The translations under genes and the position numbers were made by a program. A DNA stretch of 45,798 bases, from contig JAUWMI010000036.1 of assembly GCA_030613245.1 (NCBI GenBank), positions 1 to 45,798 on the forward strand, written 5' to 3'. The DNA comes from Candidatus Sumerlaeota bacterium. GTDB lineage: Bacteria; Sumerlaeota; Sumerlaeia; MWCT01; JAUWMI01. The notes below the pieces were generated by a model. That model worked only from the letters and a program-made list of their open reading frames with translations, was not told the DNA's origin and ran no database searches. Of this stretch, positions 1 to 45,798 are shown piece after piece (the first letter of the stretch is position 1; each line of letters starts with the position of its first letter).

Positions 1-147
1 GCTCTGGGAATTTTGTTCAGTTTGCATTCAGGGCTTAAAGTGAACGAAATTCACCGCGCCAAAGGCGGGTAAATCGCCTCGACGACCTTGCCTAAGGCTC
101 ACAATAGCTTTTTGGGCTTGAAGCATTCAAAAAGTTCTAAATCTCAG
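1..147. repeat. Dispersed repeat, copy A (may continue left of the window)
   Basis: This stretch aligns with 17966-18093 over its whole length in the same orientation, at roughly 80 percent identity by eye. The longest shared block is GACGACCTTGCCTAAGGCT, and both copies end in a near-identical TTCTAAA-TCTCAG or TTCTAAA-GCTCAG. Copy A carries about 20 extra bases (around 54-78) that copy B lacks. It ends 17 bases before the ribF start, so it forms most of the visible ribF leader. It contains a short palindrome, GCCTAAGGC. I see no open reading frame and no FMN riboswitch pattern. Confidence 0.75.
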
Positions 148-164
148 AAGGTAAGGATTGAAGT

Positions 165-1115
165 ATGCGGACGATAACATCGCTACAGCAGGTGAGATTG
201 CGCCAGTTGCGGCAGGGGATATACCTGACGTTAGGGGTATTTGATGGTATGCACCGTGGGCATCAGGCATTGATTCGCCGCGTGATTCAGGAGGCGAGGA
301 AGCACAACGGCCTCAGCGTTGTCTTCACGTTTCAGAACCATCCGCTGGAGATTCTTGCGCCTCCGTATTGTCCGCCACGGTTATTGACGTCCGTGCGCAA
401 GCTCGAGATACTGCGGAAGCTGGGCGTTGATATTGTCATCATGATTCCTTTTACTCGGCATTTTGCCCGTCTAGCGGCGCGGGAATTCGTGGCTGACATT
501 CTGGTCAGGCGCTGTAGGGTCGCGAAGGTCTTCTGTGGGGCTGACGTTCGCTTTGGCTACGAGGGGAAAGGGGATGTTGAGCTGTTGCGTAGCATGGGGC
601 GTGAGTATGAGTTCAGTGTGGACAGCATGGTGCCGGTGCGATACCGGGGTATGGTGGTGAGCAGCACGAAAATTCGGGAGTTGCTTCAGGAAGGGATGGT
701 TGATCGCGCGGCACGTCTGCTGACGCGGCCTTACGATCTGATAGGCCGGGTTAAGCGGGGCAAGAGAGTGGGTAAGACGTTGGGTTATCCAACTGCGAAC
801 TTATATGTGGACGAGGATGTCATCGTTCCTGCTGTGGGGGTATATGCGGTGATTGGCGAGTATGGAAAGAAGCAGTACGGGGGAATGGCAAACATTGGCT
901 ATCAGCCAACCTTTGCCAGGGATAAGCTGGAGATCGAGATACATCTTTTTGATTTTTGTGGCGAATTGATTGGAAAACGGCTGAGAGTATTTTTTCTTAA
1001 GCGCTTGCGCGACGAAAAGAGGTTTGCCACGCCTGCCAAATTGCAGGACCAGCTGCGAAAGGACGAACGTACCTCGCGCGCGATTTACGAGAAGTATTTA
1101 CGCTGCAGCGAGTGA
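165..1115 (+). CDS. ribF: Bifunctional riboflavin kinase / FAD synthetase
   Basis: RibF phosphorylates riboflavin to FMN and then adenylylates FMN to FAD in the cytoplasm. The 316-residue length is normal for the family. The N-terminal adenylyltransferase half carries the nucleotidyltransferase signature GVFDGMHRGHQ near residues 24-34, and VVSSTKIRELL near 165-175. The C-terminal flavokinase half has GRVKRGKRVGKTLGYPTANL and then PAVGVYAV. The ATG at 165 follows a purine-rich stretch (AAGGTAAGGATTG). The gene stands alone: downstream is the convergent glnA, separated by a GC-rich palindrome. The leader is largely repeat copy A. The assignment rests on family motifs and is secure. Confidence 0.96.
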   Translation: MRTITSLQQVRLRQLRQGIYLTLGVFDGMHRGHQALIRRVIQEARKHNGLSVVFTFQNHPLEILAPPYCPPRLLTSVRKLEILRKLGVDIVIMIPFTRHFARLAAREFVADILVRRCRVAKVFCGADVRFGYEGKGDVELLRSMGREYEFSVDSMVPVRYRGMVVSSTKIRELLQEGMVDRAARLLTRPYDLIGRVKRGKRVGKTLGYPTANLYVDEDVIVPAVGVYAVIGEYGKKQYGGMANIGYQPTFARDKLEIEIHLFDFCGELIGKRLRVFFLKRLRDEKRFATPAKLQDQLRKDERTSRAIYEKYLRCSE

Positions 1116-1211
1116 AAACGCGCGCTGAGACTCAGAGCACATAACAACAAGAAATATCACATCACGAGGGTACAACATATATACGCGTAAGGCGCATTAA
1201 CAATTCCATAT

Positions 1212-1244
1212 GTAGAGGGGGGCGACCCGCCGGGTCGCCCCTAC
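1212..1244. repeat. Palindromic repeat (GTAG...CTAC family) between convergent genes
   Basis: GTAG and CTAC ends enclose 11-bp perfect arms, GGGGCGACCCG (1219-1229) and CGGGTCGCCCC (1231-1241). The same outer design recurs at 8460, 8549, 9762 and 45754 with different cores. It sits between the 3' ends of ribF and glnA and could form a strong hairpin on both transcripts. There is no T-run, so terminator function is only a guess. Confidence 0.8.
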
Positions 1245-1275
1245 TTTGGCTTAGGCGCCCGTTGTAAATGCATTT

Positions 1276-2688
1276 CTAAATGTCGTAGTAGAGCCCGAAC
1301 TCGTAGGGATGAGGTCTCAGGCGCAGCGCATCTACTTCGTTTTCCGTCTTATAGTCTATCCAGGTTTGGATAACGTCTTCAGTAAACACATCGCCCTTCA
1401 AGAGAAATTCGTGGTCAGTCTCAAGAGCGCATAGCGCTTCCTCCAATGAGCCTGGCACCTTCGGTACGGCCTTGCCCTCCTCAGGCGGCAGGTCGTAGAT
1501 GTTCTTATCCAGCGGCTTGCCTGGGTCAATCTTGTTCATGATGCCATCGAGTCCAGCCATCAGCATCGCACTAAAGGCGTAGTAGAAGTTGCACGAGGGG
1601 TCGGGCGGTCGAAATTCAATGCGCTTGGTGCGCGGGTCCGCTGAATACATGGGAATGCGAATGGCGGCGCTCCGGTTTCGCTGTGAGTAGGCCAGGTTGA
1701 CCGGCGCCTCATAGCCAGGCACAAGGCGTTTGTAGGAGTTCGTGGTTGGTGACGTAAATGCCAGCACCGTAGCGGCGTGTTTGAGCAACCCGCCGATGAA
1801 GAATAGCGCAGTTTCGCTCAGGCCCGCATAGCCGTTTCCAGCAAAGAGATTGCGGTCTTTCTTCCAGAGGCTTATGTGTACGTGCATGCCAGAGCCATTG
1901 TCACCAAAGAGCGGTTTAGGCATGAAGGTGACGGTCTTCTGATATTTTTTCGCAGTATTTTTTACAATGTATTTAAACAAGAGACATTTATCGGCTATGT
2001 GGGTGAGCGAGTCGTAGCGAATGTCAATCTCGCCCTGGCCGGCAGTTGCTACTTCGTGGTGCTGTGCTTCTGCGGGGATGCCGCATTCAATCAGAGTGAG
2101 CATCATTTCGCTGCGCAGGTCGTTCAACGAATCGGTTGGCGGCACAGGGAAATAGCCTTCTTTATAGCGAGGCTTATAGCCCAGATTCGGCCGCTCGTCG
2201 CGACCCGAATTCCAGCGTCCCTCAACCGAGTCAATGTAATAGAACCCATAGTTACACGACTGGTCGAAGCGGATGTCGTCGAAAATGAAAAACTCAAGCT
2301 CCGGGCCGAAGTAGGACACGTCGGCGATGCCCGTGGATTTGAGGTAGGCTTCGCACTTCAATGCGCAATTGCGAGGATCACGAGTGTACTTTTCTTTCGT
2401 GATTGGATCAACGATGTTACAGACCAGGCTTAGTGTTGGGATACTCGCAAAGGGATCAATCATTGCAGTTTCCGGGTCTGGCATTACGAGCATGTCGCTC
2501 TGGTGAATGGATTGCCACCCACGGATGCTCGATCCGTCAAATCCAAACCCTCCTTCGAACGATTCCTCGCTCAGCTGGCTAATCGGAACTGTAAAATGCT
2601 GCCATTGGCCCGGGAAGTCCATAAACTTGAAATCCACACATTTCACACCTTTTTCCTTGCATAAATTCAGCACTTCCTGTGGTTTCAT
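1276..2688 (-). CDS. glnA: Glutamine synthetase, type I
   Basis: This is the cytoplasmic dodecameric enzyme that makes glutamine from glutamate, ammonia and ATP. The 470-residue length fits bacterial GSI. Visible hallmarks are [11 protein letters not shown] near residue 50, [10 protein letters not shown] near 127, the ammonia/glutamate-site stretch [12 protein letters not shown], and the ATP-site stretch [22 protein letters not shown] is present with Tyr398, equivalent to the adenylylated Tyr397 of the enterobacterial enzyme, so this is a GSI-beta type that could be controlled by covalent adenylylation. It is a single gene, convergent with ribF. Upstream (2689-2760) I see no convincing sigma-54 -24/-12 pair. 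Confidence 0.97.
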
Positions 2689-3125
2689 ACTCAGTACACC
2701 ATCCTTTCCTTACTGACTATTTATTCTTATAAACTAGCCCTAAAAGCAAATCTTCCATATGGAATAGCGCCCCGTTATATCCGACGTTTTTGACATGTCA
2801 AGAGCTATCTTCGACTGGCACTAATTTTTTCCCCGGACTCGTATGAGTTTATTGAAGTTTAGAACTTTTGATGGGAATCTAGCGCTTAAAAATAAATCTA
2901 AAGCTGTTGTTTGCTTGACGTGGCATCCGCCTAGGCGCATGAGCTTCCACGGGCAAGATGCCCGTGCCACGTGTGACAAGGCATCAGGACACGCTATAAA
3001 ATCCCCTTCGGTTTATATTAATCGCTCAAACTGGACGAACTTGGCCGCCGTGATCCACCGGGTCGCACGCGGTAAATCTGTGGCAAAATTGTTGTAGCAC
3101 CAAAAGTTCCAGACTTCAGAATCCT
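2689..3125. other. Intergenic region between glnA and trxB
   Basis: This 437-base stretch holds the glnA leader (an AAGGAAAGGAT-like ribosome site on the minus strand just before the ATG) and, at 2918-2972, a dispersed palindromic repeat. An 84-codon frame crosses the region, but it encodes the repeat's artefact peptide (HGQDARAT) and has no family support. I found no RNA gene or terminator with a T-run. Confidence 0.5.
2918..2972. repeat. Nested palindromic repeat (HGQDARAT type)
   Basis: The outer arms ACGTGGC (2918-2924) and GCCACGT (2966-2972) enclose a palindromic CCGCCTAGGCG-like core and an 8-bp hairpin, CACGGGCA-aga-TGCCCGTG (2948-2966). Read on the plus strand, the inner hairpin gives the peptide FHGQDARAT, which I know as a recurrent spurious protein fragment in several PVC-group and candidate-phylum genomes. 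It is therefore a dispersed, noncoding repeat. Confidence 0.75.
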
Positions 3126-4055
3126 TCAGAGTTCGCTCAAGTACTTATCCGCGTAATATGCAGCTGTTGCCCCTTCACTTGCAGCAGTTACGATCTGGCG
3201 AATGGTCTGTTGTCGCACGTCTCCAGCGGCAAAGATGCCTGGCACCGAAGTCGCCATGCGGTGATCAGTGGCAACAAAACCGAGATTGTTCATCTCGACA
3301 AGCCCTCTTACGAACTCTGTATTGGGAATATGGCCGATGAAAATAAAGACGCCTTGCGTGGGCAGTTCCCGTTTTTCCTCAGTTTTCACATTCTTGACGC
3401 TGACGCCTGTAACGGAATCTGAGCCCAGGATTTTGGTGACGATTGTATCCCAGAGGAAGTGAATTTTTGAGTTAGCAAACGCACGTTCCTGAAGGATTTT
3501 TTCTGCGCGCAACTGGTCGCGCCGATGGATAACAGTCAGCTCTGTGACGAACTTGGTGAGAAACAGCGACTCGTCAATTGCGGCATCGCCACCGCCAGCC
3601 ACTACGATCTTTTTTCCGCGGAAGAACATGCCGTCACAGGTGCCGCAGTACGACACTCCTTTGCCAGTAAGCTCCTGTTCGCCCGGCACGTTCAGTTTGC
3701 GTGGCGATGCGCCTGAACAGAGAATAACGGCACCGCAGGAATAGGAACGCTCGGAGGTCGTGACGATTCGCTTTCTGTTTTCCAGTGCAATGGTCTGGAC
3801 GTTTTCAATGCGGATTTCTGTATCAAAGGCGCGGGCATGGTCTTCCATGAGCTTGCTGAGTTCAGGGCCTGGAATGCCTTTTGGGAATGCAGGGTAGTTC
3901 TCAATCATGTGTGAAATTATCATCTGCCCACCCGGGGCCATCGTGTCAAGCAGAAGGGTTTTGCGGCGCGCCCGGGTTGCGTAGATAGCCGCTGCAAGTC
4001 CGGCAGGCCCGCCACCTGCAATAATGATGTCGTAGTCAAACCCTGATGTGCTCAT
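3126..4055 (-). CDS. trxB: Thioredoxin reductase (NADPH, FAD)
   Basis: TrxB passes electrons from NADPH through FAD and a redox-active disulfide to thioredoxin in the cytoplasm. From the N terminus the protein shows the FAD-binding GGGPAGLAAAIYATRA, then the active site YCGTCDG with Cys137 and Cys140, the NADPH-binding GGGDAAIDESLFL, the HRRDQLRAEK arginine motif for the NADPH phosphate, and GIFAAGDVR near the C terminus. The length (309 residues) is typical. I start at the ATG at 4055 rather than the adjoining upstream TTG, because GGAG lies about eight bases before that ATG. The gene is monocistronic. Confidence 0.96.
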   Translation of the reverse strand: MSTSGFDYDIIIAGGGPAGLAAAIYATRARRKTLLLDTMAPGGQMIISHMIENYPAFPKGIPGPELSKLMEDHARAFDTEIRIENVQTIALENRKRIVTTSERSYSCGAVILCSGASPRKLNVPGEQELTGKGVSYCGTCDGMFFRGKKIVVAGGGDAAIDESLFLTKFVTELTVIHRRDQLRAEKILQERAFANSKIHFLWDTIVTKILGSDSVTGVSVKNVKTEEKRELPTQGVFIFIGHIPNTEFVRGLVEMNNLGFVATDHRMATSVPGIFAAGDVRQQTIRQIVTAASEGATAAYYADKYLSEL

Positions 4056-4350
4056 CAATCACACTCCGTTCCAGTAAAGTTGGCATCAGAACAACGTCAC
4101 GTCTGCGTGTAAACAGCCAAAACCCTTGACAAGGTAAACCAAAACCTGAATTAATTTTAAACTAGTATAGTGAAAAAGCGCTAGGTCGAAGTCAACCTTT
4201 TTGTCAATCATACTCAGGTGAACCGCTTCACTCGTCAGCAACGCATTGTGCATATTCGAGGTATGTATTGTGGCACCTGAGGTGCGTGTGCTTTACTTTT
4301 GCCGGGCGCCATCTATTAAGAAGGCCGCTTAAGGAATAAAGGCGACAGCA
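4056..4350. other. Divergent promoter region, trxB / LPS-core cluster
   Basis: This AT-rich 295-base spacer separates the minus-strand trxB from the plus-strand core cluster. On the plus strand there is a perfect -35 box TTGACA at 4126-4131, with only a poor -10 (AATTAA, 17 bases on). On the minus strand TATACT (4164-4169) could serve as a trxB -10, but it has no -35 at normal spacing. No coding sequence or repeat is evident. Confidence 0.3.
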
Positions 4351-5127
4351 ATGGAACGCGAGAAGGTGAGCATAATAATCCCCACGTACAATGAGGAACA
4401 GAATATACGTGACTGCCTCGAGTCGGTCAAGTGGGCAGATGAGATTTTCATTGTTGATTCGTTCAGTACGGATGGCACGCTCAGCATTGCGCGTGAGTAC
4501 ACGGATCTCATCGTGCAACATCCATACGAGAATTCAGCGGCCCAGAAGAATTGGGCAATACCACAGGCAACCCATCCATGGGTCATGGTTGTAGACGCGG
4601 ACGAGCGGGTGACGCCAGAGCTACGCGACGAAATTCTCGAGATGCTCAGTCGTCCACACTCCTACGATGGGTTTTATATCTACCGTGTGAATCATTTTCT
4701 CGGCAAGCGGATTCGCTATTGTGGGTGGCAGCGCGATGACGTCTTGCGGCTGTTTAAACGCGACAAGGGGCGCTATGAGAAAAAAGAGGTTCATGCCGAC
4801 GTGGTTGTTCCCGGGCCGACGACTCATCTGCGCCACAAGCTGCTTCATTACACATTCCAAAGTTTTGATCAGTATCTAAAGAAATTTGATCGCTACACAA
4901 GTTGGGCCGCTGGTGATCGTGCCAAGCGCACGCGGCGAGTGCATTGGCACCATCTCACATTGCGGCCAGCGGCACGTTTTGTGCGGCAATACGTGTTGCG
5001 TCTGGGATTTCTGGATGGCCTGAGTGGGCTGGTGTTGTGCAGCCTTGCGGCCTACAGTGTGTTTCTTAAATACGCGAAATTGTGGGAGCGGCAACAAGCG
5101 CAATCGCACGATGGGAAGAAGTCTTGA
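4351..5127 (+). CDS. Family 2 glycosyltransferase, WaaE/KdtX-like (LPS core)
   Basis: This 258-residue GT-A enzyme belongs to GT2. The N terminus VSIIIPTYNEEQNIRDCLES is the nucleotide-sugar binding strand-loop, followed by DEIFIVDSFSTDGT and the metal-binding VDADE (DxD) near residue 80. The C-terminal third, with QYVLRLGFLDGLSGL and a hydrophobic stretch, resembles the WaaE/KdtX group that adds a glucose to the inner core at the cytoplasmic face of the membrane. The exact sugar and acceptor cannot be read from the sequence. AAGGAATAAAGG provides a ribosome site. Its TGA overlaps the ATG of the next gene by one base, so it is the first gene of a coupled core operon. Confidence 0.88.
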   Translation: MEREKVSIIIPTYNEEQNIRDCLESVKWADEIFIVDSFSTDGTLSIAREYTDLIVQHPYENSAAQKNWAIPQATHPWVMVVDADERVTPELRDEILEMLSRPHSYDGFYIYRVNHFLGKRIRYCGWQRDDVLRLFKRDKGRYEKKEVHADVVVPGPTTHLRHKLLHYTFQSFDQYLKKFDRYTSWAAGDRAKRTRRVHWHHLTLRPAARFVRQYVLRLGFLDGLSGLVLCSLAAYSVFLKYAKLWERQQAQSHDGKKS

Positions 5128-6209
5128 TGACAGTCAGGTCAATAGTTATTAAGGGCATCAATTGGGTCGGCGACACGATTTTAACCACGCCGGCGATAAC
5201 TGCACTGCATCGCGGTTTTCCTGAGGCAGCGATTACGGTGGTGGCCCGGCCCTGGGTGGCGGCCCTGCTTGAGGCGAATGAAGACATAACTGACGTCTGG
5301 GAAGTTGATGAGCGCAATCGGCTGAAATTTTTGGCTGTAGCTGCACGTATACGGCGCCAGCGCTTTGATCTGGGCATTCTTTTTCCTAATTCCTTTGCCT
5401 CAGCGCTCCTGCTGGCACTTGGCGGCGTAAGGCGGCGCGTGGGCTATGATCGGGACGGCCGCAGGTTCTTGCTGACCGATCGTATCGTTGTTACCGACGA
5501 GATTCTGAAGGTTCATCAGGTGGAATACTATCTGAATATTGTTGGGCAGGTATGCGACATCACGGATAGTCCGCGCCGGTTGGTATTGAACGTGCTGCCG
5601 ACCGAGCGCGAATGGATGAGTGCCTTTTTGCAGAAGCAAGGTGTGCGAGAGACAGAGTTACTGGTGGGGCTGAATCCGGGAGCACACTATGGGACTGCCA
5701 AGCGGTGGTTTCCGGAACGATTTGCCGCTGTGGCCCGGTACTGTGCGGAGCATTACGGCGCAAGGATTGTTATAACAGGCAGCCAGTACGAGGCGGAGAT
5801 CGCCCGCGAAGTGGCAGCTCGCGCCGAGATTCCCGTGCTTAATCTCAGCGGCCAGCTCACGCTACGCCAGCTGGCACCGCTGATTGTCCGGTGTTCACTG
5901 TACATTACGAACGATTGCGGCTCGATGCACATTGCGGCAGCGCTTGGCGTTCCACTCGTGGCGATTTTTGGCTCGACCGACTGGGTAACCACTGCGCCAT
6001 ACAGCGAAAAAGCCATTATGGTACGAAAGCCCACAGACTGTGCGCCGTGCCTCCTGCGCGAATGTCCTACGGATCACCGCTGCATGGAGGCGATCACTGT
6101 GGATGATGTCATCCAGGCGGTGGACAAGCACCTTGAACACGCCACACCTGCGCGCACAGACGCAGATTTCAGATGCAGCTTCTCCACCGAGCCTAATCAC
6201 AAGAGCTGA
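5127..6209 (+). CDS. waaF: ADP-heptose:LPS heptosyltransferase II
   Basis: This GT9 enzyme transfers the second L-glycero-D-manno-heptose to the inner core from ADP-heptose. The N terminus IVIKGINWVGDTILTTPAI is characteristic, followed by NPGAHYGTAKRWFPERFA and the C-terminal donor-site motif NDCGSMHIAAALGVP with GSTDW. The C-terminal CAPCLLRECPTDHRCM cysteine cluster is typical of WaaF. An in-frame start lies 45 bases upstream (5082), but the ATG at 5127 overlaps the previous stop (TGATGA-type coupling) and begins exactly at the conserved domain. That gives 360 residues, normal for WaaF. Confidence 0.92.
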   Translation: MTVRSIVIKGINWVGDTILTTPAITALHRGFPEAAITVVARPWVAALLEANEDITDVWEVDERNRLKFLAVAARIRRQRFDLGILFPNSFASALLLALGGVRRRVGYDRDGRRFLLTDRIVVTDEILKVHQVEYYLNIVGQVCDITDSPRRLVLNVLPTEREWMSAFLQKQGVRETELLVGLNPGAHYGTAKRWFPERFAAVARYCAEHYGARIVITGSQYEAEIAREVAARAEIPVLNLSGQLTLRQLAPLIVRCSLYITNDCGSMHIAAALGVPLVAIFGSTDWVTTAPYSEKAIMVRKPTDCAPCLLRECPTDHRCMEAITVDDVIQAVDKHLEHATPARTDADFRCSFSTEPNHKS

Positions 6210-6228
6210 GAACCGAGGTTTACAGCCT

Positions 6229-7374
6229 GTGGCCGAAAAAATTCTGCACATTGATAGCGAGTCGGAATGGCGTGGCGGCGAAGCGCAAGTCTTGCAGTTG
6301 TGCATTGGCTTGAAGACGCTGGATTACGATCCACTTCTTGTGGTGTCGCCGCAGAGCGCTCTTGAGACCCGGGCTAGCCACGCCAATCTGGACATTGTCC
6401 CGATGAAAATGCGAAGCGAGTATAACGTTCGAACAATCCTGCGTCTACGTCGGCTGATAAAGCAAGAAGGTATTGCGCTTTGCCACGCGCACACTGCACA
6501 TGCACACAGCCTGGCGTGGGGAGCAACGGCGAGGACGCTCGCAGTGCCGGTCGTTGTATCGCGCCGTGTGGATTTTAGCGTAGGACGGAACTATTTCTCC
6601 CGGCTCAAGTATCAGAGTCCGCGTGTGTATTTCATTGCCATTTCCAATGGAGTAAAGCAGGTGCTGCTCAAGGGAGGAATACTTGAAGAGCGAATTTTTG
6701 TTGTGCCAAGTGGAATTGACACGGGCAAATTTAAAGATGAAGTGCGAACACGCCAGGACTTCTGTAAGGAATTTAATTTATCGCCTGATACTGTTATTGT
6801 GGGCAATATTGCACACCTGGCAGATCACAAAGGTCAGCGCTATCTCGTGGAAGCAGTGCCGGAAGTGCTAGGAAAATGTCCCAATGCAGTCTTTTTTATT
6901 GTGGGAGAAGGGGATGAACGGCCAGCCCTGGAGCAGCTGATCTCAAAGTTAGATTTAGGATCGAAAGTAATTCTTACAGGTTTTCGCGAAGACATTGGCT
7001 ATTTTTTGCGCGCGTTTGATGTTTTTGTGTTGTCGTCGCATCTGGAAGGGCTGTGCACTTCATTGCTTGACGCCCTGCTCATGGAAATTCCGGTAGTAGC
7101 GACACGCACCGGCGGGGTGCCGGAAATTATTGAGGACAGTGTCACTGGCCTGCTAGTGGAAGTGCGAAATCCGCATGCACTGGCTGAGGGTATTCTTCGG
7201 TTAATCAGAGAACCTGCATTGAGTCAGCAATTTGCGAAGGCTGGTCGTGAGTGCGTGCTCACCCGTTTTACGACTCAACAGATGGTTCGCGGCACGGTTG
7301 CCGTATATGAAAAAGTACTTGCTGCACATAACAAAGTTAGTGGGGAGATGGACCGACGGAGGGGAGACCGATGA
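6229..7374 (+). CDS. Family 4 glycosyltransferase (LPS core)
   Basis: A GT-B fold glycosyltransferase of GT4. The N terminus ILHIDSESEWRGGEAQVLQL contains the acceptor-domain glycine motif. The C-terminal half contains NIAHLADHKGQRYLVEA, FFIVGEGDERPALE, LSSHLEGLCTSLLDALLMEIPVVAT and GGVPEII, including the E-x7-E donor site. The open frame runs back to 6040 inside waaF, but the upstream part is out-of-frame waaF sequence. I choose the GTG at 6229, preceded by GAGG at 6215-6218, giving 381 residues. The gene lies between waaF and gmhB, so a core sugar is the likely product; the specific sugar is unknown. Confidence 0.85.
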   Translation: MAEKILHIDSESEWRGGEAQVLQLCIGLKTLDYDPLLVVSPQSALETRASHANLDIVPMKMRSEYNVRTILRLRRLIKQEGIALCHAHTAHAHSLAWGATARTLAVPVVVSRRVDFSVGRNYFSRLKYQSPRVYFIAISNGVKQVLLKGGILEERIFVVPSGIDTGKFKDEVRTRQDFCKEFNLSPDTVIVGNIAHLADHKGQRYLVEAVPEVLGKCPNAVFFIVGEGDERPALEQLISKLDLGSKVILTGFREDIGYFLRAFDVFVLSSHLEGLCTSLLDALLMEIPVVATRTGGVPEIIEDSVTGLLVEVRNPHALAEGILRLIREPALSQQFAKAGRECVLTRFTTQQMVRGTVAVYEKVLAAHNKVSGEMDRRRGDR

Positions 7375-7955
7375 AAAAGCCCGCAGTTTTTCTTGATCGC
7401 GATGGCACGGTGACGGAAGAGGTGGGGTATGTGAATCACGAAAGCCGGCTGCGTCTCTTGCCGCGCAGCGCTGAAGCTATCAGGCTGCTGAACGAATGCG
7501 GGCTGCTGGCCGTGATTGTCACCAACCAGTCCGGGGTTGCACGCGGCTACTTCGACGAAGCATTGGTCGGCCGGGTGCATCAGCGCTTGATTTCCTTACT
7601 GAAGGAACATGGGGCGGTTCTGGATGGCATTTACTATTGCCCCCACCATCCTACTGTCGGACTGCCGCCCTATCGGCAAGAATGTAAATGTCGGAAGCCG
7701 GATATCGGTCTGTTGGAACGAGCAGCGGCTGAGATGACCATTGATCTGCTGCACTCCTACGTAGTTGGCGATCGAATCAAGGATATTGAGTTTGGACAGA
7801 GGCTGAATTTAAAGTCGGTTTTTGTTCTTACAGGATATGGCCGGGGGGAGTATGAATATCAGCACGACGCATGGACAGTGGAGCCGCACTATATAGCCGA
7901 GGATCTTTTGGATGCGGTGCGCTGGATTCTGGAGGATTTGGGCAAGTCGCAGTAA
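7371..7955 (+). CDS. gmhB: D,D-heptose 1,7-bisphosphate 7-phosphatase
   Basis: GmhB removes the C7 phosphate of D-glycero-D-manno-heptose 1,7-bisphosphate during ADP-heptose synthesis. It is a HAD-superfamily enzyme of 194 residues. Motif I is FLDRDGTVTEE (nucleophile and acid/base Asp), motif II is VTNQSGVARGYF, the zinc-loop region contains CPHHP and CKCRKPD, and motif IV is VGDRIKDIEFG. The ATG overlaps the preceding glycosyltransferase stop by four bases (ATGA), which indicates translational coupling. Together with the next gene it supplies two of the steps leading to ADP-heptose for waaF and waaC. Confidence 0.93.
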   Translation: MKKPAVFLDRDGTVTEEVGYVNHESRLRLLPRSAEAIRLLNECGLLAVIVTNQSGVARGYFDEALVGRVHQRLISLLKEHGAVLDGIYYCPHHPTVGLPPYRQECKCRKPDIGLLERAAAEMTIDLLHSYVVGDRIKDIEFGQRLNLKSVFVLTGYGRGEYEYQHDAWTVEPHYIAEDLLDAVRWILEDLGKSQ

Positions 7956-7981
7956 ACGCCGTAGCCGGGAGAAGAACGAGG

Positions 7982-8476
7982 ATGATGGAGAAAGTTAAGA
8001 CACTTACCGAGTTGAAGAAGATTGTGGCAGACATCCGTAGTGCAGGCAAGAGAGTAGTGTTTGTCAACGGATGTTTCGACATGCTGCACGGCGGACACAT
8101 CTCGTATCTGCAAAGCGCAAAAGCCCAGGGCGACATGCTCGTAGTCGGCGTGAACTCTGATGTCTCAATGAAAAAGATAAAGGGTGATAAGCGGCCGATT
8201 TACCCGGAGCAGGAGCGGCTCGAGCTTCTCGCTGCTATTCAGTATGTGGATTATATGATGCTTTTTGACGAGGAGTCATGCGATCACCTGCTGCGCGAAC
8301 TCCACCCGGATGTTCATGCGAAAGGTACCGACTATACGCGAGAGACCGTGCCGGAACGAGCTACTTCTCAGGAGCTGGGAATCGAGGTCTTTATTGCCGG
8401 CGCCCCAAAGGAGAACGCCACCAAGGATATCATCCAGCTGATTCTCCAGCGCTATGGAAGTAGGGACAGATTATAA
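7982..8476 (+). CDS. hldE: D-glycero-beta-D-manno-heptose 1-phosphate adenylyltransferase (stand-alone HldE C-domain)
   Basis: This cytidylyltransferase-fold enzyme (RfaE domain II) joins heptose 1-phosphate to AMP. VFVNGCFDMLHGGHISYL carries the nucleotide-binding GCFD and HxGH motifs, KGDKRPIYPEQERLELLAA is family-typical, and the C terminus has GAPKENATKDIIQLIL. The kinase domain fused in enterobacterial HldE is absent, so this is the split form and a separate kinase must lie elsewhere. The frame opens at 7871 inside gmhB, but GGGAGAAGAACGAGG precedes the double ATG at 7982/7985. The last codons (SRDRL and stop) lie inside a 28-bp palindromic repeat, an unusual gene end. Confidence 0.92.
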   Translation: MMEKVKTLTELKKIVADIRSAGKRVVFVNGCFDMLHGGHISYLQSAKAQGDMLVVGVNSDVSMKKIKGDKRPIYPEQERLELLAAIQYVDYMMLFDEESCDHLLRELHPDVHAKGTDYTRETVPERATSQELGIEVFIAGAPKENATKDIIQLILQRYGSRDRL

Positions 8477-8487
8477 TCTGTCCCTAC
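8460..8487. repeat. 28-bp perfect palindrome (variable-core family), overlapping a stop codon
   Basis: The arms GTAGGGACAGATTA and TAATCTGTCCCTAC are perfect reverse complements with no spacer. The element overlaps the last five codons and the TAA of the heptose adenylyltransferase gene. It shares its end sequence (GTAGGG...CCCTAC) and 28-bp length with 8549-8576, 9762-9789 and 45754-45781. Confidence 0.9.
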
Positions 8488-8548
8488 AACTGCTGGCTCT
8501 CCTTTATACCATCTATTAGTTTGCCACGATGAATCAGATTGGCAAATT

Positions 8549-8576
8549 GTAGGGACGTTTAATTAAACGCCCCTAC
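8549..8576. repeat. 28-bp palindrome, TTTAATTAAA core
   Basis: GTAGGGACGTTTAA pairs with TTAAACGCCCCTAC with a single mismatch. The core GTTTAATTAAAC is identical to that of 45754-45781. It lies in the short gap between the adenylyltransferase gene and waaC. Confidence 0.88.
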
Positions 8577-8612
8577 GTACTCAGGACAGACCGCAGAAAG
8601 CGCGGGAGAAGA

Positions 8613-9689
8613 ATGAAAAAGATCTTGATCGTCAAGCTGAGTGCCATTGGCGACATAGTCCATACCTTGCCGTGTCTCGCTGCCTTGCGGATGTCGTTTC
8701 CTGATGAGTTTATCGGATGGGTTGTAGAAGATCTCTCAGCGCCGCTGCTTGAGAACCACCCGCAGTTGAACGAGCTGTACGTCATTCCAAAACGCCAAAT
8801 ACGCAAAAAGCGGCTTCGTGGCTACGTTTCGCACGTGCTTCCCCTCTTGCAGGAAATTCGCCGTAAGCAATTTGACGTGGCGATTGACTTTCAGGGTTTA
8901 ACCAAGAGCGGCGTAATTGCCTGGCGGTCTGGCGCTCCTCTTCGCATCGGCTTTGGCGATGCGGACGGCCGAGAGCTGAACCGGCTCTTCACCACGAAGC
9001 ATATCATTCCGTTCTACTCAGCCAAGCACGTGGTCGAGCGCAACCTCTGCCTTGTGAGACCGCTGGGAATCGAAGAGCCAAAAGTCGAATTTGTTTTACA
9101 GTCTTCAGAAGATACGCGCCAGTACGTGAGGGATTTTCTGGAGCGTGAGGGGTTCAGCGCAGCAGAGAAGTTCGTATTTCTCAACCCCGGGGCAGGCTGG
9201 ATCACCAAGCGCTGGCCTGCTGAGCGGTTTGCCGAGCTGGGCGTGCGGATTGGCAAGGAGCTGCACAAGCGAGTGCTTCTGAATTGGGGGCCCGGTGAGC
9301 AGGATATGGTTGAACTGATCGCCGGATTAATGAAGCGCGATGGTGTTGTGCCAGTGATTGCTCCACCAACTACATTGAAGCAGTTGCTCGCGCTGCTCGA
9401 GTGCTGTGAGCTTTTTGTAGGCGGGGATACGGGGCCAATGCACATGGCCACGGCGCTGGGAGTTCCGGTGGTTGGAATTTTTGGGGGCTCGGATGGCGAG
9501 CGAAATGGCCCGTACGGCGCGAGGAATGTCGTAATTCAGCAGGGTGAGTTTGCCTGTGTGCCGTGCTGGAAGACCACCTGCCGGCTTCGCGGTTCAGAGC
9601 ATTTGAAATGTTTGCATACGATCAGTGCTGATATGGTTTTGGAGCACATTCAGACTGTGCTCAGCCACACTCCTAAACGGCGAGCATGA
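8613..9689 (+). CDS. waaC: ADP-heptose:LPS heptosyltransferase I
   Basis: A second GT9 enzyme of 358 residues, closest in pattern to WaaC, which adds the first heptose to Kdo2-lipid A. The N terminus is ILIVKLSAIGDIVHTLPCL, followed by VAIDFQGLTKSGV, NPGAGWITKRWPAERFAELG and the donor-site GGDTGPMHMATALGVPVVGI with FGGSD. The ATG is preceded by GCGGGAGAAG. It is separated from the upstream core genes by 136 bases containing two palindromes, but reads in the same direction and probably belongs to the same transcription unit. Assignment as heptosyltransferase I rather than another GT9 member is by motif pattern and context. Confidence 0.88.
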   Translation: MKKILIVKLSAIGDIVHTLPCLAALRMSFPDEFIGWVVEDLSAPLLENHPQLNELYVIPKRQIRKKRLRGYVSHVLPLLQEIRRKQFDVAIDFQGLTKSGVIAWRSGAPLRIGFGDADGRELNRLFTTKHIIPFYSAKHVVERNLCLVRPLGIEEPKVEFVLQSSEDTRQYVRDFLEREGFSAAEKFVFLNPGAGWITKRWPAERFAELGVRIGKELHKRVLLNWGPGEQDMVELIAGLMKRDGVVPVIAPPTTLKQLLALLECCELFVGGDTGPMHMATALGVPVVGIFGGSDGERNGPYGARNVVIQQGEFACVPCWKTTCRLRGSEHLKCLHTISADMVLEHIQTVLSHTPKRRA

Positions 9690-9761
9690 AGGCGCTATGC
9701 AATTCCTGTAGCGGTAGCATTTATGCGACAATAACTGCTTTGAAATTGTCTATGCCAGTCA

Positions 9762-9789
9762 GTAGGGGCAATTCATGAATTGCCCCTAC
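9762..9789. repeat. 28-bp perfect palindrome, AATTCATGAATT core
   Basis: GTAGGGGCAATTCA is followed directly by its exact reverse complement. It lies between the convergent 3' ends of waaC and the LVIVD-repeat gene, where a hairpin could affect both messages. It belongs to the same family as 8460, 8549 and 45754. Confidence 0.9.
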
Positions 9790-9853
9790 TATGTTTTTTC
9801 TTTGGCCTACTGCAAAATTTCCGTTTGCCTATCTCGTAAGTCCTACTGAAACC

Positions 9854-12688
9854 CTACGGAGCCGCTGGGAGCGGGAGAGATTCGATTGTGGCGCGGTCGA
9901 GGATATGTGAGGCTTCGGCTGCGTCGTCGGGATTAAAGTTGAGTATGTCAAACGAGACAATCAGGCTTTCTCCAACGCAATTCGCTTGCGGCAAGAAGTA
10001 AAGCCGATCGTAAATTTTATTTGTGGTGCCGGGAGAATTAGCGCCATCGCCAGCGCTTGTGATGCCGAGGGTTTGCGATGCTTGAAAATTCCCCGTATTG
10101 AACCGAAAGCGCATCTCGGGAACCAGGGCAGGATTAGTCACGTCTGTTCGCACTTCAAAGGTCCCTCGATACAGGCGATCCGCCTGAATAGTTATATCGG
10201 CTGGATTATTGACCCAGAAGCCAAATGTATTCGTGTTGGTTGTGGCTCGCAGCTCAAGCGCGCCTTCGGCATAGGTATACTGGGGCAGACTGAAGGCTGC
10301 CGATGCGCCACCGGTTGTCCAGACCTCTGTGCTCAGATCAAAAGTGTAATCCTTAACAGTTGTGGGAGCAGATAGTGAATCCAGAGCAAATCGATCAATG
10401 ATAACGCTGTCCAGTGCCAGTTCTGCCACGGCCGCATCATCAGGATTGAAATTCAGAAGGTCGAACGCAAGTATTACGGCAGTATCATTTGCCGGCGGCA
10501 CGAAGTAGAGATCATAATCTTTCCCTGATGGCATCGGCGACGCACCGCCGTCACCTGCACTTTCAATGGAAAGCACATCGTACTGCTGCAAATTCGACGA
10601 ATTAGCCCGAATACGAATCTGGGGAACAATTGATTGATCCGTTATATCGGTCCAGACTTTGCACCGGGCACGGTAGAGGTAATCCGCAGGAACTGCAATC
10701 TGCGTACTCAACCAGTAGCCGAACGTGTTTGTATTCGTTGAGGAGGTCAACTTGAGGGAGCCATCTGCCCAGGCGCAATCGGGAGGAGTAAAGAAAACCG
10801 GCGCGCCCTGAGTAGTCCACCCGTCGCTTTCCTGAGTAAACTCAGTACATCCAGTGAAGCGGAGGATCAAGAGCCCGCCACCCCTGGTTGCCACGTAGGC
10901 ATAATTTTCTGAAACAGAGACCCCGAAGGCAGGGGACGGGGTATCATAATATCCGGCGTCATAGGGGGAAACGGGATTGCTTATGTTAATAATGCGAAGG
11001 CCCGAAGCCCAAGCTGCTACGTAGGCGTAGTTTCCCGAAACAAAGACATCCCAGGCTTTGCGCGTGTCATAATATCCGACTGGATAGGGGAGAGCGGGAT
11101 TGCTTATGTTCACAGTGCACAGCCCTTCATTATCATCTGCCACGTAGGCATAATCACCCGATACATAGACGCCCTTGGCTATTCCCCGGGTATCATAATA
11201 TCCGGCTTCATAGGGGGAAGCGGGATTGCTTATGTTGATAATGCGAAGGCCTGCATCCGAATCTGCCACGTAGGCATGATTGCCCGAGACAAAGACGCCA
11301 ACGGCCTGATCCGGGGTATCACAATATCCGGCTTCATAGGGGGAAGCAGGATTGCTTATGTTTATAATGCGAAGGCCTGCCCGATTGCTTGCCACGTAGG
11401 CATAATTGCCCGAGACATAAACCCCCAGGGCATATTCCGGTGTTCTATAATGGCCGCTTTCATACGGCGCGGACGGATTGCTCACGTTGATGATCCGAAG
11501 CCCTGCATCCCTATCTGCCACGTAGGCGTAATCTCCCGAAACATAGGGGCCCAGACCCCAGTCCGGGGTGTAATAATATCCTGCTTCATAGGGGGAAGCG
11601 GGATTACTTATGTTGATAATGCGAAGGCTTGCATCCTCACTTGCCACGTAGGCATAATTTCCCGAAACAAAGACGCCCCGGGCAAAGCATGTACCATAAT
11701 TTCCGGCCCCGTAGGGGGAAGCGGGATTGCTTATGTTGATAATGCGAAGGCCTGCTTTATAATCTGTCATGTAGGCATAATCTCCCGAAACAAAGATGCC
11801 CTGGGCGTAATTCGGGGTATCATAATATCGGGTTTCATAGGGGAGAGCGGGATTGCTTATGTTGATAATCCGAAGGCCTGCACTTTCATCTGCCACGTAG
11901 GCATAATTTCCCGATACAGATACATCCCAGGCATGGTCGGGGGTATCACAATATCCCGCTTCGTAGGCGGAAGCGGGATTGCTTATGTTGATAATGCGAA
12001 GGCCTGCACCTCCATTTGCCATGTAGGCATAATTTCCCGATACAAAGACCCCCCGGGCTTCGCCGGACGTACCAACATATCCCTCTTCCACAGGCAATGC
12101 CGGATTGCTTATATCTATCACCAGAAGCCCTCTATACCCATCTGCCACATAGGCATAATTGCCCGAGACATAGACACCTCGGGCATGGCCAGGTGTGTCA
12201 TAATACCCGGCTTCATACGGCGCAGACGGATTGCTTACATTGATAATGCGCAAGCCCGCACTGCTGTTTGCTACATAGGCATAATCTCCCGAAACAAAGA
12301 CGCCGTAGGCAAAGCTCGGCGTATCATAATATCCCACTTCCACAGGCGATGCCGGATTGCTTATATCTATCACCCGAAGCCCTGCTTCATAACATGCCAC
12401 ATAGGCATAATTGCCAGATACATAGACGTCGTTCACGGTATCTGGAAGCAAAACCTTACCAAGAGGCTGAGGATTTGTCGGATCGCTTATATCAAGTATT
12501 CGCAGATTGGGCCCCTCACCAATATAGGCATAATTTCCCTGGACAAAGACCCCGGAGCAAGAGCCGCCAATTTGCCCGACCATCTCTACATTCCAGCTAT
12601 CCTGCGCCTGCGCAGACAGCTGAAAGAATGTAAATAGCGCCATGCAAATCATCACTAATGGAACATTTCCACACCTTTTGTTACCCAT
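9854..12688 (-). CDS. Secreted LVIVD-repeat beta-propeller protein with two C-terminal beta-sandwich-like domains
   Basis: The 944-residue protein begins with a signal peptide (hydrophobic VPLVMICMALFTFFQLSA, likely cut after AQA near residue 28). Residues about 45-610 hold 14 copies of a 41-42-residue unit: LRIINISNPASPYEAGYYDT, then a GVFVSGNYAYVA strand. This is the LVIVD repeat, known for beta-propeller folds in surface proteins. Residues about 615-944 are two related domains, each with a WTTxGA start, TNTNTFG(Y/F)W in the middle and LNFNPDDAA near the end. They probably form beta sandwiches. There is no obvious membrane anchor, and the ligand is unknown. A GGGGGG run 7-12 bases before the ATG may serve as ribosome site. 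It stands alone. Confidence 0.85.
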   Translation of the reverse strand: MGNKRCGNVPLVMICMALFTFFQLSAQAQDSWNVEMVGQIGGSCSGVFVQGNYAYIGEGPNLRILDISDPTNPQPLGKVLLPDTVNDVYVSGNYAYVACYEAGLRVIDISNPASPVEVGYYDTPSFAYGVFVSGDYAYVANSSAGLRIINVSNPSAPYEAGYYDTPGHARGVYVSGNYAYVADGYRGLLVIDISNPALPVEEGYVGTSGEARGVFVSGNYAYMANGGAGLRIINISNPASAYEAGYCDTPDHAWDVSVSGNYAYVADESAGLRIINISNPALPYETRYYDTPNYAQGIFVSGDYAYMTDYKAGLRIINISNPASPYGAGNYGTCFARGVFVSGNYAYVASEDASLRIINISNPASPYEAGYYYTPDWGLGPYVSGDYAYVADRDAGLRIINVSNPSAPYESGHYRTPEYALGVYVSGNYAYVASNRAGLRIINISNPASPYEAGYCDTPDQAVGVFVSGNHAYVADSDAGLRIINISNPASPYEAGYYDTRGIAKGVYVSGDYAYVADDNEGLCTVNISNPALPYPVGYYDTRKAWDVFVSGNYAYVAAWASGLRIINISNPVSPYDAGYYDTPSPAFGVSVSENYAYVATRGGGLLILRFTGCTEFTQESDGWTTQGAPVFFTPPDCAWADGSLKLTSSTNTNTFGYWLSTQIAVPADYLYRARCKVWTDITDQSIVPQIRIRANSSNLQQYDVLSIESAGDGGASPMPSGKDYDLYFVPPANDTAVILAFDLLNFNPDDAAVAELALDSVIIDRFALDSLSAPTTVKDYTFDLSTEVWTTGGASAAFSLPQYTYAEGALELRATTNTNTFGFWVNNPADITIQADRLYRGTFEVRTDVTNPALVPEMRFRFNTGNFQASQTLGITSAGDGANSPGTTNKIYDRLYFLPQANCVGESLIVSFDILNFNPDDAAEASHILDRATIESLPLPAAP
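10859..12556 (-). repeat. Tandem 123/126-bp coding repeats of the LVIVD gene
   Basis: About 14 in-frame units, mostly 126 bp (41-residue units are 123 bp). Several neighbouring units are nearly identical at the DNA level; for example the stretch encoding GLRIINISNPASPYEAGYYD recurs with few changes. Units differ mainly at the loop codons around the YAYVADxxA turn. Such homogeneity favours unequal crossing over and changes in unit number. Confidence 0.85.
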
Positions 12689-12949
12689 GATTCTACCCCC
12701 CTATTAAATTGCAAAATTAGGTCATTACATGCAGGTTTGCCTTTCTAACTTTTTCCTACCACGAGATGTTTTTTCGTGTCAAGTCCTTTTTATACCATCT
12801 TGCATATTAGACGTCCGTAATTTTAAGTAGGTACACTTTTTTTTCCCCCATATCCATAGGGCAGACACATACAGTGTGTCCCCACATAATACACTAATTT
12901 CACTGCAACTGCAAAATTCGGGATGAAAAGCAGCCTGTCTCCCTTTTCG

Positions 12950-13687
12950 CTACTTTTTTACCAGCAGGAGTGGATCGCGGCGTAATGCATTGAGGGTAAG
13001 CTCCACAAGCGGTTTCGCACGAATCAGATGTGTTGTTGCATTCAACACCTTTCCCGTCTTCAGAACACCAGCGTCTTTGAGTCGAGGCTCCATGATCGAG
13101 AAGTTTCTCGGAATCCCGTACTGGTGAATACCAATTCGATAGGTCTTCTCGTTTCCATCCGAGTCAATCACTACGGCATCTACCAGTTCGGGCTGCATGT
13201 GGTATGGAACCTCGGCAATCTCTTCTACGGTATGAAACAGGGTTACGCTTTTTAGATCTACTCCGAAGATCAAGACATAGCCGTCGCGCTCGGCCAGCCG
13301 AAAGTAGGGAGTTTCTTTTCCGCATGGAGTGGGCGAGAGCTGATGCTCGCGTGCAAGGTCGTGCTTTTGCGGGCCGATGATTGCCACCGAATGCGTGGGG
13401 TGAAGGCTGCGCAAGGCATCAGGCCTCTGGCGAAAAGTCTCGGGAATGCGGCCAGTCCAGCATGGGGTCTGCCGTGCATCAAAGTGCGGAGGATTTTTGG
13501 CATTCAGGGCAGGCGAGCCGGTTAGGGTGGGCATCAGGACATTGCCCTCAGGGCCTACGCTCTGGACCAGGGCTTCGATTACCGTCTGCGCTCCTCCATT
13601 AACCCAGCCAAAACTGCTCAGCGAGCTGTGAACCATGACCGTTGCACCGGTTGGAAGCCCAAGGCTATTTAAATCCAAAGTTTGCAT
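12950..13687 (-). CDS. AAC(3)-family aminoglycoside N-acetyltransferase-like protein
   Basis: This 245-residue protein belongs to the Antibiotic_NAT family, whose characterised members use acetyl-CoA to acetylate the 3-amino group of aminoglycosides. It shows VMVHSSLSSFGWVNGGAQTV near the N terminus, GNVLMPTLTGSP, RSLHPTHSVAIIGPQKHDLA, and SPTPCGKETPYFRLAERDG, which holds the expected Ser/Gly-rich acyl-CoA region. Many chromosomal relatives (YokD type) have no demonstrated drug target, and nothing nearby suggests a resistance island, so the natural substrate is open. The gene is flanked by palindromic repeats and shares no operon. Confidence 0.82.
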   Translation of the reverse strand: MQTLDLNSLGLPTGATVMVHSSLSSFGWVNGGAQTVIEALVQSVGPEGNVLMPTLTGSPALNAKNPPHFDARQTPCWTGRIPETFRQRPDALRSLHPTHSVAIIGPQKHDLAREHQLSPTPCGKETPYFRLAERDGYVLIFGVDLKSVTLFHTVEEIAEVPYHMQPELVDAVVIDSDGNEKTYRIGIHQYGIPRNFSIMEPRLKDAGVLKTGKVLNATTHLIRAKPLVELTLNALRRDPLLLVKK

Positions 13688-13695
13688 CTTAAAAT

Positions 13696-13732
13696 GCGAG
13701 GGGGACCCTTTGGAAAAAGGGTTGCCCCTCGC
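13696..13732. repeat. Hairpin repeat, GCGAGGGG/CCCCTCGC arms
   Basis: GCGAGGGGGACCCTT and AAGGGTTGCCCCTCGC pair with one or two mismatches around a short A-rich loop. It lies immediately upstream of the AAC(3) ATG (13687), so it would form in the leader or promoter of that gene. No T-run follows. Confidence 0.65.
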
Positions 13733-13758
13733 GCTCCCCTCCTAAACCTTTAGTTACG

Positions 13759-13803
13759 GGCGATTTCATTCGCCTTCGCCAGGCTTCGGCGAATGAAATT
13801 GCC
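13759..13803. repeat. Hairpin repeat, 16-bp arms
   Basis: GGCGATTTCATTCGCC (13759-13774) and GGCGAATGAAATTGCC (13788-13803) are reverse complements apart from one position. The 13-base spacer TTCGCCAGGCTTC lies between them. Confidence 0.7.
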
Positions 13804-14043
13804 ACCTTATATTGTTGCACCTTTTAGTGATCGTTGTCATTATCGGTGTGGCTTTCGCAGGCGCTCAAGTTGCGTCCGCCATATGGGGCAGAACCGGTAG
13901 CCCTTTCTGTCAGTATCGGCAAGCGAATTGGAGAAAAACATCACACAGTGCGAGTCTGAACAATGGCGCAGGCAAATGCTGTTTTTTCCAGCGGATCATA
14001 CCTGCCATGGCGTGATGATCGTCAGGGAATCCGTGTCAGATTG

Positions 14044-16431
14044 CTAGGGTGCTGTCCGGTGCGTGGCAGAGACCTGCCTTCCTGGCGGATGAGCCTGCGC
14101 CCTGTCCTTCGTGTGGAGCGTGCAGGTTATAGTTGGCTGAGTACCTTTCTTGAATGCCATTTTTTCAAATACGTAGACGTCCGGCGTGTTGCGGCACAAC
14201 TCAGTGGCGATCAAGCCGGATTTCGAGCAGATATCCTCGAAGACAATGTCTTCCGGGACATCACAATGCATTTTCCAGTTTTCACGAGTCTTCAGAGCGC
14301 GCACAAGAAAGCTCTGCCATATGGGCCCGGCAACCGTGGAGCCAGTCATTCTCGGCCCCAGCGTGCGTACGCGGTCGAAACCTACATAAACGCCAATAAC
14401 CAGATCTGGTGTATATCCGATAAACCAGGCATCAGTGCAGTCGTTCGTAGTGCCGGTTTTGCCGGCAATCTCGGGAATGCGACGCCCTTCGAAGTACTCG
14501 CCAATGGGATAGTATGCAGTGCCGCGCGTAATCGCCCCTTGCAACACAGATGCTATGAGGTAAGCGGTTTGCGGTGAGATGACGACGCGCTCGTAGGGCT
14601 TAAACTCTTTAATCACCTTATTCTTCGCATCCGTGATTCTTCGCACCCCAAGGGGTTGAATGGCGATGCCCTTATTGACAAAAGGGATATAAGCAGCAGC
14701 CAATGATAAGAGTGGCATACTCACTGTGCCCAGACAGGCGGAGATGCCCATCTGGTCGGGATATTGCCATTCCGGTCGCGTATCGGTAAAGTCAAATTTA
14801 TTGACAAACGACAGGGCGCGCCTCTGGCCAATAGCCTGATACAACATGATGGTAACGACGTTGCGGGAATGTTCCAGGGCTTCCTGCAAGGTTGTTGGGC
14901 CGAAGAATTCATTCTCGTAGTTCTTCGGAGTATAGCCATCAGGGAATACCAGCGGCTCGTCAATAAAGACCGTAGCCGGGGTAAATCCCATTTCAAATGC
15001 GGCAGCGTAGAAAAAGGGCTTGAATGCAGATCCAGGCTGCCGTTTTGCCTGTATGGCACGATTCCATTGACCGTCATTCTCCATATCGTAGAACTCTTCG
15101 CCTCCGACCAAGGCGAGAATCTGGGCAGTATGGGCATCGAGCACCACGATAGCGCCCTGCACGTGCTTCTCATCGCCCAGTGACCCCGTAAAGGTGTTCG
15201 TGTTATGATTGACACTCTTGAGTTCAATGCTCACATACCTTCCTGGGTTGATCACGTTTTCGGGTTCAAAGTAGGGGAGGTTTTCCGGTAAGGGAATAGT
15301 TCCCACATAATTATCTAGATACATTGTTATGCGATCCGAAAAGACTTCGGTGATCTTGGCCAGGCGCACCTGTCCGGGAGCCGGAACAGTACGAAGGTAT
15401 CGGTCTTCCTGCTCAAGAAAACGCTCGTACTTCTTGCTCTGCCACAGGCGCTCAACTTCCCGCAGTCCCCGCTTCAGCTCCTCTTCTGCAATGGTCTGGA
15501 GCTCAGCGTCCAGCGTGGTATATATCATGTAGCCTTTCTTGTGCAGGTCTTCATTGCTAAATTCGGCATTCTTCAAGAGTTCCTGCCGCATATATTCTAC
15601 GAAATAGGGAGCGCGATGGCGCACGGGAGCCGGTGGATTTAGTACGATGGGTTCCGCTACGGTTTTCTCGTATTGCTTTTTGGTAATGTAGCGCTGTTCA
15701 TGCATCATGCGGAGTACGATATTGCGGCGTCGCGTAGCGAGCTTGAGATTATTGACAGGGGAATAGCGCTCCGGCAACTGCGTGATGCCTGCCAAGGTGG
15801 CACACTCCGAGAGATTGAGGTCTTTGACATCTTTGTTAAAGAACCTGCGCGCAGCGGCTTGAACTCCATAAGCGCCATTGCCGAGATATATTTGGTTCAG
15901 GTAAAATTCAAGAATCTGTTCTTTAGAGTAGTGTTTTTCAATCTGAAGTGCCAGAAGCGTTTCCTTGATTTTGCGGGAAATAATTTTTCGGCGAGAGACT
16001 TCGGGTAACAGGTTACGTGGAAGCTGCTGGGTAATTGTACTGGCCCCTTGAGCAGGTCTCATCCGTTTGATGTCAATTAGCAGGGCTTTGAACGTACGTA
16101 CAAAATCGACGCCAAAATGCTGGTAAAACCGCTTATCTTCTATCGCGATATAGGCGTTAATGAGATTCTTAGGAATGTCGCTCTTGATGCGGGCAATGAC
16201 GCGCTTTTGCCGGAAGAACTTGCCGATCTCATTTGTGCCAGTGCGATCGTAAATGGTGGTTACTTGAGGAGGCGAGTAGTTCTCCAACTGCTCAATCGGC
16301 GGGAGCTCTTTAATATAGCCCAGCAGGAGGCCAATGCCCAGGCTGAGTAGAACGGCACAGACACTCAGAACACCCAGAAAGAGGTAGAGCCATTTTTTCA
16401 ATACGTAATGAAAAGTGTGGTCGAGGCTCAT
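14044..16431 (-). CDS. mrcA: Penicillin-binding protein 1A (bifunctional transglycosylase/transpeptidase)
   Basis: This 795-residue class A PBP polymerises and crosslinks peptidoglycan in the periplasm. A short cytoplasmic tail is followed by one membrane anchor (about residues 14-38). The GT51 domain has IEDKRFYQHFGVD (catalytic Glu98), STITQQLPRNLL and RKIKETLLALQIE. After a beta-rich linker, the transpeptidase domain has SAFK (nucleophile Ser468, Lys471), SRN (522-524) and KTG (658-660). All key residues are present. The divergent gene yhcC starts 146 bases away. The C terminus ends in a short Pro/Arg/His tail of no known function. Confidence 0.95.
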   Translation of the reverse strand: MSLDHTFHYVLKKWLYLFLGVLSVCAVLLSLGIGLLLGYIKELPPIEQLENYSPPQVTTIYDRTGTNEIGKFFRQKRVIARIKSDIPKNLINAYIAIEDKRFYQHFGVDFVRTFKALLIDIKRMRPAQGASTITQQLPRNLLPEVSRRKIISRKIKETLLALQIEKHYSKEQILEFYLNQIYLGNGAYGVQAAARRFFNKDVKDLNLSECATLAGITQLPERYSPVNNLKLATRRRNIVLRMMHEQRYITKKQYEKTVAEPIVLNPPAPVRHRAPYFVEYMRQELLKNAEFSNEDLHKKGYMIYTTLDAELQTIAEEELKRGLREVERLWQSKKYERFLEQEDRYLRTVPAPGQVRLAKITEVFSDRITMYLDNYVGTIPLPENLPYFEPENVINPGRYVSIELKSVNHNTNTFTGSLGDEKHVQGAIVVLDAHTAQILALVGGEEFYDMENDGQWNRAIQAKRQPGSAFKPFFYAAAFEMGFTPATVFIDEPLVFPDGYTPKNYENEFFGPTTLQEALEHSRNVVTIMLYQAIGQRRALSFVNKFDFTDTRPEWQYPDQMGISACLGTVSMPLLSLAAAYIPFVNKGIAIQPLGVRRITDAKNKVIKEFKPYERVVISPQTAYLIASVLQGAITRGTAYYPIGEYFEGRRIPEIAGKTGTTNDCTDAWFIGYTPDLVIGVYVGFDRVRTLGPRMTGSTVAGPIWQSFLVRALKTRENWKMHCDVPEDIVFEDICSKSGLIATELCRNTPDVYVFEKMAFKKGTQPTITCTLHTKDRAQAHPPGRQVSATHRTAP

Positions 16432-16577
16432 TGAGAAACCTCAATCGTCTGGTATCCGCCTCACACCAGAAAAGCCGACGATTTTGAATCTGCTTGATTA
16501 TCGAAAATTTCAAATTGTACTATTACACATGAACCGCGCTGAATACTAGAAAAAATTGTTCTTCGCAGTGTTTTTCT

Positions 16578-17507
16578 ATGAATCGACCCGTGCCTTACAA
16601 ATCCTTTTCCGAGCATCTTCGGCGCCATTTTGGCTGTCGTGTATACAAGGTCTCTGTGGATGCCGGGTTTACCTGTCCTACGCGTGACGGGACCAAGGCG
16701 CGAGGCGGTTGCCTTTATTGTGGTGAAGAAGGCTCGCGCGCTTCCTACTGTGACCCAGACCTTCCTATTAGCGAACAGGTTAGCCGTGGCATTGAGTTTC
16801 TGCGCCGCCGCTATAAGGCAGAGAAGTTCATTGCCTATTTTCAGCCTTATACCAACACCTATGCGCCAGTGGAGGTGCTTCGGCGCGTATACGACGAGGC
16901 GCTTGCTGGGGACGACATTGTAGGGCTGTCAATTGGCACGCGGCCAGACTGCGTCTCGCCACAGGTTCTTGATCTGCTGGCAGAGTACAATGACCGCACG
17001 TATCTCTGGGTTGAGTATGGGCTGCAGTCTGCGCGGGAAAAAACCCTGCAGTACATTAACCGCCAGCATACGGTCGGTGAGTTTGTAAGCGCGGTTGAGC
17101 AGACGCACGCTCGAGGTATTCGCGTGTGCGCTCACGTGATTTTGGGGCTGCCTCACGAGACACGGAGTGACATGCTTGCATCTGCGGATTTGATAAGTAG
17201 CCTGCACGTTGACGGTGTGAAAATTCACTCGCTTTATATCAACAAGAATGCGCCGTTAGCGCGCTTATATGATACAGGCCAGCTGCAGCTACTTTCGCGG
17301 GATGAGTATGTTGAACTGGTCTGTGATTACCTGGAACGTCTTGCCCCGGACATTTTGATTCACCGTTTGACCGGCGAAGCGCCGCCCAATCTCTTGCTTG
17401 CCCCGCAGTGGTGTGCAAATAAGAGTGCGGTCATCCGACTCATTCAACAGGAGCTTGAGCGCCGGGGCTCTGAACAAGGCAGCCGCTACTCGCCGCCCTC
17501 CTCTTGA
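16578..17507 (+). CDS. yhcC: YhcC-family radical SAM protein
   Basis: This 309-residue protein of the TIGR01212/YhcC group binds a 4Fe-4S cluster and S-adenosylmethionine. The cluster cysteines are in CPTRDGTKARGGCLYC (C-x11-C-x2-C, near residues 32-47), an atypical spacing that defines this family. Downstream are FQPYTNTYAPVE, SIGTRPDC, LWVEYGLQS, HVILGLPHET and GVKIHSLYI. The C-terminal DILIHRLTGEAP is also typical. The reaction is not established; relatives are proposed to act on RNA or related substrates. The ATG at 16578 begins at the conserved NRPVPYKSFSEHLR. It is transcribed alone. Confidence 0.9.
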   Translation: MNRPVPYKSFSEHLRRHFGCRVYKVSVDAGFTCPTRDGTKARGGCLYCGEEGSRASYCDPDLPISEQVSRGIEFLRRRYKAEKFIAYFQPYTNTYAPVEVLRRVYDEALAGDDIVGLSIGTRPDCVSPQVLDLLAEYNDRTYLWVEYGLQSAREKTLQYINRQHTVGEFVSAVEQTHARGIRVCAHVILGLPHETRSDMLASADLISSLHVDGVKIHSLYINKNAPLARLYDTGQLQLLSRDEYVELVCDYLERLAPDILIHRLTGEAPPNLLLAPQWCANKSAVIRLIQQELERRGSEQGSRYSPPSS

Positions 17508-17965
17508 AGCTCACCGCGCATCTTCAATTGCAGCATTCATCTCATAGATTCTTCGGAATTTTGGGACTTTTTGCAAGAGACGTGAGTGCGGTGAGGGCTT
17601 AATGGCGCTACGAAGGGGATTAAGATACAAGAATTGCCCTCCAGGCCTTTATTTTAGGCCGCCTTGAGGCGCTCTCTACTTTGCACACACCTTCAGGTGG
17701 GGTGAAAGGGAAAGTTGACTGAATAAAAACCACGAGGGTTCACCCTGAAGGGCGCTTTAGCGTCGCTTATCCGCCCGCGGCTTTAGCCATTGAAATCTGA
17801 GCGCTGACTGCGAGAAGCTCCGCCTAGGCGGACTAGTTGAGTATTCTTCTTCCACCCCCCAGCTAAAGCAGGGGGCAAAGAAGAGTCCGCCAAGGCGGAC
17901 TAAAACCAAAAGCCCAGATTTTCCCTAGAGTAATGTGGTGTATCGGTCAGAGCCGAAAAGCCAAG
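17508..17965. other. Noncoding region rich in palindromes
   Basis: No supported gene lies here. In order there are: a hairpin GGCCT-N7-AGGCC (17644-17660); a longer imperfect inverted repeat with arms CCTTCAGG (17690-17697) and CCTGAAGG (17744-17751), flanked inward by GGGTGAA/TTCACCC; a 14-bp palindrome TCCGCCTAGGCGGA (about 17819-17832); a CCCCC/GGGGG hairpin around 17856-17876; and AGTCCGCC-AA-GGCGGACT (17884-17901). The GTCCGCC-type palindromes look like members of one dispersed family. Repeat copy B follows directly. Confidence 0.6.
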
Positions 17966-18093
17966 GCTCGGGGAATTTCGGTCAGTTTGCATTCAGCCCA
18001 TAAAGTGAATGAAATTCATTGGCTTGACGACCTTGCCTAAGGCTAACAAGTGCTTTTTTGTGCTCGAAATATTCAAAGAGTTCTAAAGCTCAG
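17966..18093. repeat. Dispersed repeat, copy B
   Basis: This is the second copy of the repeat at 1-147, in the same orientation and about 80 percent identical by eye, lacking the 20-base insertion of copy A. It lies at the 3' end of the membrane-protein gene 18090-19877 and overlaps its stop codon. The central GACGACCTTGCCTAAGGCT block is identical in both copies. Confidence 0.75.
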
Positions 18094-19877
18094 CATAACT
18101 TGGGAGATTCTTCCGCGCGGCTCCGTGTTGGGTTTGAGTGTTTGCAAAGACGGATGCCTGCAAGCGTGGCAATGACTATGAGGGTGAGAAGTGATATCCA
18201 GGTGGCCACTGCCCTCACGGGGGTATGCTGGAATACAATCCGGCAATTGTATTGACCAGCAGGAGCGAAGAATTCAATCAAGCCATACGGCGATGAGGAA
18301 TGCGAAGCGACGCGCCTTCCGTTCAAATACACCTGCCATCCGGGAAACCAGAACGTCTGGCAGTGAATCAAGGCAGCTGTATGTACCCTTAGCCGATAGA
18401 TGTATTCCGCAGAACTGAGATAGAGTGGGATTGCGTCTATCGCTCCTTCGCGGGCGAGGAGTGCTTTGTGGGAAAGCGTTGGGGGTAGCTCGGCAATGCC
18501 GCGGGGCATGTAGTCGTCGCCCGTTGTATTGATAAAATGCTCCGGCCCGCCCTGTTGACTTGCCAGTGTGTTAAAGCCACAATACTCGTGGACGAGCGGC
18601 CTGTAGGCCTGAGGCCGACAATAGGGGGCGTATAGTAAAAAGACCAGGATGACTACTAGTGCGCAGATGCACCGCTCGAGCGCATCACTACGTGAAGCAA
18701 CGAGCGTGCTAACATGTCCTCCCAGGAACGAGCTAAGCAGCGCCACCAACACCAGCAGCCGCCAGGGAAACTGAATATAAGAAATCAGTGGCGCATGATC
18801 CCAGATTGCTTTAGCGCAGGGCAGCATGAGGAAAATGAGCGCAAGGAGTGAGACGAGAAAGAAGATCGTTGTGCCTATGTGTTGGGCTTGTTGGCGAAAA
18901 CGTTTGATCAGACAGACAAGGAGTACGATTCCGATGAAAGCCCAGTGGGCTAGGCCCAGTTGAAACGACATTCCATCCACCGGCCCCTTTTCGCTCAATC
19001 CGTAGCCCCAGCCTGGCACGATCAGCTGCCATGGATAGACAAAGTGGTTCGAGTAGTTGAGGTAGTCCTGCGTCAGCACAGTGATCTTTACGTATTTCAT
19101 CTCGGCGAGCGCTGGCAGCCAGTAAAACGCACTGAGCGCAAGGCCAATAGCGAAGCCACCACAAATTGCCACAGTGACGTGCCGCGATTCTCTGCGGAGA
19201 ATCAAAAACAAAGAAAACGCAACCAGTAGAACTGATGCTGCCAGCGCCGAGATGTTATGAGCCAGGATGAGCAGTCCGTATAAAACTGCGAACAGTAGAA
19301 CATTCTGGATTCGCGGCATCCGAGCCAAACGGGTTAATCCCCAGAACACAAACGGTAGGATTCCCATTGCAGTGAACTCTGCAATGTTGCCGCGCACGTA
19401 GATATTCACGATGTGGTATGGCGCCAGCAGGTACGCCGCCGCTGCAACTAACGCCCCGGCAGTTGAGAAATAGAGGCGCGCAAAGAGATACATACCCAGG
19501 CCGGCTAGCACTATGGCGAGTGCAAAAGCTAGTTTCACACATGCAGGGATGGAAAAACGAACCAGGCGAAAGAGTTCGCCGACATAAAACGCCAGCGGTG
19601 AGTAGTAGTTCAGAAACGGATATCCGTAACCGCCATTCAGATTGGGAAACCAGCGGGCATAGAGCTGGCCATGGTGCACTGCATCGTCCACCTCAGCAAG
19701 CCGTACAAGATTGTGGAGATATTCATGGGATTCAAAAAACTCTGGCCTGGTAAGAGGCAGCGCCAGGTAAATCGAGCAGATAAGAATCACTGCAACCGGG
19801 TAGTACTTATCCAAGAGGCTGAAAATTCGTTTCAGCGATCCGGTTCCTGATTCGGCGGCCTGCGATTGGCTGCGCAT
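18090..19877 (-). CDS. Polytopic membrane protein, PTPS-related / YfhO-like
   Basis: The 595 residues contain a dozen or so hydrophobic segments. It resembles the 6-pyruvoyl-tetrahydropterin-synthase-related membrane family and the YfhO/GT-C group: LALPLTRPEFFESHEYLHNL (a first periplasmic loop with acidic residues, as in GT-C enzymes), RWFPNLNGGYGYPFLNYYSP, APYHIVNIYVRGNIAEFTA, and a C-terminal periplasmic beta domain (FWFPGWQVYLNGRRV) before a last membrane segment. Such proteins are thought to move sugars from lipid carriers, but this has not been shown for the family. It is the last gene of the seven-gene minus-strand operon, 18 bases after its neighbour. Its stop lies in repeat copy B. 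Confidence 0.75.
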   Translation of the reverse strand: MRSQSQAAESGTGSLKRIFSLLDKYYPVAVILICSIYLALPLTRPEFFESHEYLHNLVRLAEVDDAVHHGQLYARWFPNLNGGYGYPFLNYYSPLAFYVGELFRLVRFSIPACVKLAFALAIVLAGLGMYLFARLYFSTAGALVAAAAYLLAPYHIVNIYVRGNIAEFTAMGILPFVFWGLTRLARMPRIQNVLLFAVLYGLLILAHNISALAASVLLVAFSLFLILRRESRHVTVAICGGFAIGLALSAFYWLPALAEMKYVKITVLTQDYLNYSNHFVYPWQLIVPGWGYGLSEKGPVDGMSFQLGLAHWAFIGIVLLVCLIKRFRQQAQHIGTTIFFLVSLLALIFLMLPCAKAIWDHAPLISYIQFPWRLLVLVALLSSFLGGHVSTLVASRSDALERCICALVVILVFLLYAPYCRPQAYRPLVHEYCGFNTLASQQGGPEHFINTTGDDYMPRGIAELPPTLSHKALLAREGAIDAIPLYLSSAEYIYRLRVHTAALIHCQTFWFPGWQVYLNGRRVASHSSSPYGLIEFFAPAGQYNCRIVFQHTPVRAVATWISLLTLIVIATLAGIRLCKHSNPTRSRAEESPKLC

Positions 19878-19895
19878 CAGTTCGATTGCTCTCCT

Positions 19896-20390
19896 TCACT
19901 TTTTCTGATACGTTTGGAGCAGAAACTCTTCCAAAGCGGAAAAGTCAGTAAAGATCCGTGTTGCACATCCAATGATCCATCCACTGACGTCTTGAAGCGG
20001 CACGCCGAGCACCAGGTAGACAGTAATTTTGTTCACATATGCCACTGTGAGTTCGCCGTGGGTGCCCCCACCGCGCATCACATGCTTATCCCAGTAGCAG
20101 ATTACATAGTCGGTCTGCTCCTGCAGAAATGTGATATCTCGGTCCAATATGCGGCGTACAACTCTCACAAAACGTTCAGTGTCCTCTACTTTCCATTCAC
20201 GGAAGAAGCGCTTCTCCTCGTCGGTGAGTACGTCGAACTCTTCGGTCGTGGGATCGAAAACCCGATGTCCGAGCGTGTGTGTGAGAAAGTCGCCTAATGT
20301 ATTGCGCCAGCCCTTTCCGCCATCAGGTGCATGTTCAATAGCGCCGGACAGGTAGGCGGTCGGCAGGTGCTCTGTATGTTGCTTTCGCAT
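19896..20390 (-). CDS. Nucleoside 2-deoxyribosyltransferase-like protein
   Basis: This 164-residue soluble protein has the layout of the nucleoside 2-deoxyribosyltransferase-like Rossmann family: N-terminal TAYLSGAIEHAPDGGKGWR, a middle Asp (DRDITFLQEQTDYVICYWD), and GGGTHGELTVAY, where Glu113 would be the catalytic nucleophile. Related small proteins include ones that hydrolyse or exchange nucleoside bases, but activity here is not established. It lies inside a glycan operon, 11 bases downstream of the Wzy/TPR gene and 18 bases upstream of the membrane-protein gene. That suggests a role tied to nucleotide or nucleotide-sugar turnover, though this is inference. No signal peptide is present. 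Confidence 0.62.
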   Translation of the reverse strand: MRKQHTEHLPTAYLSGAIEHAPDGGKGWRNTLGDFLTHTLGHRVFDPTTEEFDVLTDEEKRFFREWKVEDTERFVRVVRRILDRDITFLQEQTDYVICYWDKHVMRGGGTHGELTVAYVNKITVYLVLGVPLQDVSGWIIGCATRIFTDFSALEEFLLQTYQKK

Positions 20391-20401
20391 ATAGAGTGCC
20401 G

Positions 20402-22525
20402 TTACTCGCGGCTACGCAGCTCGCGGGCATTTGTTAGGATCGTGATCCTGCGCTCTAACGTTTCGGCGGCTTTCGTATTTCCTGATGCGCGACAACATGT
20501 CACCATCATCTTGAGAATCTCCAGGTTATCTGGCTCGTCACGACTGATCCGGGTAAGGATGCTGAGCGCGGCATCATACCTGTTCAGGTGCATGAGAGCG
20601 AGAGCATGATTACGGCGATTCTTACGTGCGACATCAGATTCGATTTCGCTTGCCCGCTCCAAATATTCAACGGCTTGTTCATACTGCCCAGCCGCCAGAT
20701 ATAAGTTGCCAAGATTGCTAAGCGCAGCTGCATTTACCGGATTAAGGCTAATGGCTGTGTGAAACGAGTCAACTGCGCGGGTATAGTCACCCAACTGCGC
20801 GTAGCACAAGCCGAGGCGATTATGAATTGGGGGAAAGTTCGGTTCCAATCTCAGCCAGTATTCATAATATTCACGCGCTTCATGAAAGTTTTCCATATTG
20901 CGATACGTGTCAGCCAGTAGCGAAATGGTATCAATGTTTTTCCGGTCATTGGCCAGTGCTCGTTGAAGAGACTTAAGGGCATCGGTGTAGTTGCGGCGGT
21001 CAAAGCTCTCTCGTGCCTGCTGATTGTGATAGCTCGCGACGTATGGCCGAAATGAAAGCGTTGAGTAGAGCGACATCACGCCCACCAGCCCGATACTGCC
21101 GAGGACAAGATACAGGGCTGATCTTTGCGGAACTCTATGTAAAGATGTTGTGCTTGCGAACCCTGCGGAGTGCGTATTTCGGGCAAGGCCAGCCAGCAGA
21201 CCCAGAGTTACCCAAAACAGCAGGGCTGATGCCGGGTTGTAGAGGTTAAAGTCGAAAAACGATTGAGTGAGCGTGGCACTGAGGCCGCTGATGAGACCAA
21301 CCTGCAGGATTGTTCGCTGCGAAGGCGAGCCGCGCTTGCTGTTGAGCTGGCGCAGCGAGTGAACTGCGACGAGTCCAACAATTATCAGGAAAGTTGCAAG
21401 TCCGAGCACTCCGGCCTCTGCCAGCAGGTTAAGGTAATCATTATGAGTACGCACCTGACGCGTGCGACCGAAAATATCCTGGTGGTGCCAGAGTTGCTCG
21501 CTCTTGTAGAGGGGAAAGACAAATTGATAGTTTCCAACACCGACGCCCAATATCGGATGATGCGCCACCATCCGCATCGTGTCGCGCCACGTGAGCAGAC
21601 GATAGATATTCGTCTCTTTGCGCGTAGTGAAGATCGAGACGACCCGCTCTATTGTTCTTCCGGAATCAAGAATGCAGTAGCTGGTCACAACCATAATGCT
21701 CCCCACGCACACGATCAAAAGCTTTTTGGCTTCTCTGCGCAAAAGATTGCGGAAATGCTGCACAGGCGAGCCAATTGCATATCGGGTATAGAGAATGGAG
21801 AACACCAGGGCACTCACAGCCAGGCCGACCAGCCCGCCCCGGCTTTGTGTCAGAAACAGATGCATTACTGCCGAGATCAAAGCAATAAAGAAGAACAGCC
21901 GTGCCCTCAGCCGGCGGGTAATAATTAGCGCACTCGCTAACAGAGGAATCGTTCCAATCAGGTATTGTGCCGTGAAATTTAGATTCCCCATGGTTGAGAC
22001 TGGAGCTTTCTGCAGCTCAAGAAGGACAACATCAATCCCATTATACTGCAGAAATCCGTACAGAGCGATAGCAATCACCGTGGCTGCGAGAAGATGAACG
22101 ATTGCGGTCGTGAACTCTGGGTGTACTGATTGGCGAAACGCCCAGAACGCCATTACCAGGCAGGCCAGGATCACTTCACAGTTCCATAACCCTGCGTGCA
22201 GATTCACTGCTGTTGTGAGAGAAAGGATATTAATGGCGGCATAAACAAGAAGGAGCAGCGGGAATATGCGGAGTTGTGCTGTTCTCTTTTTCACCCCGCA
22301 TGTGAGGACATAAACAAAGATGATCAGTAAGCAGAGCAGACCGAGAAATCCCAGCATTGCTGCCTTCACGTCCGTATATGCGGTGTACATCCGGGGCTGG
22401 AACACGAGCGGAATAACGAGCAGAGCGGTAAATCCGACGAGCGTAATCAGGCGGTCGAGTGTATGGGGAACAAGTGATGAGTGGGAGAAAAACAGCGAGG
22501 GATTGTGGGTGCTGACCTTTTTCAT
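20402..22525 (-). CDS. O-antigen ligase/polymerase (Wzy_C) with C-terminal TPR domain
   Basis: The first 480 or so of 707 residues form about a dozen membrane segments and contain the O-antigen ligase family stretch TQSRGGLVGLAVSALVFSIL and a large periplasmic loop ending in THNDYLNLLAEAGVLGLATF. Such enzymes join or polymerise lipid-linked glycans at the outer face of the inner membrane. Residues from about 500 on are tetratricopeptide repeats (NRLGLCYAQLGDYTRAVDSF, ALSNLGNLYLAAGQYEQAVE). The fusion is common in deep-branching bacteria, where function (glycan ligase or protein O-glycosylation) is unsettled. It sits between the anchored TPR gene and the deoxyribosyltransferase-like gene in the operon. 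Confidence 0.85.
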   Translation of the reverse strand: MKKVSTHNPSLFFSHSSLVPHTLDRLITLVGFTALLVIPLVFQPRMYTAYTDVKAAMLGFLGLLCLLIIFVYVLTCGVKKRTAQLRIFPLLLLVYAAINILSLTTAVNLHAGLWNCEVILACLVMAFWAFRQSVHPEFTTAIVHLLAATVIAIALYGFLQYNGIDVVLLELQKAPVSTMGNLNFTAQYLIGTIPLLASALIITRRLRARLFFFIALISAVMHLFLTQSRGGLVGLAVSALVFSILYTRYAIGSPVQHFRNLLRREAKKLLIVCVGSIMVVTSYCILDSGRTIERVVSIFTTRKETNIYRLLTWRDTMRMVAHHPILGVGVGNYQFVFPLYKSEQLWHHQDIFGRTRQVRTHNDYLNLLAEAGVLGLATFLIIVGLVAVHSLRQLNSKRGSPSQRTILQVGLISGLSATLTQSFFDFNLYNPASALLFWVTLGLLAGLARNTHSAGFASTTSLHRVPQRSALYLVLGSIGLVGVMSLYSTLSFRPYVASYHNQQARESFDRRNYTDALKSLQRALANDRKNIDTISLLADTYRNMENFHEAREYYEYWLRLEPNFPPIHNRLGLCYAQLGDYTRAVDSFHTAISLNPVNAAALSNLGNLYLAAGQYEQAVEYLERASEIESDVARKNRRNHALALMHLNRYDAALSILTRISRDEPDNLEILKMMVTCCRASGNTKAAETLERRITILTNARELRSRE

Positions 22526-22579
22526 AGTTCTTGTCTAAAACGTTGGCCGCAGACAAAACAGTGGGCCTGTCTGTACAGG

Positions 22580-23572
22580 CTATTTCAGATCTTGTTCTAT
22601 ATAGACGCGTTCTGGCGCTGCAGGAGCCAGCCGGAGATAGGTCTGGTAGTTCTCGCGCATTTGTTCTGTGTTGCCCAATGCGCGATATACTTCGCCGCGC
22701 AAGTAGTAATTGCGCGCCTCTTTGGGGTTACGCGTAATGGCCTCGTTCAGAAGTTCAAGAGCCCGCGAGTAGTCTTTTCTTAGATAGTGCAGCAAACCCA
22801 AGAACGCCACACCATCCGGTAAGAGTTGTCCGGCATCGTAGTGGCGTTTAAAAAACGCCAGTGCCCGGGTGTAATCTCCGGTCTTTTCGCCAAACTTTAT
22901 CAGTCGGGCGAAAGCAGCCTCATCTTCTGGATGTCGCAGGTAATCTGTAAGGTATTCGAATAGTGCGAGGGCGGAATTACCCAATTGTAAATAGTAATCA
23001 CCAAGCACCAGATGTAGATCAGATTGCGACGCTCCATAGCGCTGTGCCGTCTTCAGGGCCGTAATGGCCTGGGGAATGTTGCCCGCAACAGCGCAGGCCT
23101 TGGCAAATAGATACCAGTCGAGCGACGCCGTGTGCTTCGGTTTTGGATTCATAGCGAGCGATGAGAGAAAATATCGTACCGCCTCGTCGTATGCATGGCG
23201 CGAGTAGGCATTCTCTGCCAGAAGCCGCAACGGTGTTGCAGGATGTGCCATGGTTTGCAGGGCGCGAAGCAACTCGCGCTTGGCCTCGTCCAGGCGTCCT
23301 TGACGTTGATAAAACGCTCCGAGGAAGTAATGCGCATAGCCGTTGTGTGGATTGTATTTGATGGCCTTGAGCAATGCAGGTTCTGCTTCATAGGCTGCCG
23401 GGGTGTTGATCTTTAGCTTACTTTCGTAAGTATAGATTTCCGAGAGAAACTGTTTGATGCCCAGCAATGTAAGCTGTGAAAAGAGCACGACGCCCGCGAT
23501 GCAAATCCCGATCCGCAGCAGCAGGCGAGAGGTAAATTGACGGCTCTCTGCTTTTCCTCGTGCTTGCCTCAT
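22580..23572 (-). CDS. Membrane-anchored TPR protein
   Basis: The 330-residue protein has one N-terminal membrane segment (about residues 18-42, LLRIGICIAGVVLFSQLTLL) and then a run of tetratricopeptide repeats, for example NGYAHYFLGAFYQRQGRLDE, LHLVLGDYYLQLGNSALALF and ARNYYLRGEVYRALGNTEQM. TPR domains are protein-binding scaffolds; this one would face the periplasm. It lies between the Wzy/TPR gene (54 bases downstream) and a membrane-protein gene (14 bases upstream), so a scaffold for the glycan enzymes is a reasonable inference. Confidence 0.82.
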   Translation of the reverse strand: MRQARGKAESRQFTSRLLLRIGICIAGVVLFSQLTLLGIKQFLSEIYTYESKLKINTPAAYEAEPALLKAIKYNPHNGYAHYFLGAFYQRQGRLDEAKRELLRALQTMAHPATPLRLLAENAYSRHAYDEAVRYFLSSLAMNPKPKHTASLDWYLFAKACAVAGNIPQAITALKTAQRYGASQSDLHLVLGDYYLQLGNSALALFEYLTDYLRHPEDEAAFARLIKFGEKTGDYTRALAFFKRHYDAGQLLPDGVAFLGLLHYLRKDYSRALELLNEAITRNPKEARNYYLRGEVYRALGNTEQMRENYQTYLRLAPAAPERVYIEQDLK

Positions 23573-23586
23573 AAAGCCTTCGCTGG

Positions 23587-25590
23587 TTATCCCCTTTTTC
23601 CGGGAGTTTCTCTTACTCGACTGCTGGTCTCAATATCTCCAAAGCCTTCGAGCGGGACGTAGCCGTAAATGCGGATGTCCTGATCGTCGTAACAGATGGA
23701 CATCCGTAGGTACTGTCCGAGGAGCAACTGGCAAAAATCAAGCATTTTCTGTGTCACTGTGGATTTATGAATGATAAAATAGTCTACCTGGAGATAGGTC
23801 ATCTCTTCAAGCACGATTCCCTTGACATTGTCGCTGGGAATGGCGGGCAAAGGAGAGGACGAGTCCTCCGGGTTGAGCATTCGGAGTAAAAGGTAGTTCT
23901 TGTAAAACTCCTCCGTGCTCCTGTCGAGGCTCGTGTAAAATGCGTTAACCAGGCGATGGCGGTGAATGGTTTGCAGATAGAAAAACTTCGACGTATCGCC
24001 TCCAGCGATTTCCATAAAAACGGCCTCGCGAGGCACCTTTGCCAACTGATAATATACTGACGGAATGTTAATCCGAACCAGTGGATGGGGAATAGTCAGC
24101 CGCTCGGCAAAAAGGGTAAGGGCGATCACTATAGTCAGCGCAACGCACCGCGATCGGGTAAGGCGAAGAGTCTCGAACAGTCCTCTCAGATTACATCCGA
24201 GGAACACTGCCAAGGCGAAAAGGACAATGCCACTGAAGCGGGAGAAGACACGGATGCCGTCGGTAACAGGAAGCATGTGAAGGAGCACACCGGGCAGGAC
24301 AATCACATTGGACGACAAAAAGCCGACATGCAATATGCCATTCAGCTTGAGCACCGGGCCGAGCGACAGGATGAAAAACACGAGGCCTGTCACCAGCCAG
24401 AAGCGAGCGGTAGTGCGCCGGCGAAGAACCACCAGTGTGATGATCGTGAGGATCATAACTGTGCACCCAGGAAAATTCTGAAACTCTCCCGTTGTCTTCA
24501 GGCCGTATAAGTCATCTGTGAGAAAATGGAACTTATTATCCAGAAATCTCACTGCGGCAGTGGGTAGCAGGTAGCTCAGAGGATCAGCACCATAGTAAAT
24601 CTTGGCTGGCAGAATGCGCTCCTTAAATGGTGTTTCGTCGCCATATTGTTTCAGCAAAGGGACGGCGTAGGGGAGCACAGGGAGAATCATCAGGACAATT
24701 AGCAGGCTAAAGTTGACCAGGTGCTTGTTCAGGGACGGGTGCTGGCGCTGACTGTACAGAATTACGACGAGGTAAATCCCTATAGCTCCAAGAAACACTA
24801 ACACAGCAGTGATATCGAACGATAGAGCGATAAACAACAGGGCTGCCCCTACCAGGAAAAACGGCCGCAGCGGCTTTTCTCGCAGACGGAAGGCCTCGCT
24901 CCGTGCCTGAATAATTCGATACCCAAGATAGAGTGCCAAAAGGAACGAGAGACTCACCAGATGATACCAGGAGGTGAACAGGTTGGCCAAAAACGCCATG
25001 GCAGTGAAGATTGCATAGCGCCGATGCTTGGTCTTTAACATCCTGATGAATAGCCACAGTGTTAGTGGAATCCAGTGGGTGCTGAAGATGTGAAGATGAT
25101 ATAGCTGCGCAAAATGAAACGGGGAAAAGGAAAAAATACAGCCCGCCAGGAAGGCCCCATACACACCTCCGTCTAGCTCCCGCACAAGCAAGAACGTGAA
25201 AAATGCCGTTAGTGTCAGGATTGCAATCAAGTAGATATTATAGATTGTGATCAAAGAACAGAATTGCTGGAGAGGAATACTCAGCACGCAGTTGAACAGA
25301 CTCAGCGGTGTGAACAGAAGAGAATATCCCTTGGGATATGCCTGATAGTACGTATAAAGAGGGGTTGTATGGAGATCCAGAAGGGCGGTTTTCACCCACC
25401 AGAACCCCCAGAGGAAACATATGACGTCGCCCTCGGGCAGCGGCCCTGAGAATTTTTCTTGAATCATTGAGCTTGTTGGATGAAGCGGCAGAGGGAAAGT
25501 AGAAAGGCAGGCAAGGATAAGATAGATGAAGAGAAAGACAAGCAGGGAGGAAGCTGCGGTTTTGGAACGGCTATGGTGAGCTTTGGGCAC
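23587..25590 (-). CDS. Large polytopic membrane protein, GT-C-like
   Basis: The 667-residue protein has around 12 hydrophobic segments and a short cytoplasmic N terminus. After the first segment comes a long extracytoplasmic loop (SGPLPEGDVICFLWGFWWVK) of the kind in GT-C glycosyltransferases that hold acidic catalytic residues. The segment IFSFSPFHFAQLYHLHIFST resembles the HxxH-rich loops of the uncharacterised YfhO/DUF-type proteins in related phyla. The last 150 residues form a soluble domain. The start is a GTG at 25590 with GGTGGAAG just upstream. No family beyond 'GT-C-like' is secure. It is 47 bases downstream of relA and 14 upstream of the TPR gene. Confidence 0.65.
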   Translation of the reverse strand: MPKAHHSRSKTAASSLLVFLFIYLILACLSTFPLPLHPTSSMIQEKFSGPLPEGDVICFLWGFWWVKTALLDLHTTPLYTYYQAYPKGYSLLFTPLSLFNCVLSIPLQQFCSLITIYNIYLIAILTLTAFFTFLLVRELDGGVYGAFLAGCIFSFSPFHFAQLYHLHIFSTHWIPLTLWLFIRMLKTKHRRYAIFTAMAFLANLFTSWYHLVSLSFLLALYLGYRIIQARSEAFRLREKPLRPFFLVGAALLFIALSFDITAVLVFLGAIGIYLVVILYSQRQHPSLNKHLVNFSLLIVLMILPVLPYAVPLLKQYGDETPFKERILPAKIYYGADPLSYLLPTAAVRFLDNKFHFLTDDLYGLKTTGEFQNFPGCTVMILTIITLVVLRRRTTARFWLVTGLVFFILSLGPVLKLNGILHVGFLSSNVIVLPGVLLHMLPVTDGIRVFSRFSGIVLFALAVFLGCNLRGLFETLRLTRSRCVALTIVIALTLFAERLTIPHPLVRINIPSVYYQLAKVPREAVFMEIAGGDTSKFFYLQTIHRHRLVNAFYTSLDRSTEEFYKNYLLLRMLNPEDSSSPLPAIPSDNVKGIVLEEMTYLQVDYFIIHKSTVTQKMLDFCQLLLGQYLRMSICYDDQDIRIYGYVPLEGFGDIETSSRVRETPGKRG

Positions 25591-25637
25591 AGTCTTCCAC
25601 CCGAATTGCCAGCTGCCGCAGGATTTCAGCAGCCGGC

Positions 25638-27803
25638 TTAGTAGTTATGGCGAAGAGTGCGTGTAAGCGAGATGACGCCATTTACATTCTTCAGCCGGTT
25701 AAGGAGATCATTAATCTGGTTGGCATTCTCAACCAGGATCTGGAATTTGAGGATGGCCTGGCCCTTCTGGCTATAGCTCTTCGAATGGCTGCCAAGGATC
25801 ATCAGATTCATCGAAGAGATGACGCTGGTGAGATCCTTCAGCAGGCCTGTGCGATCGCGCGACACCACTTTTACGAGAACCTTACTATATGTTGGCTGGT
25901 TGACGTCCCACTGTGTCGGAATCAGGCGCGATTTATCTTGACTCGACTGGACGATGAGGTGGCGCAAACTGGCACATTCTTCCTTGTGGATAGAAACTCC
26001 GCGTCCGCGGGTCACAAAGCCGACAATTGGATCACCCGGAATTGGACTACAGCAGCCTGCAAAGCGTACAAGCGGGTCTTGCACTCCAGCGATCACCACT
26101 CCGGGGGTGCTACGCCGCTGTGCCCGAGAGGGCTTGGCCGGCTCAGGTTTTTGCGGCTCCGGAGTGAGTTTCGCTACCACCTGGCCAGCGATTATGCTTC
26201 CAAAGCCGATTTCTGCAAGCAGTTCCTCGAAAGAGTTAGCGCGAAAGGCGCGCAAATGCGGTGCAAGCCTATCTGGAAGCTCAGCCTGAGTTATCGTGAG
26301 ATTTTTTGCCCTGGTTGCCTTCCAGAGAAGATCTTTGCCCTGCTGGATGTCCGCCTCGTAGTTTTTGGATTTAAAATAGTGGCGAATCTTATTGCGCGCG
26401 CGGCTTGTCTTAACAATATCCAGCCAGTCCTGAGATGGGTGCCCGGTTTTGGAGGTGATAATTTCTACCATGTCGCCATTGTGCAAAGTATATCTGAGTG
26501 GGACGTACTTCTTATTCACCCGGGCGCCAATACAGTGCTCGCCGATCTCAGTATGGATGTGATAGGCAAAGTCAATTGGCGTTGAATCCTTGGGAAGCTC
26601 GACTACGTCGCCCTTCGGGCTAAAGCAGAACACAATATCGGCAAACACGTCTTCTTTCAGGGCGTTGAGAAAATCGCTGGGATCGCGGATGTCCTTGATC
26701 CATTCAGTGAGCTGACGCAGCCAGAGGAGCTTCTGGTCAATCTCCTCCTCTTGCGTGCGCCCTTCTTTATAGAGCCAGTGCGCGGCTATGCCTTCTTCCG
26801 CCACTTTGTGCATGTCGGAAGTGCGGATTTGAATTTCAGTGACCTCGCCACCAAGGCCGACAACGGTAGTATGGATTGACTGGTACATGTTCTCCTTCGG
26901 CAGGGCAATGTAGTCTTTAAAACGGCCGGGAATCGGACGCCAGACCGAATGCACAAGGCCAAGAATGTCGTAGCACTGCTCAAGCGTTTCGGTAACGATC
27001 CGCAGGGCGGAGAGGTCGTAAATTTCGTCGAAGCTCAGATGCTGTTTTTGCATCTTTTGAAAGATGCTATAGAAGTGCTTGGATCGGCCTTGAATAGTTG
27101 CCGAAATATCATGCCGCTCCATGTGGTCGCGCAGATAAGCGATCGAGCGTTGAATCAGGACTTCGCGCTGCGCCTTTTTGCGAGCAACGTTCTGGGTGAT
27201 CTCCTGATAGGCTTCCGAATGGAGATACGACATGGCCAGATCTTCGAGTTCCGATCTAATACGGGTCATACCGAGGCGATTTGCTAGTTGGGCGTAAATG
27301 TCCAGTGTGTCGCGTGAAATGCTGAGCTGTTTGTCCAGGGGAAGATACTGAAGGGTGCGCATGTTATGCAGCCGATCGCTGAGCTTTATGATAATGACCC
27401 GGATGTCTATAGCCATAGCGAGGATCATCTTGCGTAGGTTCTCAACCTGTTCTTCTCGGGCAGAGCGAAATCTAAGAGTTGAAATTTTCGTGACGCCCTC
27501 AACCAGTTCTGGAATAGGCGATGGGAACTCTGCCTTCATGGTTTCATATGCGATGTCCGTATCTTCCAGGACGTCGTGGAGCAATCCTGCACATATGGAG
27601 GCGGAATCCATGCGCAACTCCGTGAGGATGATGGCAACTTCGAGGCAATGGTAGATATGAGGCGTGCCGGACATACGCAGCTGGCCTTTGTGTGCGGCAG
27701 AGGCAAATGCGTACGCCCTGTCAATCAGCGCAATCTCTTGCTCAGTGTAGCACTGCTTTACTTCCTCAAACTGATCTATCGGCGATGGCGGTGCCGTTGT
27801 CAT
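25638..27803 (-). CDS. rel: Bifunctional (p)ppGpp synthetase/hydrolase
   Basis: This Rel/SpoT protein makes and degrades the stringent-response alarmone. The N-terminal HD hydrolase has HKGQLRMSGTPHIYHCLEVA and the LLHDVLEDTD metal motif. The synthetase has FDEIYDLSALRIV and GRFKDYIALPKENMYQSIHT. The RFKD tetrad (RXKD type, not the EXDD of monofunctional RelA) predicts both activities. A TGS domain (VVELPKDSTPIDFAYHIHTE) and a C-terminal ACT domain follow. I start at the ATG 27803, nine bases after AAGGAAGG, not at the GTG 27830 that overlaps the GH57 gene. Its place in a glycan operon is unusual, as it is usually found with other housekeeping genes. Confidence 0.94.
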   Translation of the reverse strand: MTTAPPSPIDQFEEVKQCYTEQEIALIDRAYAFASAAHKGQLRMSGTPHIYHCLEVAIILTELRMDSASICAGLLHDVLEDTDIAYETMKAEFPSPIPELVEGVTKISTLRFRSAREEQVENLRKMILAMAIDIRVIIIKLSDRLHNMRTLQYLPLDKQLSISRDTLDIYAQLANRLGMTRIRSELEDLAMSYLHSEAYQEITQNVARKKAQREVLIQRSIAYLRDHMERHDISATIQGRSKHFYSIFQKMQKQHLSFDEIYDLSALRIVTETLEQCYDILGLVHSVWRPIPGRFKDYIALPKENMYQSIHTTVVGLGGEVTEIQIRTSDMHKVAEEGIAAHWLYKEGRTQEEEIDQKLLWLRQLTEWIKDIRDPSDFLNALKEDVFADIVFCFSPKGDVVELPKDSTPIDFAYHIHTEIGEHCIGARVNKKYVPLRYTLHNGDMVEIITSKTGHPSQDWLDIVKTSRARNKIRHYFKSKNYEADIQQGKDLLWKATRAKNLTITQAELPDRLAPHLRAFRANSFEELLAEIGFGSIIAGQVVAKLTPEPQKPEPAKPSRAQRRSTPGVVIAGVQDPLVRFAGCCSPIPGDPIVGFVTRGRGVSIHKEECASLRHLIVQSSQDKSRLIPTQWDVNQPTYSKVLVKVVSRDRTGLLKDLTSVISSMNLMILGSHSKSYSQKGQAILKFQILVENANQINDLLNRLKNVNGVISLTRTLRHNY

Positions 27804-27817
27804 TTCAATTGCCTTCC

Positions 27818-30043
27818 TTAAACCATCCACATTCGTTCTTCGTAATCTTTCTCCGGGATTTCCATTAGGATAGGGTTCCGGAGTGGACAGCGCTCGACCT
27901 CCTGCGCATCCCGCTGGACTGTGACCTGAAACACAAGGCGCTCACCTGGATGTGCATCTAGATCACGCATGTCAATGGCTATCTCGACGATGTGATCAAT
28001 CGCCAACCGAATAATCTGTTGCGACAAGACCCAGGCGCCGTCTTCGTTTTGCTCATAGCATTGAACCGCTGTAGTGCGGAGGGTAAACTCAAAGCGCCAG
28101 GGGCGCGGCTCAAATATCATAACCACGAGCGTAGTATGCTCTGCTTGTTCGGCTGTGAACAATACCGGATCTGGATCAATGCGAAGGTAGACCATGCGCG
28201 AGTCGAATCCATAATAAATACGCCGGATCAGCAGGCGTGTCTGGTGCATGCTGCCGCCTCCCAGAGCTGGGTCATAGCGCCCGGCAAGTAACCACTCGTA
28301 ATAATTCGTGTCACGACCATCGAGTGTGGGCATGATATACGCGCGTGGCGGCAGCAGGCGTCCCATCTCACCCTTGCTTTTGATCGATACGTTGAGATAA
28401 GCCGGTGGCTGCACGCCAAGGGCCGTATAGGCATTCATAAGATGGCTACGATACAGTAGGTCGAACTCCTCGTCAACGCCGGAGGAATGCTCGTCGCCAT
28501 ACCACCAGTTCCAATCGCTTCCCTCTGCAATATAAAGCATTTTCTTGGCACGGGTAATTTGCTCAGGTGCAAGTGTGCTGCCTGAGCGCTCAAGGTGGCG
28601 TTGAATGTCCTCGCGTGTATGCGCAAGGTACTCCCACGATTTGTTATGCTCGGGATGTCCGATCCAGATTGAGAAGTTCTGGTTGATCCACGAGCCAGCG
28701 TGCAATCGTTGCAGCTCCTGATCAATCTTGTAATCCGCCAGGAAGAGCGATGGCGTTGTGGGGCGTAGCGCTTCGGAATTGGAGAGCTGGCCGTAGAGAT
28801 GCTTGAGGAACTCAACCCCGTCGTCCTGATAGTGCTCCCAGCAATTTTCGCCATCCAGGATAATAGTGACGAGATGGGGGAGACCATCTTGTTGCAACGT
28901 GGCTTGAATGTGCAAGAGGCGATTGATAAGATCGTGCGCTGCATCTTCGGGCTTCCAGTGCGCGTATTGAAATCCGATTAGATCGGAGAGGAACTGATCA
29001 CGAAACAGGATAGCGACGCTGCTCTGGTCTTTTCGAAATCGATACGGCCGATACAACAAGCGCATTGAGGCAGCGTCCAGATGTCCTTTGCGGTCTCGTT
29101 TCAGCGTTGCATTATGTAGCGATCGAGCCAGGTTGTTTTGGTCTGTAGCAATCCAGGTGATACCAGCATCGGCGAACAGTGGCACAATTTCTTCGCACAC
29201 TGCACCTTCTGCGGGCCACATCCCTCGGGGTGGCTGGCCGAAGAGATGGGTATATGACTCCACTGCCATCTCCACTTGTGCTTGGGCATCCTCGGGATAG
29301 TGGAAGCGCCTGGTTGGCATTTGGGACTGTGGGGAGCTGCGCAGCGCAATCTCGGTGTCATAAATCAGCGGAAGAATTGGATGATAGTAGGGAGTCGTGC
29401 TGATCTCAATCTGGCCATTGTCCTGAAGGCGACGATATGTTGGGAGAATCTGCTTCAGCAAATTCTGTTGGCGTGCAAGAAGCTCGAGTTTCTCCGCCTC
29501 GCTGTATTGACGGCCCTTCTGCACGAGCTCTGTGAGGAACGAATCCTTTTGTCGCAGATACGGATCTATCCAGGTCAGGTTGAACCAGACCTGGAGATCG
29601 CGGAAGTCTTCTATTGACATGTGTCTCAGCACGCGGCGCAATTCATCAGCCGATTTTGTCAATCCCCGGCTCATGCAGAGTTCGTAGTATCGGGAGTGAG
29701 GCTTAATCATGGTTTCGTAATTTGCATTGAAGAATCTCATGAGCAGGGTAATCTTGTCCTCTGTTGTCAGGGCATCTGCTGGCTTGCGTGACAGGCGCAG
29801 GCATTCGTCCTCAGCGTCGTGTTCAACGTAGTCCTCTAGCTGCTCAAGCAAACTGGGTACCAGATTGAAAGTGAGATGAACCCCCGGGAATTCGTCGAGC
29901 AACAGTGCCATGTCCAGATAGTCTTTCACTCCGTGAAGCCGAACCCACGGCATCTTGTACTCCCCGCTGGCAAGATCTTTGTAGTAAGGTTGGTGCATAT
30001 GCCAGACAAGGGCGACGTAAAGTGGTACTTTTTGTTCGTTCAT
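27818..30043 (-). CDS. Glycoside hydrolase family 57 protein
   Basis: The GH57 family contains alpha-amylases, amylopullulanases, branching enzymes and 4-alpha-glucanotransferases acting on alpha-glucans with retention. The 741-residue protein shows family region 1 at the N terminus (HMHQP, residues 15-19), region 3 with RGMWPAEGAV (nucleophile Glu279) and region 4 with ILDGENCWEHY (acid/base Asp397). A C-terminal beta-rich domain of about 250 residues follows. No signal peptide is present, so a cytoplasmic role in glycogen or another stored glucan is likely. It begins the minus-strand operon; relA starts 15 bases after its stop. Which reaction it catalyses cannot be decided from sequence alone. 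Confidence 0.9.
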   Translation of the reverse strand: MNEQKVPLYVALVWHMHQPYYKDLASGEYKMPWVRLHGVKDYLDMALLLDEFPGVHLTFNLVPSLLEQLEDYVEHDAEDECLRLSRKPADALTTEDKITLLMRFFNANYETMIKPHSRYYELCMSRGLTKSADELRRVLRHMSIEDFRDLQVWFNLTWIDPYLRQKDSFLTELVQKGRQYSEAEKLELLARQQNLLKQILPTYRRLQDNGQIEISTTPYYHPILPLIYDTEIALRSSPQSQMPTRRFHYPEDAQAQVEMAVESYTHLFGQPPRGMWPAEGAVCEEIVPLFADAGITWIATDQNNLARSLHNATLKRDRKGHLDAASMRLLYRPYRFRKDQSSVAILFRDQFLSDLIGFQYAHWKPEDAAHDLINRLLHIQATLQQDGLPHLVTIILDGENCWEHYQDDGVEFLKHLYGQLSNSEALRPTTPSLFLADYKIDQELQRLHAGSWINQNFSIWIGHPEHNKSWEYLAHTREDIQRHLERSGSTLAPEQITRAKKMLYIAEGSDWNWWYGDEHSSGVDEEFDLLYRSHLMNAYTALGVQPPAYLNVSIKSKGEMGRLLPPRAYIMPTLDGRDTNYYEWLLAGRYDPALGGGSMHQTRLLIRRIYYGFDSRMVYLRIDPDPVLFTAEQAEHTTLVVMIFEPRPWRFEFTLRTTAVQCYEQNEDGAWVLSQQIIRLAIDHIVEIAIDMRDLDAHPGERLVFQVTVQRDAQEVERCPLRNPILMEIPEKDYEERMWMV

Positions 30044-30496
30044 GTTCTAATCGCCAGTTTTCTAGTTAGGCAATGTTTTTTCGTTGAAATCTGCCGAACT
30101 GTTCTGCACACTATCTCCATTGTGTCCGACTACAGGGAAGATGACATCTGGGATTTTGTCACAGGAGATCATCTCGTCTGTGGTACGGTTTTTCCACAGT
30201 GGGAAGTGCGTTGGAATTGCTTAACGCGTGGTGTCCAGCGAATCCGTCTGTATTTTGGCCACATTCCCAATTCGCAACAGGTAGCCCGGATTTCGCAGGA
30301 ATGCCAAGCCTATATGCCTTTATGCTCTAAATAATGTATGGCCTATTTTCGACGCAAAAAAAATCGTACGCGTTCGTAGTACTCCTTTGGGTAAAAGATA
30401 TCTATATTTTGCCCCTTTCCAGGACGCTGTGTAAAGAAGAAATTCGGATGGACAAGTCCCCAGACGGCTATGCTAGAGCCTAAGGAGGGCGAGCAT
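30044..30496. other. Divergent intergenic region between the two glycan operons
   Basis: This 453-base region should hold the promoters of both operons. I see no strong sigma-70 pair; the best -10-like site on the plus strand is TATATT in the T/A-rich stretch around 30410. A 70-codon plus-strand frame (GTG at 30122 to the stop at 30334, beginning VSDYREDDIWDFVTGD) reads like protein but lacks a ribosome site and a recognisable family. I leave it uncalled. A good ribosome site, AAGGAGG (30482-30488), precedes the next gene. Confidence 0.4.
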
Positions 30497-31903
30497 ATGG
30501 CACATTCGGTGGCACCGGGTAGTCCGTCACCTATTCAGATTGAGGTTGCCTCCTCTTTACTGCCAGAGACCCGAGGGCTGGTTCTTCACCTGGACCCGAA
30601 GATGCAGTCTGAGCAGTTGGAGTCGGCTGTGGAGCGCGGTGCTCAAGCCGGGTTTAATCTGCTTTTGGTGCGCGTGTTCTCGCGTGGTCTCACGGCCTAC
30701 CCAAGTGAGGTAATGGCGAGCTATCGCTTGCCAAGACAAAATCGCAAGTTTTGGGGATGGGATCCGTTAGCCAGGTGCGTTGATGTGGCGCAGAGCCACG
30801 GTATGCTTGTCTACGTAGTGATAGAGGCGCTCTGCGCAGCCGATCGTATTCGTCGTCGGCCGAAGCCGATTCTAAGCAGGTATCCGCGGTGGGGTATGCG
30901 CAATAAGTCCGGGGCCTTTGTTCCTGTGGGCAATATGGACAAGTTGGTATTTTTGTGTCCGTTCAACCCTGCTGTTCGCCGATTTATTGGCGACCTGGTG
31001 TGCGAGCTGGTAGAGGGATATCCAGTTTCTGGGGTGGTGTTTGACTTTGTTCCGTTCCCCACGCTTGGGGACGATCCAAAAACTGCATTTTGCTTCTGCC
31101 CAAGCTGTAAGAGCCAGGTAGCCTCGGATCTCACGATTGACCTGGAGACGTTGGACTTTGCCACTCAAAGCCAGGATGTCACAAAGTGGACTAGCTGGAA
31201 GCGGCAGCGTTTCTCCAAAACGATGGCGTACTGGCGCATGCGTATCCGCAAGGTGCGCAGAAATATTCCGCTCATAATTCAGGTGTCGAATTCAGCGCTT
31301 CTCCGGCAGGCAGAAGTCAAGGATGGCTGGAATTATGCCACGCTCCTTGAGGAAGGTTGCTTTATGGAGGTGCTGGCACAGGGCTACTCGCCGGATGTTG
31401 CAAAGCTACAGGCTGAGCTGGATCAAGACGTCAAGCAGCTACCGGAAAACATAACATTGCTCCCTCTGCTTCCGGCTTCAAGCACTCATACCTTGTGCCA
31501 AGTCGCCGAGCATATTCGCCGGCTCGCGATGCCCGGAGCAGTCTACGATCTGGCCGAGCCCTTGAACCAGGAGCAGAGCGCTGAGATCGAGGAACGGATA
31601 TTTAGGAAGCCTGCGTTTGTGCCTGAGGTCAGCCCGCTTGCGGGTGCAGAAAATCTGATTGGCCAGCTCATCAAACTGGTTCCGAATAACGTGAATCTCC
31701 ACAGTTTCTTTAAGGATCTGCTAAAGTTTCTCAACATGGAGGGGCAGAATCTTGGTGTTGAACAGTTGCATCAGATAATTGAAAACCTTCAGGGAATCGA
31801 AATCCAGATACGCGCAGGGAAAATTCAGATCGGAGATGCTGCTGAGCCGGTGTTGCGCAACCTCAGCCTCGCACGCCGGATGTTGCGGCTCCTCACTCTC
31901 TAG
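30497..31903 (+). CDS. GHL10-like putative glycosyl hydrolase-related protein
   Basis: The 468-residue protein resembles the GHL10 (DUF4015/YngK) type of TIM-barrel proteins, which are predicted sugar-binding or glycosidase-like enzymes. Evidence is RGLVLHLDPKMQSEQLESAV, GFNLLLVRVFSRGLTAYPSE, FWGWDPLARCVDVAQSHGM, and SGVVFDFVPFP, an extended acidic strand like those that carry catalytic Asp in these folds. FCFCPSC suggests a metal site. The C-terminal 120 residues look helical. Activity is unproven. I choose the ATG at 30497 because AAGGAGG lies eight bases upstream; an earlier in-frame ATG at 30470 has no such site. It opens the plus-strand operon. Confidence 0.65.
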   Translation: MAHSVAPGSPSPIQIEVASSLLPETRGLVLHLDPKMQSEQLESAVERGAQAGFNLLLVRVFSRGLTAYPSEVMASYRLPRQNRKFWGWDPLARCVDVAQSHGMLVYVVIEALCAADRIRRRPKPILSRYPRWGMRNKSGAFVPVGNMDKLVFLCPFNPAVRRFIGDLVCELVEGYPVSGVVFDFVPFPTLGDDPKTAFCFCPSCKSQVASDLTIDLETLDFATQSQDVTKWTSWKRQRFSKTMAYWRMRIRKVRRNIPLIIQVSNSALLRQAEVKDGWNYATLLEEGCFMEVLAQGYSPDVAKLQAELDQDVKQLPENITLLPLLPASSTHTLCQVAEHIRRLAMPGAVYDLAEPLNQEQSAEIEERIFRKPAFVPEVSPLAGAENLIGQLIKLVPNNVNLHSFFKDLLKFLNMEGQNLGVEQLHQIIENLQGIEIQIRAGKIQIGDAAEPVLRNLSLARRMLRLLTL

Positions 31904-31950
31904 CTGCGCATCAGATTCACCCGGATGATAGGCTGTGGCCGTCACTGCGG

Positions 31951-34419
31951 ATGATGAAACGGGATGCAGAAGGCGGGGCTCACAAGGAGAGGGCGGTCCG
32001 ACCCTTGCAGAGTTCTTATCGCACCACAACGCTTATTCTTCTTGGCTATGCGGTCTCTTGTGCCTTCATCTTTCGCACTGTTCTGAACAATACCTGTCTG
32101 CTCTATGGCACTGATACTGTAACTCATGACTATTTGACTGCGCTGTATGGCTGGGAGGCCATCCGGTTGTGGGGCACCTTGCCTCTCTGGCACCCGCATC
32201 TTTTCGGTGGCATCCCCTTTATCGGGTCTTTTGCATTCTGTCCGTTCTATCCAACCCAGCTTTTGTATCTTTTTATTCCCCTTCCGCTCGCATTTAACCT
32301 GCAGTATTGCGTGAATGCCTTCCTGGCCGCATGCTTCATGTATTTCTTTTGCCGCACCATGGGTCTTGCGCGGCTCTTCGCCTTCTTTGCTGGATTGATG
32401 TTCCTGCTCAGTGGCCATTTTATCACGCTAACCTATCCCGGTCACCTGCAAAAGTTTCAAGCAATCGTCTGGATGCCTGCAGTGTTCGGGTTTTTGAAGC
32501 AAGGAATGGAGCGACGTCGGTTTGGCAATTTTGTGCTGGCAGGCTTTGCCTTGGGAATGCAGCTATTGGCCGGCCACGTTCAGATTGCGTTCTATACAGT
32601 GCTGGTAGGGCTGGTGTTCTGCATCTGGCTAGCTACGGGCGAAAGGACTGGCCACACGAAGGTAAAAAATCTGGGTTTTGCTGTCACTGGCCTTGTCCTT
32701 ATGGCCGTTGTCGCAGGAGCATGGAGTGGTGTGCAAATGCTTCCCGGATATGAGATGGCCAGTCGATCCAATCGCGCCACGGGAGTCAGCTACCTCGACG
32801 CCACACAAAGCTCGTATCCGCCATGGGAGATGATCGAAACTTTGCTGCCGCGCTTTACCGGAGATTCCCTTGCTGGGACATCTCGCCCCTATTGGGGTGC
32901 ATGGGGTGAACGACTGGTAAGCGACTATGCAGGAATGGGGGTATGGGTGCTTGCAGTGTGTGCGTTGGTTATGAGCCGGCGTCGTGAGCGTTTTCTTTTC
33001 GCCGGGCTCTTCTGCGTAGGGGCCTTGCTGGCAATGGGAAGCCATTCACCCCTGTACTGGATGGCGTACCATTGGTTTCCCGGGATCGATCGCTTCCGTT
33101 CGCCTGCTGCAATCATGATAGTCATGACCATTTCGCTGACCTACTTGAGCGGGGTGGGTCTTGAAGAGATACTTGGCAAAAGCTGGTCGCACAAGCGTCG
33201 GACATGGTTCTTACGGATAGGCCTGGGGCTGGCCTTCGCTACATTGTTAACCCTTGGACTGATCTGGCTGATCATAGAGCCACGCTTCGAGCAGGGCCTG
33301 AAGGCTGCATCCCCGGCCACAATGCAACTTTTTTATCAGCGCGGGCTTGACGTGTTGTGGAGTGCAAAACATAGTCTTGCCTTTGCCTGTGCTGTGTTTG
33401 CTCTGCTCTTTCTCTATCAGTACCTTTCCGGCAAGGGAGCGACGGCGCGGCCAAAGTCGCTGGCCCGGGTAATGGTGCTAGGCGGGTTTGTGCTGGCTTG
33501 CAGTCTTGATCTTTACTTGAACGATCGAAATTTTATCCGACCAATGAAGGTAGAGCCGTTTTACCGCTATCTCTATCATACCTGGAGCGATGATTATCTG
33601 GAGGAGCAAGACCCTCCGGTCCGAATGCTTGACCTCGAAAATCTCCTCAAAAATCGCATGATCGTTCGCCACATCTCCACGCTACACGGGTACCACCCAA
33701 TTGCCTATCAGAAGTACTTTAATCTCGTGGGTGCGCTCGGATTCACCAAACCTGCTTTTAACCAGCTCTTCTTTTTACGATTTCTGATTGCGCCGGAGGG
33801 AAACGCTGTTGACAATCACTACCGCCCTGTGTTCACAAGAGAGCATCAGACGCTCTATATGTACAGCCTATCTGGCGCGCTGCCACAGCCTGAACACGCG
33901 GCTAGCGCTGGCGATCTCTCGTACGCATACTTCCCACAGGAGATTAGATATCTCGAAACCGAGGAGGAGATTCTTGCGAAGATGAAGCAGGATTCGTTTA
34001 GCCCGTACAAGACGTCGTATGCTCTTGGCCGGCCGCGCGTGGTGAGTAATAAAAGCGTCAGCGACGGAACATATCGAAGCCGCGTGATTCTATATGAAGA
34101 TAACCGGGTGGAGATAGAAACGCACTGTCCCGCGCCGAGCTGGTGCATAACAGCAGATTATGCGGCACCGGGATGGCAAGCATGGCTGAACGGCTCAGGG
34201 CGATTACCCATAGTAACGGCAAATTACTTTTTCCGCATGGTGCACCTGCCGGCTGGCACACACCGTGTCGTTTTCGTCTATCAGCCATTCTCGTTTCGAT
34301 TGGGATTGTATCTGACAGGACTTGTGCTGGCCGGAGGTATTGCGCTTGCAATTGGTGCGCGGCGGCGCAGTCGTGCGTACCCGTTGTATTCTCCAAAGAA
34401 CCAGAATTTCCAGGATTAG
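31951..34419 (+). CDS. YfhO-family polytopic membrane protein
   Basis: The 822-residue protein has about 12 membrane segments and a large C-terminal periplasmic region that ends with a final membrane helix. YfhO-type proteins are thought to glycosylate teichoic acids or other surface glycans. Recognisable stretches are LPLWHPHLFGGIPFIGSFAF, SGHFITLTYPGHLQKFQAIV and, near the end, APGWQAWLNGSGR, which is the same type of C-terminal beta domain as in the 595-residue protein (FWFPGWQVYLNG). It begins 48 bases after the GHL10-like gene and ends seven bases before the next. Confidence 0.82.
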   Translation: MMKRDAEGGAHKERAVRPLQSSYRTTTLILLGYAVSCAFIFRTVLNNTCLLYGTDTVTHDYLTALYGWEAIRLWGTLPLWHPHLFGGIPFIGSFAFCPFYPTQLLYLFIPLPLAFNLQYCVNAFLAACFMYFFCRTMGLARLFAFFAGLMFLLSGHFITLTYPGHLQKFQAIVWMPAVFGFLKQGMERRRFGNFVLAGFALGMQLLAGHVQIAFYTVLVGLVFCIWLATGERTGHTKVKNLGFAVTGLVLMAVVAGAWSGVQMLPGYEMASRSNRATGVSYLDATQSSYPPWEMIETLLPRFTGDSLAGTSRPYWGAWGERLVSDYAGMGVWVLAVCALVMSRRRERFLFAGLFCVGALLAMGSHSPLYWMAYHWFPGIDRFRSPAAIMIVMTISLTYLSGVGLEEILGKSWSHKRRTWFLRIGLGLAFATLLTLGLIWLIIEPRFEQGLKAASPATMQLFYQRGLDVLWSAKHSLAFACAVFALLFLYQYLSGKGATARPKSLARVMVLGGFVLACSLDLYLNDRNFIRPMKVEPFYRYLYHTWSDDYLEEQDPPVRMLDLENLLKNRMIVRHISTLHGYHPIAYQKYFNLVGALGFTKPAFNQLFFLRFLIAPEGNAVDNHYRPVFTREHQTLYMYSLSGALPQPEHAASAGDLSYAYFPQEIRYLETEEEILAKMKQDSFSPYKTSYALGRPRVVSNKSVSDGTYRSRVILYEDNRVEIETHCPAPSWCITADYAAPGWQAWLNGSGRLPIVTANYFFRMVHLPAGTHRVVFVYQPFSFRLGLYLTGLVLAGGIALAIGARRRSRAYPLYSPKNQNFQD

Positions 34420-34425
34420 CGCGTG

Positions 34426-36066
34426 ATGGGGACTGAACTCAGTGAGAAGAAGATTGTTCTTGTGGTGGTGTTTTTGTGTCTTATTGGGATGGTATTTTCC
34501 CTTGGATTCACACCAGTTCGCTCGAGCAACGATGTCTGGTGGCAGCTCAAGAGCGGGAAGTACATTGTTCAACATCGCGGGTTGCCCCACTACGATGTTT
34601 TCACGTTTACGGGGGAGAACATTGAGTGGCACAATCACGAGTGGTTGGCACAGGTTATCATGTACGGGGCGTATGCGCTTGGTGATGCCAGCGAGTTTGG
34701 GGGGCTGCGCTGCGTTATCACGCTCAAGACCCTGGTGCTGATTGCAACGTTCCTTTTGCTGTGTTGGTTTATTTACATGCGAAGCCAGAGCTGGCTAGTT
34801 GCTGTGCTGTTTGCACTGATTGCTGCGGCTGTCTCAAAACGAACCATCTACCCCCGCCCACCCGTTTTTAGCTACCTCCTGTTCGCCGGTTACCTTTACG
34901 TGTTATGGGGCTACTGGAGTGGCAGACTAAGCTGGCGGTGGCTTATCGCGCTGCCTCTCCTGATGGTGCTCTGGGTAAATCTCCATGGTTTCTTCGTGCT
35001 CGGGATTTTCCTGCTGGGGGTCTACCTTGTGGCAAGCGTGCTGCAGAATTTCTATACATGTAACATCCTGCACGAGCCGCTTGATGCGCAGCAGATACGC
35101 AGAACACGCACTCTCGCCCTGCTGTTTGGTCTCTGTATCCTCGCTTCGCTGATCAATCCGTACGGCTATAAGCTTTACATGCTTGGTTGGCGCTTTATGG
35201 GGAATAAAGATCTTGTGCGGATTATTCCGGAGTTGCGGTCCCCGGATTTCTTCTTCACCAGGGGCTACGAGTTTATGATTGCCTTTCTGCTCCTCGGCTT
35301 TATGGTGGTGAAGCGGAAGATTCCCAGTCTCGCGGAATTGTTCATCATAGCAATCTTTTTCCACCTTTCAATTCAGCACGTTCGGTACTTGCCCCTGTTT
35401 GCGCTCGCAGCGGCCCCGCTCTGTGGGTGGCTGGCACGCGAACTGCTCCAGGAAGTCCCTCGCCAATTTCACCGACCCACGCACTATGCCCTGTTGGGTG
35501 CAGTGCTCATTTTTAGCGCTTATTCCGTTGCCCATCACCGCGAGGGTGAGAGCTACCTTGAGCGCAATCTCCAGCTTGCCCGGGGCATGGAATTTCGCCA
35601 GGAGAACTATCCGGTAAAGGTGTGCGACTTCATTATTGCGAACAACTTTTCCGGCAGGATGTACAATCAGATCAACTACGCAGGATACCTGATTTGGCGT
35701 CTCAGCCCGGAGCATAACAAAGTTTTTACTGACAGCCGCTATGATGTCTTTGGCGACAAGTTCGTCTGGGATGAGCAGCGCATTCAACTGGGGATTGATC
35801 GGAGTGCACCTGCTTATAGCTGGGACGAGCTGCTTGATTTGAAGTACGGGATCAATTTTATCGTAATCTCCCGCGATGCTCCGCTGAATGTTCGCCTTAA
35901 AGATCATCTAGACTGGCGTCTGGTATTCTGGTGGATTTCCTTGCGCTCTGCCAGCTCGTTGGCGGGCTACAATATCTACGTGCGAAACACTCCTGAAAAC
36001 CAGGCGCTCATTGCACGCTGCGAGAACTCTTTTCGCCTTTTCTCTGTGCGCGATCGCTATGACTGA
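34426..36066 (+). CDS. Polytopic membrane protein, unassigned (GT-C-like)
   Basis: I do not recognise a named family. The 546-residue protein has around ten hydrophobic segments. An N-terminal extracytoplasmic loop runs from SNDVWWQLKSGKYIVQHRGL to FTGENIEWHNHEWLAQ, with acidic and His residues in the place where GT-C enzymes keep the catalytic site. The last 150 residues are soluble (KVFTDSRYDVFGDKFVWDEQ). I start at the ATG at 34426 (a GTG at 34423 is in frame too). Its stop overlaps the start of the next gene by eight bases, so the two are translationally coupled. Confidence 0.65.
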   Translation: MGTELSEKKIVLVVVFLCLIGMVFSLGFTPVRSSNDVWWQLKSGKYIVQHRGLPHYDVFTFTGENIEWHNHEWLAQVIMYGAYALGDASEFGGLRCVITLKTLVLIATFLLLCWFIYMRSQSWLVAVLFALIAAAVSKRTIYPRPPVFSYLLFAGYLYVLWGYWSGRLSWRWLIALPLLMVLWVNLHGFFVLGIFLLGVYLVASVLQNFYTCNILHEPLDAQQIRRTRTLALLFGLCILASLINPYGYKLYMLGWRFMGNKDLVRIIPELRSPDFFFTRGYEFMIAFLLLGFMVVKRKIPSLAELFIIAIFFHLSIQHVRYLPLFALAAAPLCGWLARELLQEVPRQFHRPTHYALLGAVLIFSAYSVAHHREGESYLERNLQLARGMEFRQENYPVKVCDFIIANNFSGRMYNQINYAGYLIWRLSPEHNKVFTDSRYDVFGDKFVWDEQRIQLGIDRSAPAYSWDELLDLKYGINFIVISRDAPLNVRLKDHLDWRLVFWWISLRSASSLAGYNIYVRNTPENQALIARCENSFRLFSVRDRYD

Positions 36067-37384
36067 CCGAAATCAATCCAGCAGGGTTATGCCTAACGCC
36101 AATCACCGTCTGCTTTTGGGACGACGCTGTGCGCTATGGTTGGTCTGCGTACTTGCTGCCTTCCTTTATTTCAAACAGAATGTCTACACGGCGTTCTACC
36201 ACGCACATAACAACGACTTCCACCACCTTTATCTTGGTGCGAAGTTACTGAGCAAGGGTGGGAATCCGTATGACGTGGACCAACTGCTTGCAGCAATGCG
36301 GTTGCACGGCATCACGCGCCTGAACCCATACGTATACCTGCCCTTTACCGGCCTCGTGCTCGCTCCGCTGACCTTTCTGTCGTTGTCCGGTGCATCGCAC
36401 GTTTGGTTTGTGGTGAATCATCTGTTTTTATTCGCCAGTTTCATTATACTAATTCATCTTCTCCCAATGCGTTTGCGCATGGAGCACGTGGCATTTGCGT
36501 TGCTGGTTGCCGCCTTTTCAGTACCGTTTTATCGAACGCTCACCGCCGGCCAGCTTAATGCGGCACTACTTCTGCTCTATTGCCTGATCTGGTGGGCGTC
36601 CGAACGCAAGAGACCGATCCTGACGGGCAGCCTGCTCGCAGCTGCAACGTTATTCAAGATCAGTCCGGGCATTATGTTTCTCTATTTTGCATGGAAGCGG
36701 GATTGGAGGGCCGTGGGGTGGGGCGTGGTAGTGCTTGTTGTTTTACTGGTTGCCTCTGTGGTGGCAGTTGGACCGCAAGTGCATCTCGATTTTATACCAC
36801 TCCTTCAAGAGATGTCCTACGGCCAGTCAACATGGGCAGAGTTTGGCCGCACCTACTACGTTGATCCCGCTAATCAGTCATTTAATTCGTTGTTTAATCA
36901 CCTCTTTGCTGAGAATCCCTATACCACAGTGCTGGTGCCTCTCGGGCCATACTTCGCAAACGGGCTGAGCGTGGTTGCTGCCGCTCTTTTTGCGGCGCTT
37001 GTGCTGGTAGTAACGTGGCCACGCCGCACTGCAACGCCGGTGTATTCTCCTCAAGGTTCTCTGCTCCACTACAGCCTCTTCATCTTTCTGTCGCTCTTGA
37101 TCCCCAGTCTACTGTGGGATCATTATCTCGTCGTTCTGTTTCTTCCGATTTTTGCTATATATGCGCAGCTGTTTGGGACTAAACGCATTGTGCCGATTCT
37201 ACTTTTTGTCATTAGCGTTGCGCTGATCTGTGTCTCGATAAACTTTGAACACCCTGCGTTTCGAAGCGGACTCGGTATCTTTCTGATGTCAACAAAGCTC
37301 CTCGCCATGCTTATCTTATTTTTCCTTACGCTGAGTTTTTCACTTCCCAAGCGTACACGCTTTATCCCTGCCGGACCAGCGTGA
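36059..37384 (+). CDS. GT87-like (DUF2029) polytopic membrane glycosyltransferase
   Basis: The 441-residue protein resembles the DUF2029/GT87 family of polyprenol-phosphate-sugar dependent mannosyltransferases. The segment NDFHHLYLGAKLLSKGGNPYD contains the first-loop acidic residue, and YLPFTGLVLAPLTFL and TAGQLNAALLLLYCLIW are typical. About nine or ten membrane segments follow. The open frame reaches back to 36011, but the ATG at 36059, overlapping the upstream stop by eight bases, is where similarity begins. It is the last gene of the plus-strand operon. Confidence 0.72.
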   Translation: MTDRNQSSRVMPNANHRLLLGRRCALWLVCVLAAFLYFKQNVYTAFYHAHNNDFHHLYLGAKLLSKGGNPYDVDQLLAAMRLHGITRLNPYVYLPFTGLVLAPLTFLSLSGASHVWFVVNHLFLFASFIILIHLLPMRLRMEHVAFALLVAAFSVPFYRTLTAGQLNAALLLLYCLIWWASERKRPILTGSLLAAATLFKISPGIMFLYFAWKRDWRAVGWGVVVLVVLLVASVVAVGPQVHLDFIPLLQEMSYGQSTWAEFGRTYYVDPANQSFNSLFNHLFAENPYTTVLVPLGPYFANGLSVVAAALFAALVLVVTWPRRTATPVYSPQGSLLHYSLFIFLSLLIPSLLWDHYLVVLFLPIFAIYAQLFGTKRIVPILLFVISVALICVSINFEHPAFRSGLGIFLMSTKLLAMLILFFLTLSFSLPKRTRFIPAGPA

Positions 37385-37535
37385 CTCTTTGCAAAGAAAT
37401 GCAGAGTGCTGTGGCGCCAGTCGTGACAGAGCGAGTAGTTAGAGGCGCGCAACTTCGGAGAAAAGAAATTGACAGTACACTGTTTGTTATGTGAAAAAAG
37501 CTATGAAGCAATGAAAAGCTGAAAGGAGGGATACG

Positions 37536-39506
37536 ATGGGGGCAGAACGATTTGGCAGAAGCTTCATTATTTCTTTCAATGTAGTTCTTCTTGCGCTCGT
37601 GCTGGCAGTTTTTTGCACAGCGCCCGCCTTTGCTCAGAGTGGGAATTTGTCGCCTGCGCTCAAGGTTTTGCTCAAGCGCTCGAAGGCCGAGCTTGTCGCG
37701 TATGCGCATGAAAAGGAAAAGGCGATGAACGTCACGCTCGAGAACGGGCAGCCAGTGATCAGTGTGCTACTCCGCGCATCTGCAACACAGCAGAAGCTCG
37801 AAGCCCTTGGCCTCACAGAAGTGAATTTCGTTGTGAATGACATCTACACGGCGAAGGTACCGCTGGGGGTAATGGCAGCGGTCGCAGCGTGTGAAGACGT
37901 TATCTGGGTGGATGCAGATATGCTGAACCAGCCGGTGCTGAACGTGAGTACCGCAGCAACAGCCAGCCCGCCGCCTTACGTCGGTGCTAATGCTCAGGTG
38001 GTGCATTCATCCTACGATGGCACAGGTGTCATTGTGGGAATTGTGGATACAGGTATAGATTGGAATCATGGCGACTTTGTAGAGAACCCTGATACATCAA
38101 ATCAGTCGCGGATTCTTTCTATCTGGGATCAGACCCTGACACCCATAGGGGGTGAAGGGCCACCCAGCGGCTACGCCACCGGTGTTGAGTACACCCAGTC
38201 GCAGATCGACAGCGAACTGGGCGGAAGCAGCGTCCCGGTAAGGACGAAAGACACTAATAGTCACGGGACACACGTAGCAGGCATAGCAGCAGGGGATGGG
38301 TCGGATTCCGATGGGTCGCCACCCTCTGGTACCTACGAAGGCATGGCGCCCGGCGCGGACCTGATTATTGTAGAAACGGACATGTACCAGTCAATGATCA
38401 TCAAAGGGGTACAATACATCTTCGATCGAGCTACGGCGTTGAGCAAGCCTGCAGTGGTAAATCTGAGTCTCGGTCACCATTATGGAGCACATGATGGCAC
38501 ATCGGTCTATGAGAGTTCTATTAGCGGTATGACTGCAACGGGAAAGATCGTTGTATGCGCGGCAGGTAACGACCGCGGCACAAACGTTCACGCCGAGGCC
38601 AACATTCCATCCGGCTCGCACACTACATCATTTACGGTGCCGAGTGGTGTTACTCGGATCACGATCGAAATCTGGTACGATGGCGGCGATACGTACAACG
38701 TCACGGTGGGTTCCCCAAATGCTTCCACGTCACCCGTTGTAACGCCTGGGAGTTCGATTAGCAGCCAAGATGTCGGAGGAGAGGGACTTGTTACTATTGA
38801 CAACACCGTGACATCGAATCCAAACAATAGTGACGGGCAGGTATGGATTGAGATTACTAGTTCACCAGCAGCTGGCACATGGAACTTCAGCTTGACGCGT
38901 GTAGGCACAGGTGGAGATGGAGACTTTGACGCGTGGATTCCAGAACCACAGCCGGCTGGCACTGTCCAATTCTCGACCGACAGCACTGATGAAGAGATCA
39001 TCATTTCACCAGCAAATGCTGATGACGTTATCACCGTGGCGGCGCATACTTCAAAAATCCAGTGGGAAGCCAGTGCAGGTGGCACCTACACTTATGGGGC
39101 ATACACGTTAGGCGAGATTGCCTACTTCAGCTGCATTGGCCCGACACGCGACACGAATTCTGATCCGGGAAATCAAAAACCTGAGATCTCAGCACCTGGG
39201 TTTGGCATTGCCTCATCACTGTCAACCGACTGGTCGCCTTATGTTGCGAATCTTGTTGTGGACGACTCGCGCCATCGCATGGGAGCAGGTACCAGCCAGG
39301 CCGCTCCTCATGTGACCGGGGCCGTTGCATTGCTCTTGCAAAAAGACTCATCGCTGACTCCCGCCCAGATTGAATCGCGACTGACGACGTATGCCTATAC
39401 GGACAGCCAGACCGGGTCTGTGCCGAATTATGTTTGGGGATATGGCAAGCTGAACACCGACGGCTCTGTCAATCCCACCCTGGTGGAGCATTGGGAATTG
39501 TATTAG
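37536..39506 (+). CDS. Secreted S8-family subtilisin-like serine protease
   Basis: The 656-residue protein starts with a signal peptide (hydrophobic FNVVLLALVLAVFCTA, cleavage near AFA-Q34). A prodomain-like segment (about 40-145) is followed by the peptidase with catalytic Asp171 (IVDTGID), His243 (NSHGTHVAG) and Ser587 (GAGTSQAAPHVTG) and oxyanion Asn345 (AAGND). An extra domain of about 130 residues (roughly 352-480), rich in beta strands, is inserted between the Asn and Ser regions. All catalytic residues are intact. The site GAAAGGAGGGATACG precedes the ATG, and a strong terminator follows at 39534. Its substrates are unknown; it could act on surface or extracellular proteins. Confidence 0.93.
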   Translation: MGAERFGRSFIISFNVVLLALVLAVFCTAPAFAQSGNLSPALKVLLKRSKAELVAYAHEKEKAMNVTLENGQPVISVLLRASATQQKLEALGLTEVNFVVNDIYTAKVPLGVMAAVAACEDVIWVDADMLNQPVLNVSTAATASPPPYVGANAQVVHSSYDGTGVIVGIVDTGIDWNHGDFVENPDTSNQSRILSIWDQTLTPIGGEGPPSGYATGVEYTQSQIDSELGGSSVPVRTKDTNSHGTHVAGIAAGDGSDSDGSPPSGTYEGMAPGADLIIVETDMYQSMIIKGVQYIFDRATALSKPAVVNLSLGHHYGAHDGTSVYESSISGMTATGKIVVCAAGNDRGTNVHAEANIPSGSHTTSFTVPSGVTRITIEIWYDGGDTYNVTVGSPNASTSPVVTPGSSISSQDVGGEGLVTIDNTVTSNPNNSDGQVWIEITSSPAAGTWNFSLTRVGTGGDGDFDAWIPEPQPAGTVQFSTDSTDEEIIISPANADDVITVAAHTSKIQWEASAGGTYTYGAYTLGEIAYFSCIGPTRDTNSDPGNQKPEISAPGFGIASSLSTDWSPYVANLVVDDSRHRMGAGTSQAAPHVTGAVALLLQKDSSLTPAQIESRLTTYAYTDSQTGSVPNYVWGYGKLNTDGSVNPTLVEHWELY

Positions 39507-39533
39507 GCCAATATGTAAAAATGCTTTTGGTTC

Positions 39534-39565
39534 GCCAGTGAGCTGCATAGCTCACTGGCTTTTTT
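39534..39565 (+). terminator. Rho-independent terminator after the S8 protease gene
   Basis: An 11-bp perfect stem GCCAGTGAGCT/AGCTCACTGGC (39534-39544 and 39549-39559) with a GCAT loop is followed directly by six T residues. It ends the protease transcript 28 bases after the stop codon. Confidence 0.92.
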
Positions 39566-39656
39566 ACTATCCATGTGTTGATTTTGTATCTAAACCATAT
39601 CCAGTAAAGACATAACGCATTCACTTTTAACGAATTAGAGAGCTGAAAAAAAAGTA

Positions 39657-39684
39657 TTGACAAGCTTCAGGGTGACAGTAGATT
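39657..39684 (+). promoter_or_regulatory. Candidate sigma-70 promoter for gap
   Basis: A perfect -35 TTGACA (39657-39662) is followed after 16 bases by TAGATT (39679-39684) as a fair -10. An 11-base near-repeat (AGTAGATTTGC, AGTAGATTTGT) covers the -10 and could place a second -10 slightly downstream. The start codon of gap lies about 145 bases on, leaving room for a leader. AAACGGAGG is the ribosome site. Confidence 0.5.
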
Positions 39685-39830
39685 TGCCAGTAGATTTGTT
39701 TTTCACTAATACCCACAAATGGCATGTTGTCATTCGTTTAGTTCCATTTAATTTCATTGCGGCATGGACTATGTAGAGGGCATGAAAGGCTAAGTTCAGA
39801 ACGTACAAAACCAAACGGAGGTAGGGTAGT

Positions 39831-40829
39831 ATGACCACACGAATTGGAATTAATGGATTTGGACGTATTGGTCGGTTAGTTTTTCGCGCGACTCTGGAGA
39901 CACCGAATATTGAGGTGGTTGCAGTTAACGATCTCTTCAGTGCAAAGGTTCTTGCACATCTCCTCAAATACGATTCGGTACACGGACGATTGAGCCAGTC
40001 GGTTGAGGTAAAAGGGAATGCTATTGTTGTGGATGGCAAACAGGTTGAAGTTACAGCCATTAAGGATCCGGAGACGCTCCCCTGGAAGGCAAAGGGAGTC
40101 GAGATTGCGGTGGAGGCTACTGGTGTGTTCCGCAAGCGCGACAGTGCTGCGAAGCATATCAGTGCTGGTGCCAGGAAAGTCATTATCACGGCACCAGCCG
40201 ATGATCCGGACGTGACGCTCTGCATCGGGGTAAATGACAAGCTGTATGATCGGGCGAAGCATCATATCATTTCGAACGCCTCGTGCACGACGAATTGTCT
40301 TGCGCCACTCGTCAAGGTACTCCTGGATGAGTTCGGCGTTAGGCGTGGGTTCATGACCACCATCCATTCATATACCAACGATCAGCGTATCCTGGATCTC
40401 GCGCATAAGGACTTGCGTCGGGCGCGTGCAGCAGCGCTTTCAATGATCCCGACCAAGACCGGCGCTGCGGCAGCCATCGGCCTGGTGATTCCTGAGCTAA
40501 AGGGCAAAATGGATGGCCTCGCCATTCGAGTTCCCACAGCCAATGTCTCGGTGGTTGATCTGGTAGCAGAGCTGGAAAAGCAGGTGACACCACAGCAAGT
40601 TGTTTCAGCCTTGAAGCAGGCGGCTGCACAATCAATGAAGGGCATTCTCGAGGTGTGTGAAGAACCGCTGGTGTCGAGCGATTTCAACCATACGACAACT
40701 TCATGCATTGTTGATGCAGAAAATGTGCGGGTGATTGACGGCAATTTGGTCAAAATCCTGGCCTGGTATGATAATGAGTGGGCTTACTCATGCCGCGTGA
40801 TTGATTTGATTAAGCTCGCTGCCGCATGA
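39831..40829 (+). CDS. gap: Glyceraldehyde-3-phosphate dehydrogenase
   Basis: GAPDH converts glyceraldehyde 3-phosphate, NAD and phosphate to 1,3-bisphosphoglycerate. The 332-residue protein shows the N-terminal NAD-binding GINGFGRIGRLVFRA, Asp34 in AVNDL, which favours NAD over NADP, and the catalytic SNASCTTNCLAPL with Cys152 and His179 in TIHSYTND. YDNEWAYSCRV ends the protein. It is the first of three glycolytic genes on the plus strand; tpiA follows 48 bases on. The usual intervening pgk is missing. Confidence 0.97.
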   Translation: MTTRIGINGFGRIGRLVFRATLETPNIEVVAVNDLFSAKVLAHLLKYDSVHGRLSQSVEVKGNAIVVDGKQVEVTAIKDPETLPWKAKGVEIAVEATGVFRKRDSAAKHISAGARKVIITAPADDPDVTLCIGVNDKLYDRAKHHIISNASCTTNCLAPLVKVLLDEFGVRRGFMTTIHSYTNDQRILDLAHKDLRRARAAALSMIPTKTGAAAAIGLVIPELKGKMDGLAIRVPTANVSVVDLVAELEKQVTPQQVVSALKQAAAQSMKGILEVCEEPLVSSDFNHTTTSCIVDAENVRVIDGNLVKILAWYDNEWAYSCRVIDLIKLAAA

Positions 40830-40877
40830 CTAATGATGGTTGGTGAGAGCGGATACGAGGCGATTTGAAAGGAAGAA

Positions 40878-41636
40878 ATGGCAGAACGAATCCCCCTGAT
40901 TGCGGGTAACTGGAAAATGTATCGGACGCACCAGGAGGCTGCGGAACTGGTGCGGGCGCTAATACCGAGGGTGGCTGACGTATCGTACTGTGAAGTAGTC
41001 GTTTGCCCTCCCTTTACTGCATTGACCACGGTGGCCGAGCTCCTGAAAGGAACGCGCATTGCACTAGGGGCTCAGGACGTTTACTGGAAGTCCGAAGGGG
41101 CGTATACGGGCGAGATTTCGCCTCTGATGCTGAAGGCTGTGGGATGCCGCTATGGGATTGTGGGTCACTCAGAGCGGCGGCAGCATTTTGGCGAAACCAA
41201 TGCAACGGTTAGCAGTAAAATTAAGGCCCTCTATGACGCAGGCCTAATACCGATCATTTGCGTGGGTGAGCGATTGGAGGAACGCGAGGCAGGAAGAACC
41301 CACGAGGTGGTTTCGCGGCAAATTGATGAGTGCTTGGACGGACTGGAGGAGGAAAAACTGGCGGCGTCTGTGGTTGCATACGAGCCAGTCTGGGCCATCG
41401 GTACAGGCCTCACGGCTACCCCTGAGCAGGCGCAAGAAGTGCAGGCCATGATCCGCGGGCAAGTTGCGGCTTTATACAAGAAGCAGGTGGCTGATGCACT
41501 TCGAATTTTGTATGGCGGTAGTGTGAAGCCCGAAAGTATTCGCGCCCTGATGGCCATGCCCGATATTGACGGAGCATTGGTAGGAGGGGCAAGCCTGACA
41601 GTTGAGTCGTTTGCTAGCATTGTGCATTTTGCCTGA
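40878..41636 (+). CDS. tpiA: Triosephosphate isomerase
   Basis: TPI interconverts dihydroxyacetone phosphate and glyceraldehyde 3-phosphate. The 252-residue protein has GNWKMYRTHQEA (Asn11, Lys13), the catalytic His97 in GIVGHSERRQHFGETN, Glu169 in AYEPVWAIGTG with the loop-6 hinge, and the phosphate-binding YGGSVKPESI and GGASL. GAAAGGAAGAA is the ribosome site. Only 48 bases separate it from gap, so they are probably cotranscribed. After the gene there is a short stem (GCAGG/CCTGC) and a run of T residues (near 41680), a weak terminator candidate. Confidence 0.97.
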   Translation: MAERIPLIAGNWKMYRTHQEAAELVRALIPRVADVSYCEVVVCPPFTALTTVAELLKGTRIALGAQDVYWKSEGAYTGEISPLMLKAVGCRYGIVGHSERRQHFGETNATVSSKIKALYDAGLIPIICVGERLEEREAGRTHEVVSRQIDECLDGLEEEKLAASVVAYEPVWAIGTGLTATPEQAQEVQAMIRGQVAALYKKQVADALRILYGGSVKPESIRALMAMPDIDGALVGGASLTVESFASIVHFA

Positions 41637-41852
41637 CAGCAGTCGTCAGGCGCAGGACTAGACCCTGCTTCATCGTTTTTTTTTGGTACGCAGCAATTAA
41701 GTAATCTTGCAACGCAGCCATTCAACAATTTAGCAATTCAGCCATTTAGTATTGTCGGGAAGCAAATCGTGCCCTATAATTTAGGAAGCATCATATAGTC
41801 TTTTGCATAAACAGATGTTCTTCATTCCCATGACCAAAAGAGGTGGCTTTAC

Positions 41853-42887
41853 ATGAAGAAGATTGGCGTGATGACTGGTGGGGGTGATTGCCCTGGTCTT
41901 AATGCGGTAATCCGCAGTGTAGTGGTTAAAGCAGCAACACTGGGCCATGAGGTAATCGGTTTTAAGCGTGGATGGAAGGGACTGCTTGAGGGTGGCGAAA
42001 CCGTTCGTCTGGATATCGAGGACGTTGAAGATATCTATATGCTGGGCGGGACGATTATCGGCACCTCCCGCACCAATCCGCTGAAACTGGAGAATGGGAT
42101 GGAGCAGGTGGAGAAAAATTTGCAAAAACATGAATGTTTTGCACTTGTTGCAATTGGGGGCGAAGATACATTGGGTGTGGCAAACGTCCTTTGCAACAAG
42201 GGGATGAAAATTGTAGGGGTGCCAAAGACTATTGATAACGATCTCTCGGCTACCGACTATACATTCGGGTTTGATACAGCAATCAATATCGCCACCGAGG
42301 CGCTTGACAGGCTTCACACTACGGCTAAGTCGCATGAGCGGGTTCTGGTAGTGGAAATCATGGGGCGGCACGCCGGATGGATGGCGCTCCATGCGGGCAT
42401 GGCGGGAGGCGCCCATATTATTTTGATTCCCGAAGTGCCCTTTGACGTAGATTGGATATGTCAGATCGTCAAGGAGCGAAAGAAGAAAGGTAAAGACTAT
42501 ACACTGGTGGCTGTGTCGGAAGGAGCGATTCCTACAGATTTCGGAAGCTTTGTGACGAAAGATGCGAAGAAAGATGAGTTTGAACGAGAAAGACTAGGCG
42601 GAATTGCTGAGTGTCTGGCACGGATAATAGAAGAGAAAACCGGGCTCGAAACCCGCAGCGTAGTGCTTGGACATCTCCAGCGCGGCGGAAGTCCAACAAC
42701 CTATGACCGTGTTCTGGGAACCCGTTTGGGGGTAAAAGCAGTAGAGATGATACATAACGGTGAGTTCGGCAAGATGGCCAGTGTGCGTGGAACCGAGATC
42801 GTTTCCGTTCCCATTGCTGAGGCAGTGGAAGTATTAAAAAAAGTCCCCCCTGAGCGCTACGAAGAGGCCAGAATATTTTTCGCCTAA
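41853..42887 (+). CDS. pfp: 6-phosphofructokinase, PPi-dependent type by signature residues
   Basis: This 344-residue PfkA-superfamily enzyme phosphorylates fructose 6-phosphate. The nucleotide-binding MTGGGDCPGLNAVI, TIIGTSRTNP and IGGEDTLGVA (102-110), VPKTIDNDL (with Lys125) and catalytic Asp128, and MGRHAGW are visible. ATP enzymes have Gly at the two positions that here are Asp105 (GGEDT) and Lys125 (PKTIDND); PPi-dependent enzymes have Asp and Lys there. I infer pyrophosphate as phosphoryl donor, giving a reversible step that saves ATP. AGAGGTGG precedes the ATG. It follows tpiA by 216 bases. Confidence 0.9.
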   Translation: MKKIGVMTGGGDCPGLNAVIRSVVVKAATLGHEVIGFKRGWKGLLEGGETVRLDIEDVEDIYMLGGTIIGTSRTNPLKLENGMEQVEKNLQKHECFALVAIGGEDTLGVANVLCNKGMKIVGVPKTIDNDLSATDYTFGFDTAINIATEALDRLHTTAKSHERVLVVEIMGRHAGWMALHAGMAGGAHIILIPEVPFDVDWICQIVKERKKKGKDYTLVAVSEGAIPTDFGSFVTKDAKKDEFERERLGGIAECLARIIEEKTGLETRSVVLGHLQRGGSPTTYDRVLGTRLGVKAVEMIHNGEFGKMASVRGTEIVSVPIAEAVEVLKKVPPERYEEARIFFA

Positions 42888-42940
42888 ATACCAGCCTGTC
42901 CGTAACAGTTCTATCCAACCCGTAGTGGTTCAGAACTGTC

Positions 42941-42989
42941 CAGCCTTCCAAGCTGAAGGTCGCGGGTTCGAATCCCGTCTCCCGCTCCA
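42941..42989 (+). pseudogene. 3' fragment of tRNA-Gly(UCC)
   Basis: From the anticodon stem (CAGC-CTTCCAA-GCTG, anticodon TCC) through the T arm (GCGGG-TTCGAAT-CCCGT) to the acceptor strand CTCCCGC, discriminator T and CCA, this matches a normal bacterial tRNA-Gly. The 5' half is missing: no GCGGGAG acceptor strand or normal D arm lies where it should, and the base pair at 27/43 is a C-A mismatch. Upstream is a hairpin (ACAGTTCT 42905-42912 and AGAACTGT 42932-42939). Such 3' tRNA fragments are common scars of integrase-mediated insertion. It cannot make a functional tRNA as read. Confidence 0.8.
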
Positions 42990-43052
42990 TTTTTCTTTAA
43001 TCAAAAGTGTTCCCCGTCAGAGCAATTTGTACGTTCCAGGGTACAAGTTAAA

Positions 43053-43117
43053 TGAGCAGTCGGGGAGTTTTCTATAACACCGACTGCTCATCCTGAGGAG
43101 CGAAGCGACGAAGGATC
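43053..43117 (-). repeat. Left terminal inverted repeat of the GIY-YIG element
   Basis: Read on the minus strand it runs GATCCTTCGTCGCTTCGCTC, then CTCAGGATGAGCAGTCGG, a spacer, and AACTCCCCGACTGCTCA. The arms TGAGCAGTCGG and CCGACTGCTCA form a hairpin (43053-43063 and 43080-43090). The part GATCCTTCG...GGATGA resembles a dispersed repeat common in several bacterial phyla. Confidence 0.8.
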
Positions 43118-43149
43118 TTACTCCTATAATGACTTACTCCTATAATGAC
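43118..43149. repeat. 16-bp perfect tandem duplication
   Basis: TTACTCCTATAATGAC occurs twice in a row (43118-43133 and 43134-43149), just upstream of the GIY-YIG remnant. Each copy contains TATAAT, a perfect -10 hexamer, so the duplication doubles a candidate promoter element. No -35 box is evident. Confidence 0.85.
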
Positions 43150-43156
43150 TAATGAT

Positions 43157-43418
43157 ATGAGAAATAAATTAGGATATGTATATGTCCTTACAAATAAGAA
43201 TAATCGTGTTTTATATGACGGGTCAGAAACTCTCCGACCCGTCAAATAAATTGGTATATTATGGGGTTTTTGCTGATATAGTAAGTGCTCGTCGTAGAGA
43301 GCGTCAGATAAAGGGTTGCAGACGTGAAAAGAAAATAAGGTTAATAGAATCAATGAATCCGAAGTGGATGGATCTCTATAATGGCTTGAAAGGAGATCCC
43401 TTGCTTCGCTCGGGATGA
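43157..43418 (+). pseudogene. Broken GIY-YIG endonuclease gene
   Basis: The first frame (ATG 43157) reads MRNKLGYVYVLTNKNNRVLY, the N-terminal GIY-YIG strand, then runs into the hairpin 43216-43244 and stops at 43247. In another frame, starting at the hairpin's right arm, NKLVYYGVFADIVSARRRER and ESMNPKWMDLYNGL give the C-terminal part of the same family. About 30 codons are missing, including the region with the catalytic Arg (usually RxxEH). The tail GDPLLRSG and its TGA are encoded by the right terminal repeat. Family members have about 85-100 residues. This copy is inactive by sequence. Confidence 0.85.
43216..43244. repeat. Internal hairpin repeat inside the GIY-YIG gene
   Basis: Perfect 9-bp arms TGACGGGTC (43216-43224) and GACCCGTCA (43236-43244) flank AGAAACTCTCC. 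Read on the minus strand it is TGACGGGTCGGAGAGTTT followed by CTGACCCGTCA, so it belongs to the same family as both ends of the element. It interrupts the GIY-YIG frame. Confidence 0.85.
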
Positions 43419-43449
43419 GGGGTCGGAGGTAAAACTCCCCGACCCCTCA
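43395..43449 (+). repeat. Right terminal inverted repeat of the GIY-YIG element
   Basis: It reads GATCCCTTGCTTCGCTCGGG, ATGAGGGGTCGGAGG, TAAAACTCCCCGACCCCTCA. The arms TGAGGGGTCGG (43416-43426) and CCGACCCCTCA (43439-43449) form a hairpin. It encodes the last codons (DPLLRSG) and stop of the nuclease gene. Confidence 0.8.
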
Positions 43450-43455
43450 GTTAAA

Positions 43456-43806
43456 TATGTACCTAATGGGGTTGTCCGACACCGTAAATATAGTCACGTG
43501 CAGCCGAACAAAGCTCACGATGGCAAACGTATATAATAGTTGCTGAAAGGATATTCTGGCCAGAAGAAAGAAGGTGGTACGAAAAACAATTCCAGAACGA
43601 CGCATGTGAAATTTGGAATTGACTTTATGAGACGGAGTGGATCAATCGTCGGCTCGTGAACCTATACCCTATTTCTACTCGCATATTGTCCAAAAAGGTC
43701 TGAGAACGTACAACCGCGTGCTTACAATTTGCTTTGCTTAATGAAGTGGGTTCAGCACTCCGCAAACACGCAGAACATCAGGCAAAAGTAACGTTTTCCC
43801 AGTTTT
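43456..43806. other. Intergenic region right of the mobile element
   Basis: This is about 350 bases of mixed composition between the element and the convergent 3' end of the two-domain secreted protein gene. I find no supported coding sequence, RNA gene, strong hairpin or dispersed repeat here. It may be decayed sequence. Confidence 0.4.
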
Positions 43807-44979
43807 CTACTGGATATACTCAGCGCTAACGTTATCGAACCAGACAGTACCTGGTCCATAAATTTGCAAAGCTATGTTTATTTGTTTAGTGCCTGCTGGA
43901 ATGGAGACTACCCCTGAGTATTGTTTCCAATCGTGATTGGCCGGTGGATCGCCAATATTCTTAGCGCCAATGTATGCTGCCCACTGGTGGCTCCACGTAT
44001 TTGTCCCGCCTATGAACTGCACATCCACGATAGCCTTATACGTCTGGTGAGATTTGACCCACGCGCTCACCCGCAGTTTCGAAGCAGTCCCTGCTTTAGG
44101 CACTGATTGATACCATTGAGCAATCGGGAAATACCTGTTAACGGTCTTTTTGAGACAAAGGCTCGCATGACCCCGGTATGCAATTCCTTTGTCCCAGATG
44201 TATTGTACGCCTGGTATTTGCTGCCCCTTTAGCCACCCGGTGGGCATACTGTCGCCGGATTCAAAGCTCGGATTGGTCAGTAATAACTGCGCGGGTTGCG
44301 CAGTAGGCTCAATAGATACCGGCCTCTCTTGAGTCGCACCTTGCTCAACATATTCTGCGCTCACTTTGTCAAAACCGACAACCCCCGGCCCATAGATTTG
44401 TAATGCGACCTTAACTTCCTTCGTGCCTGCAGGGATGGAAACTATATCTGTATACTGTTTCCAGTCATGATTTGCGGGTGGGTCGCCTGGGTTCTTGGCG
44501 CCGATATAGGATGCCCACTGATGGCTCCACTTGCCGTCATGCCCCAGGAACTGTACATCAATGATTGCCTTATAGACCTTCTGAGCTTTGACCCACGCAC
44601 TCACTTTAAGATTGGAAGCTGTTCCAGTATGGGGCACAGCCTGAAACCACTCAGAGATTGGAAAATATTTTTGAACGGTCTTCTTTAGAACCACGCACGC
44701 TTTTCCTTCATGGGCAACCGCTGGTGTCCAGATGTATTCAACCCCTGGGACTTGCCGCCCCTGTTGCCATCCGACGGGCAAACTGTTGATCTCCTCTTCA
44801 AAGCCTCCATTCGTCAGAATTGATTTAGGCGATGAGAGCTTAACAACGGCACTTTCAGTGTCTGTTATCCGAGTGTTCTGAGCGGTTCCAGACAATGTTA
44901 CAATCAGGATAAGACCTACGATGATGAATGCAGCGACTCTCTGAAGTAAACGGCACTTTTTTGCTGAGAAAAGAATCAT
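43807..44979 (-). CDS. Secreted protein with two carbohydrate-binding-like domains
   Basis: The protein of about 390 residues has a signal peptide (VAAFIIVGLILIVTLSGTA) and two tandem homologous domains of about 155 residues. Each begins near LTNGGFEEEINSLPVGW or LTNPSFESGDSMPTGW, and each contains IGAKNPGDPPANHDWKQY (or IGAKNIGDPP in the second), VSIPAGTK and IYGPGVVGFD/IYGPGTVWFD. The pattern (NGGFE..GW, middle WVK, late IYGPG) fits the CBM4/9-like galactose-binding beta-sandwich family, which binds glycans, but the ligand is unknown. I start at the ATG at 44979; a GTG at 44988 is adjacent to a run of nine G. It is preceded on the same strand by the BlaI/MecI-type gene, 100 bases upstream. 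Confidence 0.8.
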   Translation of the reverse strand: MILFSAKKCRLLQRVAAFIIVGLILIVTLSGTAQNTRITDTESAVVKLSSPKSILTNGGFEEEINSLPVGWQQGRQVPGVEYIWTPAVAHEGKACVVLKKTVQKYFPISEWFQAVPHTGTASNLKVSAWVKAQKVYKAIIDVQFLGHDGKWSHQWASYIGAKNPGDPPANHDWKQYTDIVSIPAGTKEVKVALQIYGPGVVGFDKVSAEYVEQGATQERPVSIEPTAQPAQLLLTNPSFESGDSMPTGWLKGQQIPGVQYIWDKGIAYRGHASLCLKKTVNRYFPIAQWYQSVPKAGTASKLRVSAWVKSHQTYKAIVDVQFIGGTNTWSHQWAAYIGAKNIGDPPANHDWKQYSGVVSIPAGTKQINIALQIYGPGTVWFDNVSAEYIQ

Positions 44980-44987
44980 TATAATCA

Positions 44988-44996
44988 CCCCCCCCC
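44988..44996 (-). repeat. G9 homopolymer in the ribosome-site region
   Basis: On the coding strand nine consecutive G residues lie 8-17 bases before the ATG at 44979 and directly touch the GTG at 44988. The run could act as a ribosome site, and slippage would change spacing to the start codon. Confidence 0.7.
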
Positions 44997-45103
44997 ATAT
45001 CTACAAGATGTTAATTACCCAAAGGCTTAAACTCTACGTTTGATTGCACATCAAGGGATGAGTGCATTCCAGCTCCTACCTAGTATTTTGCTTAATTCAG
45101 TAA

Positions 45104-45523
45104 TCATTTTTCTTTACCCCCCTTTTCTCTAATTCCTGCCTGCTTCTCCTCAATCAAGCGATTTATCTCTTCTAATTCATCAGCAGAGAGTTTTTTTGCG
45201 TCAAGCAAAGTACAGACTAGATCCCGTACGTTACCTCGGAAGACCTTCTTTAAGACATTATGAATTATACCTTGCTCCAGTCGATTGGCGGAGATTATCG
45301 GCCTATAAAGATACCGCCTGTCCTCTGTCATGGTGTGGCTGATCAGACCCCGTTTTTCCAGGCTGTGCAGCACCGTTAGGACAGTAGTGTATTTAGGTCT
45401 ATCCTTATTTGGAAGTGATTCCAGTACATCATAAACCGTGCCTTCTTTGATACCGTAAAAGACTCGTACAATCTTGAGTTGCAATTCACCAAGGTTATCA
45501 AATTCTTTTGCCATTCTTTTCAT
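45104..45523 (-). CDS. BlaI/MecI/CopY-family transcriptional repressor
   Basis: The 139-residue winged-helix protein has the family layout: N-terminal LGELQLKIVRVFYG, KYTTVLTVLHSLEKRGLISH (recognition helix and wing) and YLYRPIIS, then a helical dimerisation tail (DELEEINRLIEEKQ). Such repressors bind TACA/TGTA-like palindromes and are often inactivated by a BlaR1/MecR1-type sensor protease, but no such partner gene is visible here. Two in-frame ATGs, at 45523 and 45514, are possible, and neither has a strong ribosome site. A palindrome at 45531-45543 lies right upstream, so autoregulation is likely. Its other target could be the secreted protein gene downstream. Confidence 0.88.
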   Translation of the reverse strand: MKRMAKEFDNLGELQLKIVRVFYGIKEGTVYDVLESLPNKDRPKYTTVLTVLHSLEKRGLISHTMTEDRRYLYRPIISANRLEQGIIHNVLKKVFRGNVRDLVCTLLDAKKLSADELEEINRLIEEKQAGIREKGGKEK

Positions 45524-45530
45524 CCGAGTA

Positions 45531-45557
45531 GTAATATTATTACCCCGGTAGCGTCAA
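45531..45557 (-). promoter_or_regulatory. Candidate promoter/operator for the BlaI-type gene
   Basis: On the minus strand TTGACG (45552-45557) could be a -35, followed after about 15 bases by TATTAC as a poor -10. This -10 region coincides with a palindrome, GTAAT-N3-ATTAC (45531-45543), which a BlaI-like dimer could use to block the promoter. The palindrome differs from the staphylococcal TACA-TGTA operator, so this is only a candidate. Confidence 0.35.
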
Positions 45558-45753
45558 GAGAAAAATGTACAAAAGCAAAAAATTCTGCTTCCTTAATAGG
45601 CTTTTTGTCAGATAGATTAGCAAGAAAGCCTCTGATGCATTGAATAACTTCAGTGTCTTCGTATCTCGGCAAGCGTACGGCAATTGCTTGGATCTGTGCC
45701 TCATTACGTAATGTGCCTGCTGTGTATTCCCTCTTCACCAGCCAACAGGACGA

Positions 45754-45781
45754 GCAGGGGCGTTTAATTAAACGCCCCTAC
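45754..45781. repeat. 28-bp palindrome, TTTAATTAAA core
   Basis: GCAGGGGCGTTTAA pairs with TTAAACGCCCCTAC with one mismatch (C for T at the second base). It has the same core as 8549-8576, 37 kb away, and the same length and ends as the other family members. Confidence 0.9.
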
Positions 45782-45798
45782 TATTCAGCCGACCTTTC

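Follow-up and report, generated by a model that had tools for sequence, protein, structure and literature searches.

The locus examined here raises the question of whether two divergent operons dominated by membrane proteins constitute one dedicated glycan system. It lies in a window of 45,798 nucleotides, contig C46 of a 4.29-Mb draft genome of a Candidatus Sumerlaeota bacterium, a MAG whose closest named relatives are Candidatus Sumerlaeota (BRC1) MAGs. A first-pass annotation had proposed that the locus may build, trim and anchor a glycan, or glycosylate exported proteins. We favour, with moderate confidence, a composite neighbourhood of known enzyme types, in which conserved modules are joined to an apparently lineage-specific tail and the GT-C enzymes would decorate an envelope polymer.

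Gene layout and protein families

All eleven open reading frames were recovered in an ORF check, with the coordinates, strands and tight junctions first described (Table 1). The junctions measure 18, 11, 54, 14, 47 and -13 bases on the minus strand and 47, 3 and -56 bases on the plus strand, and the divergent gap between the operons is 426 bases. Against the composite reading, the minus-strand junctions are tight enough to suggest that in this genome rel shares a transcript with the GT-C and Wzy genes. The GHL10 gene probably starts at the ATG at 30497, with AAGGAGGG just upstream, rather than at 30470, and the true start of the GT87 gene is probably near 36059. Scanning the divergent region for promoters and terminators gave no signal stronger than shuffled sequence.

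Table 1. Features of the locus, in window coordinates
Feature	Position	Strand	Basis
PTPS-related membrane protein, YfhO-like superfamily, 595 aa	18090..19877	-	Pfam PF10131 5e-12
Soluble protein, 164 aa, dRT-like	19896..20390	-	
Wzy_C (O-antigen ligase/polymerase type) membrane protein with C-terminal TPR (Wzy-TPR)	20402..22525	-	Pfam PF04932 7e-20 and TPR
TPR protein, N-terminally membrane-anchored	22580..23572	-	Pfam TPR; N-terminal hydrophobic segment
U667, predicted GT-C glycosyltransferase, distant YfhO relative	23587..25590	-	AF2 and Foldseek
Rel/SpoT long-form (p)ppGpp synthetase-hydrolase	25638..27830	-	TIGR00691 5e-233
GH57 cytoplasmic alpha-glucan-type enzyme	27818..30043	-	Pfam 5e-68
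Divergent intergenic region, promoters presumed	30044..30496		Sequence and start-site reading
GHL10-like protein, YfhO-linked cytoplasmic subfamily, degenerate motif	30497..31903	+	Pfam 2.6e-18
YfhO-family GT-C glycosyltransferase	31951..34419	+	Pfam YfhO 7.6e-8
U547, predicted GT-C glycosyltransferase	34423..36066	+	AF2 model, Foldseek; family absent from Pfam/NCBIfam
GT87-type GT-C mannosyltransferase-like protein	36011..37384	+	Pfam 4e-25

Pfam assigns the GH57, Rel/SpoT, Wzy_C plus TPR, TPR, PTPS-related, GHL10, YfhO and GT87 proteins; neither Pfam nor NCBIfam offers a family for the 164-, 547- and 667-residue proteins. The 164-residue protein has no signal or membrane segment, and its initial label as a nucleoside 2-deoxyribosyltransferase went unconfirmed: searches of Pfam, NCBIfam, the PDB and plasmids returned no deoxyribosyltransferase support. 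Its matches are the unknown PHROG phrog_19940 (5e-5) and one archaeal virus record, BK063667.1 (35% identity).

Membrane proteins of predicted GT-C type

The 547- and 667-residue membrane proteins, here termed U547 and U667, were modelled with AF2 and compared with the PDB by Foldseek. In the U547 model (pLDDT 91.6) several helices build a membrane core and an external loop follows TM1; the model matches the C-mannosyltransferase DPY19, STT3, PglB and ArnT at 1e-8 to 1e-4. Residues Asp37 and Asp58 are invariant in an alignment of U547 with 16 homologs (n = 17), and Asp37 lies just past the first membrane helix. U547 has a conserved acidic residue in the first external loop, as expected of a GT-C enzyme, with a putative catalytic role. 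The U667 model is weaker (pLDDT 76.7) and matches STT3, PglB and DPY19; its profile reaches YfhO proteins at about 1e-29, and Asp55 is conserved in at least 90% of its alignment. PDB sequence searches with both profiles returned nothing useful, and the placement came from fold alone. The fold of U547 matches DPY19, STT3/PglB and ArnT and that of U667 matches DPY19, STT3 and PglB, whereas sequence identity to these enzymes is only about 10-13%.

By predicted fold, both proteins are GT-C enzymes, which places two unannotated membrane protein families in that superfamily. The models indicate that the initial GT-C prediction was correct and, if anything, conservative: because U667 and U547 both model as GT-C, the locus holds six GT-C/Wzy-type proteins rather than the five lipid-linked-sugar enzymes counted at first. 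Homologs of U547 occur in 37 of 39 relatives. The family, recognisable by NDxWWxLKxG...WHNHEWL, is common in Sumerlaeota, Omnitrophota, Acidobacteria and Chloroflexota, yet is without a model in Pfam or NCBIfam; in Chloroflexota its members are often tandem duplicates.

The YfhO protein scores 31.6 bits against a curated cut-off of 28.5, with the best stretch confined to the C-terminal part. Its orthologous group spans the class and carries an invariant Asp55 shortly after the first membrane segment. The PTPS-related protein is a probable GT-C glycosyltransferase.

Several of the membrane enzymes here probably add cell-surface sugars. We propose that YfhO, U547, GT87, U667 and the PTPS-related protein would use polyprenyl-phosphate sugars at the outer face of the inner membrane, with an envelope polymer, of LPS/O-antigen type or protein-linked, as the acceptor, and that Wzy-TPR would serve in polymerisation or ligation.

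Gene order in relatives

Gene order was compared through genome-wide searches of 39 relatives and 80 fetched regions; many of these relatives are fragmented MAGs, in which the absence of linkage is partly unscored. On this comparison the locus falls apart into what seems to be one addition and three old modules, namely GHL10-YfhO (frequently divergent from rel), rel-GH57 and U547-GT87. GHL10 adjoins YfhO in 13 relatives. Seven of these belong to the 15 relatives used in the count, whose GHL10 a genome-wide sequence search had detected; the remaining six emerged from a profile search beside YfhO and are not independent. The rel gene faces GHL10-YfhO directly, without GH57, in G010, G018, G028 and G037. 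GH57 adjoins rel in 6 of the 11 relatives that have both, and U547 adjoins GT87, away from YfhO, in 13 of the 33 with both of these genes (linkage denominators may be off by one, as the YfhO position of one genome is not listed). In most of the class, U547 and GT87 form a pair of their own. Only in this order are U547 and YfhO neighbours (G002, G003 and G004), and there the core, with GH57 divergent from GHL10-YfhO-U547, is kept in three other genera. Judged from gene order, the arrangement of rel facing GHL10-YfhO is the oldest core within the class; GH57 accompanies rel in several lineages, and this order places U547, here with GT87, behind YfhO.

The genes for U667, the TPR protein, Wzy-TPR, the dRT-like protein and the PTPS-related protein seem to have been added downstream of rel in this lineage specifically. 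Three of these five were searched (U667, Wzy-TPR and PTPS-related), and in none of the 39 relatives does any of them come within 6 kb of a core gene. Wzy-TPR orthologs occur in all four other members of the order, but unlinked to the genes of this locus. Homologs of the PTPS-related protein were found in 17 relatives (E ≤ 1e-10), none linked to the other genes, and on this comparison the position of the gene is lineage-specific. Operon linkage in relatives, which the first-pass annotation had set as a check, held for the core in three other genera and failed for U667, Wzy-TPR and the PTPS-related gene.

These results make it unlikely that both operons serve one dedicated system for building, trimming and anchoring a surface glycan or for glycosylating exported proteins. 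Such a system would account for six GT-C/Wzy proteins within 19 kb, for the tight junctions and for core linkage across the order. It sits poorly with the unlinked distal genes, with a rel gene that is a single-copy housekeeping gene (the sole TIGR00691 match in the genome), with the independence of U547-GT87 and with GH57 and GHL10 proteins devoid of export signals; moreover, a Pfam search identified no initiating phosphoglycosyltransferase or flippase in the locus.

A rival explanation, that Sumerlaeota abound in GT-C genes to the point where several co-occur by chance beside functionally unlinked neighbours, we regard as similarly improbable. Most genomes do hold several YfhO-like matches (8 match rows here, up to 17), and conserved partners are lacking for those distal minus-strand genes that were searched. 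However, adjacency of GHL10-YfhO, U547-GT87, GH57-rel and rel-YfhO recurs across families at 25-50% identity, whereas by our estimate (12 kb out of 4 Mb in each genome) roughly 0.1 genome would be expected per pair, far below what is observed. Chance is therefore largely refuted for these four pairs, but may account for the distal minus-strand genes. The YfhO tree broadly tracks taxonomy. Copies linked to GHL10 are confined to its main group and do not occur in the distant paralog groups, a pattern consistent with an old GHL10-YfhO pairing that was lost several times. That the pairing arose by chance from the many YfhO paralogs was rejected, as the GHL10-linked copies all fall in the main orthologous group.

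The position of rel also invites a regulatory reading, in which rel, the cytoplasmic GH57 and GHL10-YfhO would make up a conserved bidirectional unit through which (p)ppGpp adjusts both carbohydrate storage and the glycosylation of the envelope. We consider this very unlikely. In its favour, rel adjoins GH57 in six relatives and lies within 6 kb of YfhO in seven, divergently where gene calls are clear; most relatives nevertheless do not display the arrangement, the scan of the divergent region found no regulatory element, and adjacency to rel is by itself no proof of regulation. In one MAG of the order (G003, contig C159; region L034, 13754-15922), an in-frame TAG interrupts rel, which may reflect either a mistake of the assembly or a true break.

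Possible cytoplasmic partners, donor sugars and the envelope

Neither Rel nor the GH57 protein has a signal or membrane segment. GH57 matches PDB 9jlq at 4e-85 and keeps the catalytic motifs WPxE and LDGENCWE, and the catalytic Glu/Asp motifs are conserved across 10 aligned sequences, as befits a member of the family. It resembles the 9jlq/8zyi group in these motifs and over about 530 aligned residues, but differs in an unmatched C-terminal stretch of about 200 residues and in its linkage to rel. If it acts as its family does, its substrate would be a cytoplasmic alpha-glucan. A literature search for the PDB codes 8ZYI, 9JLQ and 9IHT found no paper, and one combining GH57, glycogen and the stringent response returned a single paper, on gut commensals.

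The GHL10-like protein departs further from its family. At the active-site motif it reads GVVFDFVPFP, compared with GFQLDYIRYP in a paralog from the same genome, and it has no N-terminal hydrophobic segment, whereas the paralog does. The same holds more widely: YfhO-type GHL10s of Sumerlaeota reach a highest 15-residue hydrophobic mean of 1.65, against 2.4-3.1 in exported forms. In the YfhO-linked members examined, varied sequences replace the canonical DYxRYP and about six have lost the motif Asp, while the own-genome paralog and the Omnitrophota GHL10s keep an LDYxRYP-like motif. The locus protein has neither the canonical active-site motif nor the export signal expected of a GHL10 glycoside hydrolase. 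YfhO-type GHL10s are unlikely to be conserved hydrolases, and from their predicted cytoplasmic location they could not trim an exported glycan via the standard export route. The notion that the locus would "build, trim and anchor" is weakened accordingly, with both GH57 and the YfhO-linked GHL10 predicted to be cytoplasmic and the latter degenerate in its motif, and trimming and anchoring are left without support. No link emerged between the locus and the LVIVD, S8 or CBM-like proteins once suggested as substrates.

A weak profile match (4.6e-6) relates the locus GHL10 to Cwp19 of Clostridioides difficile (PDB 5oq2), whose gene also lies within a glycopolymer locus (PMC5765458); unlike Cwp19, it has no signal peptide. 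In three Omnitrophota species (L143, L144 and L145), a canonical GHL10 with the motif LDYVRYP is encoded immediately upstream of a U547 homolog, so that pairing of GHL10 with GT-C enzymes is seen more than once. In L143 and L145 this GHL10 has an N-terminal hydrophobic segment and lies 5 bases from the U547 homolog. Within the present genome, a glycosidase-like gene again lies close to YfhO: a second YfhO paralog occurs near a DUF4015/GHL6-type gene (L089, contig C47, 46000-64000; positions 7672-12069).

What is conserved, then, is that YfhO is paired with a GHL10 relative lacking a signal; in several lineages the pair sits next to rel. A literature search found no paper joining YfhO with GHL10 or YfhO with Sumerlaeota, and the available part of one review of multi-component systems (PMC8035078) describes no such cytoplasmic partner. 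Should this pairing prove functional, it would give GT-C enzymes a cytoplasmic partner absent from the literature found. The protein may be YfhO's non-canonical partner, perhaps a subunit with a sugar-binding or regulatory role. A bolder proposal, which we think rather improbable, is that these proteins are cytoplasmic pseudo-glycosidases of a new class. At the inner face they would bind a sugar nucleotide or a lipid-linked sugar and control a GT-C enzyme, in a unit divergent from rel that would tie envelope glycosylation directly to the stringent response.

In the systems that it reviews, CsbB/GtcA/YfhO and GtrA/GtrB/Gtr, YfhO is the GT-C component. The present locus likewise has a YfhO-family GT-C, and the genome encodes GT2 enzymes (34 matches). 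The locus differs in lacking a GT-A lipid-phosphate-sugar synthase, its GT2 genes lying elsewhere, and the genome differs in that a search with PF04138 (GtrA) gave no match, as in 34 of 40 genomes; the locus therefore does not strictly qualify as a CsbB/GtcA/YfhO system. Most of this uncultured phylum thus appears to do without the usual GtrA flippase, though its GT-C enzymes are numerous. MATE, SMR and Wzx flippases serve similar systems (PMC11127046, PMC8035078). Most likely, the GT-C enzymes decorate an envelope glycan with sugars from lipid-linked donors that are made in trans; we infer that GT2 enzymes from other parts of the genome would supply these donors, which would be flipped by a route other than GtrA. 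A U667 paralog in this genome lies directly downstream of a GT2 gene (contig C59, 36000-55000, region L077; the two genes at positions 8217-11299), an arrangement resembling the pairing of donor synthase and GT-C in the reviewed systems (PMC8035078). By analogy, this pair supports the use of lipid-phosphate sugars by the U667 family.

Upstream of the locus, at 4351-9689 of the window, are genes for GT2, GT9, GT4, a HAD phosphatase (GmhB-like), a cytidylyltransferase (HldE C-terminal-like) and a second GT9. The initial statement that no nucleotide-sugar GT is present consequently stands within the two operons and fails for the window as a whole. This cluster is probably for heptose/LPS inner-core synthesis, which suggests a diderm envelope with a possible acceptor. 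On the other side of the locus, 37536-42887 encodes a subtilisin-like S8 protein; the next genes on that strand are the glycolytic ones for GAPDH, TIM and PFK.
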